From an uncultured Parabacteroides sp. (GTDB lineage: Bacteria; Bacteroidota; Bacteroidia; Bacteroidales; Tannerellaceae), in assembly GCA_944325345.1 (NCBI GenBank), contig CALUZV010000006.1, forward strand, positions 62,001 to 126,000: a DNA stretch of 64,000 nt, written 5' to 3'. The position numbers and the translations under genes were made by a program. Below the pieces are notes generated by a model that made no database searches, was not told the origin of the DNA, and saw nothing but the letters and a program-made list of their open reading frames with translations. Within the stretch, counting starts at the first letter, position 1. Every line of letters starts with the position of its first letter. Below are positions 1 to 64,000 of the stretch, piece by piece.

Positions 1-98
1 ACCGCCTGCAGCGCATCACGGGCTACCTCGTCGGGACGACCGACCGCTGGAACAAAGCCAAGCTCGCCGAGTTGAAAGACCGCGTAACCCACGATTAA
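1..98 (+). CDS. nrdD: Anaerobic ribonucleoside-triphosphate reductase, C-terminal end (partial)
   Basis: The window opens inside a gene; the frame starting at base 3 reads 31 residues, ending ITGYLVGTTDRWNKAKLAEL then KDRVTHD and a TAA stop. The GTTDRWN...KLAELKDRV ending is characteristic of the C-terminus of the class III (oxygen-sensitive, glycyl-radical) reductase that makes deoxynucleotides anaerobically. The activase gene nrdG starts 4 bases downstream, the usual nrdDG order, which supports the call. The glycyl-radical region lies upstream of the window or in the few residues seen and cannot be verified. Confidence 0.85.
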   Translation, partial: RLQRITGYLVGTTDRWNKAKLAELKDRVTHD

Positions 99-102
99 GA
101 CT

Positions 103-609
103 ATGACACTCTCTCTCCTGAACATATTGGAAGACACGACGGTGGATGGCCCCGGTTTCCGCACGGCCATCTACGCCGCCGGTTGCGGGCATCACTGCCC
201 GGGCTGCCACAATCCCGAATCGTGGGATATGGGCGGGGGGCAGGAAACGCCCGTCGCCGACGTCCTCGAGCGGGTCCTCGCCGACGACTTTGCCGACGTA
301 ACCTTTACCGGCGGCGACCCTATGTACCAGCCCGAAGCCTTCACCGAACTGGCGCGCGGCATCCACGCCCGGAGCCGCAAGACGATATGGTGCTATACGG
401 GTTACCACTTCGAGACGCTGCTCGGAATGCCCGCCCAGCGCCGCCTCCTGGAGCAAATCGACGTGCTGGTGGACGGCCCCTTCGTCCAATCCCTCCGCTC
501 CGAAGAATGCCCCTTCCGGGGGAGCAGCAACCAGCGGCTGGTCGATGTCCCCGCCTCCCTGCGCGAGGGGCAGACGGTGCTGGTGGAATATCAGCCCCTG
601 CCGGAATAA
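103..609 (+). CDS. nrdG: Anaerobic ribonucleotide reductase activating protein (radical SAM)
   Basis: The 168-residue product is the normal length for NrdG, the radical SAM enzyme that installs the glycyl radical on NrdD. Near residues 26-35 it carries the CX3CX2C cluster motif (CGHHCPGCHN) that binds the 4Fe-4S cluster, followed by a TFTGGDPMYQPEAF segment typical of the family's SAM-binding GGDP motif. It follows nrdD by 4 bases, so the two are probably cotranscribed. The ATG at 103 places the motif at the expected distance from the N-terminus. Confidence 0.95.
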   Translation: MTLSLLNILEDTTVDGPGFRTAIYAAGCGHHCPGCHNPESWDMGGGQETPVADVLERVLADDFADVTFTGGDPMYQPEAFTELARGIHARSRKTIWCYTGYHFETLLGMPAQRRLLEQIDVLVDGPFVQSLRSEECPFRGSSNQRLVDVPASLREGQTVLVEYQPLPE

Positions 610-649
610 ATTTCTCCCCTTTTCTTCTTGGAAATAAACCAAGAAACCG

Positions 650-657
650 TAACTTTG
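650..657 (+). promoter_or_regulatory. Bacteroidota -7 promoter box (TAACTTTG)
   Basis: The word matches the Bacteroidota primary sigma -7 consensus TAnnTTTG and lies 27 bases before the ATG of the small protein at 684. Confidence 0.55.
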
Positions 658-683
658 CCCTGAACAATTTTAAAATCTTAAAT

Positions 684-890
684 ATGAAAGAAAATACGGG
701 TATAGGGCGCGAGACGCTGGGCAAGTTCTTTTATGACTTGGCGAAGATTGTTTTCACGGGCTTGGTCGTTGGCGGGGTGATTTCGGCGGTGGACGAACAA
801 GAAAGGCTGGGATATATTGTCTTGATTAGTATTGGGGTAATTATTACTGGCATATTTGTATTTATTGGGTATGAAATTTTAAATTCGTAG
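684..890 (+). CDS. Small two-segment membrane protein (DUF6722-like?)
   Basis: This 68-residue protein starts at the ATG at 684, just after a promoter box; longer readings of the frame run through nrdG in another frame and are not credible. It has a short polar N-terminus (MKENTGIGRETLGKFFYDLA), then two hydrophobic stretches (about residues 19-34 and 43-63) separated by a charged DEQERLG turn. It resembles the small DUF6722-type proteins common in Bacteroides, but I am recalling the family from memory. Function is unknown. Confidence 0.65.
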   Translation: MKENTGIGRETLGKFFYDLAKIVFTGLVVGGVISAVDEQERLGYIVLISIGVIITGIFVFIGYEILNS

Positions 891-894
891 AAAT

Positions 895-999
895 ATGTGG
901 GCTTTAATAACATTATATTCTGTCTGCTTGGTTTTTGGTGTCGCCTTCTTGATTTGGATGCACACGAAAGCCGGGAAGGAATGGCTGAAAAATCTCTGA
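895..999 (+). CDS. 34-residue hydrophobic peptide, copy 1 of a tandem pair
   Basis: An ATG five bases after the preceding stop opens a 34-residue frame: one N-terminal transmembrane stretch (ALITLYSVCLVFGVAFLIWM) followed by the basic tail HTKAGKEWLKNL. A second frame at 1057 encodes the same layout with an almost identical tail, so both are probably real. The pattern of one membrane helix, a charged tail and tandem paralogues is shared with type I toxin peptides, but it also fits small membrane-complex subunits. No function is assigned. Confidence 0.55.
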   Translation: MWALITLYSVCLVFGVAFLIWMHTKAGKEWLKNL

Positions 1000-1056
1000 G
1001 AGGTTTTGGTTCAATAGTTGAAGACGTTTGAGTTGAAACTTAAAATAGAAAATAAA

Positions 1057-1161
1057 ATGGGTCCGATAATAGTATTGTTTTCTGCCTGCTTGATTGTTAT
1101 CGTGGGCATGTTGATTTGGATGAACACGAAGGCCGGGAAGGAATGGCTGAAAAATCTCTAA
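1057..1161 (+). CDS. 34-residue hydrophobic peptide, copy 2 of a tandem pair
   Basis: The frame encodes MGPIIVLFSACLIVIVGMLI then WMNTKAGKEWLKNL, the same length as the peptide at 895 and identical over the last ten residues (KAGKEWLKNL). The bases coding for the tail are also nearly identical (from gatttggatg to aaaatctct), so the pair arose by local duplication while the N-terminal helix diverged. The stop lies 12 bases before the first palindrome of the 40-bp ladder. Confidence 0.55.
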   Translation: MGPIIVLFSACLIVIVGMLIWMNTKAGKEWLKNL

Positions 1162-1171
1162 TATGAGTTTT

Positions 1172-1441
1172 CTTCCCCAGCAGCTGGAGAAGAAATCGCG
1201 GCTTGCGAAACGCTCCCCAGCAGCTGGAGAAGAAATCGCGGCTTGCGAAACGCTCCCCAGCAACTGGGGAAGAAATCGCGGCTTGCGAAACGCTCCCCAG
1301 CAGCTGGAGAAGAAATCGCGGCTTGCGAAACGCTCCCCAGCAACTGGGGAAGAAATCGCGGCTTGCGAAACGTTCCCCAGTAGCTGGGGAGGAAATCGCG
1401 GCTTGCGAAACGTTCCCCAGCAACTGGGGAGGAAATCGCGG
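1172..1441. repeat. Ladder A: seven 40-bp units of phased palindromes
   Basis: Seven palindromes of the type TCCCCAG-CAR-CTGGRGA start at 1174, 1214, 1254, 1294, 1334, 1374 and 1414, exactly 40 bp apart. Midway between each pair sits a second dyad, TCGC-GGCTT-GCGA (for example centred at 1202, the exact midpoint of 1182 and 1222). The centre varies (CAG, CAA, TAG) while the arms stay complementary. All six frames are nearly free of stops because 40 bp is not a multiple of three and the unit lacks stops; I see no reason to call a protein here. Confidence 0.9.
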
Positions 1442-1476
1442 AACAGAAATTTAAGTTTAACTTTAAATTATAGGGA

Positions 1477-2325
1477 ATGAAAAAGATTGTTTATGATTTT
1501 TCTCGCAGTAAAGCGAAAAATGCACAGCACGTGCAATTTGTAACAGACATCTTGGTCGCTGTCCCCGAGGACGTGGCGACGCAGTATGGATTTGCCGCCC
1601 AGCGTTCGGCTTTCGCGACAGCGGCAGAGGAGGAAATCGCCTGCTTCAAGCCGGACAAGGGCTATCTGGACACGGCGAAAATCGCGGAGGCTGATAAGAA
1701 ACGCGATGAGACGTATTTGTTTAACAAGAAAATCGTGGAGGCTTATGCCGAGTATTGTCCCGACCCCGAACTGCGTGAGGCGGGCAAGACGGCGGTCTTC
1801 GTCTTCCACGAGGCCGGGACGCCGACGGAGCTCGACTATGCCGGCGAGACGGCGACGCTGACCGACGTGGCCGGGACGCTCCGGCAGGAGCCTTACATCT
1901 CGGCTCTGACTAAAATAGGCCGCGAAAGCGCCCCCGACGACATCGCGGAGGCGAACGACGCCTTCAACCAACTGTATAAAACCCGGACGACGGAGGAACG
2001 CAAGCGCGCGTTTGCCTCGAAACTGAAGACGCTCCGGCCTGTTTCGGACACGGCGTTCGACACCTTGTGCGAGACGATCAACGCCTTCTACACCGTCAAT
2101 GAACTGACGACGAAGGACGAAGCGACCTCCGAGGCGCTGGGTGAGGTCATCGACGACGTGAACGACATCCTCGTCCGCCTCCGTAAGACCATCAGTGGCG
2201 AGGCTCCGGAAAGTCCGGACGAACCTGAGACTCCGGAGAACCCCGACGAGCAGCCGGGGGAAGGCGACGGCCAGCCGACGGTGGAAGATCCTGACGAGGA
2301 GGAGGATCGGCCGCAGGTGCAGTAA
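1477..2325 (+). CDS. Uncharacterised helical protein with acidic proline-rich tail (DUF6261-like?)
   Basis: The 282-residue product has no signal peptide. Residues 1 to about 230 look alpha-helical and charged; the last 50 or so are a low-complexity Pro/Glu/Asp tail (ESPDEPETPENPDEQPGEGD...). The general layout recalls the DUF6261 family of Bacteroidales proteins, often found near repeats or in variable regions, but this is a weak recollection. The gene begins 36 bases after ladder A. Function is unknown. Confidence 0.6.
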   Translation: MKKIVYDFSRSKAKNAQHVQFVTDILVAVPEDVATQYGFAAQRSAFATAAEEEIACFKPDKGYLDTAKIAEADKKRDETYLFNKKIVEAYAEYCPDPELREAGKTAVFVFHEAGTPTELDYAGETATLTDVAGTLRQEPYISALTKIGRESAPDDIAEANDAFNQLYKTRTTEERKRAFASKLKTLRPVSDTAFDTLCETINAFYTVNELTTKDEATSEALGEVIDDVNDILVRLRKTISGEAPESPDEPETPENPDEQPGEGDGQPTVEDPDEEEDRPQVQ

Positions 2326-2356
2326 GGAAGAGTTGTCATTTAAATCGAATCAAAGT

Positions 2357-2551
2357 ATGAAAGTCGGAGACAAAGTTTGGATATCGCCCGATTTGACTTT
2401 GCTGAAAGATCGAATAACGGGTACGGTAATCGAAGTAGAAGACAACCCGTTTGTGGGCACGGTGATTTCGGCGGAGACGGAAGATCGGAATGTGTTTTTC
2501 GGACGGGAGGAGATGTTTAAGCCGTTAAAGGAGGAAGTATGTTTGCCATAA
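2357..2551 (+). CDS. Small protein overlapping vapD; candidate antitoxin partner
   Basis: The 64-residue product begins [18 protein letters not shown], a pattern suggestive of a small beta-barrel, and ends with [14 protein letters not shown]. Its last 13 bases overlap the start of vapD in another frame, which implies translational coupling. In Haemophilus VapD is paired with a small upstream antitoxin (VapX); the position here is equivalent, although I see no sequence match to VapX. The antitoxin role is inferred from context only. Confidence 0.6.
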
Positions 2552-2820
2552 GTTTTGATATGACGGTTTCAGAGTTGGAGGCGCATTATGGGACGCCCTA
2601 TAACCGCGCTTATTTTGAAATCAAGGAAAGCTTGAAAAAGAACGATTTTTGTTGGATTCAAGGGAGTACTTATCTGACGGTGAACGGAAATTTGGGCAAT
2701 TTGTATAAGGCAATCAATGATTTGTCGAAATTCGACTGGTTTAAAAAATCTGTGCGTGATATTCGGGCGTACAAGGTGGAAGATTGGTCGGATTTTACGC
2801 AGATTGTGAAGAACTCCTGA
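2539..2820 (+). CDS. vapD: VapD endoribonuclease (Cas2-like fold)
   Basis: The 93-residue protein reads [18 protein letters not shown], then [22 protein letters not shown], and the very conserved block [20 protein letters not shown] before the C-terminus. This matches VapD of Helicobacter and Haemophilus almost motif for motif. VapD is a dimeric ferredoxin-fold RNase related to Cas2. The first beta strand with the catalytic Asp (SFD) is present and the length is normal, so the protein looks intact. It overlaps the upstream gene by 13 bases. Confidence 0.92.
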
Positions 2821-2838
2821 ATAGGCGGGAAATAGAGA

Positions 2839-2915
2839 GGCACGGATTTTGCGGACTGCCACGGTTTTATGTTTTGAAAACTGTGGAATCCGCGAAATCC
2901 GTGCCTTGTTTTTTC
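2839..2915. terminator. Long two-stage hairpin, bidirectional terminator
   Basis: An outer 18-bp stem starting AGGCACGGAT pairs with ATCCGTGCCT (one G-T wobble position). Inside it, a second stem pairs CCACGGTTTT with AAAACTGTGG. A T-rich run (tgttttttc) follows. It lies between the convergent vapD and the minus-strand gene at 2929. Confidence 0.75.
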
Positions 2916-2928
2916 CCGGTTCAGTGTT

Positions 2929-3891
2929 TTATTTCACCCAGATACCGAGGATTTCGCCCATGACGACGGTCGAATCGCCATCGGCCGTCTCGCCCGACTT
3001 GCGGCACTCGATGAGCAACCAGTTGTCGGCCTTGCTGTCCGGCTGGGAGAAGGAGAGGGTGAAGGTGTCGCCATCTTTCAGGCTGAGGCTGCCTTTCTCA
3101 AGGGCGAAAGAGGCGAGGTCTTTCCCGAACATCGAGCCGAAGCCTTTCCAGGTAACGGCTTGTTCCTGGCCGTCTTTCTCGAGAACGCAGGAGCTTTCCG
3201 AAAGCATCGACTTCATGATTTCAGGCAATTTGGCCAGTGTGAAAGTCTGGTAACCCTCGCGCGGAGCCGGTTCCTGGGCAGAGGGGGCGACAGGCTCGGG
3301 CGGGACTTGCTGAGGCAGAGCCGTGGCCGGAGCAGAAGTCTGGGCGAGCCCCATAGCCCCGGAAACACCGATGAAGAGGCTGTCGGCGAAGTCGATAGTC
3401 TTGCGGCGGAACTTGCCGCTGATGCGGTTGAGCTTGCCCTTGTAGATGGCGTGTTCGTCGGTAATCCATTCTTCCGCCTCGTATTCCTCGGGTTCACGCT
3501 GGTAGGGGACGTCGTAGCGGTAGCGGATGTTTTTCAGTTGGACGTCGCACGAATGCCCGTCGATGACGGCGGTAAACTGGTAGCGCATCCGCGCGCGGTC
3601 GAGAGCCAGGGCCGTGCGCGAGAAGACGATATATTCCTCGCCGATGGCGGCAAGCTCGCCCTTCGCCTCATTCTCATAGACCAAGTGGCAGCCCTCGCGG
3701 CTGAAGCGCTCTTTCATCCAGTCGCGGACGGCGAGGAAAATCTGTTGCGACGAGAGCGCGTTGTTCGTCAGTTCTTTTTGGAAAACGACCTGCCCGTCTG
3801 TCAGAGAGACAGCGCCTTGCAGGTATTTCTCTTCGTCCTGAGCCTGAAGCCAGAAAGGGAAGAGAAGCAGAAAAAGGAAAACATTCTTCAT
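2929..3891 (-). CDS. Secreted DUF4468-type protein
   Basis: The 320-residue product has a cleavable signal peptide (MKNVFLFLLLFPFWLQAQ). Residues about 30-150 resemble the DUF4468 domain (a TBP-like fold found in Bacteroidota periplasmic proteins): LSSQQIFLAVRDWM, SREGCHLVYENEAKGELAA, YQFTAVIDGHSCDVQLKNIRY. A Pro/Ala-rich linker (about 185-210) leads to a second domain of roughly 110 residues. Probably periplasmic or outer-membrane associated; the function of the family is unknown. Transcription is divergent from secDF. Confidence 0.75.
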   Translation of the reverse strand: MKNVFLFLLLFPFWLQAQDEEKYLQGAVSLTDGQVVFQKELTNNALSSQQIFLAVRDWMKERFSREGCHLVYENEAKGELAAIGEEYIVFSRTALALDRARMRYQFTAVIDGHSCDVQLKNIRYRYDVPYQREPEEYEAEEWITDEHAIYKGKLNRISGKFRRKTIDFADSLFIGVSGAMGLAQTSAPATALPQQVPPEPVAPSAQEPAPREGYQTFTLAKLPEIMKSMLSESSCVLEKDGQEQAVTWKGFGSMFGKDLASFALEKGSLSLKDGDTFTLSFSQPDSKADNWLLIECRKSGETADGDSTVVMGEILGIWVK

Positions 3892-3917
3892 TGTAGCACA
3901 TTTTAAATTATTTGCGC

Positions 3918-3925
3918 CAAAGATA
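3918..3925 (-). promoter_or_regulatory. -7 box for the DUF4468-type gene (TATCTTTG on minus strand)
   Basis: The complement reads TATCTTTG, 27 bases upstream of the ATG at 3891, matching TAnnTTTG. Confidence 0.6.
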
Positions 3926-3989
3926 GCGAAAGAGAAAGAAATAGCGCGTAAATAATTATTCTAAATACTCTTAATCAAGAAAAAAACTC

Positions 3990-3997
3990 TATCTTTG
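3990..3997 (+). promoter_or_regulatory. -7 box for secDF (TATCTTTG)
   Basis: TATCTTTG followed by an approximately 95-base leader before the secDF ATG at 4099. Confidence 0.6.
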
Positions 3998-4098
3998 CAC
4001 CCTGTTAAATTAGTAGTAGTGTATTCGCGACATCTTGTCAGCGGATTCCTCTTCGGAGCTAACGAAATAAATAATAACAAAATAATTAAGTAGTTCAA

Positions 4099-7000
4099 AT
4101 GCAAAACAAGGGATTTGTAAAGGTCTTTGCCGTGCTGCTGACGCTTGTCTGTTTGTTCTATTTGTCATTCTCTGTGGTGACGAACCATTACAACAACAAG
4201 GCTGCCGAGTTCGCGGCTGGAGACCCAGCTAAGGAGAGTCATTATTTAGACTCGCTATCAACTCAGAAAGTATGGCTTGGCTATACGCTTAAGGAATGCC
4301 GTGAGATGGAAATCGGTTTAGGTCTTGACCTGAAGGGCGGTATGAACGTCGTACTGGAATTGAGCGTGCCCGACGTGGTTCGTTCGCTTTCAAACAACAA
4401 TCAGGACGAGAACTTCAACAAGGCATTGGATTTGGCGTATGCAGACCAGGCTACGAGCCAGAAAGATTTCATTGACCTCTTTGCCGAGGAGTATCAGAAA
4501 CTGGTACCGGGCGGACGGCTGGCATCTATTTTCAGTACCTTTGAATTGAAGGACAAGATTACGCCGCAGAGCTCGGATGCCGAAGTTATCAGCGTGTTGA
4601 AGTCTGAGTTGCAAAGCGCAATTGATAATTCGTTTAATGTATTACGTACGCGTATCGACCGTTTCGGTGTCTTGTCGCCGAATATCCAACGCTTGGAAAC
4701 AGCAGGACGTATTTTGGTCGAATTGCCGGGTGTGAAGGAGCCGGAGCGTGTTCGTAAATTGTTACAAGGTAGTGCCAACCTGGAATTCTGGGAAACCTAT
4801 AAGTTGCCGGAGATTTACCAGAACTTGATTGCTGCCGATAATGTACTCGCCAAAATGCTGGCCGATGCTGCTCCTGCAGACAGCACTGCGGAAGTAGCCG
4901 CTGACACCAAAGCTGCTGAGACGGAAGCAATCCAGTCGGCCGCTGCAACGAACGAAGCCGATTCTCTGTTGGCCGACTTGCAGCAAGAGCAGCCGGAAGG
5001 ACAATCTCAATCCGAAGAAGATTTCGCTAAACAGCATCCGTTGTTCTCCTTGCTGATGATCAATCAGTATAACGGACAGTTGGTTCCGAGTGCCGTAGTC
5101 GGTATGGCGGAAGCCAAGGATATGGAGAAAATCAACGAATACCTGAACATGAAGCAGGTGAAGGATGTTCTCCCGCGCAACCTCTCGCTGAAGTGGGGCG
5201 TGAAAGCTGTGGACGAAAGAGAACGCTTTTATGAATTATATGCTATTAAGGTAACGAACCGCGACGGTACGCCGGCCTTGGGTGGCGATGTCGTAACGGA
5301 TGCAAACGCCGACTTCGTACAGCAGGCTGGTGTTTCTGAACAGCAGGTATCCATGACGATGAACGCGGAAGGAGCGAAGGCTTGGGCTCGCCTGACGAAA
5401 GAGAATATCGGACGTGCAATCGCTATCGTTCTCGACGGTTTGGTTTATTCTGCACCGAACGTAAATGACGAAATCACTGGCGGACGCTCTTCTATCACAG
5501 GTAACTTCACGCCGGAGGAAGCCAAAGACTTGGCGAACGTATTGAACTCTGGTAAGATGGCAGCCTCTGTCCATATCGTACAGGAAGACGTGGTTGGTCC
5601 GTCTTTGGGACAGGAGGCAATCACGGCAGGATTCATCTCCTTCCTCATTGCCTTGATATTGTTGATGCTGTACATGTGTGCCTTCTACGGGCTTATCCCG
5701 GGCTTAATTGCCAACGGCGCTTTGATTCTGAACATCTTCTTCACGATGGGTATCTTGGCATCCTTCCAGGCGGTGCTGACATTGCCGGGTATTGCCGGTA
5801 TGGTCTTGACGCTGGGTATGGCAGTCGATGCGAACGTGTTGATTTATGAACGTACGAAGGAAGAGTTGCGAGCAGGTAAGTCGTTGAGCAAAGCTATTGC
5901 CGACGGTTATAGCAATGCCTTCTCTGCCATCTTCGACTCGAACTTGACCTCTATCATTACGGGTATTGTCCTCTTCTACTTCGGAACAGGTCCTATCCGT
6001 GGATTCGCGACAACGATGATTATCGGTCTGTTGTCTAACTTCTTGACGGCAGTCTTCTTGACACGTATCGTTTATGAAGGTCTCTTGGCTAAAGACAAGC
6101 TGCGCCACTTACCTTTCACTACGTCTATTTCGAAAGACTTGTTGGTTAATCCGAAGATCAACTTCCTCGGGGCTCGCAAGGTGGGCTATTTGATTCCGGT
6201 AGTTATTGTGGTACTGGGTATTGTTTCTTTGTTTACGGTTGGCTTGAACAAGGGTATCGACTTCACGGGAGGTCGCAACTACATCGTCCGCTTTGACCAG
6301 AACGTGAAGACCGACGAAGTTCGTAACCTCTTGGATGCACCGCTCGACGGAGCAGTCAGCGTCATCACCATCGGTACGCCGAACCAAGTCCGTATCTCAA
6401 CGAACTATAAGATTACAGAGACAGACCCGTCAATAGACCAGGAGATTGAAACCAAGCTCTACGAAGGTCTGAAGCCGTTGTTGGCCGACGGCACTACCTT
6501 GGATGAGTTTACCTCAACAAATGTACAGAGCTCGCAGAAGGTCGGTCCTTCTATGGCGGACGATATCAAGAACGCAGCCTTCTTAGCCGTCATCTTCTCT
6601 ATGTTCTGTATGGCAGCTTATATCTTGCTGCGTTTCCGGGATATCTCTTTCTCGGCTGGTGCTTTCGCGTCTGTGGCTATCACGACGTTGTGCATCATCG
6701 CCTTCTATACGTTGCTATGGAAGCTGCTGCCTTTCTCCATGGAGGTTGACCAGACGTTTATCGCTGCTATCCTGACGATTATCGGTTACTCTATCAACGA
6801 TACGGTGGTTGTCTTCGACCGTATCCGCGAGACGATTGCAATATATCCGAAGCGCGACCGCTACCAAGTGATTAACGATGCCCTGAACTCGACCCTGAGC
6901 CGTACGTTCAATACCTCATTGACTACCCTGGTCGTTGTCTTGTGTATCTTCATCCTCGGCGGTAGCACCATCCGGAGCTTTACGTTTGCCATCTTGCTGG

Positions 7001-7110
7001 GTATCATCATCGGTACTTATTCGACGCTCTTCGTGGCTACTCCGATAGCTTACGAGTTGCAGAAGCACAAGATCAACAAGCGTGCCGCTGCGGAATCGGA
7101 GAAGAATTAA
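4099..7110 (+). CDS. secDF: Fused protein translocase subunit SecDF
   Basis: The 1003-residue protein joins SecD and SecF, the single-chain arrangement usual in Bacteroidota. It uses the proton motive force to complete Sec export at the inner membrane. SecD features are the N-terminal helix (FAVLLTLVCLFYLSFSV), LGLDLKGGMNVVLEL (about 74-88), a large periplasmic P1 region with an Ala/Glu-rich insertion (about 255-305), and a multi-helix C-terminal part (from about 510). SecF begins near residue 695 and contains KGIDFTGGRNYIVRF (about 717-731) and a second five-helix bundle. The gene is monocistronic, between a promoter box and a strong terminator. Confidence 0.97.
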   Translation: MQNKGFVKVFAVLLTLVCLFYLSFSVVTNHYNNKAAEFAAGDPAKESHYLDSLSTQKVWLGYTLKECREMEIGLGLDLKGGMNVVLELSVPDVVRSLSNNNQDENFNKALDLAYADQATSQKDFIDLFAEEYQKLVPGGRLASIFSTFELKDKITPQSSDAEVISVLKSELQSAIDNSFNVLRTRIDRFGVLSPNIQRLETAGRILVELPGVKEPERVRKLLQGSANLEFWETYKLPEIYQNLIAADNVLAKMLADAAPADSTAEVAADTKAAETEAIQSAAATNEADSLLADLQQEQPEGQSQSEEDFAKQHPLFSLLMINQYNGQLVPSAVVGMAEAKDMEKINEYLNMKQVKDVLPRNLSLKWGVKAVDERERFYELYAIKVTNRDGTPALGGDVVTDANADFVQQAGVSEQQVSMTMNAEGAKAWARLTKENIGRAIAIVLDGLVYSAPNVNDEITGGRSSITGNFTPEEAKDLANVLNSGKMAASVHIVQEDVVGPSLGQEAITAGFISFLIALILLMLYMCAFYGLIPGLIANGALILNIFFTMGILASFQAVLTLPGIAGMVLTLGMAVDANVLIYERTKEELRAGKSLSKAIADGYSNAFSAIFDSNLTSIITGIVLFYFGTGPIRGFATTMIIGLLSNFLTAVFLTRIVYEGLLAKDKLRHLPFTTSISKDLLVNPKINFLGARKVGYLIPVVIVVLGIVSLFTVGLNKGIDFTGGRNYIVRFDQNVKTDEVRNLLDAPLDGAVSVITIGTPNQVRISTNYKITETDPSIDQEIETKLYEGLKPLLADGTTLDEFTSTNVQSSQKVGPSMADDIKNAAFLAVIFSMFCMAAYILLRFRDISFSAGAFASVAITTLCIIAFYTLLWKLLPFSMEVDQTFIAAILTIIGYSINDTVVVFDRIRETIAIYPKRDRYQVINDALNSTLSRTFNTSLTTLVVVLCIFILGGSTIRSFTFAILLGIIIGTYSTLFVATPIAYELQKHKINKRAAAESEKN

Positions 7111-7145
7111 TAGAGAATTTCTTGTTTTATAATTAGGGGAAGGGG

Positions 7146-7181
7146 CTGCCTCAATCGCGAGGCAGCCTTTCTTTTTCCTCC
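7146..7181 (+). terminator. Rho-independent terminator of secDF
   Basis: GGCTGCCTC pairs with GAGGCAGCC around the loop aatcgc, followed by TTTCTTTTT. Confidence 0.9.
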
Positions 7182-7208
7182 GAGGCAATAAGAACCGACC
7201 TATTTCGT

Positions 7209-7216
7209 TATATTTG
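7209..7216 (+). promoter_or_regulatory. -7 box for porE (TATATTTG)
   Basis: TATATTTG lies 22 bases before the porE ATG at 7238. Confidence 0.6.
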
Positions 7217-7237
7217 CAGGCACTTTGAAGACTTACG

Positions 7238-9214
7238 ATGAAACGTTTCTTATCCTATACATTTATTATATACGTATTCCTCGCCTCCTTCGTCTCCTGT
7301 CGTTCGGCCAAGCTGAGCGATGCGGAGGAGAAGCAACGTATCGGGGAATACTACGAGGCGGCCGCCATCTACCGCCGTGTCTATACCAAGACGTCGCCCA
7401 AGAAGCGCGACCTCCGTGGCTACGTCGCCTTCCGCATGGCCGAGTGTAACCGCATGATCAACAGTACGGCCAAAGCGGTGAGTGGTTACATGAACGCCCT
7501 CCGCTACGACTACCCCGACAGCATCCTCTACCTCCGCCTCGGGCAAATGCAGCAGAAGAACGGCCGCTATGCCGACGCCATCAAGCATTATGACGCATAT
7601 CTCCAGTACGACCCTACCAGCGTCCTGGCTTTCAACGGTGTCGAGGGCTCGCAGAAGGCTCTGGAGTGGAAGGCGAACCCTACCCGCTATGTCGTCAAGC
7701 GCATGGACAAGTTCAACTCCCGTCGGGGTGAGTTCAGCCCCATGTTGCTCGGCCCGGACTATGACCAGCTCTATTTCGCATCTTCCCGCAGCAAGGACAA
7801 GGATCAGAAGGTCAGTGCCATCACAGGGCAGAACAACAACAACTTCTATGTCATCAAGAAGGACGAGCAGGGCAACTGGCTCCAACCCGAGGAGCTCGAG
7901 GACGAGGTAAACACCGAGTTCGACGAGGGCACCCCTTCCTTCACCCCAGACGGCAACACCATGTATTACACCTACTGCACCCAGGCTCCCGAGGGCGACC
8001 GCACCGCAGAGATTTACATGTCTTCCCGCAGCAGCGCCAAGTGGGGCAAGGGCTCGAAGGTCGAAATACTCAAGGACTCGGTTACTGCATTGGCTCACCC
8101 GTCTGTCTCCCTAGACGGCCGCTGGCTCTACTTCGTCTCCGACGCCGTGGGTGGCCAGGGGGGTAAGGACATCTTCCGGGCACGCATCAACGGCAACGAC
8201 TTCGGTCCCATGGAGAACCTGGGTCCCGAGATTAACACAGAGGGAGACGAGATGTTTCCCTATGTCCGAGACTCAGTTACTCTGTATTTTGCCTCCAACG
8301 GACACCCCGGAATGGGTGGCCTCGACATCTTCAGAGCGACCCTCGACAGCACCGAGCACTGGCACGTCGAGAACATGCGCTCGCCCATCAACTCGAACGG
8401 CGACGACTTCGGCATCACCTTCGAGGGCGTCCACGAGCGGGGTTTCTTCTCCTCCAACCGCAACGACGCCCGTGGCTACGACCACCTCTATTCCTTTGAG
8501 CTCCCAATCATTACGGTGAAGATTGAGGGCATCGTCTTCGATGTCGATGAAGTGCCCATCGAGGGGGCGACGGTCCGCATCGTGGGGCGCGACGGCCTCA
8601 ACGCCAAGGTATTGACGATGAAGAACGGGGAGTATGAGGTCGAACTGGAGCGCGACATCCGCTACGTCATGATGGCCAGTGCCCGCGGCTTCCTCAACCA
8701 GAACTTCGAGCTGAAGACTGGCGCAGAGGAGAAGAACGAGACCTACATCGTTGATTTCTACCTCTCTCCAATCACCAAGCCGGTCGTCATCGAGAATATC
8801 TTCTACGACTTCGACAAGGCGACGCTCCGCCCCGAGTCGAAGGCGGCTCTCGACGAAATGATAAAGATGCTCAACGATAACCCCAACGTTACCATCGAGT
8901 TAGGTGCACACACCGACCGCAAGGGCACGGACAAGTACAACGAGGGCCTCGCCCAGCGCCGCGCCCAGTCTGTCGTGGACTACCTCATCGCGGGTGGCAT
9001 AGCCCCCGACCGCCTGGAAGCCAAGGGGTACGGCGAAAGCGTCCCGAAGGTCATCAACAAGAAGATGGCGCGCGAGCACGACTTCCTCCACGAGGGCGAC
9101 ACGCTCTCCGCCCCGTTCATCGAAAAGCTCACGCCGGAGCAGCAGGAGATAGCCGACCAGATAAACCGCCGCACCGAGTTCAAAGTCCTCAGAACCAACT
9201 ATAACCTGTTCTAA
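7238..9214 (+). CDS. porE: PorE-like T9SS lipoprotein (TPR, beta-propeller, CarboxypepD-reg, OmpA)
   Basis: The 658-residue protein has a lipobox (SFVSC, Cys at about residue 21), TPR-type helical repeats (about 25-145), a PD40/WD40-like propeller with repeated LYFASSR/LYFVSDA/MYYTYC strands (about 165-420), a carboxypeptidase-regulatory-like domain (about 427-515, GIVFDVDEVPIEGATVRIVG) and an OmpA C-terminal peptidoglycan-binding domain (about 520-655, FYDFDKATLRPES, GAHTDRKG). This exact order is that of PorE, which anchors the type IX secretion machinery to peptidoglycan in Porphyromonas. It fits the three T9SS-like cargo genes elsewhere in the window. Other TPR-OmpA proteins share parts of the layout. 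Confidence 0.85.
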   Translation: MKRFLSYTFIIYVFLASFVSCRSAKLSDAEEKQRIGEYYEAAAIYRRVYTKTSPKKRDLRGYVAFRMAECNRMINSTAKAVSGYMNALRYDYPDSILYLRLGQMQQKNGRYADAIKHYDAYLQYDPTSVLAFNGVEGSQKALEWKANPTRYVVKRMDKFNSRRGEFSPMLLGPDYDQLYFASSRSKDKDQKVSAITGQNNNNFYVIKKDEQGNWLQPEELEDEVNTEFDEGTPSFTPDGNTMYYTYCTQAPEGDRTAEIYMSSRSSAKWGKGSKVEILKDSVTALAHPSVSLDGRWLYFVSDAVGGQGGKDIFRARINGNDFGPMENLGPEINTEGDEMFPYVRDSVTLYFASNGHPGMGGLDIFRATLDSTEHWHVENMRSPINSNGDDFGITFEGVHERGFFSSNRNDARGYDHLYSFELPIITVKIEGIVFDVDEVPIEGATVRIVGRDGLNAKVLTMKNGEYEVELERDIRYVMMASARGFLNQNFELKTGAEEKNETYIVDFYLSPITKPVVIENIFYDFDKATLRPESKAALDEMIKMLNDNPNVTIELGAHTDRKGTDKYNEGLAQRRAQSVVDYLIAGGIAPDRLEAKGYGESVPKVINKKMAREHDFLHEGDTLSAPFIEKLTPEQQEIADQINRRTEFKVLRTNYNLF

Positions 9215-9248
9215 GGGTCGCGGCTCCGCAGACATATCACCCGACATA

Positions 9249-9336
9249 TTGGGACGCGGATGACGCGGATTACACGGATATAGAGTTGATACATCCGCGT
9301 CATCCGTGTCATCCGCGTCCCAATCTTTTTTTGCAA
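9249..9336 (+). terminator. Long hairpin built of 9-bp words, terminator of porE
   Basis: The left arm is a tandem of gacgcggat / gacgcggat / tacacggat and the right arm is the mirrored atccgcgtc / atccgtgtc / atccgcgtc, giving about 27 paired bases round the loop atagagttgatac. A T-run (tcttttttt) follows. Confidence 0.8.
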
Positions 9337-9374
9337 CTCTGCGGAGAAAAACTTGCGACTCTGCGGAGGAAAAG
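9332..9374 (+). repeat. Two near-identical direct repeats at the HU-gene promoter
   Basis: tgcaactctgcggagaaaa and tgcgactctgcggaggaaaa lie head to tail immediately upstream of the -7 box at 9376, covering where the -33 element should be. They could be an operator; no protein is implicated by the sequence itself. Confidence 0.5.
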
Positions 9375-9375
9375 G

Positions 9376-9383
9376 TATCTTTG
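9376..9383 (+). promoter_or_regulatory. -7 box for the HU-like gene (TATCTTTG)
   Basis: TATCTTTG implies a start site near 9390 and an unusually long leader (about 170 bases) carrying the 21-bp repeats. Confidence 0.6.
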
Positions 9384-9387
9384 TCGC

Positions 9388-9555
9388 AGAGTAATCTATA
9401 AATACCGACGAGAGTTATATAAATCACGTCGAGAGTTATATAGATAACGTCGATATTTATATAACTCACGTCGATATTTATAGATTATATCCCAGAGTTG
9501 TTATATTTTATTCTGGGGAGTCGTAAGTTTTATTTCGCAGAGTCTTAAAGTTTAT
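9388..9555 (+). repeat. Ladder L: degenerate 21-bp repeats in the leader of the HU-like gene
   Basis: Units of the type GAGAGTTATATAnATnACGTC recur at 9410, 9431, 9452 and 9473, exactly 21 bp apart. Looser copies around 9388, 9494, 9516 and 9538 keep AGAGT/GAGTC cores. The dyads are weak compared with the other ladders. Because the -7 box is upstream, the repeats should be in the mRNA leader. AT-rich composition contrasts with the neighbouring genes. Confidence 0.7.
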
Positions 9556-9561
9556 ATCGGT

Positions 9562-10191
9562 ATGTCGGCAGAATATACAATGCAGGAAATAAGGGACTTG
9601 AATGAGGAAGGCAAGACCCTCCTCTACCCAAGGATGGTCATCCGCCGTCAGGTCTCGACGGACGAGATTGTCGAAGGGATGACGGAGAACACAACCTTTG
9701 CCCCGAGCGAGGCGAAAGGCATTGTGCAAGAGTTCGTTCGCGGGATAGCGCGGGCGATGGCCTCGGGGTGTTCGGTGAAGATAGACGGGCTTGGCCTTTT
9801 CACCCCCTCGCTGGGGTTGGCAAAGGGGAAGGCGCGGGAGCAGGCGGACGGCTCCGGCACACGCCGGAACGCCAGCAGTATAGAGATTACGGGGGCTAAC
9901 TTCCGGGCAGACAAGGAGTTCATCTGGGAGATGCGCGACCGTTGCACGCTGAAGCGGGCGAAGGAACAGTTCCGAATGAAGACTTCGAAATATACGGAGG
10001 AGGAGCGGTTTGCGCGGGCGAAGGAGTACCTCGCGCGGCGGCATTCGATGTCGATAAGCACCTATGCGACGCTGGTGGGACTCAGCAAATCGACTGCTGG
10101 TAAGGAGCTAAGGCGTTGGGCAGACGAGCCGGGGCGGGGGATGACGACGGTCGGGCTGGGGACGCATAAGCGCTATGCGCTAAAAGAATGA
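9562..10191 (+). CDS. HU-family DNA-binding protein with C-terminal HTH-like extension
   Basis: The 209-residue protein has an HU/IHF-like domain in roughly residues 20-125 (VSTDEIVEGMTENTTFAPSEAKGIVQEFVRGIARAMASGCSVKIDGLGLFTPSLG), the variant form with a long N-terminal extension common in Bacteroidota. The C-terminal part (about 140-209) contains a helix-turn-helix-like segment (SISTYATLVGLSKSTAGKELRRWAD). It probably binds DNA; targets are unknown. It is monocistronic, with repeats in the promoter and leader that could be autoregulatory. Confidence 0.85.
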   Translation: MSAEYTMQEIRDLNEEGKTLLYPRMVIRRQVSTDEIVEGMTENTTFAPSEAKGIVQEFVRGIARAMASGCSVKIDGLGLFTPSLGLAKGKAREQADGSGTRRNASSIEITGANFRADKEFIWEMRDRCTLKRAKEQFRMKTSKYTEEERFARAKEYLARRHSMSISTYATLVGLSKSTAGKELRRWADEPGRGMTTVGLGTHKRYALKE

Positions 10192-10266
10192 AGAATTAAG
10201 AATGAAGAATGAAGAATGGATTGGGGACCCATAATTCTTCATTCTTCATTCCTCATTCTTCATTAC
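10188..10266. terminator. Low-complexity inverted repeat between convergent genes
   Basis: Tandem gaatgaa/gaattaa words (about 10191-10219) are mirrored by attcttcattcttcattc words (10232-10264) round the centre ggattggggaccc. It would form a long imperfect hairpin on either strand and separates the HU-like gene from galM. Confidence 0.7.
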
Positions 10267-11405
10267 TTGGTGGAGAACTTATAGATACACTGGCTCTTGT
10301 AGGTCTGTCCCGGTTCGAGGACGGTTGTCGGGAAGTCCGGGTGGTTCGGGGAGTCAGGATAGTGTTGCGATTCGAGGCAGATGGCGCCGCGGCGAGGGTA
10401 GACGATGCCGTGCTTGCCGGTCTCCTTCTCGTTCATCATGTTGCCGCAATACACCTGAAGGCCAGGCTCGTTCGTGTAGACCTCCATGAGGATGCCACTG
10501 GTGGGGGCGTAGACGGTAGCTGCCACCTGAGCGACGTCGCCCTTCGTGTTGAGGACCCAGTTGTGGTCGTAGCCACCGGCCTTGGTGAGCTGGTCGAAGT
10601 CGTCGTCGATGTGTGCGCTGATAGTCTGGGGCTGACGGAGGTCGAGCGGGGTGCCTTCTACCTTGGCGATGCCCGTCGGGATGAGCTTGTCATCGACCGG
10701 AGTATAGTTGTCCGCGTTGATGGAGAGCTGGTGATCCATAATCGTAGAGCCAGGGACGCCGGAGAGGTTGAAGTAGCTGTGGTTGGTGAGGTTTACCACC
10801 GTCTTCTTGTCCGTCGTGGCTTCGTACTTGATGTCGATGGCATTGTCATCCGTCAGGGTATAAGTAACCTTGACGTTGAGGTTGCCCGGGAAGCCAGCCT
10901 CGCCGTCCTTCGAGAGGTAGGTCAGTTCGACAGACTGGGGAGTCGTCTGGTTAGCTGTCCACATCTGCCGGTCGAAGCCCTCGGGACCACCGTGGAGGCA
11001 GTTCGTCTTGTCGTTCTGGGGAAGAGTGTACTCTGTCCCGTCGAGCTTGAACTTACCGTTGGCGATACGGTTGCCGTAGCGACCGATGAGGGCACCAAAG
11101 TTGCCCGTGCTGTTGATATAGGCCTGGATGCTGTCGTATCCGAGGACGACGTCGGTCATCTTGCCGTTCTTGTCGGGCACCATGACCGAGACGAGGCGGC
11201 CGCCCCAGTTGGTAACGCAAGCCTCGGCACCTTTGGCATTCTTGAGGACGTAGAGGCTGGTAGGCTGGCCTGCGACCTCGGTTTCAAACTTGGATTTGTA
11301 CAGCCCGGAGAGGGTTGCTTCTTCCTTAGGTTCTTGCTGTTGTTGTTTGCTGGAACATGATAGCAACACAGCCATTGCCATCGCAGCGATACACAGTTTT
11401 TTCAT
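10263..11405 (-). CDS. galM: Aldose 1-epimerase lipoprotein (mutarotase)
   Basis: The start is placed at the ATG at 11405 because it begins a lipoprotein signal (MKKLCIAAMAMAVLLSC) and lies 31 bases after a -7 box. The product is 380 residues, the typical length for GalM, which interconverts alpha and beta anomers of aldoses. Family residues are visible: FGALIGRYGNRIANGKF, CLHGGPEGFDRQMW (His), VNLTNHSYFNLSG (His) and the C-terminal TTVLEPGQTY (Glu base). The lipoprotein form suggests a periplasmic or surface location, as in many Bacteroidota. Confidence 0.95.
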   Translation of the reverse strand: MKKLCIAAMAMAVLLSCSSKQQQQEPKEEATLSGLYKSKFETEVAGQPTSLYVLKNAKGAEACVTNWGGRLVSVMVPDKNGKMTDVVLGYDSIQAYINSTGNFGALIGRYGNRIANGKFKLDGTEYTLPQNDKTNCLHGGPEGFDRQMWTANQTTPQSVELTYLSKDGEAGFPGNLNVKVTYTLTDDNAIDIKYEATTDKKTVVNLTNHSYFNLSGVPGSTIMDHQLSINADNYTPVDDKLIPTGIAKVEGTPLDLRQPQTISAHIDDDFDQLTKAGGYDHNWVLNTKGDVAQVAATVYAPTSGILMEVYTNEPGLQVYCGNMMNEKETGKHGIVYPRRGAICLESQHYPDSPNHPDFPTTVLEPGQTYKSQCIYKFSTK

Positions 11406-11435
11406 CTTTCTATGAATATTAAAATGTTTCGGCGG

Positions 11436-11443
11436 CAAATATA
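11436..11443 (-). promoter_or_regulatory. -7 box for galM (TATATTTG on minus strand)
   Basis: The complement reads TATATTTG, 31 bases upstream of the ATG at 11405; the divergent thyA box lies 25 bases away. Confidence 0.6.
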
Positions 11444-11467
11444 CAGCTTTCGTATGTACTTTTTCCT

Positions 11468-11475
11468 TACTTTTG
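11468..11475 (+). promoter_or_regulatory. -7 box for thyA-folA (TACTTTTG)
   Basis: TACTTTTG ends 20 bases before the thyA ATG at 11495. Confidence 0.6.
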
Positions 11476-11494
11476 CGGCAAAATAAGCAGAAAG

Positions 11495-12289
11495 ATGAAA
11501 CAATATCTCGACTTACTGAACCGAGTCCTCACCGAGGGCGTCCACAAGGAAGACCGCACCGGGACGGGGACAACCAGCGTCTTCGGGCATCAGATGCGCT
11601 TCAACCTCGACGACGGTTTCCCCCTGCTGACCACCAAGAAGCTTCACCTGAAATCCATTATCTACGAACTGCTTTGGTTCCTCCGGGGAGACACGAATGT
11701 GCACTACCTCCAGGAGCACGGCGTCCGCATCTGGAACGAATGGGCCGATGCCGATGGCAACCTGGGGCATATCTACGGCTACCAATGGCGTTCGTGGCCC
11801 GACTACCAGGGAGGCTATATCGACCAGATCAGCGAGGCCGTCGAGACCATCAAGCACAATCCCGACTCGCGGCGTATCATCGTTAGCGCTTGGAATGTCG
11901 GCGACTTGGGGAATATGAATCTGCCGCCTTGCCATGCTTTCTTCCAGTTCTATGTCGCCGACGGACGGCTGAGCCTGCAACTGTATCAGCGGAGCGCGGA
12001 TATTTTCCTCGGCGTACCCTTTAATATTGCTTCATACGCCTTGTTGCTGCAGATGATGGCGCAGGTAACGGGATTGAAGGCGGGCGACTTCATCCACACC
12101 CTCGGCGATGCCCATATCTATACCAACCATCTGGAACAAGTAAAGCTACAGCTGACACGCGAGCCACGGCCCTTGCCACGCATGGAGCTGAATCCGGAGG
12201 TGAAGGATATCTTCGCTTTCCAATACGAGGACTTTCATTTAGTGGGCTACGACCCGCATCCGCATATCAAAGGAGAAGTTTCCGTTTAA
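11495..12289 (+). CDS. thyA: Thymidylate synthase
   Basis: The 264-residue protein is the same length as the E. coli enzyme. It makes dTMP from dUMP with methylene-tetrahydrofolate. Visible family blocks are [17 protein letters not shown], the [12 protein letters not shown] motif with the nucleophilic Cys, [23 protein letters not shown] and [13 protein letters not shown]. The downstream folA regenerates the tetrahydrofolate it consumes; 15 bases separate the two genes, so they form an operon. Confidence 0.98.
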
Positions 12290-12304
12290 CTACTAATTAA
12301 TAAT

Positions 12305-12802
12305 ATGAGTACTATATCTATCATCGCCGCGATAGCCGACGATAATGCTATCGGTAAGAACTTGCAATTGCTTTGGCATCTGCCTAACGATATGAAACGC
12401 TTCAAGGAGCTGACTACGGGACACGCCGTCCTCATGGGCCGCAAAACCTTCGAGTCGCTGCCCAATGGCGCGCTGCCCAATCGTAAAAACGTCGTGTTGA
12501 CGACCTTGCCCGAGGCCGACTTCGTGAATTGTTTCCCTTGTGAATCGATGAAAGATGCTTTGGATATCTGCGAGAAAGAAGAGGAAGTATTTGTTATCGG
12601 CGGCGCCTTGGTCTATCGCCAGGCATTGCGCCGGGCGGACAAAATGTATATCACCCACGTCCATGCCGAGTTCCCCGATGCCGATACGTTCTTCCCTATC
12701 GTTGATTGGTCGCAGTGGGAGGAAATCGAGCATCAAGATTTCCCGGCCGACGACAAACACGCCTATCCGTATAGCTTTATCACTTATATAAGGAAGAAAT
12801 AA
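12305..12802 (+). CDS. folA: Dihydrofolate reductase
   Basis: The 165-residue product begins MSTISIIAAIADDNAIGKNL with LLWHLPNDMKRFKELTTGH, GRKTFESLP, KNVVLT and FVIGGALVYRQAL, all standard DHFR blocks, including the acidic Asp in LPND. It reduces dihydrofolate made by ThyA, the gene immediately upstream. Confidence 0.97.
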   Translation: MSTISIIAAIADDNAIGKNLQLLWHLPNDMKRFKELTTGHAVLMGRKTFESLPNGALPNRKNVVLTTLPEADFVNCFPCESMKDALDICEKEEEVFVIGGALVYRQALRRADKMYITHVHAEFPDADTFFPIVDWSQWEEIEHQDFPADDKHAYPYSFITYIRKK

Positions 12803-12820
12803 GTCGGAAAATGCAGCATC

Positions 12821-12869
12821 AAAAAATTGACGCAGCTTGCGACGCCGTCGCAGACTGCGTTATTTTTTT
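12821..12869. terminator. Bidirectional terminator formed by the first unit of ladder B
   Basis: An A-run (aaaaaa) precedes and a T-run (ttttttt) follows a nested hairpin: outer ACGCAG/CTGCGT and inner TGCGACG/CGTCGCA. It serves folA on one strand and would stop minus-strand transcription on the other. Confidence 0.75.
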
Positions 12870-13035
12870 GAGGTTCCTCGCGACGGCGTCGCGAAGTGCG
12901 TCAAAATTGTGAGGTTGTTTGCGACGGCGTCGCAAGGTGCGTCAAAACTGTGAGGTTGTTCACGACGGCGTCGCAAGGTGCGTCAAAATTTTGATGCGGC
13001 TCGCGACACCGTCGCAGACCGCATCAAAACTCTGA
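12826..13035. repeat. Ladder B: five 41-bp units of phased palindromes
   Basis: Palindromes TTGCGAC-GGC-GTCGCAA and variants start at 12837, 12878, 12919, 12960 and 13001, exactly 41 bp apart. Between the last two, a second palindrome (GCGTCAAAATTTTGATGC) is centred at 12988.5, the exact midpoint. Variants such as TCGCGAC/GTCGCGA keep both arms complementary. The ladder fills the gap between the convergent folA and the lipoprotein gene at 13055. Confidence 0.9.
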
Positions 13036-13054
13036 GGCTATCCTTGGAGGCGAA

Positions 13055-14245
13055 TCAGAGAATCTTTTTCGTTTCTTCTTCCAATTTCAGCAGGTCGTCC
13101 ACCCTTTTGACCAGATTCCCCTGTTTATCCAACAGGAAAAGGGCCGGCAGTTGCTTTACATTATATAATGAGGCCACTTCGGAATAGACCGTCTGCGGGT
13201 CGCGGACGCAATCCCACGGCAGGTTCGAAGCTGCATTTTGCCAGAAATGCAAATCGGCATCCAGCGATATTTGGTAAATGCGCAAACCTCGCTGGCTATA
13301 TTTCGTATAGAGGCTACCCAATTCCATATTCAGAGACGGCGACCATTCGGTCTGATAAGCCGTGAAATTGACGATAGTCGGATGCCCCTGGGCTATTTCG
13401 GACAGTTTGACGGGCGTGCCGTGTACGTCGGGCAATTCCACATCCATATAGCTGACCTCCTTGGCATCGAGCTTATCCAAGTCGATCGGCCGCTGACTGC
13501 GGATGACCTTGATGGATTGCAAAGCCAAGTTGTGCAGATGTTTGGCGCGCGGACTTTCCGGATAGAACGTATCGAAGCTGGTGGCGACGGCTCCGTAGGC
13601 ACGGGAATCGACTTTGTCGTATAAGTCGAAGAACAGCAGGCCGTCGATTTGCTGGAACAAGGCGAAATAGGCCGCCGTGGACATTGGCGCGCCGTAGATA
13701 TATTTCAGTGCTTCTTTCTTATAGGCATTTGCCACTTCGATAGTCTGCCTGGCGTAGGCCGTATCCGCCAATTGCTTCGCCTCGTATTCCTTGCGCAGGC
13801 GGGAAAGGACTTGGTTGGCATCCAGTTGGGCGAGGGTGATTGCCTTAATCGCCTTGCAGTTTTCCGAGCCTTCTATTTTATAAGAGGTAGCAAATGTGCT
13901 GGCATCGGCATCCAGCGTGATGGTCTCCGTCGAGTCGATAGCGAAATTAATCAACTGATTCTTCAAACGGAGGCGGTAGAAATCCGGATATTGAGGACGC
14001 GGACGGGTAAACTCGAACTTCCCATTATTAGGCAGAGTTACCGAGTCGAGCAGTTCGACCGACGAGATACCTACGTTTTCCAGATACATAACCTGCCCTT
14101 CGGCATCCGAAATAATACCCTTAACCGTGAATGTCTGCTCCTTCTGACATCCGGAGCAAATGGCGAGCAGCAGCGACAAAGCCGCCGCATACATCTTTGA
14201 TAGTTTCTTGAGTTGCGATAAGTTCATACGCTTCCTTTTTGTCAT
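13055..14245 (-). CDS. Thioredoxin-fold lipoprotein lacking the CxxC (DUF4369 / TlpA-like)
   Basis: The 396-residue protein has a lipoprotein signal ending AICSGC (Cys about residue 33), a DUF4369-like beta domain (about 38-130, [20 protein letters not shown]) and a helical middle. The C-terminal AhpC/TSA-thioredoxin-like domain (from about 270) contains [23 protein letters not shown] and [14 protein letters not shown]. Where TlpA/ResA enzymes have WCxxC this one has TAYQTEWSP, with no Cys, so it is unlikely to be a disulfide oxidoreductase. The start at 14245 follows a promoter box; the in-frame ATG at 14227 is also possible. Confidence 0.8.
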
Positions 14246-14276
14246 ATCGTTTTATGTTTATAAACACAATCGGCTG

Positions 14277-14284
14277 CAAATATA
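14277..14284 (-). promoter_or_regulatory. -7 box for the thioredoxin-fold lipoprotein (TATATTTG on minus strand)
   Basis: The complement reads TATATTTG, 32 bases upstream of the ATG at 14245. Confidence 0.55.
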
Positions 14285-14401
14285 CATTATTTTGCAGTCT
14301 ATGCCTAATAAAACCGGGTACTTCTTTCCTTGCAAATAGAAAATGTTTCAAATTATTCAATTTATTTGCCGTTTCCATGCGATTGGGAACTAAACTTTTG
14401 C

Positions 14402-14409
14402 TACCTTTG
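14402..14409 (+). promoter_or_regulatory. -7 box for pnp (TACCTTTG)
   Basis: TACCTTTG lies 43 bases before the pnp ATG at 14452 and rules out the longer upstream reading of the frame as the translated start. Confidence 0.6.
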
Positions 14410-14451
14410 CGACAATTTTTGAAAGATAGAAGAAAAATTAGAAAGAAGATT

Positions 14452-16650
14452 ATGCTTAATCCAATTAACAAGACGATCGATTTGGGAGATGGCAGAACCA
14501 TCACCATCGAAACCGGGAAATTGGCAAAGCAGGCGGACGGCGCCGTTACCGTCCGTATGGGCAATACCGTTTTGCTCGCTACTGTTTGTGCTGCGAAAGA
14601 GGCAAATCCCGGAGTTGATTTCATGCCGTTGCAAGTTGAATACAAGGAGAAGTTCTCCGCATTTGGCCGTTTCCCCGGCGGTTTTACGAAGAGAGAGGGA
14701 AAAGCTTCCGATTATGAAATTCTGACAGCTCGTTTGGTGGACCGCGCCCTGCGTCCTTTGTTCCCAGACAATTACCATGCTGAAGTTTACGTAAACATTA
14801 TATTATTCTCTGCGGATGGCGAAGATATGCCGGATGCGCTCGCTGGTTTGGCTGCTTCGGCTGCTTTGGCGGTTTCCGATATTCCTTTCAATGGTCCGAT
14901 TTCCGAGGTTCGTGTCGCTCGTATCAATGGTCAGTTTGTTGTGAACCCGACGTTCGCACAGCTTGAAAACGCCGACATTGATATCATGGTTGGTGCTACG
15001 TTGGACAACATCATGATGGTCGAAGGCGAAATGAACGAAGTGCAGGAATCCGAAATGCTGGATGCCATCAAATTCGCTCACGAAGCCATCAAGGTTCAGT
15101 GCCAGGCTCAGCTGGAGATGATGGAGGCTTGCGACAAGACGGTTAAACGCGAATATTGCCACGAAGAAAACGACGAAGACCTCCGCAAGGATGTCCACGA
15201 CAAATGCTACGACAAGGCTTACGCCATCGCTACCTCAGGTACTGGCAAGCAAGAACGTACGGAAGCTTTCGAAGCTATCGTTGAGGAATTCAAGTCGCAA
15301 TTCACAGAAGAAGAACTTACAGAGGAAAAGGTGGCCATGATCGACCGCTACTACCACGACGTAGAGAAGGAAGCCATGCGCCGCGCCATCCTCGACGAAG
15401 GCAAACGTCTCGACGGCCGCAAGACTACAGAGATTCGTCCGATTTGGATTGAAACCGACTGCCTCCCCGGCCCGCACGGTGCCGCTATCTTTACGCGCGG
15501 TGAAACTCAGTCGCTTTCAACCGTTACCCTCGGTACGAAGGATGACGAGAAAATCATCGACGACGTTTTGGTTCACGACAAGGAACGTTTCCTTTTACAT
15601 TATAATTTCCCTCCGTTCTCTACGGGCGAGGCAAAGGCGCAGCGCGGCGTAGGCCGTCGCGAGATTGGCCACGGGCATTTGGCTTGGCGTGCGCTGAAGC
15701 GTATGATTCCTGAGAACTATCCGTATGTTATCCGCGTGATGTCTGATATCCTCGAATCTAACGGTTCGTCTTCGATGGCAACAGTTTGCGCCGGCACGTT
15801 GGCTTTGCGCGACGCCGGTGTCCCGATGAAGAAGCCGGTTTCCGGTATCGCGATGGGTCTGATTTCCGAGAACCACGGTACGAACTACGCTATCCTCTCG
15901 GATATCTTGGGCGACGAAGACCACTTGGGTGATATGGACTTCAAGGTAACGGGTACGAAAGATGGTATCACGGCTACGCAGATGGATATCAAGGTCGATG
16001 GCCTTTCTTACGACATCCTGGAGAAGGCTTTGGCCCAGGCTCGCGAAGGTCGTCTTTATATTTTAGGTAAGATTCTCGAGGCTCAGCCTGAGGGTCGTCC
16101 GGATTTGAAGCCGCATGCTCCGCGTATCGAAAACATGACGATTGCGAAAGAGTTTATCGGTGCCGTCATCGGCCCGGGCGGGAAGATTATCCAGGGTATC
16201 CAGGAGAAGACTGGTGCGACGATCAATATTGACGAAGTGGACGGCGTGGGCAAGATTGAAATCTCCGGCCCGAACAAGGAGGTTCTCGATGCCGCCATCC
16301 GTGCCATCAAGAGCATCGTGGCTGTCCCCGAAATCGGTGAAGTCTATGAAGGTAAGATTTCTTCTATCATGCCCTACGGCGCGTTCGTCGAGTTCATGCC
16401 GGGCAAAGACGGTCTGCTCCACATCTCCGAAATTGATTGGAAACGCCTTGAGACCGTGGAAGAAGCGGGCTTGAAGGAAGGCGATACGATTACCGTCAAG
16501 TTGGTGGACATCGACCCGAAGACTGGTAAGTTCAAACTCTCTCACCGTGTCCTGATTCCGAAGCCCGAAGGCTACGAGGAACGTCCGACACGCGGCGGTG
16601 GCAGAGGTGGCGACCGTGGCGAGCGGCGGCAGAATCGCTCACAGCGTTAA
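14452..16650 (+). CDS. pnp: Polynucleotide phosphorylase
   Basis: The start [22 protein letters not shown] gives a 732-residue protein of normal length. It degrades RNA phosphorolytically from the 3' end. Domains in order: RNase PH 1 (about 10-145), helical linker, RNase PH 2 (about 330-545), KH ([20 protein letters not shown], about 560-615) and S1 ([20 protein letters not shown], about 630-700), then a Gly/Arg-rich tail ([20 protein letters not shown]). The gene is monocistronic with its own promoter and terminator. Confidence 0.98.
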
Positions 16651-16703
16651 GTTAGGCTATATCTAGCATAAACTATATTTTTTAAGAGTGAAACAATGAA
16701 GAG

Positions 16704-16740
16704 AAGCCGGGCAGGGGCAACCTTGTTCCGGCTTTTTTTT
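16704..16740 (+). terminator. Rho-independent terminator of pnp
   Basis: AAGCCGG pairs with CCGGCTT round a 17-base loop, followed by eight T. The last T is also the first base of ladder C. Confidence 0.85.
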
Positions 16741-16885
16741 GCCGACGTGGTCGGGAAGCTGGATGCGCGTGCATCTTCTTTGCCGACGTGGTCGGGAAGC
16801 TAGATGCGCGTGAATCTTCTTTGCCGACGCCGTCGGGAAGCCGGATGCGCGTGAATCTACCTTCCCGACGGCGTCGGCAAAGCGG
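16740..16885. repeat. Ladder C: four 41-bp units of phased palindromes
   Basis: Palindromes TGCCGAC-GTG-GTCGGGA and relatives start at 16740, 16781, 16822 and 16863, exactly 41 bp apart; the last is the inverted form TCCCGAC-GGC-GTCGGCA. A second dyad GATGC-GCGT-GCATC is centred at 16768.5, the exact midpoint of the first two. The final unit overlaps the last eight codons of the minus-strand gene ending at 16857. Confidence 0.9.
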
Positions 16886-17618
16886 ATGCAAGCGAATCGG
16901 GACGCATGGGGAGCGGTTGTTTTTTCCGAAGGAGAGAATCGGGCGGCAACGTGTCGCGTCGGGTGGGGACGATGTCGGGCAACGGCAAGCCGTCCTCGTC
17001 GTAGCGCAGGGTATGATGCCTCTGACGGAGCTCCCGCTTGCGGACTTCCTGGCGGTAAGCACGTTGCTTCTGTTGCATGGCGAGCGAGGGCAGTTGGTCG
17101 TAGGTGCGGTGTGCCGTGGCATTCTTGCGGTTCTTCACCTTTTGGCGATAGGAAGGCGAGAGGGCGTAGCCCAGCGCGGCGGCAAGATTGAACGAGAGTC
17201 CGTCCATCTCGGGGGTAACCATCTGCTCGGCCTGTTTGTCTCGGTCGAAGGCCGAATAACGCGCAGCATCGCGCGGGTCGAGGTTTTGCCCGTAGAGCCA
17301 AAAGACTTGGGGCGGGAGTTCGCGGAGGGGGACGAGGTAGCGGCTCGTGTCGTCGCTTTTCCGCACATAGTCCGAGAAGTCGATGACGATGGGGAGCTTC
17401 GTCCCTTGGAGTTGCATCTGGCCGGCCGCCTCGGGCGCGACGTCGAGGAGGCGGCCCTCGCGGATGGCACGCTCGGTTTCGGGGTCGAGGCGCAACGTAT
17501 CTTTTCCCGACAGGATTCCGGAGAGCCACACCGAGTCGGCCTTGCTCCAAACTTGCGCCCGGAGCACCGCAGGGCAGGCGAGGGCTGCCAGGAGGCCGAT
17601 AAGGAGGTGGAATCTCAT
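16857..17618 (-). CDS. Secreted Bacteroidales protein of unknown function (DUF4858-like?)
   Basis: The 253-residue product has a signal peptide (MRFHLLIGLLAALACPAVLRAQ) and no recognised catalytic motif. Mid-protein sequence includes DFSDYVRKSDDTSRYLVPL and LSFNLAAALGYALSPSYRQK, followed by a very basic region (about 170-215). It resembles uncharacterised DUF4858-type proteins; this family name is from memory. The C-terminus ALPTPSGR is encoded by a palindrome unit of ladder C, so either the ladder invaded the end of the gene or the stop has moved. Confidence 0.7.
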   Translation of the reverse strand: MRFHLLIGLLAALACPAVLRAQVWSKADSVWLSGILSGKDTLRLDPETERAIREGRLLDVAPEAAGQMQLQGTKLPIVIDFSDYVRKSDDTSRYLVPLRELPPQVFWLYGQNLDPRDAARYSAFDRDKQAEQMVTPEMDGLSFNLAAALGYALSPSYRQKVKNRKNATAHRTYDQLPSLAMQQKQRAYRQEVRKRELRQRHHTLRYDEDGLPLPDIVPTRRDTLPPDSLLRKKQPLPMRPDSLASALPTPSGR

Positions 17619-17890
17619 GCCGGCAAAGTTAAAGCCGATGGTTTTGACCTCCGCGCGAAACGCTGCAAATCTTAGTCTGATTTAACAAACTTCGCCGCCG
17701 AGGGAACACTTCTTTGTACAACATCGGCGCACTGCTAAAAGCTGTGAAAGGGCGATGCCGATAAAATCCCGTCTGTCAGCGCGATAGAAGTATAATTAAC
17801 ATTTGAACCCCGCGATTTTCACTTTTCTTTGGAAAATATTAAACGAAAAGGCGCGTTATTTGTCATATCGTATCAGAGAAAGGATAGAAG

Positions 17891-19447
17891 ATGAAGAAAT
17901 CTACAATTTGGTTGCTTGCTATCGTGATGGCATTCGCGTTCGCCGGGTTGCTCTACTTGCAGATAAATTATGTAAGTATCATCCTTCGTACGCGGAGCGA
18001 ACAGTTCAACGAAACAGTCAAACGAAGCTTGCTCCAAGTGTCGAAAAACTTGGAATTGGATGAAACACGGAAGTATTTGGAAGACGACATCAAGCGCGGG
18101 CAGCACCAGTTCATGTACCAGAACGGCGTGCCGCAAGACCCGCTGGGCGAGATCATCAATCAGGAGAAATACCATCTGCAGATAACCGACTCGAACGGCG
18201 GCGTGCAACAAATCGAGCTGCATAGCTTCAGCAGCCAGAAGTTCACCCCGCGTTCGGCCTTGTCCCAGCAGCCTACGAGCGACATCGTAACGACGTCGAA
18301 GGATTTGCAGAAAACCCTGAAGCGGCGCTACCAATATCAGGGCGGCTTGATAGAGGAAGTGATTTACAACATCCTGCATACAGCCAACCTGCGTCCTATC
18401 GAGGAGCGGGTGGACTTCAAGGTCCTGAACAATTATTTAAAAACAGAATTTATTAACAACGGTTTGAACTTACCGTTCGTCTTTTCTGTTATCAATAAAG
18501 ATGGCAATGTAGTCTATCAGAGTAGCGACGAGGAGGCGAAGCCCTCGCCTTCGGATGTAATCACGCAGGTGTTGTTTCCGAATGACCCGCCCTCGCGACA
18601 GAATTACCTGAAGGTCTATTTCCCGACTAAGGGTGATTACTTGCGAAGTTCGATTACGTTCATCGTTCCGTCGGTTGTCTTCTCGACACTTCTGTTGATA
18701 ACGTTCATCTTTACTATCTATATTGTATTCCGCCAGAAGCGTCTGTCGGAAATGAAAAATGATTTCATCAACAACATGACACACGAGCTGAAAACGCCGG
18801 TATCCACCATCTCCCTCGCGGCTCAGATGCTGAAGGACTCGGATATCACGAAAAGCCCGGATGTCTTCCGCCATATCTCTACCGTCATCAATGACGAGAC
18901 GAAGCGCCTGAGCTTTCTGGTCGAAAAGGTTTTGCAAATGTCGCTTTTCGAACGTCAAAGGGCAGCGCTGAAGTTGAAAGAGCTTGACGCGAACGATTTG
19001 ATCGTATCAGTCGCTAATACTTTCGCGCTGAAAGTCGAGAAATATGGTGGCACGCTCGATATCGACCTCCAGGCCGAAGACTCGACGATTTACGTGGATG
19101 AAATGCATATAACGAACGTGTTGTTCAACTTGATGGATAATGCCGTGAAGTATCGCCGCCTCGAAACGCCGTTGAAACTCATGGCGCGGACGTGGAACGA
19201 GAATGGCAAACTGCTCATCTCGATAGAAGACAACGGCATTGGCATCAAGAAGGAATACCTGAAGAAAGTCTTCGACCGCTTCTTCCGGGTCCCGACGGGC
19301 AACAAGCACGATGTGAAAGGGTTTGGTCTTGGTCTGGCGTATGTGCGCAAGATTATCGAAGATCACAAAGGTTCGATTCGCGCCGAAAGCGGGAACGACA
19401 ATATAGGAACGAAATTTATTATAACTTTACCTCTTATTAAAAGTTAA
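17891..19447 (+). CDS. rprX: Sensor histidine kinase RprX
   Basis: The 518-residue kinase has an N-terminal membrane helix (TIWLLAIVMAFAFAGLLYLQ), a periplasmic sensor region (about 30-250), a second membrane helix (about 255-278, FIVPSVVFSTLLLITFIFTI) and a cytoplasmic kinase. The H box FINNMTHELKTPVSTI puts the phospho-accepting His near residue 297; N box (NLMDNAVKYR), G1 (IEDNGIGI) and G2 (GFGLGLAYV) are intact. It matches B. fragilis RprX and is followed 2 bases later by its regulator rprY. Confidence 0.93.
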   Translation: MKKSTIWLLAIVMAFAFAGLLYLQINYVSIILRTRSEQFNETVKRSLLQVSKNLELDETRKYLEDDIKRGQHQFMYQNGVPQDPLGEIINQEKYHLQITDSNGGVQQIELHSFSSQKFTPRSALSQQPTSDIVTTSKDLQKTLKRRYQYQGGLIEEVIYNILHTANLRPIEERVDFKVLNNYLKTEFINNGLNLPFVFSVINKDGNVVYQSSDEEAKPSPSDVITQVLFPNDPPSRQNYLKVYFPTKGDYLRSSITFIVPSVVFSTLLLITFIFTIYIVFRQKRLSEMKNDFINNMTHELKTPVSTISLAAQMLKDSDITKSPDVFRHISTVINDETKRLSFLVEKVLQMSLFERQRAALKLKELDANDLIVSVANTFALKVEKYGGTLDIDLQAEDSTIYVDEMHITNVLFNLMDNAVKYRRLETPLKLMARTWNENGKLLISIEDNGIGIKKEYLKKVFDRFFRVPTGNKHDVKGFGLGLAYVRKIIEDHKGSIRAESGNDNIGTKFIITLPLIKS

Positions 19448-19449
19448 TT

Positions 19450-20181
19450 ATGGAAGAAAAACTGAAAATCTTCTTTTGTGAAGACGATGAAAACTTGGGT
19501 ATGCTCTTAAGAGAATACTTGCAAGCTAAAGGGTATGTAACTGACCTCTTTGCTGATGGCGAAGCTGGCTACAAAGGTTTCACGAAGACGAAATACGACT
19601 TGTGCGTATTAGACGTGATGATGCCGAAGAAGGATGGTTTCGCTTTGGCTCAGGAAATCCGCTCCATCAATCCGGATATACCTATTATCTTCCTGACGGC
19701 TAAAACCATGAAGGAAGATATCCTCGAAGGTTTCAAGATTGGTGCCGACGATTACCTGACGAAGCCTTTCAGCATGGAAGAACTCTTGCTCCGTATCGAG
19801 GCTATCCTTCGCCGTGTGAAAGGAAAGAAAATGAAAGACATTCCTTTCTATAAACTGGGCAACTTCCTCTTCGATACGCAGAAGCAGACGCTGACTATCG
19901 GCGAGAAGATTACGAAGCTGACTACGAAGGAGTGCGAACTCTTGAGCCTCCTTTGTGCCCATGCCAACGAAATCTTGGAACGCAACTATGCGTTGAAGAC
20001 TATCTGGGTGGACGACAATTATTTCAATGCCCGCAGTATGGACGTGTACATCACGAAGTTGCGTAAGCTCTTGCGCGACGATCCGGGTATCGAAATTATC
20101 AATATCCACGGCAAAGGCTATAAGCTGATTACTCCTTCCGGCGATGAACAGGCTCGCGAAGAGGGTATCCAAGTATTATAA
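19450..20181 (+). CDS. rprY: Response regulator RprY (OmpR family)
   Basis: The 243-residue protein has a receiver domain (about 5-120: FFCEDDENLGMLLREYLQAK, DLCVLDVMMPKKDG with the phospho-Asp near 54, IIFLTAKT, DDYLTKPF) and a winged-helix DNA-binding domain (about 135-235: TTKECELLSLLCAHAN, NARSMDVYITKLRKLL). It matches RprY of Bacteroides and directly follows rprX. Confidence 0.95.
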   Translation: MEEKLKIFFCEDDENLGMLLREYLQAKGYVTDLFADGEAGYKGFTKTKYDLCVLDVMMPKKDGFALAQEIRSINPDIPIIFLTAKTMKEDILEGFKIGADDYLTKPFSMEELLLRIEAILRRVKGKKMKDIPFYKLGNFLFDTQKQTLTIGEKITKLTTKECELLSLLCAHANEILERNYALKTIWVDDNYFNARSMDVYITKLRKLLRDDPGIEIINIHGKGYKLITPSGDEQAREEGIQVL

Positions 20182-20218
20182 GGTATAGGGGAGCAATCCC
20201 CTCCTTAGTCGTTTGTTG

Positions 20219-20266
20219 AGGCACGGATGACGCGGACGAGGCGTAATCCGTGCCTTATTTTTTGCA
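20219..20266 (+). terminator. Terminator hairpin of rprXY
   Basis: AGGCACGGAT pairs with ATCCGTGCCT round a 17-base loop, followed by tattttttg. The arms use the same cacggat word as the hairpins near 2839 and 9249. Confidence 0.8.
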
Positions 20267-20283
20267 ACGTCGCAAAAGAATGA

Positions 20284-20291
20284 TACCTTTG
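20284..20291 (+). promoter_or_regulatory. -7 box for the toxin-antitoxin pair (TACCTTTG)
   Basis: TACCTTTG ends 28 bases before the ATG at 20320, favouring that ATG over the in-frame TTG at 20311. Confidence 0.6.
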
Positions 20292-20319
20292 TACTACAAA
20301 TATATAAGAATTGAAACCT

Positions 20320-20556
20320 ATGAGAGTTATTACATCATCCGAATTAAGGAATAACATGGATAAATATCTGGATTTGGCTATCAATGAGAATGTTCTTATC
20401 CAGCATGGTCAGAGCGAAACTCTTGTCTTGACGCGAGGAGATTATTTGGAGCCAGACGATGACTTGAAACGTGCTATTAGTGCACAAGAATTGCTTGTCG
20501 GCATTGAGGCAGACATAAGGAAAGCGTATAGGGAACGATATAAAGATAGGAAATGA
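20320..20556 (+). CDS. Phd/YefM-family antitoxin
   Basis: The 78-residue protein starts MRVITSSELRNNMDKYLDLA, the N-terminal DNA-binding fold of Phd/YefM antitoxins, followed by ENVLIQHGQSETLVLTRGDYL and a helical charged C-terminus that would bind the toxin. It overlaps the next gene by four bases (ATGA), standard for type II pairs. Such antitoxins usually repress their own operon. Confidence 0.85.
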   Translation: MRVITSSELRNNMDKYLDLAINENVLIQHGQSETLVLTRGDYLEPDDDLKRAISAQELLVGIEADIRKAYRERYKDRK

Positions 20557-20882
20557 AAGTTTTGTTTATGCCCGAAGTCCGGCAATACTTTCAAGAGTTG
20601 CAAGAAGTCCTTTTCGAAAAAGAATATTTTGGCCTTGAAGAATTTGCCGTTCAGTATGTTCGGGATTTAATCTTTGACATTGAAAAAACGCTTCCTCAGC
20701 GAGTGAGTAAGGTTGCTCCTCCGTTTTTCAACCGCTATGGACGAAATTTGCGTTATGCTACCTTCCGAAAGAACCGAAATACCCAATGGTATGCTTTCTT
20801 CAATAAATACCAAGAAAATGGTGATATTATTTACGTAGTGCGTTACATCAGCAACAATCATGTCATAGCTCAATATTTATAA
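20553..20882 (+). CDS. RelE/ParE-superfamily toxin
   Basis: The 109-residue protein begins MKVLFMPEVRQYFQELQEVL and ends with a beta-rich part (NLRYATFRKNRNTQWYAFFNKY, IIYVVRYISNNHVIAQYL) like ParE/RelE toxins encoded beside Phd-type antitoxins. The product is either an mRNA interferase or a gyrase inhibitor; the sequence alone does not decide. It is full length and looks functional. Confidence 0.8.
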   Translation: MKVLFMPEVRQYFQELQEVLFEKEYFGLEEFAVQYVRDLIFDIEKTLPQRVSKVAPPFFNRYGRNLRYATFRKNRNTQWYAFFNKYQENGDIIYVVRYISNNHVIAQYL

Positions 20883-20890
20883 TAGGAAAT

Positions 20891-20985
20891 AGATGTTCAC
20901 CCACGCCGACGCGGATGTTGAGGAAAATTTCCATAGATGTTCAGCCGCGCGGACGTAGATGTTGATGTATTTCCACGCAGGTTTC
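20891..20985. repeat. Ladder D (weak): two 44-bp degenerate repeats
   Basis: agatgttcac...gcggatgttga...tttcca recurs as agatgttcag...cgtagatgttga...tttcca, offset by 44 bp (20891 and 20935). The dyads are poor apart from CCGCGCGG. A separate palindrome GGTTTCG-tcccc-CGAAACC follows near 20991-21009. The stretch 20883-21072 holds no gene that I can see. Confidence 0.5.
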
Positions 20986-21072
20986 GTCCCCCGAAACCTA
21001 TGCTTTCGTTCAAAGAAAACGTAGTTCTGGAAAAAATTTCGCGTTTTTTCTTGCAGATTCATAAATCGTCCT

Positions 21073-21080
21073 TACCTTTG
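21073..21080 (+). promoter_or_regulatory. -7 box of the structured leader/ncRNA region (TACCTTTG)
   Basis: TACCTTTG predicts a start near 21085, almost 400 bases ahead of the next gene, so a long leader or a separate RNA is transcribed. Confidence 0.55.
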
Positions 21081-21154
21081 CATCGAATCCCGAGAGGATA
21101 GCGTTCCTCAACATTCGGAATTCGATATAAGATGTTATAGCATTTACGGAGATT

Positions 21155-21360
21155 ATTCCTATCCCTAAAAAATCGCCAATTTTTTTATCAAGTGGGAGTA
21201 ATAAACAATAAATGCTTGCGCTCTGGTGTATTCTTCTTTTTTAGGATTTAGAAAGAAAAAGAACTATACGAGATAGAGCGCGGGCTGTTGTTTTGGTTCA
21301 CTTGATGGGTGTTTGGCGATACCTTGGGATAGACCATAGACGACAGTTCCGCGCTTTTTT
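21155..21360 (+). ncRNA. 6S-like structured RNA candidate
   Basis: Four nested complementary pairs form one rod: CTATCCC/GGGATAG (21159-21165 with 21326-21332), ATCGCCA/TGGCGAT (21172-21178 with 21314-21320), ATCAAGTG/CACTTGAT (21187-21194 with 21299-21306) and GCGCTC/GAGCGC (21218-21223 with 21276-21281). They leave a large central bubble (23 and 17 unpaired bases) and a long apical arm. A closing stem, open bubble and apical arm at about 175-185 nt is the architecture of 6S RNA, which binds RNA polymerase holoenzyme. A T-run ends the element at 21361. A 5' hairpin (21082-21126) precedes it. An attenuator leader for the gene at 21467 is the alternative. Confidence 0.5.
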
Positions 21361-21466
21361 TGTGTCCTTCCGGTTCATAATTGAAGCCGGGGCTGTTCCC
21401 TCCCCGTAATTGTTGATAGAGAATTTATTAATACCTCAATATTAACAATTAAATTTTTAAACAATT

Positions 21467-24400
21467 ATGAACAAGAAAGTTTCTACAATTTTGACATGCG
21501 GGCTGATGCTTGGAGGCTCGCTGTTGAGTAGTTCGGCTTTTGCAAAAAACATTACTTTCCCATTAGGGGATGGCGTTGATGCTGTTACTAATGGCTCAGA
21601 AGTCGTATTTGCACAAAGTTTCGAACAAACAGATGGATCTATTCAAAAATGGGTATTGGGCTTTGAAAGAGATGGGAAAACTATCAAGGCAAGTTCTATC
21701 AATATCGAAGCAACAGAAATTGATGAAGCTAAGTTGAACAATTACAAATGGAAAGTTTTGGTCTCTAAATCAGATGTCCAAACGACACCTTTATATACAT
21801 TTGTAAATGTAGCAACAGGAGATACTTTGGCTTTTAATAAGTCTGATAATTCTTTGTGGACAAAAGGAGCCGACGATTCATACGCTAAAGATCAAAAGTA
21901 TTCTTTCCAATGGACTGATGCAGGTAAAGAATATAACGAGAAAAATGCAGAAGCCGGTTGGGATAGTGAACGTCGTTTCTTTAGTGCATTAGATGCAGCT
22001 TCAGGCAATTTTAATGCTATTCAATTGTATAAAGACCAAGCGATAGTAGCGAAATTAGTATCTAAAGGTTCTGACTTAGTCTGCAGCACTGTTCTCGCAA
22101 AAATAGCTGAAACACCAGCTACTGGCGAAGATGATTTGAATGCTCTTTATAACAACAAAGGCTTCAACTTGACTGCTGGTGAAGATGTTGATGATAACCT
22201 CTTTGAAGGTGATACTCGTATCTGGGCTTATGAACTTAATGTAACTAACAGCGATGGCTCTAAAGGTTACAAGATATCTGCTGCAGATGCAAACGGAAAG
22301 GATTTGTTTATCCCGAATGGTTTGTACTTCTTCACAAATCGTGTATTGAAAGATGGTGTAAACACCGTATCTAGCGCAGCTGATATTGACTGGTTGGCAT
22401 CTACTTTGATTGCAGTTTCTCCTGAAACTACTGTTGAATCTACAGTAAATGATCGCGATAAAGGTCAAGGCTTTAAGCTGATTACTGCTAAACTCGAAGA
22501 CTTCATTTTCCAAGAGAATACTTCGGAATATGTTGTAGGTGAAATGCCTATTGAAAATGCTTGCTTTAATGCAATGTACAACAATGCTGGTAAGTATGCT
22601 ATCCGCTTGGATAACTTCTATTATAAGAAGAATAGCAATGATGCAGCAGGTACTAAATTGGAACCGGCAAAGGTTGATTTGGTTGTTTTGAATTTCACTG
22701 ATGGTACAAAGAGCTTGAGCACAACTCCGGCAGGTGATGCATACGACTATATCTTCTCTTTGAGCGATTCATCTATCAAGGATGGTATCGAACTGTTGAA
22801 CAAAGAAAAGAAGGCTGCTGTTTACAACATTAAGTTTGTAGGCGGAACTTCTGATGATGCAGAATTGATTGGTAAGTATCTGACGATTGGTGTTGAAACA
22901 AATGCTAATGAAGTAGCAGCATCAGGTGATGACTTCGAATGGGTTGCTAAGGGTTCTGATATTGCTAAACTCAACTACCCGTCATTCCAGTACACTATTA
23001 CAGCTGTTGCTAAAGAAGCTGGAAAGGAAAATGATAAGGATGCTAAGTATGTAAACGTAACATTCACTAACCGTGAAACTAATAAGTCATTTACGGCTAA
23101 ATTGTTCCCGGAAGAAGGTGGTGCTAACTACTACTCTTTGGCATTCATTGGCGATGAAGAAGTTAGAGTTAAACCGGTTAATGTTAAACGTAATAGTTAT
23201 GGCGTAGAAGAAGCAAAAACTACAGATATAGAATTTGACGAAAACATCATCATAGAATTGATTCCTTCTACTGTTGATGAATACGCTGGATTCTTGAATG
23301 TAGCAGATAAGTCTGTTCGTACGATCCGTTTGGCTCGCGATAAGTTCGATACTTCTTATATGTGGTATGTGGGTGTAGAAGATAATTCATTATACGATGG
23401 TAATCAAGGAATCTTCTATAAAGATGCATACGATGCAGCACAATTCCAGTTGGTTAAGACGGCAGAAAAACCGAGTACAATTGCTCGTACGTATGTTTAC
23501 AATGCTGGTACAGGTTCTGTAAATGATGTAGTAAATGGCGATAAGGTTTCTGCTTACGTATATAAATTGCAATATTTGAATGACGGAACAGAAACTGGGT
23601 ACTATTTAGCTGATAAAGGAACCCAAGGTCCTCGTTTGGCTCAAGATGGTAACGACAAAGATGATGAATTTATCATCAAAGAAAATGCAGATGGTTCTGT
23701 ATCCTTATTCCGTTCAAGTGATGCGTTTGTATCAAGCACAAGTCTGCAAGTAACAAGTGCAGATAAGAATGTATCTATTGATGCAGAATTGACTGATGAT
23801 CTTGATTATGCTAAGTATTTGGATGCAGATGGAGGCGAACATCGTTCAGCGATTTATGCATATACTTCTTCTGATTTGAACCTGAAGACTTATCTCGATG
23901 ATGAAATCGACAATATGTCTTGGAATGAAGAAGGTCATGTAACATTGCAGAATGGTACAGAAGGTGTAATTGGAAATTATATCTCAGTTAATGAGTCTAA
24001 TGAAGCTGTCGTAGTTAATGCTGCCAACGAAACACTTTATCTGCACATGACAGATGAAGATGCTGTTGTTCCTTCATTCTACATTTCTAAGGGCATGGGC
24101 GAAGGCAGCAATGCATTGAGCGAACGTTTGTTCTTGTTCAACCCGACAGACTCTGTAGATTATTTGGTAACTGCTCCAGTTGATCCGAAGTATCAAGTTG
24201 CAAAATCAATGGTGAAAGCAATCTTCAAGGCCGGTACATTAGATGAATCTCGCGATACAATGACAATCTCTGTTAAGGGTGAAGTTCGTGAAATCGCTCA
24301 GAAATCTGACAATGACGGTACTTGGGCTGGTTTGGAACGCTTCAAATGGCAGATTATTGAGAGTGAAGATGCCGATAGTTACTACAATATCCGTCAGGTA

Positions 24401-24751
24401 GGTGCCTATACTGAAGATGGCACAAATTACAAGACTGGTTATTTAGCAAGCCACAATGAGAAATTGTACATCACTTCTGATAAGAAGAAAGCAATGTCAG
24501 TTTACGTTGAAGGCGTTGAAGCTCCTACCGCCAACGAGGGTGTTTCTGCAACCGAAGTTAAGGTCGTAGCATACGACGGTGCAATCAACATCAAGAACGC
24601 CGCCGGCAAGAACGTAGTAGTTTCTACTATCCTCGGCCAGATCGTTGCAAACGAAGTCTTGACATCTGACAACGCAACAATCAGCGTACCGGCTGGTATC
24701 GCAATCGTTAGCGTGGATGGTGAAGAAGCCGTAAAAGTCAGCGTACGCTAA
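21467..24751 (+). CDS. Large secreted protein with T9SS-like C-terminal sorting domain (DUF6383-like)
   Basis: The 1094-residue protein has a signal peptide (TILTCGLMLGGSLLSSSAFA) and a long, beta-rich, acidic body with no recognised catalytic domain. The last 75 residues (from EAPTANEGVSATEVKVVAYD through GQIVANEVL, VPAGIAIVSVDGEEAVKVSV) resemble type A T9SS sorting domains, specifically the DUF6383 type I associate with Parabacteroides. It is therefore probably exported across the outer membrane and anchored on the cell surface. The body is AT-rich while the final 220 bases are distinctly GC-richer. Confidence 0.75.
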   Translation: MNKKVSTILTCGLMLGGSLLSSSAFAKNITFPLGDGVDAVTNGSEVVFAQSFEQTDGSIQKWVLGFERDGKTIKASSINIEATEIDEAKLNNYKWKVLVSKSDVQTTPLYTFVNVATGDTLAFNKSDNSLWTKGADDSYAKDQKYSFQWTDAGKEYNEKNAEAGWDSERRFFSALDAASGNFNAIQLYKDQAIVAKLVSKGSDLVCSTVLAKIAETPATGEDDLNALYNNKGFNLTAGEDVDDNLFEGDTRIWAYELNVTNSDGSKGYKISAADANGKDLFIPNGLYFFTNRVLKDGVNTVSSAADIDWLASTLIAVSPETTVESTVNDRDKGQGFKLITAKLEDFIFQENTSEYVVGEMPIENACFNAMYNNAGKYAIRLDNFYYKKNSNDAAGTKLEPAKVDLVVLNFTDGTKSLSTTPAGDAYDYIFSLSDSSIKDGIELLNKEKKAAVYNIKFVGGTSDDAELIGKYLTIGVETNANEVAASGDDFEWVAKGSDIAKLNYPSFQYTITAVAKEAGKENDKDAKYVNVTFTNRETNKSFTAKLFPEEGGANYYSLAFIGDEEVRVKPVNVKRNSYGVEEAKTTDIEFDENIIIELIPSTVDEYAGFLNVADKSVRTIRLARDKFDTSYMWYVGVEDNSLYDGNQGIFYKDAYDAAQFQLVKTAEKPSTIARTYVYNAGTGSVNDVVNGDKVSAYVYKLQYLNDGTETGYYLADKGTQGPRLAQDGNDKDDEFIIKENADGSVSLFRSSDAFVSSTSLQVTSADKNVSIDAELTDDLDYAKYLDADGGEHRSAIYAYTSSDLNLKTYLDDEIDNMSWNEEGHVTLQNGTEGVIGNYISVNESNEAVVVNAANETLYLHMTDEDAVVPSFYISKGMGEGSNALSERLFLFNPTDSVDYLVTAPVDPKYQVAKSMVKAIFKAGTLDESRDTMTISVKGEVREIAQKSDNDGTWAGLERFKWQIIESEDADSYYNIRQVGAYTEDGTNYKTGYLASHNEKLYITSDKKKAMSVYVEGVEAPTANEGVSATEVKVVAYDGAINIKNAAGKNVVVSTILGQIVANEVLTSDNATISVPAGIAIVSVDGEEAVKVSVR

Positions 24752-24756
24752 CTCTA

Positions 24757-24842
24757 ATTGACAATTAACAATGGACAATTGACAATGATTGGGGGCAACC
24801 TGAAAATTGTCAATTGTCAATTCTCAATTGTCAATTGACAAG
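24757..24842. terminator. Low-complexity inverted repeat (acaattg words)
   Basis: gacaattaacaatggacaat words are mirrored by attgtcaattgtcaattctc words, forming a long hairpin after the T9SS cargo gene. Confidence 0.6.
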
Positions 24843-24966
24843 ATAAAGTAGCCCGTGAGGGTGAACGCTTTTAATTAGTATTAATAATAATAGTAGTGTA
24901 ATTGAAAAAGTTCTATCCGCCACAGTAAAAGTACTTTGTGAAAAGGAAAAGGCGGAAAAGTTTTAA

Positions 24967-25012
24967 AGGAAAATCCCTGCTTCTCGTCGGTGTGAGGCAG
25001 GGATTTTTGTTT
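24967..25012. terminator. Bidirectional terminator between convergent genes
   Basis: AAAATCCCTGC pairs with GCAGGGATTTT round a 15-base loop, with A/T runs on both sides. It separates the T9SS cargo gene from the minus-strand ATPase. Confidence 0.8.
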
Positions 25013-26360
25013 ATTCCAATTTCTTCCTATTCGCAAGAAATCGCTTCAATAGAAACGTCAGGAAATACGGGAATGTATAGAATTTGCCATTGAATCCCAC
25101 ATTTTTATAACCAAGTTTTATCCCGTACTTTATATCCGGATAACTTCCTTCCTTCAATAAACTGTTCAATGAAGGCGTTGCCCCATCCGCAGCCTTTATT
25201 TCGACAGGAATGAGTGATTCTGCATCTCGCAAGAAAAAGTCCATTTCTATAGAAGGCTTGTCGCTATGGTAATAATAAAGTTGATAACCTTGCTTCACAA
25301 GCATATCCCCAACGATGTTTTCATAAATAGCTCCCTTGTAAGTGCCTAAGTTCTTGTTCGCCCGCAAATCTTCCTGGGCTTCTTCATCCAAGGAAGCTAT
25401 CAGTAATCCGGTGTCTTTAAAATACATCTTGTACAGCTTCGGATCGTAATTTCCCTTTAACGGAAGTTCCGGATAACTCAAGCAATAGCAAATGTTTACA
25501 ACTCCGGCATCAGCCAACCACTCCACGCAACCAATGTAGTCGCGGTTTCTGGCATTGCGCGCAATCTTGGTAATCTGAAATCGCTTGTTCTCTTTCGCCA
25601 AAAACGTGGAGATATGGTTATAGATAGCTTTTACTTTAGCCTTGTCTAGTCCTTCTACATATTTGGTTATATCTTCTTCGTAATCCACAAGCAGTTGCCG
25701 CTGGATGGCCAATGTGCCGCTAAAATTCTTGTTCCGTATGTAAGTATTGACCACTTCCGGCATTCCCCCCAAGGTTACATAATCACGGAAAAGTTCAAAA
25801 AGGACATCCATCTGCAGTGGGGCAAAAGGTTTCACTTCTGACATGTGTTGATACAGGTCCTCCACAAAATCATTCGAATAGCCTTTGGCCCAAAGGAATT
25901 CCTCGAAATCCATAGAGTGCATTTCATAATCTTCTTTGTAGCCTACACTATTGGATTCTATCTCTTTATAATTGATTCCCATGAGCGAACCCGAACAAAT
26001 CACGTCGAAACGTCCATCCAATTTAAAGAACTTCAATGCCGTCGCACAATTGGGACATGCCTGTAGCTCATCGAAAAAGAAAAGCGTATCATTCGGAATG
26101 AAGGTGAAATCCGGATTCAGAAGGGATATGTTTTTCAGGATTCCATTAACCTCAAAGCCCTCTGCAAAGATGCTTTTATACTTAGGTTGCTCTGCGAAAT
26201 TGATTTCCACGACACTTGAGTAGTGGTTGTGGGCAAACCATTCGATGGAGCAGGTCTTCCCTATTTGTCTGGCACCCTTGACTATCAAAGGTTTCCTTTC
26301 TTGCTTCATTTTCCATTCCACCAGAAAAGAATCGATCTTTCTTTTTAGTAATCTATCCAT
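25011..26360 (-). CDS. AAA family ATPase with DUF4143 (AAA_14)
   Basis: The 449-residue protein has Walker A (VKGARQIGKT, about 28-37), Walker B (TLFFFDELQA, about 90) and a C-terminal DUF4143 nuclease-like region with IEMDFFL...LIPVEIKAAD, a PD-(D/E)XK-like signature. Such proteins are abundant single genes in Bacteroidota; their biological role is not established. It looks complete. Ladder E lies upstream of its start. Confidence 0.9.
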   Translation of the reverse strand: MDRLLKRKIDSFLVEWKMKQERKPLIVKGARQIGKTCSIEWFAHNHYSSVVEINFAEQPKYKSIFAEGFEVNGILKNISLLNPDFTFIPNDTLFFFDELQACPNCATALKFFKLDGRFDVICSGSLMGINYKEIESNSVGYKEDYEMHSMDFEEFLWAKGYSNDFVEDLYQHMSEVKPFAPLQMDVLFELFRDYVTLGGMPEVVNTYIRNKNFSGTLAIQRQLLVDYEEDITKYVEGLDKAKVKAIYNHISTFLAKENKRFQITKIARNARNRDYIGCVEWLADAGVVNICYCLSYPELPLKGNYDPKLYKMYFKDTGLLIASLDEEAQEDLRANKNLGTYKGAIYENIVGDMLVKQGYQLYYYHSDKPSIEMDFFLRDAESLIPVEIKAADGATPSLNSLLKEGSYPDIKYGIKLGYKNVGFNGKFYTFPYFLTFLLKRFLANRKKLE

Positions 26361-26469
26361 AAAGCCATGTGTTTTGTCCTACAAAGGTAGTCGTTTTCAC
26401 ATAATCCGTCGCAAAATCCCCCGGAATTTCACATAATCCGGCCCGAAAACGCTGTTTATTTCACAAAAT

Positions 26470-26782
26470 CCTTCCCGAAGTGTTCGGAAAGACTGGAAAT
26501 GAATTTTTATTCATTTCGAAATGTTCGGAAGGACAGAAAATGAATTTTTATACATTTCGAAGTGTTCGGAGAGGGCGAAAATGGATTTTCAGAGGTTCCG
26601 AAGTGTTCGGAAGGACCGGAAATAGATTTTTAGTCCTTCCGAGTCGCTCGGAAGCACTGAAAATGGATTTTTATTCATTCTGAGCGACTCGGAAGCCTCG
26701 AAAATGAATTTTTATACATTCCGAGTCGCTCGGAGAGGGCGAAAATGGATTTTCAAAGGTTCCGAGTGGCTCGGAAGGGGTT
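26470..26782. repeat. Ladder E: eight 41-bp units with covarying arms
   Basis: Palindromes start at 26473, 26514, 26555, 26596, 26637, 26678, 26719 and 26760, exactly 41 bp apart. The first four use CGAA/TTCG arms (TTCCGAA-GTG-TTCGGAA) and the last four use CGAG/CTCG arms (TTCCGAG-TCG-CTCGGAA), so both arms changed together. A second palindrome GAAAAT-GG-ATTTTC is centred at 26583.5, 26665.5 and 26747.5, each the exact midpoint between neighbours. Open frames across the ladder are not credible genes. Confidence 0.92.
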
Positions 26783-26822
26783 TTTCTTTCAATCTACAAA
26801 CAGCTTCGGTTTCATTTATATT

Positions 26823-26945
26823 TATCCTCCAAATATTTACGGTAAGCTTCTTTTTCGTCAAAGTCAGCAGGTAGATTTGTTTGCTATCTGTTCGGCTTCA
26901 TGCAACAAGGAAGAATCGATAAGGTATTCATAGGCAGTAATTTTT
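26823..26945 (-). pseudogene. Possible decayed gene remnant
   Basis: On the minus strand, one frame reads [20 protein letters not shown] then STC and a stop. The +1 frame continues ADFDEKEAYRKYLEDKYK with its own stop, as if a single base was lost between them. There is no start codon in frame. The composition looks protein-like (charged helix) but I do not recognise a family. The rest of the gap between ladder E and the ABC transporter shows nothing else apart from a promoter box. Confidence 0.3.
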
Positions 26946-27017
26946 TATTTGAAGGCAAAGATACTGCCAAATCTGAAATATTTTGCCCTTTGTCGGCTGT
27001 TATTTGTTATTTTTCCC

Positions 27018-27025
27018 TACATTTG
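27018..27025 (+). promoter_or_regulatory. -7 box for the efflux operon (TACATTTG)
   Basis: TACATTTG lies 32 bases before the ATG at 27057 and supports that start over an in-frame ATG at 26949. Confidence 0.6.
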
Positions 27026-27056
27026 CCCCCGCATTTTTCATCAAAGAGAGTTCAGT

Positions 27057-27746
27057 ATGATTCATCTGAAAGATATTAATAAGACGTACTATAATGGGGC
27101 GCCACTGCATGTATTGAAGGGCATTGACTTGGATATTGAGCGGGGAGAGATGGTCTCCATCATGGGCGCTTCCGGTTCGGGAAAATCCACTTTGCTTAAT
27201 ATTCTTGGAATATTGGATACATACGATAGCGGTACGTATTCCCTTAACGGGCAGCTTATTCGCGATTTGAGCGAGAGCCGTGCGGCTGAACTCCGGAATC
27301 ACACCATCGGTTTTGTCTTTCAGTCTTTCAACCTCATCTCTTTCAAGAATGCGATGGAAAATGTTGCCCTTCCGTTGTATTATCAGGGTGTGGGGCGCAA
27401 GAAACGTAATGCGCTGGCGCTGGACTATTTGGACTTGGTCGGGCTGCGTGATTGGGCGGAGCACATGCCCAACGAGATGTCCGGCGGACAGAAACAGCGG
27501 GTCGCCATTGCCCGTGCGTTGATTGCCAAGCCGCAAGTTATCTTGGCGGACGAGCCGACCGGTGCGTTGGATAGCAAGACGACGGTGGAAGTGATGGAGT
27601 TACTGCGGCGTGTCAATCTCGAGGGGATGACGATGGTGATTGTAACCCACGAACAATCTGTCGCCGATGCTACGGACAAAATCATCCGCTTGAAAGACGG
27701 ACTGATAGAATCTATTGAAAAGGGGAAAGGGTATGTTCGACTTTGA
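27057..27746 (+). CDS. ABC transporter ATP-binding protein (MacB/LolD type)
   Basis: Starting at [14 protein letters not shown] the protein has 229 residues. Walker A (GASGSGKST), Q-loop region ([10 protein letters not shown]), signature (MSGGQKQR), Walker B (VILADEP) and the H-loop (IVTHEQ) are all present. It is the ATPase of the five-gene efflux operon; its last 14 bases overlap the first permease gene. Confidence 0.93.
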
Positions 27747-29010
27747 TAATTTCCGCGAAATCTGGAGTACGGTCAAGAAGAACAAACTCCGGACTTTTCT
27801 CACCGGTTTCTCCGTTGCCTGGGGTATCTTCATGTTGATTGTCCTGCTGGGGGCTGGCAACGGACTTCGCAACGGCATCATGTATAACTTCCGTAACTTC
27901 TCGACGAATATGGTCGAAGTGTGGACACGCTATACCACGAAACCTTGGCACGGACTTCCTACCAACCGAAGCATCTCTTTTCAACAGAACGACTTGGATG
28001 ATTTGAAGAAGGCTTTCCCTGAAATCGAATATTGTTCCGCTACCATCTCGCATAGCGACACACTGACCTATCGTGAGGAATATTTCACGGGGCAAACGCA
28101 AGGAGTCCTTCCTGATCATGCCCGCATCAACTTTGTCAATATTGACCCGGGGCACGGTCGTTTCATTAATCCGGTGGATATTCGGGATAAGCGTAAAGTA
28201 ATCGTGCTCAGTCCGCGCATGGCAGAGGTGCTGTTCCGCGAGGAAGACCCGCTGGGGGAATATGTCCGCTTGGGTAATCTGATGTTCCAGGTGGTCGGTA
28301 TTTATAATGACGACAATAAGAGCAATAACTCTCCGGCCTATATTCCATTCTCCGTGGCTCAGCTCCTATATAATAAAGGATATGGTTTCGGTTCGCTCAC
28401 GTTTACCTTGAATGGCGTTACGACAGAGGAACAGAGCGAAGCCTTCGAGCAGAAATTCCGGGAGTGGATGGCACGCCGCCACCAGTTCGACCCCACGGAC
28501 GAAAATGCCATCGGAATGTGGAATATGGGAGATAACTTCCGGATGCTGAATTCGATGATGAATGCTATCACCTTCTTTATCTGGATTATCGGAATCGGAA
28601 CATTGACTGCCGGCATCGTCGGCGTGAGCAACATCATGCTAATTACGGTGAAAGAAAGGACGAAAGAGTTCGGAATCCGCAAAGCGATAGGGGCAAAGCC
28701 CTCTTCCATTCTGATGTTGGTCATCTCAGAATCCATATTGGTTACAGCCGTCTTCGGATATTTCGGGATGGTGATGGGGATTGGCCTCACAGAATTGATT
28801 AATTATGGGATGGAGGCTGCACAGACGACTGCGCAGGCAGCAGATGGTAATGTCGTTCCCGAGGTAAGCACATTCCGCAATCCGACGGTCAATCTGGGCA
28901 TAGCCCTTTCTTCTACGGCATTGATAATTGTCGCCGGAGTTCTTGCCGGCTATTTTCCGGCGAGAAAGGCGGTGAAGGTAACGGCGATAGAGGCGATGCG
29001 CGACAATTAA
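27733..29010 (+). CDS. ABC transporter permease 1 (MacB_PCD / FtsX)
   Basis: Starting at [20 protein letters not shown] the protein has 425 residues: one N-terminal membrane helix ([19 protein letters not shown]), a periplasmic MacB core domain (about 45-270) and three C-terminal FtsX helices with [24 protein letters not shown], the family signature. The start overlaps the ATPase gene. It is paired with the homologous permease at 29047, presumably as a heterodimer. Confidence 0.9.
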
Positions 29011-29046
29011 GGAATTCCGCATTTCTATAATTAATAGTTTAAGCGA

Positions 29047-30312
29047 ATGAAGTTTTTTGATTTAGACTTTTGGCAAGAGCTATGGCTCACCATTACTCGC
29101 AATAAGACCCGCAGCCTTATGACTTGTTTTGGAGTCTTTTGGGGAATCTTGATGCTGGTTATTCTTTTGGGATCCGGCAACGGGATGAAGAATGCGATGT
29201 TTGACTCCATCAACGGATTCTCGACAAACTCAGCCTTCATCTTTGCCGACCGGACATCGGAATCCTATAAGGGGTTGAACAAAGGGCGGCAATGGAGTCT
29301 CCGGACGCGGGATGTCGAGAATGTCCGTAAGCTCGATGGCGTCGAGAGCATTTCGCCTATCCTTTGGGGGGCACAGGGAGACAAGAATGTGGTGCGTGGC
29401 GAGTTGGCAGGTAGTTATACGGTCAAAGGCGTGAGCGACGACTACTTTAATATAGAAACACAAGAGCTTGAATACGGTCGCCTTTTGAACCGCATCGACT
29501 TGGATCAGAAACGCAAAGTTTGTCTTATTGGTACGGATGTCAATCGCGTTCTTTTCCGAGGAGCAGACCCCTGTGGGCAATATGTCCGCGTAAACGGGAT
29601 TTATTACCAGGTGATTGGCGTAACAGACCAGCGGGCAGAGGGTGTCAATATCGGTGGGCGTGCATCAGAAACGGTTTTTATTCCTTTTACTACGATGCAG
29701 CAGACATCAAGTCAAGGCGATACGATTCACTTTCTGTGTCTCGGAGCACGGGCTGACGTACGGATGGCCGATCTTTTGGAACAAGTCAAGTCTGTCATTA
29801 AACAACAGAATGATATTTCGCCGACTGACCGGCAAGCTGTTGCCGTTGTTAGTCTGGCCGATCAGTTTGAGACATTCAACAACCTCTTCCTTGGAATCGA
29901 TGTGCTGATATGGCTTGTCGGTTTGGGAACCTTGTTGGCCGGAGTTATCGGTGTAAGCAATATTATGATGGTTACTGTTAAGGAGAGGACACGCGAGATT
30001 GGCGTTCGCCGGGCGATAGGAGCGAAGCCATGGGATATTATCTCCCAGATTATGAGCGAAAGCCTTGTGCTTACCGCATTGGCAGGACTCCTCGGGCTGA
30101 GTGCAGGTGTCTTCCTCCTTGATTGCATGGATAAAATCTTGATAGCGCAAGATGCATCGGGTGATGAGGCGCTGCTGCTTCATCCGGGAGTCAGCATTCA
30201 GGTGGCTTGTGCTGCCACTGCCGTTCTTTTGTTTTGCGGGTTGTTGGCAGGACTTATTCCGGCATGGCGAGCGATGCAAATCAAGGCAATTGATGCTATC
30301 CGAGAAGAATAG
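29047..30312 (+). CDS. ABC transporter permease 2 (MacB_PCD / FtsX)
   Basis: The 421-residue paralogue of the preceding permease has the same layout: helix near residues 22-40, periplasmic core, and three C-terminal helices with VSNIMMVTVKERTREIGVRRAIGA. It is separated from permease 1 by 36 bases. Confidence 0.9.
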   Translation: MKFFDLDFWQELWLTITRNKTRSLMTCFGVFWGILMLVILLGSGNGMKNAMFDSINGFSTNSAFIFADRTSESYKGLNKGRQWSLRTRDVENVRKLDGVESISPILWGAQGDKNVVRGELAGSYTVKGVSDDYFNIETQELEYGRLLNRIDLDQKRKVCLIGTDVNRVLFRGADPCGQYVRVNGIYYQVIGVTDQRAEGVNIGGRASETVFIPFTTMQQTSSQGDTIHFLCLGARADVRMADLLEQVKSVIKQQNDISPTDRQAVAVVSLADQFETFNNLFLGIDVLIWLVGLGTLLAGVIGVSNIMMVTVKERTREIGVRRAIGAKPWDIISQIMSESLVLTALAGLLGLSAGVFLLDCMDKILIAQDASGDEALLLHPGVSIQVACAATAVLLFCGLLAGLIPAWRAMQIKAIDAIREE

Positions 30313-30357
30313 TCATGGCTAATTCAACAGAAATTAATAATTAAACTGCGTATATAT

Positions 30358-31476
30358 ATGAAAAATCAGATTGTTAAGAAAGGACTACGCTTTGTCCTCC
30401 TCGGCTGCGTCGGCATCGCAGTCGTTGGTACTTTCGTATTCCTTTGGAAGAAAGCGCAACCGGTGAAGACGACCTATCAAATTGTCCAGCCTTCGACCGG
30501 CGACATTGCGACCAAGACCGTTGCGACCGGCAACGTCGAGCCGCGTCATGAAGTCGAAATCAAACCGCAAATCTCCGGTATCATCGCCGAGTTAAAGAAG
30601 GAAGCTGGGGATATGGTACAGAACGGGGAAATCATCGCTGTCATCAAGGTTATTCCCGAGATGGTTCAGTTGAATAGTTCCGAGTCTCGCGTAAACGTGG
30701 CGGAAATCTCTTTGCGACAAGTCGAGGAGCTCTTTAACCGGGATAAGGCTCTCTTCGAACAGGGAGTTATTTCCCGTGAAGAGTATGAGAAGTCGGAAGC
30801 TGATTACCTGAAGGCTAAGGAAGAGAAAGCAACCGCGCAGAGCGAACTCGAGATTGTCCGCGACGGTATCTCCCGTAACTCTGATGTCGCCAGCACGACT
30901 CAGATTCGCAGTACAATCAGCGGCATGATTCTCGATATTCCCGTTAAGGTCGGAAACTCTGTTATCCAGTCGAACAACTTCAATGATGGCACGACGATTG
31001 CCACCGTAGCTGATATGAATGACATGATATTCAAGGGAAATGTTGATGAGACAGAAATCGGACGTATCCATACCGGTATGCCTATCAACCTGACCATCGG
31101 AGCCATGGAAAGCCGCAGCTTCCCTGCCAACCTCGAATATGTTTCTCCGAAGGGTGTCGAGAAGAACGGTGCCATCCAGTTCGAAATCAAGGCTGCCATC
31201 TCTATCCCGGACGATGCCTTTGTCCGCGCCGGTTACAGTGCCAATGCTGAGATTGTCTTGAAGGAAGCCAAAGGTGTCCTGACTATCCCGGAAAGCACGG
31301 TCGAGTTCTCCGGAGATTCCGCCTTCGTTTACCTGTTGAAGCAGGAGACACCCGAGCAACTCTTCGAGAAGAAACGGATAGAAACCGGCTTGTCGGATGG
31401 CATCAACATCGAAGTCAAACAAGGACTGACTGCCCAGGATAAAATCCGTGGTGCGGAAGTCGAACAAACGAAGTAA
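30358..31476 (+). CDS. Periplasmic adaptor (MacA/HlyD family)
   Basis: The 372-residue protein has an N-terminal membrane anchor (FVLLGCVGIAVVGTFVFLW), a biotinyl-lipoyl-like half (VEPRHEVEIKPQISGIIAEL, about 55-85), a coiled-coil hairpin (about 100-180) and beta-barrel segments. It links the permeases to the outer-membrane channel encoded 4 bases downstream. Confidence 0.92.
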   Translation: MKNQIVKKGLRFVLLGCVGIAVVGTFVFLWKKAQPVKTTYQIVQPSTGDIATKTVATGNVEPRHEVEIKPQISGIIAELKKEAGDMVQNGEIIAVIKVIPEMVQLNSSESRVNVAEISLRQVEELFNRDKALFEQGVISREEYEKSEADYLKAKEEKATAQSELEIVRDGISRNSDVASTTQIRSTISGMILDIPVKVGNSVIQSNNFNDGTTIATVADMNDMIFKGNVDETEIGRIHTGMPINLTIGAMESRSFPANLEYVSPKGVEKNGAIQFEIKAAISIPDDAFVRAGYSANAEIVLKEAKGVLTIPESTVEFSGDSAFVYLLKQETPEQLFEKKRIETGLSDGINIEVKQGLTAQDKIRGAEVEQTK

Positions 31477-31480
31477 TGCC

Positions 31481-32830
31481 ATGAACATAAAGCTACTTTG
31501 CCTCGCTGCCTTCGCAGGCTTCTCGCCGGCTTTCGCCCAGAATGATTCGTTGCCGTCTGCTTGGACACTTGAGAATTGTATCCAATATGCGCAGGAACAC
31601 AACATAACCCTTAAGCAGAAACAACAGGAAGAAAAGCAGCGCGAAGTCGAACTCCATACCTCCCGCTTCAGCTGGCTCCCGGACCTCAACGCTGCACTGA
31701 ACCAGAACTTCGACTTCGGTCGTTCCCCCTCGCGTACCGGGGTTATCGCCGACCAGAACTCTGCCAATACCTCGGTCAGCATCAGCCTGTCTATGCCGAT
31801 CTTCGATGGGCTTCGTACGCCGAATGATATTAAGGCCAAGAAGCTGAACCTCCAGGCAGCGACCGAGAGTCTGAACAAGGCACGTGAAGACCTCGCTGTC
31901 AATATCGCTTCTTATTTCCTCCAGGTGCTTTACAATCGCGAACTCGAGCAAGTCGCTCGCCTCCAAGTCGATTTCAGTGCGAAACAGGTAGAGCAGACCA
32001 AGGCTTTGGTGGATGCCGGACGCCAGCCTCTCTCGGAGCTATACAATATCAAGGCGCAGCTGGCGCAGGACGAGGTGTCGCTCACCGAGGCTTCGAACAA
32101 TGTCCGTCTCGCCCTTCTTGACCTGGCGCAGGCATTGGAGCTCGAGCGACTTGAGGCGCAGTTCGATGTCTCGGCTCCAGAGATTAACGACCCGATCGAG
32201 CGATATATGTCCAGCATCTTACCACCGGATGATATTTACAACCGGGCACTTGCCGTCAAACCACAAATCCGTGAGCAGGAACTTTTGTTGCAGAGCCAGC
32301 AGAAGCAACTCCGTGTCGCGCAGGCTGCCTATTATCCGCAACTTTCGTTCGGCGCAAGCTATAGTAACGGCTATTACCACTACTATACGGGCGATGTCGA
32401 GTCGCTACCCTTTAGCGACCAGCTGAACCAGAATGGGCGCAAGACGTTGGGCTTCACTCTGACAATCCCTCTCTTCAACCGCTTCCAGACACGCAACGCT
32501 GTCCGCTCGGCCCGGATTGCCATCTTGAATCAGCAACTGCAGATGGATGATACGAAGAAAACCCTCTACAAGGAAATCCAGCAGGCTTATTACAATGCCA
32601 CGGCCGCGCAGAAGAAGTACCAGTCGGCAGGCAAGTCTGTCCTCGCTGCCCGCGAAGCCTTTGTGTATGCCGAAAACAAATATGCCGCAGGCAAGAGCAC
32701 TGTTTATGAGTTGAATGAGTCTAAAACCCAATATGCCAAAAGTCTGGCTGAAGAGGTGCAGGCCAAATACGAGTACGTATTCCGCGTCAAGATTCTGGAG
32801 TTCTATGCGGGGGAAGAGCTGAGGCTCTAA
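31481..32830 (+). CDS. TolC-family outer membrane channel
   Basis: Starting at MNIKLLCLAAFAGFSPAFAQ (signal peptide) the 449-residue protein shows two long helical repeats typical of TolC (WTLENCIQYAQEHNITLKQK, then LLQSQQKQLRVAQAAYYPQL) with the conserved beta-strand GFTLTIPLFNRFQTRNAV. It completes a tripartite MacAB-TolC-like efflux system; the substrate is unknown. Confidence 0.92.
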   Translation: MNIKLLCLAAFAGFSPAFAQNDSLPSAWTLENCIQYAQEHNITLKQKQQEEKQREVELHTSRFSWLPDLNAALNQNFDFGRSPSRTGVIADQNSANTSVSISLSMPIFDGLRTPNDIKAKKLNLQAATESLNKAREDLAVNIASYFLQVLYNRELEQVARLQVDFSAKQVEQTKALVDAGRQPLSELYNIKAQLAQDEVSLTEASNNVRLALLDLAQALELERLEAQFDVSAPEINDPIERYMSSILPPDDIYNRALAVKPQIREQELLLQSQQKQLRVAQAAYYPQLSFGASYSNGYYHYYTGDVESLPFSDQLNQNGRKTLGFTLTIPLFNRFQTRNAVRSARIAILNQQLQMDDTKKTLYKEIQQAYYNATAAQKKYQSAGKSVLAAREAFVYAENKYAAGKSTVYELNESKTQYAKSLAEEVQAKYEYVFRVKILEFYAGEELRL

Positions 32831-32851
32831 AATAAGACTCCGAGAGGCCCT

Positions 32852-32945
32852 CCGGAAACTCTGGGAGAGTTTCCCCCTGCAACTCTGGAGAGTTACCCCA
32901 CCTAACTCTGGAGAGTTACCAGCGCCAACTCTCCAGAGTTACTTT
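32852..32945. repeat. Ladder F: four palindromes 23-24 bp apart
   Basis: AAACTCT-GGG-AGAGTTT starts at 32856; CAACTCT-GG-AGAGTTA at 32880; TAACTCT-GG-AGAGTTA at 32903; CAACTCT-CC-AGAGTTA at 32926. The last has the reverse-complement centre. It separates the efflux operon from the convergent hexuronate operon and is followed by ctcaactctcaaccc words. Confidence 0.88.
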
Positions 32946-32984
32946 CACCCCTAAAGGCGAGAGCTAATTCTCAACTCTCAACCC

Positions 32985-34406
32985 TTAATTCTCAATTAAT
33001 TGGTATCTCGGCACCAGTGCCTTCATCACCGTCCACCCCACCAGATAGGCAACCGAGCAGATGCAGAATATGATGAAATAACCGGCAGGTTTGCCAACGA
33101 AGCCCATGAACTCCAGCTGCACGCGGTCGGCATAGACGAAGAGTTGCCCGGCGCTCATCTGCATCAGCATCGAACTGACACCGCCAGCCATCCCGCCGAT
33201 ACCCGTAACAGTAGCCACGGCACTTCGTGGGAACATATCGCTCACCACGGTGTAGACGTTGGCCGACCACGATTGGTGAGCCGCGCAACCTATACCTATG
33301 ATAATGACGGAGAACCATGGCGATACCGTCCCCAGTGGCTGTGCAAAGAGGACGACGAGGGGGACGAAGGCAAAGATGAGCATGGCCCGCATACGGGCGG
33401 CGTAGGGATTGGAGCCTGAGCGGTTGATGAATATGGTCGGGAGCTTGCCGCCATAGAGCGAGAGCATGGTGATGGCATAGAGGACGAAGATCATGGCGCT
33501 CCCCTGTCCTTCCGTCATCTTGATGCCGAACTGGGTGTTCAGGTATGAGGGAGTCCAGAAGAGGAAGAACCACCAGACGCCGTCGGTCAGGAACTTACCC
33601 AGGGCGAAGGCCCACGTCTGCCGGTAGCAGAAACATTGGAGGAAAGGCATCTTCTTCTCTTCCTGTTGTTTCTTCAGGAGTTCGGCTTCCAGCTGCTTGT
33701 CTTGTTGGATATAAGCCAGCTCAGCCTGGTTCACAAAGCGGCTCTTCTCTGGAGCGTTATACATGAAGACCCAGAAGCCCATCCAGATGAAACCCAGCAC
33801 ACCGATGATGACAAAGGCGAGTTCCCAGCCGACGGCCTTCGCGATATAGGGGATAGTCAGCGGTGCTATCAGTGCGCCGATAGAAGCGCCGGCATTGAAG
33901 ATAGATGTTGCGAAAGCCCTGTCCCGCTTCGGGAAGTATTCTGCCGTAACCTTGACAGCTACGGGGAAGTAACCTGCCTCGCCAATCGCCAAGACACATC
34001 GGGCAGCGAGGAAGAAATACATGCTGACGGTCGAAATCACCACAGCCATATCTCCCGTGGCGGAGAGTAGGGCAGCCTTATCCTCCAACCCTACCCAGGC
34101 CTCCGTCGCTATTCCGCAGAAAGCGTGGAGGCAGGCTCCGGCGGACCAGATGCCGATAGACCAGAGGTAGCCCCGCTTTGTCCCCAGCCAGTCGATGAGG
34201 CGGCCGGCAAAGAGCATACCGATGGCATAGACGATGGAGAAGGTGGCAGTTACGATGCCATAGTGCGCCTCGTTCCAGTGAAACTCCGGCTTGATGAACT
34301 CGTCCCAGGTGAGGGAAAGTACCTGACGGTCGAGGTAGTTGATGGTGAGCGCGAGGAACATCATGATGCAGATGGTCCAGCGGTAGTTGGTCATCTTTTC
34401 GGTCAT
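32985..34406 (-). CDS. MFS hexuronate transporter (ExuT-like)
   Basis: The start at 34406 makes an ATGA overlap with the stop of eda, implying coupling, and gives 473 residues. Twelve-helix MFS layout with TINYLDRQVLSLTWDEFIKPEF at helix 1 and CVLAIGEAGYFPVAVKVTAEYFPKRDRAFATSIFNAG, typical of the anion:cation symporter family that includes ExuT/GudP. It is the last gene of the uxaC-kdgK-eda operon, consistent with uptake of glucuronate or galacturonate. Confidence 0.9.
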   Translation of the reverse strand: MTEKMTNYRWTICIMMFLALTINYLDRQVLSLTWDEFIKPEFHWNEAHYGIVTATFSIVYAIGMLFAGRLIDWLGTKRGYLWSIGIWSAGACLHAFCGIATEAWVGLEDKAALLSATGDMAVVISTVSMYFFLAARCVLAIGEAGYFPVAVKVTAEYFPKRDRAFATSIFNAGASIGALIAPLTIPYIAKAVGWELAFVIIGVLGFIWMGFWVFMYNAPEKSRFVNQAELAYIQQDKQLEAELLKKQQEEKKMPFLQCFCYRQTWAFALGKFLTDGVWWFFLFWTPSYLNTQFGIKMTEGQGSAMIFVLYAITMLSLYGGKLPTIFINRSGSNPYAARMRAMLIFAFVPLVVLFAQPLGTVSPWFSVIIIGIGCAAHQSWSANVYTVVSDMFPRSAVATVTGIGGMAGGVSSMLMQMSAGQLFVYADRVQLEFMGFVGKPAGYFIIFCICSVAYLVGWTVMKALVPRYQLIEN

Positions 34407-35071
34407 AACGTGGCATTCACTATGTTCAGACATTCCTTGCATTTCTCCGTGATATATCCCCAGTCTCCCTCGGCAATTCGCTCTTTAGGGAACAGCTTGG
34501 AACCCATACCGACGCAGGTAACTCCTGCCTTCATCCAGGCCGAGAGGTTCTCTTCCGTCGGTTCGACAGCTCCGGTAGCCATAATCATCGACCATGGGAG
34601 AGGAGCCTTGATATTCTTCACGAAGGAAGGACCGCCCACGTTCCCGGCCGGGAATATCTTTATCAGGTCGCAACCCAGCTCTTGGGCTGCACCTATCTCG
34701 GTTACGGAACCGCAGCCTGGCGTATAGGGAACTCCGTGTCGGTTGCACAGGCGGGCAACTTCGGGATTCAGGTAAGGACCGACGATGAAGTTGGCGCCAT
34801 ATTGGATATATAGAGCTGCCGTGGGAGCATCGATAATGGTGCCGGCTCCGAGAATCATTTCGGGGCATTCCCGCCGGGAGTATTGGATTACTTCCCGGAA
34901 AACGTCGAGGGCGAAGTCTCCCCGGTTAGTGAACTCAAAGGCACGGATGCCGCCTTCATAACAAGCCTTGACGACTTGGCAACTGATGGTAGCGTCCGGA
35001 TGATAGAAGACAGGGACGATGCGGGTGGCCGCTATCGTTTGTAAGGTATGTAGTTTTGAGAAAGAAGCCAT
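34403..35071 (-). CDS. eda: KDPG / KHG aldolase
   Basis: The 222-residue protein cleaves 2-keto-3-deoxy-6-phosphogluconate to pyruvate and glyceraldehyde-3-phosphate. Visible are RIVPVFYH, GGIRAFEFTNRG (the Glu that activates water), ILGAGTIIDAPTA, FIVGPYLNPEVA, YTPGCGSVTEI and DLIKIFPAGNVGG with the Schiff-base Lys. It is the final enzyme step of the operon. Confidence 0.95.
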   Translation of the reverse strand: MASFSKLHTLQTIAATRIVPVFYHPDATISCQVVKACYEGGIRAFEFTNRGDFALDVFREVIQYSRRECPEMILGAGTIIDAPTAALYIQYGANFIVGPYLNPEVARLCNRHGVPYTPGCGSVTEIGAAQELGCDLIKIFPAGNVGGPSFVKNIKAPLPWSMIMATGAVEPTEENLSAWMKAGVTCVGMGSKLFPKERIAEGDWGYITEKCKECLNIVNATL

Positions 35072-35129
35072 TTGAAAGAGTTATGAATGATGAGTTATGA
35101 ATTACGAGTTAAATCTGCTGTTACTTTGC

Positions 35130-36170
35130 TTAACGGGAGACGCGGCCGGAGGCATCGCCTTGCATCAGCTTCTCTACCTCAGGGACGGTTACCCAGTTAT
35201 AGTCTCCGTATATGGTATGCTTTAGGCACGAGGCAGCTGCGGCAAAGTCGAGTGCGCGCTGGTCGTCCTCCGGATAGGTAAGCAAGCCATAGAGCAAGCC
35301 ACCCATAAAGGCATCCCCTCCGCCGACACGGTCCACAATATGCGTGATGTCATAGCGGGCCGACTGGTAGAGTCTCTTCCCATCGAACAAGACACCTCCC
35401 CAGGTATTGTGGTTGGCATTGACCGAACCACGCAGGGTTATCACGACCTTCTTTGCCTCGGGAAAACGGTGCATCAGTTGGCGACAGACGCTCTCGAAGC
35501 GGGCGGCATCTACGGCTCCGCCGGTTCGTGTCGCATCGAAGCCTTCAGGTTTGATGCCGAAGACTTTCTCTGCATCCTCTTCGTTGCCGAGGATAAGGTT
35601 GCAGCCCGAGACCAGTTCCGGCATGACTTCGGAGGCAGTCTTGCCGTATTTCCAGAGGTTCTTCCGATAATTCAGGTCGCACGATACGGGGACTCCCATC
35701 CGTTTGGCGGAGTTTATCGCCTCCCAACATACCTCGGCGGCTCCCTGACTGATGGCTGGTGTGATGCCAGTCCAATGAAACCAGTCTGCCCCTTCGAGGA
35801 TTCGCTCCCAATCAATCATACCCGGCTTGATCTCGGCTATGGCGGAATGAGCACGGTCGTATATCACTTTGCTCGGACGGGCTACGGCGCCGGTCTCGAG
35901 GAAATAGATACCCATCCGTTCGCCGCCACGGATGACGTGGTCTGTCTTTACTCCGTGGCGATGTAAGTCTGCCAGACATGCCTCGGCAATATCGTTTTCA
36001 GGGAGGCGGGTTACATATTGAACCTCCATCCCATAGTGGGCTAAGGATACGGCGACATTGGCCTCGCCTCCGCCATAGGTAGCTGTCAATTCTTGGGCTT
36101 GCCCGAAACGAAGGTATCCGGGCGTGGCGAGGCGCAACATGACCTCGCCGAATGTTACGATTTTCTTCAT
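35130..36170 (-). CDS. kdgK: 2-keto-3-deoxygluconate kinase (PfkB family)
   Basis: Starting at MKKIVTFGEVMLRLATPG the protein has 346 residues. PfkB features: YGGGEANVAVSLAHYG near the N-terminus and the C-terminal VDRVGGGDAFMGGLLYG with the catalytic Asp. It phosphorylates KDG to KDPG, the substrate of Eda. The start is 20 bases after the uxaC stop. Confidence 0.93.
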   Translation of the reverse strand: MKKIVTFGEVMLRLATPGYLRFGQAQELTATYGGGEANVAVSLAHYGMEVQYVTRLPENDIAEACLADLHRHGVKTDHVIRGGERMGIYFLETGAVARPSKVIYDRAHSAIAEIKPGMIDWERILEGADWFHWTGITPAISQGAAEVCWEAINSAKRMGVPVSCDLNYRKNLWKYGKTASEVMPELVSGCNLILGNEEDAEKVFGIKPEGFDATRTGGAVDAARFESVCRQLMHRFPEAKKVVITLRGSVNANHNTWGGVLFDGKRLYQSARYDITHIVDRVGGGDAFMGGLLYGLLTYPEDDQRALDFAAAASCLKHTIYGDYNWVTVPEVEKLMQGDASGRVSR

Positions 36171-36189
36171 GGTATATATTGACTGATGT

Positions 36190-37593
36190 TTAGAACTCAA
36201 AATAATGTTTCGCATTATAGTAGCAGATGTCCGCTACCATTTGCTTCAAGAAGTCCAGTTCGCTCGGTGGCAACTTCCCGGCTTCGAGGTCTTCGCCCAA
36301 GAGGTTACACAAGATGCGGCGGAAATACTCGTGGCGCGGATAGGAGAGGAAGCTGCGCGAATCCGTCAGCATCCCCACGAACCGACTAAGTAATCCCATC
36401 GACGAAATGGCATTTAGCTGCTTGCAAATACCATCTTCCTGGTCGAGAAACCACCATGCTGCGCCCAGCTGCATCTTGCCAGGCGTTGAACCATCATTAA
36501 AGGTATAGGCCATCGTTGCCAGGACTTCGTTGTCCTTCGGGTTCAGACTATACAGGATAGTCTTGGCTAACTTGCCTTCCTTATCCAGTCGGTCGAAGAA
36601 GCGATGCCCCGCGACGGAACAATTCACCTCCAGAATAGCATCGAAGCCCGTGTCGGGACCTATCGCCCGGAACATCCTCGTGCAGTTATTGCGTATCACA
36701 CTGATATGGTATTGCTGTACCCAACCCCGCTCGGCATCCATCACCGCCAAGTCGTGCAGGAGGACGCTCTTGTATTTCTGTGCCTCGTCGAGGAGGAGCG
36801 ATTGCCCGGCAAGCAGGCGGGCGAAGCATTGTTCGACTTCCCGTTCCGTGTAGTCTTCGGCATAGAAGTTATCCAAACCATGGTCGGAGAGGCGGCACCC
36901 CAATTCGGCAAAAAACGCCTGCCGTTTCCGAAGGGCATCGAGCAAGTCGCGGTAGGAATGGATTTCCATCTCTGCCGCCTTGGCCAGGCGACCTATATAT
37001 ATAAGGTATAGGGAAGGGTCGTCAATAGCGAGCAACTTGTCGGGACGCCATGCGGGATAGACCTTCGTCCGTAGTCCTTGAGCGGCAATCTGCCGGTGGT
37101 ATTCCAGCGAATCTACCGGGTCATCGGTCGTACAGACCACTTCGACGTTACATTTCTTCAGAAGAGCCTGCGCCCGGAAGTCCTCGGTCTGCAACATCTC
37201 GGTGCAAGCCTCGTAGATTTCCCGCGCCGTCTCCGGCTTCAGTATCGTATTGATGCCAAAGATACGGCTTAGCTCAAGGTGCGTCCAGTGGTAAAGGGGA
37301 TTGCGCATGGTATAGGGAACGGTAGCCGCCCACGCCTCGAACTTCTCGTAATCGGCTTTCGAGCCCGTGATATATTCCTCGGCGATGCCATTCCCCCGCA
37401 TGGCACGCCACTTGTAATGGTCGCCTCCGAGCCAAATCTCCGCCAAGTTACGGAACTGATGGTTCTCTGCAATCATCTTCGGGTCGAGATGGCAGTGGTA
37501 ATCAAGGATAGGCAGCGACTCCGCACTCCCGTGGTATAGTTCGCGGGCATAGTCGTTAGCCAACATGAAATCCGGATGGATAAAAGGTTTCAT
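36190..37593 (-). CDS. uxaC: Uronate isomerase (glucuronate/galacturonate isomerase)
   Basis: The chosen start MKPFIHPDFMLANDYARELY gives 467 residues, the family norm. Metal-binding LDYHCHLDPKMIAEN (HxH) and downstream family blocks (WKWRAMRGNG-like KWRAMRGNG, SFLSYPRHEYFRRILCNLLG) are present. It converts glucuronate to fructuronate and galacturonate to tagaturonate, the first step of the pathway, and is first in the operon. Confidence 0.96.
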   Translation of the reverse strand: MKPFIHPDFMLANDYARELYHGSAESLPILDYHCHLDPKMIAENHQFRNLAEIWLGGDHYKWRAMRGNGIAEEYITGSKADYEKFEAWAATVPYTMRNPLYHWTHLELSRIFGINTILKPETAREIYEACTEMLQTEDFRAQALLKKCNVEVVCTTDDPVDSLEYHRQIAAQGLRTKVYPAWRPDKLLAIDDPSLYLIYIGRLAKAAEMEIHSYRDLLDALRKRQAFFAELGCRLSDHGLDNFYAEDYTEREVEQCFARLLAGQSLLLDEAQKYKSVLLHDLAVMDAERGWVQQYHISVIRNNCTRMFRAIGPDTGFDAILEVNCSVAGHRFFDRLDKEGKLAKTILYSLNPKDNEVLATMAYTFNDGSTPGKMQLGAAWWFLDQEDGICKQLNAISSMGLLSRFVGMLTDSRSFLSYPRHEYFRRILCNLLGEDLEAGKLPPSELDFLKQMVADICYYNAKHYFEF

Positions 37594-37638
37594 ACGATAT
37601 TCTCTGTGTTTATTGGGTATCTGATTTAAATGTGGAAA

Positions 37639-37646
37639 CAAATATA
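37639..37646 (-). promoter_or_regulatory. -7 box for the hexuronate operon (TATATTTG on minus strand)
   Basis: The complement reads TATATTTG, 46 bases upstream of the uxaC ATG at 37593. Confidence 0.6.
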
Positions 37647-37710
37647 GGGGAAAAATATCATACGGCAAGCTATCTCTGACTGATTCCTTCCCTTAAAAAC
37701 TAAAATTAGT

Positions 37711-37925
37711 CGGAGGAAAACTTTCTTCCCTTGGGCATAAACTTCAATAGGTGCCGAGGCAAACTTAAAACCAAGTCTTCGTTTTTATAAACTGAATCTT
37801 TGTTTTTGAAAACTAAACCTTAGTTTATAAAAACGAAGACTTGGTTTTAAGAATCTCTCCCAAGGAAGGGAAGTTTGCCTCGGAATAAACCAAGGTTTAT
37901 CTCGGGACAAAAGGAAGTTTTTCTG
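37711..37925. repeat. Ladder G: mirrored 21-bp array with a 30-bp perfect inverted repeat
   Basis: Four palindromes start at 37768, 37789, 37810 and 37831, exactly 21 bp apart: AAACCAA-GTC-TTCGTTT, AAACTGA-ATC-TTTGTTT, AAACTAA-ACC-TTAGTTT, AAACGAA-GAC-TTGGTTT. The outer two form a perfect 30-bp inverted repeat (CTTAAAACCAAGTCTTC... ). The periodicity continues outward as AAACTT on the left (37718, 37739, 37761) and its complement AAGTTT/AAGGTTT on the right (37871, 37892, 37915). CCGAGGCAAACTT and AAGTTTGCCTCGG also mirror. It sits between divergent promoters of uxaC and the phn operon. Confidence 0.9.
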
Positions 37926-37994
37926 CAATACAAACGAAACATCTTCATCGCTCCTTTGTAACCGGCTTGCGATTTCCCTGTAACACCATCCCCC

Positions 37995-38002
37995 TACTTT
38001 TG
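37995..38002 (+). promoter_or_regulatory. -7 box for the aminoethylphosphonate operon (TACTTTTG)
   Basis: TACTTTTG lies 20 bases before the first in-frame ATG at 38023. Confidence 0.6.
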
Positions 38003-38022
38003 CGCCCGGAAAAACGAAGTTA

Positions 38023-39321
38023 GTGCAGATGAAAAGAGAAAAGGTTTCCGACTTATTGTTTATCTTTTGGGCTGGTGGCGCGGCCTTGTTGTCCTACGCG
38101 TTGGTTTATGCGCTTCGCAAACCCTTCACCGCCGCGACCTTCGACGGCTTGGATTTCATGGGGATGGACTACAAAACTGCCACAAGCATTATCCAAATAG
38201 CCGGCTATGTCCTTTCTAAATTCATGGGCATTAAGTGGATATCCTAGTTGAGACGCGAAGACCGCGTACGCTTTATCATCGCTTCGGTGAGCGTCGCCGA
38301 GCTTTCCCTTTTGGCTTTCGCCCTTCTTCCTGTGCCCTATAACGTCTGTGCCTTGTTCTTCAACGGACTGTCGCTGGGCTGTATGTGGGGAGTTATCTTT
38401 AGCTTTATCGAGGGACGGAGGCTGACCGGTATCCTTGCCAGCATCATGGGTATCAGCATTGCCTTTAGCTCCGGCTTGGCCAAATCCTTGGGATTATTCT
38501 TGATGAATGACCTGGGAGTAGGTTGTTTCTGGATGCCGGCCGTTATCGGAGGCTTCGCATTTGTGTTGATTATCCTCCTTGCCTTCATCTTAAACGCCTT
38601 GCCGGCACCCAGCGAGGAAGACATTCGTAGCTGTACCAAGCGTGTCCCGATGGATGCCCGCCAACGCAAAGCTATCTTCTTCCGTTTTGCCCCGTTGCTC
38701 CTCATGCTCTTTGTGGCTAACTTATTCATTACGATTATCCGGGATGTGAAGGAAGACTTCTTGGTTAATATCGTCGATACCTCGCAGTTCTCGGCTTGGG
38801 CCATTAGCGGCATCGACGGCATGGTAACGCTGATTATCCTTGCGCTCTTCATCCTTGTCTCCATGATACGAGACCACCAGCGTGTCCTCTATACCTTGTT
38901 GTGGATGGTTATCGGCGGGACTTTCCTCTTGGTGGGTATCTCCTATTACTATGAGCAACTGAATCTTTCGCCGCTCGTCTGGATGTTTCTCCAGAGTTTG
39001 GGGGTATATATTGCCTTTCTGAGCTTCCAGACACTTTTCTTCGAGCGCTTTGTCGCTTGCTTCAATATCAAGGGAAATGTCGGATTCTTTATTGTCTCAA
39101 TCGATTTTATTGGCTATCTTGGTACCGTCGGTGTGCTCGTTTTCAAAGAAGCATTTGTGGCTCATTTGAATTGGATAGAGTTCTATAATACAATGGTACT
39201 TACTCTTGGCACCGCCTGTTGCTTCCTCTTCATGGGATGTATCCTGTATTTCATGCACCGGAGTCGGGTCGTGCGGAAGGAAGAAATACCATCTGTAACG
39301 ACAGCATTGAGCTTGAATTAA
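38023..39321 (+). pseudogene. DUF5690-type membrane transporter interrupted by an in-frame TAG
   Basis: The frame encodes a polytopic membrane protein of 432 codons: LLFIFWAGGAALLSYALVYALRKPFTAATF at the start, about ten hydrophobic stretches, and an RVVRKEEIPS tail. It resembles DUF5690/MFS-like transporters found next to phnX/phnW. A single TAG at 38245-38247 splits it after residue 74 (KFMGIKWIS-stop-LRREDRVRF). There is no frameshift, and GAG (Glu) to TAG is the simplest explanation. Either the gene is inactivated, or readthrough, reinitiation or a sequencing error applies. It probably imported 2-aminoethylphosphonate. Confidence 0.75.
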
Positions 39322-39369
39322 ATCATGAATACGATTCTTTTTATCGAATAATATAATCCTATTATTAAA

Positions 39370-40161
39370 ATGAAAGAGATTAAGTGTGTTATTATGGACT
39401 GGGCAGGGACAGCCGTCGATTACGGTTGCTTCGCCCCCCTGAATGCCTTTTTAAAAGTATTCAAAAAAGAAAAGGGCATTGAAATCACCCTCCGTCAGGC
39501 CCGCGAGCCGATGGGTATGCTCAAAATCGACCATATCCGCGCCATCCTCTCGATGCCTGATGTAACCGAGAAGTTCACCGCCCGCTACCACCGGATGTGG
39601 AACGAGGAGGACGTAAACGAGATGTATCAGAGTTTCGAAAAGCACCTCTTCGCCTCGCTGACGGAGTTTACCGACCCTATCCCCGGTGTCGTGGAAACGC
39701 TCGAAGGCTTGCGTGCCCAAGGTATCCGGATTGGTTCGACTACGGGCTACACCGGCGCGATGATGGATATCGTCCGTCCCGGCGCTGAAGCCAAGGGGTA
39801 CCGGGTGGACAACCTCGTTACGCCCGACTCTCTCCCCGCCGGCCGTCCCGCTCCTTATATGATTTTCCAAAACATGATAGACCTCCGTATCCCTTCCGTC
39901 CAGCAGGTCGTGAAGGTGGGCGATACCTTGGCGGATATCCGCGAGGGTGTCAATGCCGGTGTCTGGAGTGTCGGCCTTATCACGGGGAGCAACGAGATGG
40001 GGCTTACAGAAGAGGAATACAACCGTTGCCCGGTCGATGAGTTGGCCAAGATGAAAGCCGATGTCCGCCGCCGGATGCTCGACGCCGGGGCTCATCGCGT
40101 CCTCGACAATATCCGCGAACTCCCGGCCTATATCGCCGAGCTGAATGCCTCGGCGTTTTGA
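39370..40161 (+). CDS. phnX: Phosphonoacetaldehyde hydrolase (phosphonatase)
   Basis: The 263-residue HAD-superfamily enzyme starts with CVIMDWAGTAVDYG, the phosphonatase variant of motif I (DWAGT with the nucleophilic Asp). It continues with MGMLKIDHIRAIL containing the Schiff-base Lys, GSTTGYTGAMMD (motif II) and VVKVGDTLADIREGVNAG (acidic motif). It hydrolyses phosphonoacetaldehyde to acetaldehyde and phosphate, the step after PhnW. Confidence 0.97.
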   Translation: MKEIKCVIMDWAGTAVDYGCFAPLNAFLKVFKKEKGIEITLRQAREPMGMLKIDHIRAILSMPDVTEKFTARYHRMWNEEDVNEMYQSFEKHLFASLTEFTDPIPGVVETLEGLRAQGIRIGSTTGYTGAMMDIVRPGAEAKGYRVDNLVTPDSLPAGRPAPYMIFQNMIDLRIPSVQQVVKVGDTLADIREGVNAGVWSVGLITGSNEMGLTEEEYNRCPVDELAKMKADVRRRMLDAGAHRVLDNIRELPAYIAELNASAF

Positions 40162-40164
40162 CCC

Positions 40165-40265
40165 CAATTCTCGTCGGGGACACACGACATCCTCGTTTGT
40201 CCCCAACGACACCCTCGTTTGTCCCCAACGAGAAAATCGTGTTTTTCCGACGAAAAACGAGAATG
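40165..40265. repeat. Ladder I: four palindromes exactly 22 bp apart inside the phn operon
   Basis: Dyads TCGTCGG-GGA-CACACGA, TCGTTTG-TCC-CCAACGA (twice) and TCGTGTT-TTT-CCGACGA start at 40171, 40193, 40215 and 40237. It fills the 149-base gap between phnX and phnW, which are on the same strand and act in the same pathway. Confidence 0.85.
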
Positions 40266-40309
40266 ACTAAAACGAATACATCAATCGACAAAAAGAGATA
40301 TAACCAAAG

Positions 40310-41398
40310 ATGGAAAGAAACTATTTGCTATTGACACCCGGTCCCCTGAGTACTTCGGAAAGCGTACGCCATGCCATGCTGCAAGACTGGTGCACTTGGG
40401 ACAAAGATTATAACGAAGGTATCGTAACACCACTCCGCCACGACCTGCTGGCGATTGCCGGACTGGATGAGGCCGACTATACGACCGTCCTCCTGCAAGG
40501 TAGCGGGACTTATTGCGTGGAGGCCACTATCGGCGCCACCGTCCGCCCCGAAGACAAACTGTTGATTCTTGCCAATGGCGCGTATGGTAAGCGTATGGCA
40601 CAAATCGCCGACTATTATAAATTGAATTATGTGCTGGTGTCGCTGGGCGAAACTGAGCTGGTAACGGGCGAAGTTGCCCGCAAAGCACTGGAGGCTAATC
40701 CTGGCGTAACCCACCTTTCAATGGTTCATAGCGAGACGACTACCGGATTGTTGAACCCGATAGAGGAGGTGGCTGAAGTCATCCGTGGCCGGGGGATTAC
40801 CTTCATTGTCGATGCTATGAGCAGTTTCGCCGGTGTCCCTATCGACATCAAGGGCTTAGGTATCGATTTCCTGGTTAGCAGTGCCAACAAATGCATCCAA
40901 GGCGTGCCGGGCTTCGGCTTTATTATCGCCAAGAAAGATAAGATGTTGGCCACGAAAGGCAATGCCCGTTCGCTCTCCTTGGATATTTATGCACAATGGG
41001 AAACGATGGAGAAAGGACATGGCAAATGGCGTTTCACCTCGCCGACGCATGTAGTCCGTGCCTTCTATCAGGCTATGCAAGAGCTGAAAGAAGAGGGTGG
41101 GATAGAGGCGCGTCATCGCCGCTATGTGGAAAATCACCGTACGCTGGTCGATGGGATGCGTGCCCTGGGATTCCAGACGCTGCTTTCGGACGACAAGCAA
41201 GGGTGTATCATTACCTCGTTCCTTTATCCTTCGGCTGATTTCGATTTTGCGGATTTCTATAATAAACTGAAAGGGAAAGGTTTTGTCATCTATCCTGGGA
41301 AGATTTCGGATGCCGATACATTCCGAATCGGCAATATCGGGGATATATACCCGTCGGATATCAAGGCTTTGCTCGAGGCTATCCGGGAAGTTCGTTAA
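40310..41398 (+). CDS. phnW: 2-aminoethylphosphonate--pyruvate transaminase
   Basis: The 362-residue class V aminotransferase starts NYLLLTPGPLSTSESVRHAM with DWCTWDKDYN, both PhnW hallmarks. FIVDAMSSFAGVPIDI (cofactor Asp) and the PLP-lysine segment VSSANKCIQGVPGFGFI are present. It converts AEP and pyruvate to phosphonoacetaldehyde and alanine, feeding PhnX. Together they let the cell use AEP as phosphate or nitrogen source. Confidence 0.97.
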   Translation: MERNYLLLTPGPLSTSESVRHAMLQDWCTWDKDYNEGIVTPLRHDLLAIAGLDEADYTTVLLQGSGTYCVEATIGATVRPEDKLLILANGAYGKRMAQIADYYKLNYVLVSLGETELVTGEVARKALEANPGVTHLSMVHSETTTGLLNPIEEVAEVIRGRGITFIVDAMSSFAGVPIDIKGLGIDFLVSSANKCIQGVPGFGFIIAKKDKMLATKGNARSLSLDIYAQWETMEKGHGKWRFTSPTHVVRAFYQAMQELKEEGGIEARHRRYVENHRTLVDGMRALGFQTLLSDDKQGCIITSFLYPSADFDFADFYNKLKGKGFVIYPGKISDADTFRIGNIGDIYPSDIKALLEAIREVR

Positions 41399-41425
41399 GG
41401 CAGTTTGCTTGAGATAAACATACGG

Positions 41426-41473
41426 AAACGATGGATTAAAGCTATGTTTTCTATAGCCTAATCCATCGTTTTC
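41426..41473. terminator. Hairpin between convergent phnW and the S41 protease
   Basis: AAACGATGGATTA pairs with TAATCCATCGTTT, with an inner GCTAT/ATAGC stem and T-rich flank; it would act on both strands. Confidence 0.75.
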
Positions 41474-41479
41474 TGTTTC

Positions 41480-43171
41480 TTATTTGCTGGCGACAGCCGG
41501 CACATCCTCCGGCTTGCTCAGTGTCTTCCGATACAAGGCAGGGTCGGCGAGGACCTCCAAAGCTTTCTGCAGGACTTTATCATCTTTGAGGTTCTGCCGC
41601 AGTTCGCCTTTCTGGTAATAATAGCGTTTGACAATCTCCGAGGAGAGCAGGCGCATGATTTCGGGCTTGAAGCGGTCGAAGTCGCGGCGCAGGTCGGGCG
41701 TCAGCTTTTCCTCCAGGGATTTGAACAAGGTAGAATCCTCGTCCAGATAGCCCTCAAACTCGGCGACCTCCTTCAGGTTCTTCAAGGCTTTCTCGCTTTG
41801 GCGGTCGTAGGTGAAGCCCTTCTCGGCGGCATACGACTTGAATGCCTCGAAGTCTTCGTCGGCCAGTTGGAAATCCTCGACGGGGGGAATAGTCTTGTGT
41901 TGCTGCGTCCAGTCGGTTACGAAATCAATCAGTATCGTATCGACCGCGAGGTAATACATCAGCGTCGGCATCTTCGGCTCTTCGACTTCAAACTCCGGAC
42001 GGACACCGCCGCCGTCGCGCACCGGACGGCCATTGCGGGTGTAGAAGACCGAAGTCAGGCTATCAGGTATGGCACCGACCGAGCCATCCTCCCGCCGGTG
42101 CGAGTAGTCCATCTGCTGAATACACCGCCCACTGGGGATATAATATTTACTAATCGTTACTTTGAGATTCCCGTTATAGGGCAAATCGCGTGATGCCTGT
42201 ACCAGCCCCTTGCCGAACGAACGTTGGCCGACCAGCACTGCACGGTCCATGTCCTGCAACGAGCCGGATAGAATTTCAGAGGCTGAGGCCGAGGCGCTAT
42301 TGATTAGGACCGCTATCGGCATGACGGTATCCAACGGCTCGAGCGGCGTGCGGTAGATGCGGCTCATGGCTTTGTTCTTTCCCCGCGTGGAGACGACTTC
42401 CGTCCCCTTCGGCGTGAACATACCGACGATTTGGACAGCACCGTCGAGGATACCGCCGCCATTGTTACGCAAGTCCAGGACTAAAGACTTGATGGGATGG
42501 TTCTCCTTCAAATCGAAGAAAGCCTTCTTTACTTCCTGCGCACTCTTGTCGGTGAATCCCTTCAGGTAGATATATCCCACGCTATCGTTGAGCATCCCAT
42601 ACCACGTAACCTGGTCCACCAAGACCTGCTTGCGGGTAAGTTCAATCTTGCGCGGCTTCTTCTCGCCCGGTCGTTGGATAGTCAGTGTCATCTTCGAGTT
42701 GGGAACGCCCTTCAAGAGTTCGCTCACCTTGTCGCTCGAGAAGGTAGAGACATCCACCGTGTCGATGGCGAGAATCAAATCCCCCGCCTTCAGTCCTGCT
42801 TCAGCAGCCGGCATCCCCTCGAACGGCTCGATGATGACAACACCTCCACCCGTCCGGCGCTGGCGGATATAGGAGCCGATGCCACCATACTCGCCCGTTA
42901 TCATCTGTTTGAAATCTCCCATGTCTTCCTCGGGGATATATTCGGTATAAGGGTCTAAGCCCCCCAGCATGGCGTCGATGCCCCGGCGGACAGTCTTGTC
43001 GATATTGACGGAGTCAACATAAAACATCTCGACTTCCTTGACCAGCGCATTGAATATATCCAAGTTCTTACTTACCTCAAAATGATTATCCTTTTCTTGT
43101 GCCCCCGCCGGGAAAACCATTCCGGAGAACAGCAAGGCACATATCCAGCTCAAAATACTTCTACGTTGCAT
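41480..43171 (-). CDS. S41 family C-terminal processing protease (CtpA-like)
   Basis: The start at 43171 (MQRRSILSWICALLFSGMVFPAGAQ, a signal peptide) follows a promoter box and gives 563 residues. A PDZ domain (about 95-175, GGIGSYIRQRRTGGGVVIIEPF) precedes the tail-specific protease core with KSLVLDLRNNGGG, the catalytic Ser in LINSASASASEIL and the Lys in VGQRSFGKGLVQ. The 180-residue C-terminal extension is common in Bacteroidota. A periplasmic protease; substrates are not predicted. Confidence 0.93.
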   Translation of the reverse strand: MQRRSILSWICALLFSGMVFPAGAQEKDNHFEVSKNLDIFNALVKEVEMFYVDSVNIDKTVRRGIDAMLGGLDPYTEYIPEEDMGDFKQMITGEYGGIGSYIRQRRTGGGVVIIEPFEGMPAAEAGLKAGDLILAIDTVDVSTFSSDKVSELLKGVPNSKMTLTIQRPGEKKPRKIELTRKQVLVDQVTWYGMLNDSVGYIYLKGFTDKSAQEVKKAFFDLKENHPIKSLVLDLRNNGGGILDGAVQIVGMFTPKGTEVVSTRGKNKAMSRIYRTPLEPLDTVMPIAVLINSASASASEILSGSLQDMDRAVLVGQRSFGKGLVQASRDLPYNGNLKVTISKYYIPSGRCIQQMDYSHRREDGSVGAIPDSLTSVFYTRNGRPVRDGGGVRPEFEVEEPKMPTLMYYLAVDTILIDFVTDWTQQHKTIPPVEDFQLADEDFEAFKSYAAEKGFTYDRQSEKALKNLKEVAEFEGYLDEDSTLFKSLEEKLTPDLRRDFDRFKPEIMRLLSSEIVKRYYYQKGELRQNLKDDKVLQKALEVLADPALYRKTLSKPEDVPAVASK

Positions 43172-43188
43172 TGTTCTTATTTTTGCGC

Positions 43189-43196
43189 CAAATGTA
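43189..43196 (-). promoter_or_regulatory. -7 box for the S41 protease (TACATTTG on minus strand)
   Basis: The complement reads TACATTTG, 18 bases upstream of the ATG at 43171. Confidence 0.55.
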
Positions 43197-43295
43197 GATA
43201 ATAACTTCCTCTTCCTATATATCCAGCTTTGACTTTTAACTTTATTTGTTCCCCGCCGCTCCTCTATATATAATAATGTATAGGAAACAACGGCA

Positions 43296-43510
43296 GGAAA
43301 ACTGGCTTTGGTCGGGCGCAAACTTCTCTTTGTCCCGGGGCAAACTTGCCTGTGTGCCGACCCATACTTAAAACCAAGTCTTAGTTTATAAAAACTAAGG
43401 TTCAGTTTTTGAAAACTAAGATTTGGTTTTTATAAACTAAGTCTTTGTTTTAAGAATTCCTCCCGGGGTAGCAAAGTATTCCATGGGGGCAAAGCAAGTA
43501 TTCCTCGGAA
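43296..43510. repeat. Ladder H: mirrored 21/22-bp array related to ladder G
   Basis: Four palindromes start at 43371, 43392, 43413 and 43434, exactly 21 bp apart: AAACCAA-GTC-TTAGTTT, AAACTAA-GGT-TCAGTTT, AAACTAA-GAT-TTGGTTT, AAACTAA-GTC-TTTGTTT. The outer arms pair over 29 bp with two mismatches. The period continues outward as AAACT at 43298, 43320 and 43342 on the left and AAG(T)ATTCC at 43452, 43474 and 43496 on the right, all 22 bp apart. It shares wording and symmetry with ladder G 5.6 kb away. Confidence 0.9.
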
Positions 43511-43570
43511 CAAAACAAACTTTTTTTCGGAATTTTTCGGCAGATGTGTTGTATATTCCGAAATTAGTCG

Positions 43571-43578
43571 TACCTTTG
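43571..43578 (+). promoter_or_regulatory. -7 box for the tRNA-Asn cluster (TACCTTTG)
   Basis: TACCTTTG lies about 50 bases ahead of the first tRNA. Confidence 0.6.
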
Positions 43579-43630
43579 CAGCGCAATTCAGAAAGAAGCA
43601 ACGGCGCGTTGCGGATAAGTATTGCAACAT

Positions 43631-43704
43631 TCTTCCTTAGCTCAGTTGGTTAGAGCATCTGACTGTTAATCAGAGGGTCCTTGGTTCAAGTCCAAGAGGA
43701 AGAG
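43631..43704 (+). tRNA. tRNA-Asn (GUU), copy 1
   Basis: A 74-base cloverleaf: acceptor TCTTCCT/AGGAAGA, D arm GCTC/GAGC, anticodon arm TCTGA-CTGTTAA-TCAGA with anticodon GTT, T arm CTTGG-TTCAAGT-CCAAG, discriminator G. CCA is not encoded. Confidence 0.97.
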
Positions 43705-43714
43705 CACGAAACAT

Positions 43715-43788
43715 TCTTCTTTAGCTCAGTTGGTTAGAGCATCTGACTGTTAATCAGAGGGTCCTTGGTTCAAGTCCAAGAAGAAGAG
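43715..43788 (+). tRNA. tRNA-Asn (GUU), copy 2
   Basis: Identical to copy 1 except for a compensated pair in the acceptor stem (TCTTCTT with AAGAAGA instead of TCTTCCT with AGGAAGA), which keeps the stem intact. It follows copy 1 by 10 bases. Confidence 0.97.
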
Positions 43789-43797
43789 CACAAACAT

Positions 43798-43871
43798 TCT
43801 TCCTTAGCTCAGTTGGTTAGAGCATCTGACTGTTAATCAGAGGGTCCTTGGTTCAAGTCCAAGAGGAAGAG
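43798..43871 (+). tRNA. tRNA-Asn (GUU), copy 3
   Basis: Identical to copy 1. The three genes are evenly spaced (83-84 bp) and presumably form one precursor ending at the hairpin and T-run at 43872-43910. Confidence 0.97.
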
Positions 43872-43873
43872 CA

Positions 43874-43911
43874 GAAGAGAGAGGTATCCGGAGGGTATCT
43901 CTCTTTTTTAT
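43874..43911 (+). terminator. Terminator of the tRNA-Asn cluster
   Basis: An imperfect hairpin (agagaggtatcc with gggtatctctct, including G-T pairs) is followed by tttttta. Confidence 0.7.
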
Positions 43912-44040
43912 TGCTCGGACAAGCCACGTTTCCCGCCCTGCGAATTACCACTTCTAAAGAAATGTATATAGTCTCTGTTAAAAAAAACTATTTTCGGCAA
44001 GAAAGGAGAGAAAGAACCTTGTTGATATTTCCGTATTTCC

Positions 44041-44048
44041 TATATTTG
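44041..44048 (+). promoter_or_regulatory. -7 box for the oxidoreductase gene (TATATTTG)
   Basis: TATATTTG lies about 75 bases before the ATG at 44124. Confidence 0.6.
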
Positions 44049-44123
44049 CACCGATTTAAAACCGAAAGGTAAAGTCATAAAAACATGAGATTCATTAAGT
44101 GCTAATCTATAAAACGTATCATT

Positions 44124-45611
44124 ATGTCAAACATTTCTAGAAGATCCTTTATTCAAAGAGGAACTGCTGCAGCCGCAGCTTTTACAATAGCTCCGAGTAC
44201 TATCCTGGGTAAAAGTCACGGATATGTGGCTCCTACAGACAAGTTGAACATTGCTGCTGTCGGTATCGGCGGTATGGGTAATGCAAATATCAAAGCTGTA
44301 GAAAAGACAGAAAACCTCGTAGCTCTTTGCGACGTGGACTGGAGATATGCAAAACCGGTATTCGACCGTTTCCCCAACGCTAAGAAATATTGGGACTACC
44401 GCAAGATGTACGACGAAATGGGTAAGTCTATTGACGCAGTTATCGTTGCTACAGCTGACCATACACACGCTATCATCACGGCAGACGCTATGACGCTGGG
44501 CAAGCACGTATATACTCAGAAACCTTTGACTCACTCTGTTTACGAAGCTCGTTTGCTGACTAATTTGGCTAAATCTACGGGCGTTGCTACTCAGATGGGT
44601 AACCAGGGTTCTTCTGATGAAGGTACAGACTTGGCTTGCGAATGGATTTGGAATGGTGAAATCGGCGAAGTAACAAAAGTAGAATGTGCTACTAACCGTC
44701 CTATCTGGCCGCAGGGTCTGAATGCTCCTGAAAAAGAAGACCGTATTCCGAAGACATTGAACTGGGATTTGTTTACAGGTCCTGCTGAAATGATTCCTTT
44801 CAATCAGGCTTATCATCCTTGGAACTGGCGCGGATGGTGGCGTTACGGTACAGGTGCCCTCGGTGATATGGCTTGCCACATCTTGCACCAGCCGTTCAAA
44901 GCCTTGAAGTTAGGTTATCCGACAAGAGTAGAAGGTTCTTCTACGTTGCTGCTGAAGGATTGCGCTCCTCAGGCTCAGCACGTGAAGTTAATCTATCCGG
45001 CTCGTGATAATATGCCGAAGGTGGCTATGCCGGAAGTTGAAATCCACTGGTACGATGGCGGTTTGCTGCCTGTTCGTCCGAAAGGCTTCCCCGAAGGCGA
45101 AGATATGATGGCTATGGGCGGTGGTATCACCATCTTCTATGGTACAAAAGACACACTCGTTTGCGGTTGCTACGGACAGAAGCCGAGATTGATGTCTGGC
45201 CGTGTTCCTAACGCTCCGAAGGTTTGCCGCCGCGTTCCGAACGCTATGGGTGGTGGCCACGAAATGGACTGGGTTGCTGCATGTAAGGAAAGCAAAGAAA
45301 ACCGCCGCGTCTTGAAGTCTCGCTTCGAAGAGGCTGGTCCGTTCACTGAAATGGTTGATATGGGCGTTTTGGCTGTTCGTCTGCAGACTTTGAACAAAGA
45401 ATTGCTGTGGGATGGCAACAAGATGGAATTCACGAACATCAAGGACGACGAAACTATCCGTATTTTGATTAAGGATGACTTCAAGATTGTTGATGGCGAC
45501 CCGAAATTCAATAAGATTTGGACAGATCCGGTTAATGCTAGACAGTTCGCTGCTGAATTGATTAAGCATAACTACCGCGAAGGCTGGAAGTTGCCTGACA
45601 TGCCGAGATAA
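44124..45611 (+). CDS. Gfo/Idh/MocA oxidoreductase with Tat-type signal
   Basis: The 495-residue protein begins with a twin-arginine signal (ISRRSFIQRGTAAAAAFTIA). The Rossmann NAD(P)-binding motif is at about 40-55 (LNIAAVGIGGMGNANIKAVE) and the family EKP-like motif appears as YTQKPLTHSVYEA. A C-terminal domain with FEEAGPFTEMVDMGVLAVR follows. Such Tat-exported members act on sugars or glycosides in the periplasm, often oxidising C3. The next gene encodes a DUF1080 lipoprotein, the common partner. Confidence 0.92.
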   Translation: MSNISRRSFIQRGTAAAAAFTIAPSTILGKSHGYVAPTDKLNIAAVGIGGMGNANIKAVEKTENLVALCDVDWRYAKPVFDRFPNAKKYWDYRKMYDEMGKSIDAVIVATADHTHAIITADAMTLGKHVYTQKPLTHSVYEARLLTNLAKSTGVATQMGNQGSSDEGTDLACEWIWNGEIGEVTKVECATNRPIWPQGLNAPEKEDRIPKTLNWDLFTGPAEMIPFNQAYHPWNWRGWWRYGTGALGDMACHILHQPFKALKLGYPTRVEGSSTLLLKDCAPQAQHVKLIYPARDNMPKVAMPEVEIHWYDGGLLPVRPKGFPEGEDMMAMGGGITIFYGTKDTLVCGCYGQKPRLMSGRVPNAPKVCRRVPNAMGGGHEMDWVAACKESKENRRVLKSRFEEAGPFTEMVDMGVLAVRLQTLNKELLWDGNKMEFTNIKDDETIRILIKDDFKIVDGDPKFNKIWTDPVNARQFAAELIKHNYREGWKLPDMPR

Positions 45612-45624
45612 TAGATAAGTTTTG

Positions 45625-45680
45625 AGTAGCTAAAGCGATGAGGGCATTTTCTATTGACTCTCTGCTTTAGCTACTTCTTT
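45625..45680 (+). terminator. Hairpin between the oxidoreductase and DUF1080 genes
   Basis: AGTAGCTAAAGC pairs perfectly with GCTTTAGCTACT round a 27-base loop, followed by a weak T-rich run (tcttta). It may attenuate rather than end transcription, since the next gene is a functional partner. Confidence 0.65.
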
Positions 45681-45721
45681 ACATAAGAATAATGGACAAC
45701 AAGTTTAATCAACAAATAAAA

Positions 45722-46579
45722 ATGAAAAAGTCAGTATTATTGGTTAGTGCCGCTGCGCTGATGATGTTCGCATCTTGCAACGGCGGAAAGAAGGCTGAGG
45801 CTCCTGCCGAGGCTCCGGCAGCTACAGAAGCTGCGGCTGAATCTGCAACTCCGGAATACAAATTGATGGATCTGCCGACAGTCGATTTATCTACATTCCC
45901 GAAAGACAACGACGGTTGGATTACGCTTTTCGATGGAAAGACATTCAACGGTTGGCGTGGTTACGACAAGGCTGAAGTTCCTGGTGCTTGGGAAATCGAC
46001 AATGGTACCATCCATATCAAAGGCTCTGGCGCAGGTGAAGCTGGTGCTGCTAACGGTGGCGATTTGATTTTCGCACACAAGTTCAAAAACTACGAATTTG
46101 AATTTGAATGGAAAGTGGGCAAGGGTTCTAACTCTGGTGTATTGTATATGATTCAGGAAGTAGAAGGACAGCCGTCTTACATTTCTGCTCCCGAATACCA
46201 AGTGTTGGATAACGAAAATCACCCCGATGCTAAGTTGGGTAAGGATGGCAACCGCCAGTCTGCTTCTCTCTACGACATGATTCCTGCTAAACCGCAGAAC
46301 GCTAAGCCGGTCGGCGAATGGAACAAGGGTAAAATCATGGTTTACAAAGGAACAGTGGTTCACTATCTGAACAGCGACAGTCCTTGTGTTGAATATCACT
46401 TGTGGACTCCGGCATGGAAGGAAATGTTGGATAACAGCAAGTTTAGCAAAGATAAATGGCCGTTGGCTTACGAACTCTTGCTGAATTGCGGTGGTGAAAA
46501 CAAGGAAGGTTTCATCGGATTCCAGGATCATGGTGATGATGTTTGGTTCCGTAACATCCGCATCAAGATTTTAGACTAA
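45722..46579 (+). CDS. DUF1080 (3-keto-disaccharide hydrolase-like) lipoprotein
   Basis: Starting at MKKSVLLVSAAALMMFASC (lipobox) the protein has 285 residues with an Ala/Glu/Pro-rich linker (about 20-48) and a DUF1080 concanavalin-like domain: WITLFDGKTFNGWRGYDK, FEFEWKVGKGSNSGVLYMIQ, SAPEYQVLDNENHPDA, GWNKGKIMVYKGTVVHYLN-type block. The family has members that cleave 3-keto glycosides made by Gfo/Idh/MocA oxidoreductases; the gene upstream is one of those. Confidence 0.9.
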   Translation: MKKSVLLVSAAALMMFASCNGGKKAEAPAEAPAATEAAAESATPEYKLMDLPTVDLSTFPKDNDGWITLFDGKTFNGWRGYDKAEVPGAWEIDNGTIHIKGSGAGEAGAANGGDLIFAHKFKNYEFEFEWKVGKGSNSGVLYMIQEVEGQPSYISAPEYQVLDNENHPDAKLGKDGNRQSASLYDMIPAKPQNAKPVGEWNKGKIMVYKGTVVHYLNSDSPCVEYHLWTPAWKEMLDNSKFSKDKWPLAYELLLNCGGENKEGFIGFQDHGDDVWFRNIRIKILD

Positions 46580-46602
46580 GACAAGTTGGTATATAGTCAG
46601 GG

Positions 46603-46636
46603 AAGGAGTTGTCCGCGAGGGCAACTCCTTTTTTTG
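46603..46636 (+). terminator. Rho-independent terminator of the DUF1080 gene
   Basis: AAGGAGTTG pairs with CAACTCCTT round a 10-base loop, followed by a T-run. Confidence 0.88.
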
Positions 46637-46639
46637 TTC

Positions 46640-46870
46640 GTCCGAGGGCTCGGATTTGATGCGGCGAGGCTCTCCGCACGGTTTCCGAGGGGTCGGAAAG
46701 GTATCGGCGAGGCTTTCCGCATGGTTTCCGAGGGCTCGAAAAGGTCGCGGTGAGGCGTTCCGGGTGGTTTCCGAGGGGTCGGAAAGGTATCGGCGAGGCT
46801 CTCCGCATGTATTTCGAGGGCTCGGAAAGGTCCCGGGAGGCTCACCGCATGGTTTCCGAGCCCTCGGAAT
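46640..46870. repeat. Ladder J: six palindromes 42-43 bp apart
   Basis: Dyads of the type TTCCGAG-GG-CTCGGAA start at 46640, 46683, 46726, 46769, 46812 and 46854. Between the first two lies a second quasi-palindrome GCGGCGA-GGC-TCTCCGC centred at 46669, the exact midpoint of 46647.5 and 46690.5; weaker versions follow in later units. The last unit has centre CC instead of GG. The following stretch to 47055 holds no gene that I can see, only a palindrome with arms CCAGAAAAA/TTTTTCTGG (about 46954-46976). Confidence 0.9.
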
Positions 46871-47055
46871 GCTATCTGGTAGCATCTAATACTATTTACA
46901 CTCTTCTTGATAGTATCACTTCGTATGGTTTCTGAAGAAAGATGGTGGCCAGAAAAATGAACGTTTTTTCTGGTCATCTCTTTATGATTTTTATGTTTTA
47001 GAGCATAAAACGTAAAATTCTTATTGTGAAATGTTTGGAAGGATAAATTTTTACT

Positions 47056-47063
47056 TAACTTTG
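47056..47063 (+). promoter_or_regulatory. -7 box for the C10 protease gene (TAACTTTG)
   Basis: TAACTTTG is followed by a long leader (about 200 bases) before the ATG at 47273; the leader repeats the ccagaaaaaacgttcc wording found about 130 bases upstream. Confidence 0.5.
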
Positions 47064-47272
47064 CCTCCAGAAACCCCGAAAAGGTGGCCAGAAAAAACGT
47101 TCCTTTTTTTGAGGCTTCAGCATGTTGATTTAGAAAGAGTTGATGAATTGTTAAACGCCGTTTTTTGAAGTTGTTGCCCCGACGTAATACGCTGAGACAC
47201 AGCAAAAGGAAAAACGCACGAAACACGCTATTATTATTTTATACATTAATACTAATTAAAAACACAACGAAC

Positions 47273-50200
47273 ATGAGAAGACTTTCATTACTCTTGTTAG
47301 CCTGCCTGACCCTCGGCATCACCTGGGCAGAGCGGGTAAGTGTGAACACGGCGCAGCAGGTGGCTGCGAACGTGGCGGCGGGCCTCAGCCCGTCTAACCT
47401 TCGGAGCAGTAGCGATTTGAAGCTCGTCTATGCCGCTCCCGCGAAACAACAGTCCGGCCTCCGTTCTGCCGATAACGAATCCGATTACTACATCTTCAAT
47501 GTGGGCACGGGCGACGGCTTCATCATCGTCGCCGGGGAAGACCGCGTGCGGCCGGTGCTGGGGTATAGTGCCGAAGGCGAGGTGGATATGGAGAAGATGC
47601 CGGATAATATGAAAGGGTGGCTGGAGATGTACCAGAAGGAAATTTCGTGGGCGGTAGCGCAGAATATTTCAGCCTCGGATGCCATACAGAAAGAGTGGCA
47701 GGAATGGTTGAGTGGAAGCAAGTCGATGGCGAACCAAGGGGTGCTGCTGGAGACGGCGAAGTGGGGACAGGGTGAGCCCTATAACAAATTAACTCCAATC
47801 TTTGCTGACGAACATGCTGTTACTGGTTGTGTGGCAACAGCCCAAGCAATTGTAATGTATTATTATCGTGATTATTTACAAACACCTTTTGTAACATCTA
47901 CAAAAAATAGTTATACGATAACAATAAATGATGCTATCCCAACTTCTACTCCTAATAGCTATAAAATAGAAGAGAGAAGTACAGAACAAAAATCTATATT
48001 CCTTGAGTATAAAGGATATGATTGGAATAATATGTTGCCTGAATATGTCGCTGGTAATTACACTCCGGAACAAGCTGAAGCTGTTGCAGAGTTAATGTGG
48101 CATTGTGGGGTAAATGCTGAAATGAATTATGCGATAACCTATTTTCCTAATGGTATAGAACCTAATTATTCTAGTGGTGCAACTACTGCAAAAATATCTT
48201 CTTCTTTGAAGAATGTTTTTGGTTTTGCCCCTTCTGCTCGGTATGTTGTGAAAGATAATTATCATTGGGATGAGTGGGAAAAACTGATTAGTCAAGAGCT
48301 TTATGCGTCTCGCCCAGTAATATTGAACGGAACAGATCCAAGACAAGGGGGCCATGCTTTTGTATGTGATGGTTATAAGCCTGATGGAATGGTTCATATT
48401 AACTGGGGCTGGAATGGTTTTCATAATGATGGATATTTTCTCCTTACAACTTTGGATGATGATGGAGATGGTAATGGATTTGCTGCATCTGGCTATGGAG
48501 CCATAATCGGTATTCATCCAACAGAGGGAGAAGCGGTAGAAGCTGCACCTCCTTATATTTCGATAATGCAATATGAAGGAGGATTTCCTTTGTCTGAAAA
48601 GGGAACAGTCAGCATAGCTTATCGATTGACAAACTTAAATGAGCAAGCTATTGATTATTATGTTGCATTAGCTATTGTTGATGAGAATAATTTGGATAAT
48701 ATTCCTACACCTACTAATAGGCAAGTGCATTTTAGTTTTAATGCTAATCAAAGTAGTTATTATTCTGATGCTACATCAACAATAAATATAAATGTGCCAT
48801 TAGCAGATAATCAAAGAGTTTCTTTTGTTTATTCTACAGATGGTGAGAATTGGAAACTTCTGCCCTCAGCTGTAAATTTGCCTATTGGATTGAAGGAAAA
48901 TGGGGAAGTGTATGAAGAGGAAGAGATGCCTACTTCTACTGTCGAATGGCTTTCCAACCCGTTTGATGGTCAATATATGCAATTAATTCAAAGTTTTACG
49001 GCAAACAATAAACCTATTCAGATTAAGTTGAACGATTGGACTGAAGGGGAATCTGCTACGATTGAATTGTCTTTGAAAAATCCTGCATGGGCAGATGCTT
49101 TAACTATAGCTTATGACCTTGAAAAGCCCGTTGAAGGTAATGGTTCTAACTTGGTTTTCTATGAAGGTGGTAAAGCTACTATCCAAGTGGGTTCTCACAT
49201 GATAAAAGAAGGTGGCTTGATAGATATTTATATGAGATGGAATGCGAAAGAGTTTATCTCTGAAACAATAGAGTATGATCTTAGAGCTTTTGACGCAACC
49301 CCGACATCTCCAACTTATACAATGACGGTACTCGAAAAACCGCTGACTTGGGTATATAACGAAGATTTTATATCAGGTGCACATAACCAAATATTGCCAT
49401 TTACTATCAAAGCAACGAATGTTCCCAGCTTTGCAAATAATCAGAATGTTTCTATGCGCTTATTCATAGAAGCAGTATCTCTTGGTGAGGTTGAGGTGTA
49501 TTATGAAAATGATGAAGGCAAGCGGACGAAATTGAATATCATCGATAATCCAGAACTTGATGAAGGTTTCTTGCTGACTGAAGATTTTACGATCAATTTA
49601 GTAGAAGGTAAAGAATATAAATTTGTTTACTGTTACATTGGTGAAAGGGGTTCTGCTGCGACAACTTTGTATGTAGATGCTGTAAATCAGGATGGAGCAG
49701 AGATACCTGTTTTCAATGCAAAAGAGGATGGTACTTTGGGTTGTATAGTATTTGAAATATCCCCATCAACAATTATTGTTACGGATGGTGAGCCGCTTAC
49801 TTATTATGAAGGACATAAGTATAGTAATGTGATTGTACAAAGTGGTGCTACCTATATTATACCGGCAGATGCGACTGATGCAACGATTACTAATCTGAGT
49901 GTATATGGCGGCGGTCAGATAGAGGCGCACCAGCCTTTAACAGTAACAGGAAGTACAATGGTCTTCTTGGATATTCCTACAGGTAAATGGAGAACTCTGA
50001 CGATGCCTCTCGATACTTGGATGCGGGAAGATGCTTCTGGCATATATTTGAAGACCGGTTTCCGGTTTGTGGATGAACAAGAATGGAAACTTGAAACGCC
50101 TAATAGTGCTACTGGACAGTATGCTGTATCACAAGGAAGTGTTCATCTTGCAGCTTCAGATCCAGCAAAAGAAGACGTTATCTTTGAATGGGCTGCTCAG

Positions 50201-50677
50201 AATACTCCTTATACGGTAGAAGTTCCTAAGAATACGGCAGTCTATGACAACGAAGAAAACGGCAACTGGTTCCACTTCGTCGCTAATCCGAACTGGCAGA
50301 ACTTAATGGTTAATGGCAAGGCTTACGTCTTGAATGATGCGGGTAACAGCTTCGAATTGCAGCAATCTCCAGTCATTCCGCCTTTCCAAGCCTACATGAT
50401 AGCTAGCGAAGCCGTAATGAAACAAGTTTCCAGCCTCCGCATCGGCGACATCCCAACTTCCAACGAAGATTTGGCCGTTACCGGCTTCCGTGTCTGGTCT
50501 GAATCCGGCCACGTCTGCTTCGAGACGACTGAGGCTAAAGATGTAGCGGTTTACTCGATGAACGGCGTGCAGCAGTGCCGCTTCGAACGGAGCGTCGGCC
50601 TGCAGCGCCAGCAGTTGCCGCAGGGCATCTACATTGTCGTTTGCGACGGCACGGCCTACAAGGTTTCTGTTAAATAA
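47273..50677 (+). CDS. C10-family (streptopain-like) cysteine protease with T9SS sorting domain
   Basis: The start MRRLSLLLLACLTLGITWA is a signal peptide; the product is 1134 residues. A Spi-like pro-domain (about 20-140, VSVNTAQQVAANVAAG, YIFNVGTGDGFIIVAGEDRV) precedes the peptidase domain. AVTGCVATAQAI holds the catalytic Cys (about 186), GGHAFVCDGY the His (about 361), and INWGWNG follows. Several hundred residues of beta-rich domains lead to a type A-like T9SS C-terminal domain (VYSMNGVQQCRF, LPQGIYIVVCDGTAYKVSVK). Relatives include PrtT and interpain. Codon usage changes sharply within the gene (GC-rich ends, AT-rich middle). Confidence 0.92.
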   Translation: MRRLSLLLLACLTLGITWAERVSVNTAQQVAANVAAGLSPSNLRSSSDLKLVYAAPAKQQSGLRSADNESDYYIFNVGTGDGFIIVAGEDRVRPVLGYSAEGEVDMEKMPDNMKGWLEMYQKEISWAVAQNISASDAIQKEWQEWLSGSKSMANQGVLLETAKWGQGEPYNKLTPIFADEHAVTGCVATAQAIVMYYYRDYLQTPFVTSTKNSYTITINDAIPTSTPNSYKIEERSTEQKSIFLEYKGYDWNNMLPEYVAGNYTPEQAEAVAELMWHCGVNAEMNYAITYFPNGIEPNYSSGATTAKISSSLKNVFGFAPSARYVVKDNYHWDEWEKLISQELYASRPVILNGTDPRQGGHAFVCDGYKPDGMVHINWGWNGFHNDGYFLLTTLDDDGDGNGFAASGYGAIIGIHPTEGEAVEAAPPYISIMQYEGGFPLSEKGTVSIAYRLTNLNEQAIDYYVALAIVDENNLDNIPTPTNRQVHFSFNANQSSYYSDATSTININVPLADNQRVSFVYSTDGENWKLLPSAVNLPIGLKENGEVYEEEEMPTSTVEWLSNPFDGQYMQLIQSFTANNKPIQIKLNDWTEGESATIELSLKNPAWADALTIAYDLEKPVEGNGSNLVFYEGGKATIQVGSHMIKEGGLIDIYMRWNAKEFISETIEYDLRAFDATPTSPTYTMTVLEKPLTWVYNEDFISGAHNQILPFTIKATNVPSFANNQNVSMRLFIEAVSLGEVEVYYENDEGKRTKLNIIDNPELDEGFLLTEDFTINLVEGKEYKFVYCYIGERGSAATTLYVDAVNQDGAEIPVFNAKEDGTLGCIVFEISPSTIIVTDGEPLTYYEGHKYSNVIVQSGATYIIPADATDATITNLSVYGGGQIEAHQPLTVTGSTMVFLDIPTGKWRTLTMPLDTWMREDASGIYLKTGFRFVDEQEWKLETPNSATGQYAVSQGSVHLAASDPAKEDVIFEWAAQNTPYTVEVPKNTAVYDNEENGNWFHFVANPNWQNLMVNGKAYVLNDAGNSFELQQSPVIPPFQAYMIASEAVMKQVSSLRIGDIPTSNEDLAVTGFRVWSESGHVCFETTEAKDVAVYSMNGVQQCRFERSVGLQRQQLPQGIYIVVCDGTAYKVSVK

Positions 50678-50704
50678 TTGTATCACATTAAAAAAGAATA
50701 GACA

Positions 50705-52453
50705 ATGAAACGAATTATATATTCATTAATGGCAATGCTGCTGGTGTTTACCGGCAGCTTGCAGGCACAGACGACGAAGGCGATTCCGGAGGATCCGACG
50801 GTGCCGCATTTTATTCGGTTGGAATTGAGTGGAAAGGGTACTTTCATGGCAACAGCCAACAATGGTTTGGAAGATATTACCTTTTCTGCTGATGATGGCA
50901 ACGTGGATTTGCCTTATGGAACAGAAGTTACTTTAAACGCGGAACCCGCCGAAGGTTGGAAGCTAGAAAACATCATAGATACTGCAACTGGCGAAGAAGT
51001 CTCCAATCCTTATACATTGGAAAGCAACGTAACCTTGCGTGCGGTCTTTATCGAAGATGGTTCTTACAGCGTTATTTTGAATACTCCGCACATCTCTTTG
51101 GTCGGTGCTCCGATTTCTGTCAAAGAAGGCGAGCCGTTGGATGTTACGGTCAAGGCGGATGAAAACTGGCTCTTGCCTGAAAAGGAAGCCGTTCGTTTAT
51201 TAGAAGGTGATGCTGAAGTCGAAAACTTCGGCTATGAGCTTTCGGAAGACAAGATGGAGGCGCGGATAACGATGGATGCGGTGAAGGGTTCCATTACTAT
51301 TGTGATGGAGGCTATTGATAATAATTGGTACGACATCATGATAAAAGACATGAATGTAACGTATGAGAATGCAGTAGAGAAGGTTCAGGCTGGAAAACCT
51401 TTGAATACGATTACTTTCAAAGCCAAAGAAGGTTATAAACTGCCTGCTACCGTAACGGTAACGATGGGTGGCCGGGAACTGGTAAATGGTGAAGACTATG
51501 CTTATGCTTTAAACGAGGACGGAACTGCCGCTTTGGAAATTGTTCCTGTAACTGGTGATGTCGTGATATTCATCACCGCCATCTCGCTCACCGATGTTTA
51601 TACTGTAACTTATAGCGAAGCCGTGAACTTCCGCTACGAGAATGAACTTGGCGACGAGCTTCCCGAAACCGTTTCCGCCGGCGACCCCCTGGAAGTCCTT
51701 GTAATTCCGGATGCAGGTTACATTATCCCCTATGATCTGGTGAAGGTAACGATGGGTGGAACGGAATTGGACGTGGAGGATGTATATTTATTTAGTGAAG
51801 AGATGGGTATCATCGGAACGATAACCATCGAAGAGGTAACGGGCGATGTGGAGATTTCCGTTGAGGCATTTAAAGTTACTCTCGACAATGTTTTAGATGA
51901 TAGCGGGCTCGACGGTATCATTATCGAAGAGGTTCCGCTGATTGTCCTGTATGATCCGCTGCCCCTCAACCTTTTGGTGGCAGAAGAAGGCTATCATCTC
52001 CCGGAAACAATCAGGGTAGAGAAGAACGATGTGCTGCAGACGGAAGGTGTCGATTATACCTACGATGCAGAGACGGGTAAGCTGGTCATCAATCGCTTGG
52101 ATGGCTATATCAAGATTTATGCTGAGGCTGTCGCCGACGAGCCTAAGCCCGACCCGGATCCCGAAGACCCGGATGATCCAACCCCAACTCCTGATCCCGA
52201 TCCCGAAGATCCTGACGACCCGGATGTCCCCACGGCAACCGCCGACATCTCCGGTGATGTCGTCAAAGTCTGGGCAGCCAACGGCGTGCTGCACATCCAC
52301 ACCCCGCAACCGGCGACTGTGCGTGTCGTTTCCTTCAGTGGCGCCTTGTTCCGCCTGATGGACGTGCCGGGTGGCGATGTCCAGTTCACGTTGCCGGACA
52401 ATCTGTATATTGTTACGGTTGGCGATGAAGTGAAGAAGATAAAAGTTCGCTAA
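50705..52453 (+). CDS. Surface repeat protein with T9SS-like sorting domain
   Basis: The 582-residue protein has a signal peptide (MAMLLVFTGSLQAQ), a divergent InlB B-repeat-like module (about 60-120, VDLPYGTEVTLNAEPAEGWK) and several repeated beta domains with PETVSAGDPLEV / YIIPYDLVKVTMGG and KLPATVTVTMGG motifs. An Asp/Pro-rich linker (PDPDPEDPDDPTPTPDPD) leads to a C-terminal domain ending LPDNLYIVTVGDEVKKIKVR. It starts 27 bases after the C10 protease and is probably cotranscribed. An adhesin or structural role is plausible but inferred. Confidence 0.8.
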   Translation: MKRIIYSLMAMLLVFTGSLQAQTTKAIPEDPTVPHFIRLELSGKGTFMATANNGLEDITFSADDGNVDLPYGTEVTLNAEPAEGWKLENIIDTATGEEVSNPYTLESNVTLRAVFIEDGSYSVILNTPHISLVGAPISVKEGEPLDVTVKADENWLLPEKEAVRLLEGDAEVENFGYELSEDKMEARITMDAVKGSITIVMEAIDNNWYDIMIKDMNVTYENAVEKVQAGKPLNTITFKAKEGYKLPATVTVTMGGRELVNGEDYAYALNEDGTAALEIVPVTGDVVIFITAISLTDVYTVTYSEAVNFRYENELGDELPETVSAGDPLEVLVIPDAGYIIPYDLVKVTMGGTELDVEDVYLFSEEMGIIGTITIEEVTGDVEISVEAFKVTLDNVLDDSGLDGIIIEEVPLIVLYDPLPLNLLVAEEGYHLPETIRVEKNDVLQTEGVDYTYDAETGKLVINRLDGYIKIYAEAVADEPKPDPDPEDPDDPTPTPDPDPEDPDDPDVPTATADISGDVVKVWAANGVLHIHTPQPATVRVVSFSGALFRLMDVPGGDVQFTLPDNLYIVTVGDEVKKIKVR

Positions 52454-52472
52454 CTCGTCCCTTAACTTGATG

Positions 52473-52510
52473 ATGAAAAGGGTGCATCTGCATGGGTGCG
52501 CCCTTTTTTC
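52473..52510 (+). terminator. Terminator of the T9SS cargo operon
   Basis: AAAGGGTGC pairs with GCGCCCTTT (one G-T pair) round a short loop, followed by a T-run. Confidence 0.8.
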
Positions 52511-52561
52511 GTATGTTTCATTATTCTGTCGTTTTTGTTCGATTATTCCAGCGATATTCGC

Positions 52562-52569
52562 TACTTTTG
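52562..52569 (+). promoter_or_regulatory. -7 box for the mannonate genes (TACTTTTG)
   Basis: TACTTTTG lies 20 bases before the ATG at 52590. Confidence 0.6.
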
Positions 52570-52589
52570 CCTACATATCAATATAACCT

Positions 52590-53402
52590 ATGAACAACCT
52601 ATTTTCTCTTACAAACAAATCCATCGTCATCACTGGCGGCACGGGTGTGCTCGGCAAGGCGATGGTCCGCCATTTCGCTTCCGAGGGGGCAAATGTCGTG
52701 GTCGTCGGACGCAATGAAGAACGCGGCCGGGCTTTGGTCGATTCCGTTACGGCCAACGGTGGCTCAGCAGTTTTCCAGCAAGGCGATGTCTTGAAGGCTG
52801 AGGACGTGGAACGGATATATGCCGAGACCCTGCGTCGCTTCTCTCGTATCGATGTCTTAATCAATGCTGCCGGAGGCAATATGCCGGGAGCTACTATCGC
52901 TCCGGACCAGACCATCTTCGACCTCGACCTCGCCGCCATGCGCCAGGTAGTCGAACTGAATCTCTTCGGCACAATCCTTCCTACCCAAGTCTTTGCCCGT
53001 GCCATGGCGGAGCAAGGCAAGGGTTCTATCATTAATGTAGCTTCGGAGGCTGCCCTTCGTCCGCTTACTCGTGTGGCGGGTTATGGTGCGGCTAAGGCAG
53101 CAGTCGTCAATTTCACCAAGTACCTTTGTGGCGAACTGGCCATGAAGTTTGGCGAAGGCATCCGCGTCAATGCCATCGCTCCCGGCTTCTTCCTGACGGA
53201 GCAGAACCGTGCGTTATTGACGAATCCCGACGGAAGCCTTACGCCCCGTGCCGAGACTATCCTCGCCCATACGCCTTTCCACCGCTTCGGCGAGCCGGAA
53301 GATTTGCTGGGCACGCTGCAATGGCTGGCCAGCGACGCCTCTCGTTTCGTGTCAGGTACAGTTACGGTAGTCGATGGTGGCTTTGAAGCGTTCTCGATTT
53401 AA
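52590..53402 (+). CDS. SDR-family D-mannonate oxidoreductase (fructuronate reductase)
   Basis: The 270-residue short-chain dehydrogenase has the cofactor motif VITGGTGVLGKAMVRHFA, NAAGGNMPG, the catalytic Tyr/Lys (VAGYGAAKAAV) and IRVNAIAPGFFLTEQNR. Its function is inferred from the adjacent uxuA: it should reduce fructuronate to mannonate, the job done by the unrelated long-chain dehydrogenase UxuB in E. coli. Family members of this type are annotated as D-mannonate oxidoreductase in Bacteroidota. Confidence 0.85.
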   Translation: MNNLFSLTNKSIVITGGTGVLGKAMVRHFASEGANVVVVGRNEERGRALVDSVTANGGSAVFQQGDVLKAEDVERIYAETLRRFSRIDVLINAAGGNMPGATIAPDQTIFDLDLAAMRQVVELNLFGTILPTQVFARAMAEQGKGSIINVASEAALRPLTRVAGYGAAKAAVVNFTKYLCGELAMKFGEGIRVNAIAPGFFLTEQNRALLTNPDGSLTPRAETILAHTPFHRFGEPEDLLGTLQWLASDASRFVSGTVTVVDGGFEAFSI

Positions 53403-53488
53403 TAATCAATTGACAATGGACAATTGACAATGGACAATTGTTTTGTCTTCTCTGTTAATTGTCAATTGTCAATTCTCAATTTTCAATT
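53402..53488. repeat. Low-complexity inverted repeat between the two mannonate genes
   Basis: caattgacaatggacaattgacaatgg words are mirrored by aattgtcaattgtcaattctcaatt words. It is of the same family as the element at 24757 and would form a hairpin within the operon. Confidence 0.65.
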
Positions 53489-53492
53489 GACT

Positions 53493-54665
53493 ATGTATTT
53501 CTGTAAACAATCCTGGCGTTGGTATGGTCCATCCGACCCGGTTTCCCTCTGGGACATCCGGCAGGCTGGAGCTACCGATATCGTTCACGCCCTGCACCAT
53601 ATCCCCAACGGCGAGGTATGGCCGATAGATGAAATTCGCCGTAGGCAACAACTGATTGCGGAAACCGGTCTGACTTGGAGCGTTGTTGAAAGTGTTCCCG
53701 TCCACGAGCATATCAAGACGCAAACGGGCGACTTCCAACTTTATATCGAACATTATAAACAGACGCTGCGCAACCTCGCAGCCTGCGGCATCCGCTGTGT
53801 AACCTACAACTTCATGCCTGTCCTCGACTGGACGCGCACCGACTTAGCCTACCTCATGCCCGACCATTCGCGTGCCCTCCGTTTCGAGCGTGCCGCGTTG
53901 ATGGCTTTCGACCTTTACATCCTCCAGCGCCCTGCGGCGAAGGACGAATATAGTGCGGAAGAGCAGCATCGTGCCCGCCTCCGCTTCGAGCAGATGGGTA
54001 TCAGCGAAAAGGAACAGCTGACGCGGAACATTATCGCCGGTCTGCCTGGAGCCGAGGAGAGCTTCACCCTCGACCAGTTCCGCCACGAATTAGCCCGTTA
54101 CGACGGCATCGATGCCCCGCGCCTCCGCGACCATCTCGTCTATTTCCTTCGGGAGATATGCCCCGTGGCGGACGAATGCGGCGTGAGCCTCGTCATCCAT
54201 CCCGACGACCCGCCCTATCCGCTCTTCGGCCTGCCCCGCATCCTCTCGGCCGCCGACGATTTCCGCCAGTTAGTCGAGCGCGTTCCCAATCCCTCCAACG
54301 GTCTTTGCCTCTGCACCGGTTCCTTAGGCATACGGGCAGACAATGACCTCCCCGCGATGATGCGCGAGTTTGGCGACCGCATCAACTTCGTCCACCTCCG
54401 CAGCACCAAGCGCGACGCCGAAGGCAACTTCTACGAAGCCAACCACTTGGAAGGCGATGTCGATATGCCCGCCATGATGCGTGCCCTCCTCGAAGTGGAG
54501 CAGCGGCGCGGTGTCTCCATCCCCGTCCGTCCCGACCATGGGCACCAAATGGTTGATGACCTCCGCAAAGAAGGCATGAATCCCGGCTATTCCTGCATCG
54601 GACGGCTGAGAGGGCTGGCTGAGTTGAGGGGGCTGGAGATGGGGATGGCGAGTTGTATGTTTTGA
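53493..54665 (+). CDS. uxuA: D-mannonate dehydratase
   Basis: The start [20 protein letters not shown] avoids reading through the upstream inverted repeat and gives 390 residues, the family norm. Visible are [76 protein letters not shown] and [10 protein letters not shown], with the metal-binding His and Cys. It dehydrates mannonate to 2-keto-3-deoxygluconate, which KdgK (encoded at 35130) phosphorylates. Confidence 0.97.
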
Positions 54666-54675
54666 GATAGCAAAG

Positions 54676-54768
54676 AACGCAGATAACATAAAATGGTGTC
54701 GTATGATATTGATTTTTTATCGTTTGATAGAGATTTTATTAAATGATCTGTGTAGTGTTATCTGCGTT
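54676..54768. terminator. Inverted repeat after uxuA (AACGCAGATAACA arms)
   Basis: AACGCAGATAACA (54676-54688) is perfectly complementary to TGTTATCTGCGTT (54756-54768) round an AT-rich 67-base centre. It marks the boundary between the mannonate genes and the restriction-modification genes. Confidence 0.6.
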
Positions 54769-54815
54769 TGAAAGAGTTTGAAAATTTTTCCTTCAAAAAC
54801 TATGCGTATTTTTTG

Positions 54816-54823
54816 TAGTTTTG
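54816..54823 (+). promoter_or_regulatory. -7 box for the restriction-modification genes (TAGTTTTG)
   Basis: TAGTTTTG lies 24 bases before the ATG at 54848. Confidence 0.55.
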
Positions 54824-54847
54824 CCGTGTAATTGAAAAAACGAAATT

Positions 54848-55624
54848 ATGACGAAAGAAAGATTTATCCAATCATTGCGGGAAGCCGTCACCGATTTCGC
54901 TCCAGCTATCAGCTGTGCGGACGGCAGTTGGGCGGTGAAAGGCTTCATCGACATTCACAAAACCATATATACAATTTCCACCGACACCAAGATTGTTTCC
55001 AAGATATTAGAGCTTTATATCTTCCCTAAAATATTGGATTTTGCCAACCGAAACGAGTTGGAGATAGAATTGACCAAAGAACAGAATTTCTATCCCGACA
55101 TCACTTTCAAGGACAAAAAAGGCAATCTGTTTGCAGTAGATTTGAAGAGCAGTTATCGGAAGACGGAAACCCATATCAACGGTATGACATTGGGAGCGTT
55201 CACCGGCTACTTCCGCGACCGGAAAAGCCTGAAAAATATCACTCACCCGTATGAAGAGTATAAAGCCCATATTGTATTAGGTATTATCTATACGCCGGTA
55301 GAAGGCATTGACGAGCGGCAGACATATGCTTTGGAGCAATTGGAAGACATTATTTCCGTGGTGAAAGACTTTGAGTTTTTCGTGCAGGAGAAATGGAAGA
55401 TTGCTGCTGATCGTCCGGGAAGCGGAAACACGAAGAACATAGGCTCTATCAGCAACATAGAAGATTTGAAGAATGGCAACGGACCGTTTGCTTCTTTGGG
55501 CGAGGCCGTTTTCGATGACTATTGGACGCATTACCTTACAAAAGATATGGCGAAAGCTGCTGAATTGGCAGAGCCTTATTACAGCAATCTGTCTGAGTAT
55601 AAACGATTCAAGAGCATTTCCTGA
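54848..55624 (+). CDS. EcoRV-like type II restriction endonuclease
   Basis: The 258-residue protein aligns with EcoRV along its length (245 residues). Matching blocks are SDTKVLS-like TDTKIVSKILELYIFP, QNFYPDITF (first catalytic Asp), the FAVDLKSSYRKTE active-site DxK, TLGAFTGYFRD, YEEYKAHIVLGIIYT, and the DNA-contacting PGSGNTKNIGSI. The catalytic PD...DxK set is complete, so it should be active. Specificity for GATATC is predicted from the conserved recognition loops, not shown. The methylase gene follows by 2 bases. Confidence 0.92.
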   Translation: MTKERFIQSLREAVTDFAPAISCADGSWAVKGFIDIHKTIYTISTDTKIVSKILELYIFPKILDFANRNELEIELTKEQNFYPDITFKDKKGNLFAVDLKSSYRKTETHINGMTLGAFTGYFRDRKSLKNITHPYEEYKAHIVLGIIYTPVEGIDERQTYALEQLEDIISVVKDFEFFVQEKWKIAADRPGSGNTKNIGSISNIEDLKNGNGPFASLGEAVFDDYWTHYLTKDMAKAAELAEPYYSNLSEYKRFKSIS

Positions 55625-55626
55625 AT

Positions 55627-56694
55627 ATGAGCCAAGCACAATTATCACTATTTGATGAGTTGCCGACCGTAGCCAAATTCCCTACCACACGCTACCAAGG
55701 AAGCAAGTTGAAGTTCGTCGATTGGATATGGGACTGCATCAAGGACATTTCCTTCCAAACGGCACTCGACGCGTTTGGCGGTACAGGTTGCGTGGCATAT
55801 CGGTTGAAGGAAGAGGGCAAGGCCGTTACTTATAACGACCTGCTTCCGTTCAATTACCTGATTGGAAAGGCATTGATAGAAAACCGGGATGTAGTGTTGG
55901 ATGATTGGGAAATGGAAATGTTGTTGAAGCGACAAGACGGAATAACCTATCCGCATTTCATCGAAGATACGTTCAAGGACATATATTTCACGGACGAGGA
56001 GAACCGTTGGCTGGATATCGTTTCCTGCAATATCCGGCACATTGCCAATCCCTACAAGCAGGCGATTGCCTATTTCGCCTTGTTCCAGTCGTGCATTATC
56101 AAACGCCCGTACAATTTGTTCCATCGCAAGAATCTTTATGTCCGTTTGCAGGACGTGGAACGCAGTTTCGGCAATAAAAAGACGTGGGACACCCCGTTCG
56201 AGGTACATTTCCGCAAGTTCGTCAAAGAAGCCAATGATGCGGTGTTCGACAATCATCGTTTTTGTCGTGCCAACAACCAAGACGTGTTTGACATTACCTC
56301 TTCATACGATTTGGTGTACATTGACACGCCTTATCTGAACGAAGCAGGCGTAGGCGTGGATTATGCCGACTTCTATCATTTCCTGAACGGGTTGGTAGAT
56401 TACGAACATTGGAGTAATCGGATAGATTATTCCAGCAAGCACCTTCGCCTAAAGCGCACAGCTAATGTCTGGACGGATGCCTGCCACATCAAAGGAGCTT
56501 TCAATCATTTGTTTAATCAGTTTAAAGATAGCATTCTGGCTATTTCTTATCGCTCCAACGGAATCCCTTCCATAGATGAATTGATTGGATTGTTGGAAAC
56601 GCAAGGACGAAAGGTTACGGTTTATCAGAGCGGAAAAATCAAATATGTATTGAGCAATCAGCACTCCAATGAAGTATTGATTGTGGCAAGATAA
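55627..56694 (+). CDS. DNA adenine methyltransferase of the EcoRV-like system
   Basis: The 355-residue protein has the Dam/alpha-class order: RYQGSKLKFVDWIW, the AdoMet-binding FGGTGCVAYRLK, and the catalytic motif LVYIDTPYLNEAGV, where DTPY replaces the commoner DPPY. It should protect the endonuclease target by N6-adenine methylation. GATATC occurs in this window (for example 12206, 15745 and 19717), so a protective methylase is required if the nuclease is active. Confidence 0.92.
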   Translation: MSQAQLSLFDELPTVAKFPTTRYQGSKLKFVDWIWDCIKDISFQTALDAFGGTGCVAYRLKEEGKAVTYNDLLPFNYLIGKALIENRDVVLDDWEMEMLLKRQDGITYPHFIEDTFKDIYFTDEENRWLDIVSCNIRHIANPYKQAIAYFALFQSCIIKRPYNLFHRKNLYVRLQDVERSFGNKKTWDTPFEVHFRKFVKEANDAVFDNHRFCRANNQDVFDITSSYDLVYIDTPYLNEAGVGVDYADFYHFLNGLVDYEHWSNRIDYSSKHLRLKRTANVWTDACHIKGAFNHLFNQFKDSILAISYRSNGIPSIDELIGLLETQGRKVTVYQSGKIKYVLSNQHSNEVLIVAR

Positions 56695-56756
56695 GCTCCT
56701 TCTCCCTCCAACCCCCATCTTCCGATAACTATGCCCTCATCCTCCTTCTCCCTTAA

Positions 56757-56832
56757 GCACCTACTTCCAACCTTGGAAGTAATATGTCTTGCTTTAGGAT
56801 AACATTATACTTCCAAGGTTGGAAGTAACCTT
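56757..56832. repeat. Ladder K: two palindromes 46 bp apart
   Basis: TACTTCCAA-CC-TTGGAAGTA (7-bp arm starts 56764) and TACTTCCAA-GG-TTGGAAGTA (56810) have complementary centres, so one is an inverted copy of the other. A weak dyad (ATGT...ACAT) is centred at 56794.5, the exact midpoint. It lies between the convergent methylase and the gene at 56845. Confidence 0.85.
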
Positions 56833-56844
56833 TGAAGATATCGG

Positions 56845-57648
56845 TTAAGGCTTGTTGTACACCTCGAATTGGCGGCGCACAACACGTAAGTATTTGACGG
56901 GCTTATAGGTGCGGCTGTATTGGGTGGCGACGCTTACCTCCCAGGTTCCGGGCGTGAACGTGATTCTGGGAAGGATGCAAAGGCGTGAAACGGAATTAGC
57001 TACTAACTGATCCTCATTCTTTTTATTAAGGGGGAAGAAATAGCTTTCGCCGGTGGCGAGGCAGCGGATGGTGATGCCTACTTCCGGATGGCTGCCCATC
57101 AGTTTCAGATTTTTGCCGTGGATGCTGAGTTGGTTGGGGCGGCCGGCGGGGATTTGGTTGAAGGGTCGTTCGGCAGCGGCTATTTTCGCTTTGAAAGCCA
57201 AGCTGACTTGGGCGATGACGGGATCGACGGTCGATTTGCCCTTGCCTGTGTTTTCCACCGAGCATGATGCGGCGCATTGTTGCAGGCGGGGCGAAGGAAT
57301 GAGACGCGCTTCGAGGCTGTGGCGTTCGGGGTCGAAGTCTTCTAGGGGATTGTTGAAGGCTCCGAGAGGAGTGAGCATGGAGCGGCAGAATTCGAGATCG
57401 ACGTCAAAGCCATTTTGCACAGCATCGTAGATGGCCTCTTTCATAATGCGGAAGGCACCGCGTAGCGTACTGATATCCAGCGAACCATTCCGTTGATGGG
57501 CAAGGTCGGCCAGTTGGTCGATGCCGATTACTTGGCGGTGGAAGACATGGGCTTTGTAAGCATCCACGCCAGGCAGATAACTCTTTTGCACCTGTATCAA
57601 AACAGTTTTGCCTTCGATAAGTTTGTCCTTGGGAAGTTCTTGATCCAT
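56845..57648 (-). CDS. HU-like DNA-binding / DUF4469-type protein
   Basis: The 267-residue protein has an N-terminal HU/IHF-like half (about 25-125, AHVFHRQVIGIDQLADLAHQ, LRGAFRIMKEAIYDAVQNGF, DVDLEFCRSMLTPLGAF) and a C-terminal Ig-like half (about 170-260, LSIHGKNLKLMG, LPRITFTPGTWEVSVATQY). This arrangement is that of the Bacteroidales proteins annotated as DNA-binding domain plus DUF4469. Their function is not known. Confidence 0.8.
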   Translation of the reverse strand: MDQELPKDKLIEGKTVLIQVQKSYLPGVDAYKAHVFHRQVIGIDQLADLAHQRNGSLDISTLRGAFRIMKEAIYDAVQNGFDVDLEFCRSMLTPLGAFNNPLEDFDPERHSLEARLIPSPRLQQCAASCSVENTGKGKSTVDPVIAQVSLAFKAKIAAAERPFNQIPAGRPNQLSIHGKNLKLMGSHPEVGITIRCLATGESYFFPLNKKNEDQLVANSVSRLCILPRITFTPGTWEVSVATQYSRTYKPVKYLRVVRRQFEVYNKP

Positions 57649-57774
57649 AACCTTTGCGTATTTTATCGTTTATTTTTCTCTTATTTTTGTAACCTCTTCG
57701 ACACGCACCGCGTCTTATGTGCAAAGAAACAAAAAAAGTAGTATTAATTTAAATGTAGAAAGGAACAAAAATTT

Positions 57775-58137
57775 ATGGAAGGAATTTTTGCGATTATCGG
57801 GCTGTTTATTTTGCCTGCAATAGCCATTTTAGTGATTGGAACATTGTATGTCATTGGTCGGCACAAAGAGCGGATGTCGATGATTGAACACGGGGTTACG
57901 CTGGAGCAACCCAAGAAGAAGCCGGTGAGCCTATCGCGGTCGCTGTGCAACGGACTGGTACTGATTGGACTCGCGCTGGGGTTGATTGCCGGTGTGTGTG
58001 TTAGACCTTACGTGGAGGACGGCGAATGGCTGATACCCGGTTTCATCATGCTGGGCGGCGGTCTTGGATTCGTGGTTTACTACCTGATAGCCTTCAAGCT
58101 GCGTAAGAAAGACGGGAGCGAGGAGGACATAGCGTAA
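57775..58137 (+). CDS. Small membrane protein (DUF6249-like)
   Basis: The 120-residue protein has an N-terminal helix (IIGLFILPAIAILVIGTLYVIG), a short cytoplasmic segment with RHKERMSMIEHGVTLEQPKKKP and two further helices. It is the pattern of DUF6249 proteins encoded just ahead of ECF sigma factors in Bacteroidota; the sigma gene starts 6 bases later. Confidence 0.8.
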   Translation: MEGIFAIIGLFILPAIAILVIGTLYVIGRHKERMSMIEHGVTLEQPKKKPVSLSRSLCNGLVLIGLALGLIAGVCVRPYVEDGEWLIPGFIMLGGGLGFVVYYLIAFKLRKKDGSEEDIA

Positions 58138-58143
58138 GGACGG

Positions 58144-58716
58144 ATGGACGAACGCGATTGGATACGGCGCATAGTGGCAGGGGATACGCAGAGTTTCTCC
58201 TGCCTCGTCGCGAAGTATGAGAAGATGGCCTACACGATTGCCCTGCGCATTGTGGAGAACCGCGAGGATGCCGAGGAGGTGGTGCAGGATGCGTTCCTGA
58301 AGATGTACCGCGCCCTCCCGTCGTTCGGCGGGGAATGCAAGTTCTCTTCGTGGTTCTACCGCATTGTCTATCGCACTGCCCTCGACGCTTTGCGCGGTCG
58401 GCACTTCTTTGATGATTATGAGGAAGTGGGTAAGACAGACATCAGTCTGGCGGAGCAGGAGACGGCGCTCGGCGTCTTGGAGAGCAAAGACCGAAAGGAG
58501 ATTATCGCGGCGGTGATGAAGCGGTTGCCTACCTCGGAATCGCTGCTCCTAACACTCTACTACCTGGAGGAATGCACGGTGGAAGAAATCGGGAAGATAA
58601 CCGACCTCACGGAGGCGAATATCAAGACCCGCCTCTTCCGGGGACGCAAGCATTTCTACGAACAACTGGAAAAGTATATGAAGAACGAACTAAATACGTT
58701 GCATTATGACAGATAA
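58144..58716 (+). CDS. ECF RNA polymerase sigma factor
   Basis: The 190-residue protein has region 2 (FSCLVAKYEKMAYTIALRIV, EDAEEVVQDAFLKMYRALPSF) and region 4 (RLPTSESLLLTLYYLEECTVEEIGKITDLTEANIKTRLFRGRKHF) and lacks regions 1 and 3, as in ECF factors. It is cotranscribed with the small membrane protein before it and overlaps the next gene by 11 bases. Confidence 0.93.
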   Translation: MDERDWIRRIVAGDTQSFSCLVAKYEKMAYTIALRIVENREDAEEVVQDAFLKMYRALPSFGGECKFSSWFYRIVYRTALDALRGRHFFDDYEEVGKTDISLAEQETALGVLESKDRKEIIAAVMKRLPTSESLLLTLYYLEECTVEEIGKITDLTEANIKTRLFRGRKHFYEQLEKYMKNELNTLHYDR

Positions 58717-59077
58717 TAAACAGGATATAGATAGTTTGACCCGCTCGCTTCTGGAGGGAACGGCAGAGAGGCCCTCGGCATCGCTCAATCTGCGAATCAT
58801 GGAGTTGGTACGCAAAGAACGGCGTATTCAGAGGGCGAAAGTGCCGTCCGACGGCATACGGGGCTTGGTGATAGGCTTCGCGATATACTTCCTCGTCGTT
58901 GCGGCCCTCTTCGGATTAGGGTATGCACAGGATATAACCACGCTGGCAGCACTCTTTGAAACCTATCCCCGGCTACAGCCCTGCCTGCTGACGGTCGGGA
59001 GCTCGGCGATGCTATTCTTTTTCTTTACACAGTTAAATAATTACCTGTTGTGGAAAAAGAATCGGAGAAATGGATAA
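58706..59077 (+). CDS. Putative membrane anti-sigma-like protein
   Basis: The 123-residue protein has a cytoplasmic N-terminus (MTDNKQDIDSLTRSLLEGT) and two membrane helices (about 52-72 and 90-108). It overlaps the sigma gene, the usual position of the regulator. There is no zinc-binding HxxxCxxC motif, so an anti-sigma role rests on position only. Confidence 0.7.
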   Translation: MTDNKQDIDSLTRSLLEGTAERPSASLNLRIMELVRKERRIQRAKVPSDGIRGLVIGFAIYFLVVAALFGLGYAQDITTLAALFETYPRLQPCLLTVGSSAMLFFFFTQLNNYLLWKKNRRNG

Positions 59078-59096
59078 GGAATAAAGAAGAAATGCC

Positions 59097-59104
59097 TACT
59101 TTTG
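59097..59104 (+). promoter_or_regulatory. -7 box for the beta-barrel-like gene (TACTTTTG)
   Basis: TACTTTTG lies 32 bases before the ATG at 59137, just past the end of the preceding gene, and supports that start over an earlier in-frame ATG at 59050. Confidence 0.6.
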
Positions 59105-59136
59105 CACCATCTACTATTATAAAATTAAACACAGAT

Positions 59137-59880
59137 ATGAAAAGAATAGTATTTCTTATTGCAGCCCTGGTTATAGCAGGAGCAAGTAGTTTACGTGTGC
59201 AGGCACAGCATGATTATGGTTACTTCAATTCATTAGGAGTAGGTCTGAGTGTTAGTACAACAGGTATTGGAGTGGATTTGGCAACGCCGATAGGCAATTA
59301 TCTCGCTCTGCGTGCGGGAGTAAGCTTTATGCCGAACATCTCGTTCGATACCGATGTCGATGTGGACATCACCAGCAATGGGCAGACCTTCGACCGTGAA
59401 ATGAACGTAGGTGGAGAATTAGGCAGAGCGACGGGCGAAGTCCTGGTCAATGTTTATCCCTTCCGTAGTTTGGGTCTGTTTGCCTGCGTGGGTGCTTCTT
59501 TTGGTGGAAACACCTTGGTAAAGATAAATGGACATAGCGATGAGTTGGCTCAAGACATAGCTACGGGCCAGTCGGCAGGAATCGAAATCGGCGACTACAC
59601 CTTGCCGGTGGACGAGAATGGTAACGTATCCGGCGGGTTGCGCACCAACAATTTCCGTCCGTATGTAGGTTTGGGTTGGGGATGCGCCGTGCCGAGCAAG
59701 CGAGTGAACTTCATGTTTGAGTTAGGCGTGCAGTTCCATGGGACACCGGAAGTCTATACCGATTATGGTAATTTGGAAATCCTCGATGAAGTATCCGACG
59801 ACAATACCTTCAACGACATCATCGATAAGCTGACGGTTTATCCGGTGATAAAGTTCCGGTTGGCGGGAAGAATCTTTTAA
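59137..59880 (+). CDS. Outer-membrane beta-barrel-like protein
   Basis: Starting at MKRIVFLIAALVIAGASSLRVQAQ (signal peptide) the protein has 247 residues with alternating strand patterns (GVGLSVSTTGIGVDLATPIG, YLALRAGVSF, LFACVGASFGGN, FRPYVGLGWG) and ends VYPVIKFRLAGRIF, with a C-terminal Phe as in many outer-membrane proteins. No enzyme motif is seen. It lies downstream of the ECF cluster and may be part of its output. Confidence 0.75.
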   Translation: MKRIVFLIAALVIAGASSLRVQAQHDYGYFNSLGVGLSVSTTGIGVDLATPIGNYLALRAGVSFMPNISFDTDVDVDITSNGQTFDREMNVGGELGRATGEVLVNVYPFRSLGLFACVGASFGGNTLVKINGHSDELAQDIATGQSAGIEIGDYTLPVDENGNVSGGLRTNNFRPYVGLGWGCAVPSKRVNFMFELGVQFHGTPEVYTDYGNLEILDEVSDDNTFNDIIDKLTVYPVIKFRLAGRIF

Positions 59881-59919
59881 AAGGTGAGAGTTGAGAATTG
59901 AGAATTAAAAAGAGGGTAG

Positions 59920-59960
59920 GGGTTATGAGCTGGGAAGAAAGCTCGTAACCCTTATTTTAT
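59920..59960 (+). terminator. Terminator of the beta-barrel gene
   Basis: GGGTTATGAGCT pairs with AGCTCGTAACCC (one mismatch) followed by ttattttat. A gagttgagaattgagaatt tract precedes it. Confidence 0.75.
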
Positions 59961-60056
59961 ATAGGAATAGAGGAGTAGTCTGGTTAAAAAAACATAAAAA
60001 CATATTCTTGGACGAACTTACTCCCTAAGATTCATTGCGGAACGGGAACAAATCTG

Positions 60057-60064
60057 TAATTTTG
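60057..60064 (+). promoter_or_regulatory. -7 box for the str/S10 ribosomal operon (TAATTTTG)
   Basis: TAATTTTG gives a leader of about 130 bases before rpsL at 60203. The rest of the 59961-60202 gap shows no further gene. Confidence 0.55.
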
Positions 60065-60202
60065 CAGCGTTTTAAGCGAGGGGTATGCTGAAAAACGAAG
60101 ATAAGATATTGATAATGTGAAAAGAAAAGCCGCTCCTTGCCATAGACGAGATAGAAATAGAAAAATAATAATAACACAATCAAAGTTTAAAAAGAAAAAG
60201 AA

Positions 60203-60604
60203 ATGCCTACAATTCAGCAATTAGTTAGAAAAGGACGGGAAACTTTGGTGGTAAAAGGTAAATCACCTGCGTTGGATTCATGTCCGCAGAGACGTGGCGT
60301 ATGCGTACGTGTTTACACGACGACACCGAAGAAACCGAACTCAGCGATGCGTAAAGTAGCGAGAGTACGTTTGACAAACGGTAAGGAAGTGAACTCTTAC
60401 ATTCCGGGCGAAGGGCACAACTTGCAGGAACACTCAATCGTGTTGGTTCGTGGTGGTCGTGTAAAGGATCTTCCGGGTGTACGTTATCACATCGTTCGCG
60501 GTACTTTGGATACAGCCGGCGTGAATGGCCGCACACAGCGTCGTTCGAAATACGGTGCAAAGCGTCCGAAACCGGGACAGGCTCCTGCTAAGGGCAAGAA
60601 GTAA
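60203..60604 (+). CDS. rpsL: 30S ribosomal protein S12
   Basis: The 133-residue protein begins [13 protein letters not shown] and contains [20 protein letters not shown], with the Lys in TPKKPNS that is altered in streptomycin-resistant mutants present in wild-type form. [16 protein letters not shown] follows. It is the first gene of the str operon. Confidence 0.99.
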
Positions 60605-60757
60605 AAACTGATCCCTATCAAACTGAGAATTTTAAATTAAGTATTAAAAACTGGTTTGAGTATTTGGATAGGCTAATAGGTTGAGTAAATGGTTCAGCGG
60701 AACCGTTGAAGACAAAATAAGGCAACCAAAGAAAGAAACGAAATTTATTGGAAACAA

Positions 60758-61234
60758 ATGAGAAAAGCAAAGCCCAAGAAAAGACAGGTATTGCCAGATC
60801 CTGTTTATGGTGATGTTAAAGTAACGAAGTTCGTTAATCATTTAATGTACGATGGCAAGAAGAGCATTGCCTTCGAAATTTTCTATTCCGCATTGGATAG
60901 CGTTAAGGCTAAATTGCCTAACGAGGAAAAATCTGCACTTGAAATCTGGAAAGCAGCGCTTGATAATATTACCCCTCAAGTAGAAGTAAAATCACGTCGC
61001 GTAGGTGGAGCCACTTTCCAAGTACCTACAGAGATTCGTCCGGATCGTAAGGAATCCATCTCAATGAAGAACCTGATTATTTTCGCCCGCAAGCGTGGCG
61101 GCAAGACGATGTCGGACAAACTGTCTGCTGAAATCGTGGATGCATTCAACAATCAGGGTGGCGCATTCAAGAGAAAAGAAGATATGCACCGCATGGCAGA
61201 AGCTAACCGTGCGTTCGCACACTTTAGATTCTAA
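60758..61234 (+). CDS. rpsG: 30S ribosomal protein S7
   Basis: The 158-residue protein contains [55 protein letters not shown] and [18 protein letters not shown], all S7 landmarks. It binds the 3' domain of 16S rRNA and lies between rpsL and fusA in the conserved str order. Confidence 0.99.
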
Positions 61235-61264
61235 AATTATTATCAACCGAAGAAGAATTAAATC

Positions 61265-63394
61265 ATGGCAACAAAAGCTGACGAACAATTGAAATATACC
61301 AGAAACATCGGTATCATGGCGCATATCGATGCCGGAAAGACTACGACATCTGAACGTATTCTTTTCTATACTGGTCTGACTCACAAGATTGGTGAAGTGC
61401 ACGACGGTGCTGCAACGATGGACTGGATGGAACAGGAGCAGGAACGTGGTATCACCATCACTTCTGCTGCTACGACAACTTTCTGGAACTATAAGAACGA
61501 TAAGTATAAAATCAATTTGATCGATACTCCGGGGCACGTGGACTTTACAGTAGAAGTTGAACGTTCTTTGCGTGTATTGGATGGTGCCGTAGCTGCCTTC
61601 TGTGCAGTAGGTGGTGTGGAACCGCAGTCTGAGACGGTTTGGCGTCAGGCAGACAAATACAATGTACCGCGTATCGGTTATGTAAACAAGATGGACCGTT
61701 CGGGTGCCAACTTCTTTGAAGTAGTCCGTCAGGTAAAAGAAGTATTGGGTGCAACACCTTGTCCGATTCAGATTCCTATCGGTGCTGAAGAAAGCTTCAA
61801 AGGCGTCGTGGATTTGGTTCGCATGAAATCTATTATTTGGCATGATGAGACAATGGGTGCTGAATATGAAGTAGGAGAAATTCCTGCTGAATTGCAAGCC
61901 GAAGCTGAAGAATGGCGCGACAAGATGCTCGAGACATTGGCTGAATGCGACGATGCTTTGATGGAGAAATATTTCGATGATCCTTCAACGATCACGGAAG
62001 AAGAAATCCAGGCAGCTATCCGCAAAGGAACTTTGTCTATGCAGATCAACCCGATGATTTGTGGTTCATCTTTCAAGAACAAAGGTGTACAGACATTGTT
62101 GGATGCTGTTTGTGCTTATCTGCCGAGTCCGGAAGACACACCGGCTATCGAAGGTACAGATCCGAGAGATCCGGATACAGTAATTACTCGCAAGCCGTTG
62201 TTTGAAGAACCGCTGACTGCGTTGGCATTCAAGATCGCAACAGACCCGTATGTAGGACGTTTGTGCTTCTTCCGCGTATATTCAGGTTCGATGGTAGCTG
62301 GTTCTTATGTGTTGAACACACGTTCAGGTAAGAAAGAACGTATCTCACGTTTGTTCCAGATGCACTCAAACAAGCAGAACCCGATGGAAGTAATCGGTTG
62401 TGGTGATATCGGTGCAGGTGTAGGTTTCAAGGATATCCGTACAGGTGATACGCTTTGCGACGAAAACAATCCGATCACATTGGAATCAATGGAATTCCCC
62501 GATCCGGTTATTGGTATCGCTGTAGAACCGAAGACTCAGAAAGACTTGGACAAGCTGGGTATGGGCTTGGCGAAGTTGGCTGAAGAAGACCCGACATTCC
62601 GCGTACAGACTAACGAGGAAACAGGTCAGACTGTCATCAGCGGTATGGGTGAGTTGCACTTGGATATCATCATCGACCGTCTGAAACGTGAGTTCAAGGT
62701 TGAATGTAACCAAGGCAAGCCTCAGGTAACTTATAAGGAAGCTATCACGAAACCGGTTGAATTGCGTGAAGTTTACAAGAAACAGTCTGGTGGTCGTGGT
62801 AAGTTTGCCGATATCATCGTACGTGTAGAACCGGTAGATGAAGGCTTCGAAGGTTCTTTGCAGTTTATCGATGAAGTCAAGGGTGGTAACATTCCTAAGG
62901 AATTCATACCTTCTGTACAGAAAGGTTTTGAAAAGGCTATGAAGAATGGTGTATTGGCAGGTTTCCCGGTTGATAAATTGAAAGTAACTTTGATCGATGG
63001 TTCTTTCCACCCGGTTGACTCTGACCAGTTGTCATTCGAAATCGCCGCTATCCAAGCATTCAAGAACGCTTGCGAAAAGGCAGGTCCTTGCTTGATGGAA
63101 CCGATCATGCAGATGGAAGTTGTAACTCCGGAAGAAAGCATGGGTGATGTCATCGGAGACTTGAACAAACGTCGTGGCCAAGTAGAAGGCATGGAATCCA
63201 GCCGTACAGGAGCCCGCATTGTGAAAGCTAAAGTTCCATTGGCAGAAACCTTCGGTTATGTAACGGCTTTGCGTACGATTACTTCAGGTCGTGCAACCTC
63301 TTCAATGCAGTTCTCGCACTATGCTCAGGTGTCATCGGCTATTGCTAAGCAAGTATTGGCAGAAGTTCAGGGACGCGTTGATTTGATCAAATAA
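61265..63394 (+). CDS. fusA: Elongation factor G
   Basis: The 709-residue GTPase has [20 protein letters not shown] (P-loop), [11 protein letters not shown] (switch I), [21 protein letters not shown] (G3) and [10 protein letters not shown] (G4). Domains II-V follow with [18 protein letters not shown]. It catalyses ribosome translocation. Its 3' neighbour is rpsJ rather than tuf, the common Bacteroidota arrangement. Confidence 0.99.
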
Positions 63395-63417
63395 TATTTA
63401 GAAACTTATAAATAAAT

Positions 63418-63723
63418 ATGAGCCAAAAGATCAGAATTAAATTGAAGTCTTACGATTATTCTCTGGTAGATAAGTCTGCCGAGAAAATCGTAAAGACAGT
63501 AAAGGCTACAGGTGCAGTAGTAAGCGGTCCGATACCTCTGCCTACTCACAAACGTATCTTTACGGTGAACCGCTCAACATTCGTCAATAAGAAGTCTCGC
63601 GAGCAGTTCGAATTATCTTCTTACAAAAGATTGATCGACATTTACAGTTCAACAGCAAAGACAGTAGATGCGCTGATGAAGTTGGAATTGCCGAGCGGTG
63701 TAGAAGTAGAAATTAAAGTGTAA
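63418..63723 (+). CDS. rpsJ: 30S ribosomal protein S10
   Basis: The 101-residue protein contains [40 protein letters not shown] and SGVEVEIKV, standard S10. It starts 23 bases after fusA. Confidence 0.99.
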
Positions 63724-63743
63724 GTATTTAAAATTAAAGTGAA

Positions 63744-64000
63744 ATGCCAGGATTATTAGGAAAGAAAATCGGAATGACATCCGTTTTCAGTGCCGAGGGA
63801 AAGAATCTTCCATGCACTGTTATCGAAGTTGGTCCTTGTGTGGTTACTCAAGTAAAGACTTTGGAAAAAGATGGCTACGAAGCAATGCAGTTGGGCTTTA
63901 TCGATAAGAAAGAAAAGCACACGACGAAGCCGTTGATGGGCCATTTCCAAAAGGCAGGCGTAACCCCCAAGAGATACTTGGCCGAGTTCAAAAATGAAGG
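63744..64000 (+). CDS. rplC: 50S ribosomal protein L3 (partial, cut by window end)
   Basis: The first 85 codons are present: [51 protein letters not shown]. This is the N-terminus of L3, in its normal place after rpsJ. Confidence 0.98.

Follow-up and report, generated by a model that had tools for sequence, protein, structure and literature searches.

Phased dyad ladders upstream of HU-HIG and DUF6261 genes in Parabacteroides are candidate binding arrays of individual paralogs

Intergenic ladders of phased dyads immediately precede about half of the HU-HIG genes and most of the DUF6261 genes that were tested. Their dyad sequence is, as a rule, private to each paralog, and copies recur at further intergenic sites of the same genome. 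The ladder is probably a private array of putative binding sites at which several dimers of one DNA-binding paralog would sit. We propose that a common protein family accounts for the common geometry, and a separate site for each paralog for the private sequence. Binding of the ladders by the adjacent paralogs is inferred: HU-HIG is predicted to combine an HU fold with a winged helix; DUF6261 has no recognised fold.

Period classes and dyad phasing

The window, a stretch of 64,000 nucleotides, belongs to a Tannerellaceae genome of 3.27 Mb in 44 contigs (G000), of which 447 kb were sampled for the array census. Genes were called with a purpose-made, hexamer-scored ORF caller rather than a standard program. 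The sample holds 72 intergenic tandem arrays, 70 of them inside quantised period bins; when a tRNA-Asn triplet (period 83) is excluded, 69 of 71 have periods of 20–24, 40–46, 80–84 or 121–126 bp, and at least two of these 69 (L098 6467 and L100 16416) are 7-bp repeats scored as 21 bp, not ladders. None of the 72 has a period of 60–69 or 100–110 bp. Two classes of ladder are present, class I with a period of 20–24 bp and class II with a period of 40–43 bp and two alternating dyads. Ladders occur genome-wide and are not confined to the window. In other Bacteroidota (1,351 kb, 79 loci), 27 of 57 intergenic arrays fall inside the bins, and arrays of 20–24 bp occur.

A sequence-only reading of the window had proposed that dyads are phased at 20–23 bp, and in the genome scan this phasing exceeds chance: 280 dyad pairs were observed at that lag, compared with 82 in the control, one first-order Markov shuffle in 500-bp blocks. 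The same reading placed a second palindrome midway in units of 40–46 bp. For an array that is its own reverse complement this follows from geometry, because a mirror at c then entails another at c + p/2. Among consensus units, 23 of 37 in class II and 13 of 35 in class I were more self-complementary than their shuffles (p<0.05), so the symmetry is not a property of every array.

Gaps that bear arrays, whatever their length, are divergent in 13 cases, tandem in 34 and convergent in 11, compared with 31, 83 and 22 among gaps of at least 100 bp. The absence of a 3'-gap preference over all arrays rules out intrinsic terminators, and CRISPR is ruled out by units that are contiguous and wholly repeated, with no unique spacers. 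The description of one geometry with many sequences, distinct from a single dispersed repeat, a terminator or a CRISPR, is thus upheld. Class I is rarer in convergent gaps (2/30) than class II (10/35), as the classes were assigned in that one analysis.

Arrays of the window

Arrays A, B, C, E, F, G, H, I and J were recovered with the places and periods first assigned to them; K is weak, and one ladder had been overlooked. Array A (1174–1441, plus strand) is of class II, with two dyads in a 40-bp unit (TRF, 40 bp x 6.7), and stops 35 bp short of a DUF6261 gene (1477–2325, plus strand). The product of this gene has 282 aa, an all-helical model and the tail DRPQVQ, and it is a member of Pfam PF19775 (E 4.3e-23; 82.4 bits, cut-off 27). 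The overlooked ladder (9331–9559, plus strand; detected by TRF) is of class I and has about ten dyads, in which flank dyads roughly 22 bp apart are followed by four core dyads 21 bp apart and then by flank dyads again. An HU-HIG gene (9562–10191, plus strand, 209 aa) begins right after it. Its product passes the Pfam cut-off for PF18291 (E 4.2e-17), has an HU domain and a predicted winged helix, and is a member of TIGR01201 (HU_rel).

The remaining arrays carry no strand. B (12839–13037, dyad GCGAC-GGC-GTCGC) and C (16738–16898, dyad CCGAC-N3-GTCGG, final unit inverted) are class II arrays with 41-bp units in convergent gaps. E (26475–26777), also of class II with 41-bp units and two alternating dyads, lies in a divergent gap and shares 81% identity over 157 bp with the array that precedes a further DUF6261 gene of G000 (L404). 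F (32857–32942) is a class I array of period 23 bp with the dyad AACTCTGGAGAGTT, detected by TRF. G (37768–37849) and H (43371–43452) are class I ladders of four dyads spaced 21 bp and constitute the GH family, which is also represented upstream of HU-HIG gene G000:C8:6256. I (40184–40240, class I, 22 bp) has 94% identity over 48 bp with the ladder that precedes HU-HIG gene G000:C14:28506. J (46641–46876, class II, 43 bp, dyad CCGAGGGCTCGG) follows a hairpin that by eye resembles a terminator. K (56764–56828) consists of two ACTTCCAA..TTGGAAGT dyads 46 bp apart and is rated weak because TRF did not detect it. No cognate gene for B, C, F, J or K was found among the upstream regions of 10 HU-HIG and 23 DUF6261 genes of G000, which has 52 DUF6261 matches. 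The sequence had been described as private at every locus except G and H; this is correct within the window, but relatives of A, B, C, F, I, J, G/H and the 9.3-kb ladder, and of E in the DUF6261 upstream array, are present elsewhere in the genome.

HU-HIG genes and class I ladders

A class I ladder is present within 250 bp upstream of 22 of 43 HU-HIG genes, the best rather than a random choice of 87 family matches in eight genomes, compared with 45 of 312 other genes whose upstream gap is at least 120 bp (OR 6.2, p 2.5e-7). The other 21 HU-HIG genes have no ladder by this 250-bp test. Among the long forms (at least 185 aa) the upstream ladder is found in 13 of 20. The earlier guess that HU-like proteins occupy the arrays therefore pointed in the right direction for class I. 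Outside the genus, HU_rel genes have an upstream ladder in 10 of 20 cases (four genomes of four other families, with no control set there), a count that leaves out 11 further returned loci with apparently misplaced coordinates. The L309 ladder has two dyads only.

Similarity between HU-HIG proteins correlates with similarity between their ladders (Mantel r 0.28, p 0.0005, n=23). Within samples of the same genome the upstream regions of HU-HIG genes have 42 matching loci. In other genomes they have 11, every one a GH copy that was taken from G008 for this comparison. The matches of L255, L265, L267 and L268, and some of those of L266, are dispersed hairpins of another kind and not ladders. Nine genes have a ladder partner. 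The HU-HIG model comprises an HU domain and a predicted winged helix. Some winged-helix proteins do not bind DNA, among them several structure matches of HU-HIG.

DUF6261 genes and class II ladders

Class II arrays lie within 300 bp upstream of 34 of 40 DUF6261 genes (16/20, 8/10, 5/5 and 5/5 in four genomes), compared with 23 of 194 other genes (OR 42, p 1e-19); the 40 are the best among 115 matches in these genomes and not a random sample. Downstream of the 40 genes no class II array was found. DUF6261 matches are numerous in G000 (see above), and number 34 in G009 and 15 in G003. G006, G008 and G011 have neither DUF6261 matches nor, in their samples, class II arrays. G005 has 11 matches, yet its 58-kb sample is free of class II arrays. 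The list of neighbours of class II arrays has 65 entries, and Pfam searches of 58 of them returned DUF6261 three times.

The ladders of DUF6261 genes are less private than those of HU-HIG genes. Their correlation with protein similarity, in between-genome pairs only, is weak (r 0.074, p 0.055), and the upstream arrays match 13 loci in the same genome and five in other genomes. DUF6261 is predicted to be all-helical and has no PDB match at E 0.001 or better among the matches listed; Foldseek and VIA-align rank only some chains, so absent folds are uninformative. The C-terminal ending P-[PVQ]-VQ is found in 7 of 1564 long ORFs, which are five DUF6261 and two HU-Ig proteins. The tails of G009, G003, G012 and G011 gave no matches in random samples of those genomes.

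Ladder copies and their distribution

Two ladder families linked to HU-HIG genes have a fixed four-dyad form. The GH family has 21 loci in G000 and 16 in G008 and is absent from 36 further genomes of the genus, among them G003; the loci examined (19 of 21 and 11 of 16, respectively) have four 21-bp dyads. Twenty scanned proteins encoded beside GH copies show no common function. The L272 ladder, with dyads GATCAC-N4-GTGATC, has 11 loci in G011, ten of them with four dyads, and a single one elsewhere in 38 genomes, upstream of a HU-HIG gene of G010. Three of the 11 copies lie in convergent gaps, unlike ordinary operators.

G003 is the closest relative, at about 80% identity. Its orthologous gaps lack arrays B, C and the 9.3-kb ladder, and gap I measures only about 53 bp. 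At 9.2–10.3 kb the ladder and the HU-HIG gene are missing together (about 1,050 bp in the window, 72 bp in G003). Ladders of like geometry stand at other places in G003, one of them (41 bp, different sequence) upstream of the gene bordering gap E. The sequence-only reading had named relatives with ordinary random duplications in place of the arrays as evidence against it. Gaps without arrays were indeed found, but because G003 carries ladders of the same geometry elsewhere, the arrays are not random tandem duplications.

The joint absence at 9.2–10.3 kb, the restriction of GH to two genomes of the genus and the sharp ends of its G008 copies could also be explained if ladder and gene moved as a mobile cassette and the ladder-only copies were non-autonomous derivatives of it, comparable to REP-RAYT or MITE systems. 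This is unlikely, since searches gave no transposase signature in HU-HIG or DUF6261, the copy number is fixed at four dyads in the GH loci examined, and inspection of 11 G008 copies by eye revealed no consistent target duplication. The Y1 (HUH) transposase PF01797 is present in seven of eight genomes of other families and in none of 13 genomes of the genus, and a link to RAYT was rejected on this ground.

Half-sites, stems and RNA

The half-sites behave as protein sites rather than stems, and the arms hardly co-vary. When like dyads are compared, arm pairing within units is slightly in excess (0.815 vs 0.804, p 0.007), and of eight unit tests for arm co-variation in GH one gave an excess. A first count of 375 both-sided changes, compared with 119 in shuffled sequence, had lumped together the alternating dyads of class II; stem maintenance was dropped because the like-with-like excess is small and GH gave one test in eight. 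Complementarity between GH units 2 and 3 is lower within copies than between copies in both species (permutation p 0.9998 and 0.9976).

The arrays might instead be neutral minisatellites, in which quasi-palindromes undergo slippage and template switching that create and keep the dyads. The small pairing excess, the loop inversions (TCG/CGA in E, GCC/GGC in B and C), the variable copy number of class II and the fast turnover between species fit this reading. It is disfavoured and very improbable, given that the two classes track two gene families, that class II keeps to the upstream side, that unit number is fixed in two families and that units 2 and 3 of GH match less well within copies. We give equally little credence to RNA hairpins in 5' or 3' untranslated regions that act as attenuators or stabilisers. 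Many arrays do lie 30–150 bp from a start codon or right behind a stop codon, and each dyad could pair in RNA too, but besides the near-absence of co-variation there is no sense-strand G.U excess (G.T vs A.C: 30 vs 37 in HU-HIG arrays, 102 vs 92 in DUF6261 arrays, 80 vs 102 in tandem gaps), and Rfam matches in the window are three tRNAs only. Least probable of all is a third, unrelated regulator that binds the ladders and controls both families while HU-HIG and DUF6261 do not bind the ladders: DUF6261 has no recognised DNA-binding fold and some ladders have no cognate, but a single protein would fail to account for sequences that are private and follow HU-HIG protein similarity.

Proposed reading by paralogs

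If ladders are read by their paralogs, an HU-HIG dimer would contact two half-sites through its C-terminal winged helices. One dimer would span about two helical turns, so that neighbours could stack on one face of the DNA at a spacing common to all paralogs. Binding upstream of the own gene may bring about autoregulation, and the dispersed copies may serve as a regulon or as nucleoid anchor sites. DUF6261 may have the same role, as suggested by its upstream arrays and by the C-terminal tail that it has in common with HU-type proteins of the same genome; since nothing in its predicted fold points to DNA binding, the class II ladders might be read by an HU-type partner. Recognition of spacing alone, which the sequence-only reading had considered, is not needed, because each class tracks a paralogous family and the sequence is as a rule private to a paralog.

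A wider scheme is offered tentatively and may well be wrong. Each HU-HIG or DUF6261 paralog would own one ladder sequence, whose master copy precedes the gene of that paralog and whose other copies are laid down at selected intergenic positions; the genome-specific tail of short HU-HIG, HU-Ig and DUF6261 proteins would dock all of them on one partner, and the ladder set would lay out the nucleoid as an address code.

HU-HIG and DUF6261, poorly understood families of the Bacteroidales, gain candidate DNA partners, and the puzzling intergenic repeats of 22, 23 and 41 bp become candidate binding arrays open to test. If the proposal is correct, ladders are address labels spread over the genome, and the numbers of paralogs and ladders would gauge a layer of chromosome organisation or gene control that evolves fast and is specific to the lineage.

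Comparison with known systems

Literature searches listed no paper on ladders next to HU-HIG or TIGR01201 HU_rel genes. In REP/BIME elements with RAYT, too, the intergenic repeats are palindromic and some copies stand next to the gene of a cognate protein (PMC3733652), but that protein is a Y1 transposase, whereas HU and helical proteins and a fixed phased geometry are found here. BldC, which forms filaments on DNA, resembles the proposed readers in being a regulator of the winged-helix type and in forming multimers along phased repeats; it differs in being a single protein on head-to-tail direct repeats rather than dyads, with no paralog-private code in the part of the account cited (PMC5859096).

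The BrickBuilt and PgRS/MITE464 repeats of Porphyromonas gingivalis are intergenic tandem repeats of 23 and 41 nt, and also 22 nt, with predicted stem loops and about 10–20 copies each (PMC4596501), and are similar to the ladders in location, length and predicted stem loops. BrickBuilt elements are described as MITEs with IS5-like terminal repeats (GAGACCTTTGCA / TGCAAAGGTCTC), which are absent here, and no cognate protein family is proposed in the part of that description cited (PMC4596501). The suggested kinship with BrickBuilt is not borne out: an exact search of G000 for the BrickBuilt/ISPg terminal repeat TGCAAARGTCTC gave no forward and no reverse match. Intergenic arrays of 23 bp occur in the array census reported here. 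If ladders are binding arrays, the P. gingivalis repeats may be of the same kind.

Two classes of phased-dyad ladder

The ladders are intergenic rows of quasi-palindromes, and they separate well into two classes. Class I has a unit of 20-24 bp, and class II has a unit of 40-43 bp in which two dyads alternate. The half-units of class II are unlike one another (identity mostly 0.25-0.5). Of the class I arrays 2/30 lie in convergent gaps, against 10/35 of class II, so class I is the rarer there. A second palindrome midway in the longer units, described in the sequence-only reading, is present; but an array that is its own reverse complement is necessarily mirrored again at a point offset by half the period, and what was noted is one symmetry seen twice rather than a second coincidence.

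The arrays of the window were recovered at the places first assigned to them, with two reservations: support for array K is weak, and a larger ladder, at 9331-9559, had been overlooked. In the genome holding the window (G000), which totals 3.27 Mb in 44 contigs, array density is about 16 per 100 kb over 447 kb (the window plus twenty other stretches). Periods in these 447 kb are 20-24, 40-46, 80-84 and 121-126 bp, with none at 60-69 or 100-110 bp. Within these bins fall 70/72 intergenic arrays, or 69/71 after removal of one tRNA-Asn triplet; at least two of those remaining are in fact 7-bp repeats detected with a 21-bp period. The proposed phasing withstood a composition-matched shuffle, dyad spacings of 20-23 bp being 3.4 times commoner in real sequence. 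Across the genus, density ranges from 0 (G006) to 20 per 100 kb (G009). A single binned array came from 228 kb of sequence in eight genomes that belong to other families. A further 79 named Bacteroidota loci (1,351 kb) contain 57 intergenic arrays, of which 27 have periods in the bins, for the most part 21-24 bp.

Class I ladders and HU-HIG genes

A scan with PF18291 showed that HU-HIG genes (TIGR01201, HU_rel) adjoin several ladders; that at window 9562-10191 starts immediately after the 9331-9559 ladder. Upstream regions were read for 43 HU-HIG genes, the best 43 of 87 matches, in eight genus genomes. A ladder lies upstream of 22/43, compared with 45/312 other genes, and about half of the 43 have none by the test used. 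In G000 the count is 7/10. These ladders as a rule have a private dyad each, and a typical one has some four units, placed roughly from -150 to -60. Similarity of the HU-HIG proteins correlates with that of their ladders (23 genes). Outside the genus, 10/20 HU-HIG genes from four genomes of four other families have an upstream ladder, a count without a control there, and one additional region (L363) is ladder-like by eye. TIGR01201 has been described with many members in P. gingivalis, which would fit this picture. The initial suggestion of HU-like proteins is in the right direction for class I; class II tracks DUF6261 genes instead.

Comparison of orthologous gaps, put forward earlier as a check on the arrays, showed that the 9.3-kb ladder and its HU-HIG gene are both absent from the closest relative, G003. 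This joint absence slightly raises the probability, still low, of a rival explanation in which ladder and gene together form a mobile cassette.

Class II arrays and DUF6261 genes

DUF6261 (PF19775) appears three times among the Pfam matches of 58 class II array neighbors. Matches number 52 in G000, 34 in G009, 15 in G003, 14 in G010 and 11 in G005, and none was found in G006, G008 or G011. Sampled class II arrays are frequent in G000, G009 and G003, and none was seen in the samples of G006, G008 and G011; 58-kb samples of G010 and G005 gave one and none, respectively. Among the best 40 of the DUF6261 matches listed, a class II array occurs in the 300 bp upstream of 34 genes and downstream of 0/40; for other genes of those genomes the upstream figure is 23/194. 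DUF6261 genes falling by chance in random stretches have the array in 4/5 cases. The DUF6261 gene in the window itself (1477-2325) is preceded by array A, and array E matches the array upstream of another, distant DUF6261 gene in G000. Class II ladders are looser in their privacy: arrays upstream of DUF6261 genes match 13 loci in the same genome and five in other genomes. Similarity of DUF6261 proteins correlates with that of their ladders at r 0.17 overall (p 0.001) and at r 0.07 (p 0.055) for between-genome pairs only. No cognate of arrays B, C, F, J or K turned up among the upstream regions of 10 HU-HIG and 23 (of 52) DUF6261 genes examined in G000.

Ladder families

The claim that each ladder has its own sequence holds within the window, the pair G/H excepted, but not genome-wide: arrays A, B, C, F, I, J and G/H and the 9.3-kb ladder all have relatives elsewhere in G000. 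Array I matches a ladder upstream of an HU-HIG gene at C14:28506, and the family of G and H (GH) occurs upstream of another at C8:6256. By counts from match lists, GH has 21 loci in G000 and 16 in G008; it is missing from 36 other genus genomes, G003 among them. In the copies examined (19 in G000, 11 in G008) there are four dyads at a spacing of 21 bp, and the outer ends are almost the same. Further motifs about 22 bp apart flank GH on both sides in G000, and in G008 it is bare. The 19 G000 loci comprise 12 divergent, 7 tandem and 0 convergent gaps.

A second family, that of a ladder upstream of an HU-HIG gene in G011 (L272), has eleven loci there, its own included. Its sole match elsewhere in 38 genomes searched is upstream of an HU-HIG gene in G010. 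Its dyads are GATCAC-N4-GTGATC with a free center, four per locus in 10/11 loci, a form suited to a dimer that makes contact at two points.

Half-sites and a possible mechanism

The two arms of a GH unit match equally well whether taken from one copy or from different copies, unit 1 in G000 excepted (0.90 within, 0.87 between, p 0.007), and complementarity of units 2 and 3 is lower within than between copies in both species. Over all arrays, within-unit arm pairing shows a small excess, 0.815 versus 0.804 (p 0.007), and the sense strand carries no G.U bias. These findings are consistent with half-sites that a protein reads independently, and they argue against stems in RNA or in cruciforms.

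An HU-HIG dimer could occupy each dyad, its winged helices contacting the half-sites. With two DNA turns per dimer, neighboring dimers would touch along one face, and a run of at least four would form a strong switch before their own gene, probably for autoregulation. Through ladder copies elsewhere the protein may also act on further loci, either in gene control, which the GH upstream bias favors, or in nucleoid folding, which is favored by copies in convergent gaps (3/11 for L272). On the two-dyad unit of class II the same part would be played by DUF6261 or by a partner of HU type.

Known repeats and neighboring features

BrickBuilt and PgRS of P. gingivalis contain 23- and 41-nt repeats (PMC4596501). 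At the level of search listings, literature on HU-HIG, Bacteroidetes HU-domain proteins and DUF6261 yielded no paper on such arrays. In a genome of another family (G140:C85:9469-9732), ten occurrences of the BrickBuilt/ISPg terminal repeat TGCAAAGGTCTC are separated by multiples of 21 bp.

HU-HIG and DUF6261 proteins of G000, G009, G003, G012 and G011 carry genome-specific C-terminal tails (P-x-VQ, SP-x-VV or SPGTV, RPT, RPGEL, RPHAV), which follow a stretch that is often acidic; examples are the 3' end of window 1477-2325, L251-L259 and L278-L282. Within one genome the tails are common to unrelated families, in G000 also HU-Ig proteins (PF14848+DUF4469). In G071, from another family, 8/8 fetched HU_rel proteins (L344-L351) end in EAPDP plus two residues.

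A long hairpin with arms of 9-bp repeats (GACGCGGAT) lies at 9248-9324, just upstream of the 9331-9559 ladder. Hairpins or runs of 7-bp repeats (AATTGAC, AAGAATG, GAGTTAT) are at 10184-10264, 24756-24841, 35078-35111 and 53402-53494, the last with many relatives across genus genomes. Three near-identical tandem tRNA-Asn(GTT) genes, 83-84 bp apart, occupy 43631-43872; seven relatives also have about three copies in tandem. From the S41 peptidase gene to the tRNA genes is roughly 930-1050 bp in seven relatives (L231-L237), and the window has 268 bp to the same mark (43253-43521), containing ladder H. Window positions 20169 and 43973 are only 140 bp apart in G003, so about 24 kb of the window is elsewhere or missing there. 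Ladders may also break assemblies, since one G000 contig (L091; C40, 10231 bp) has class II arrays at both ends.
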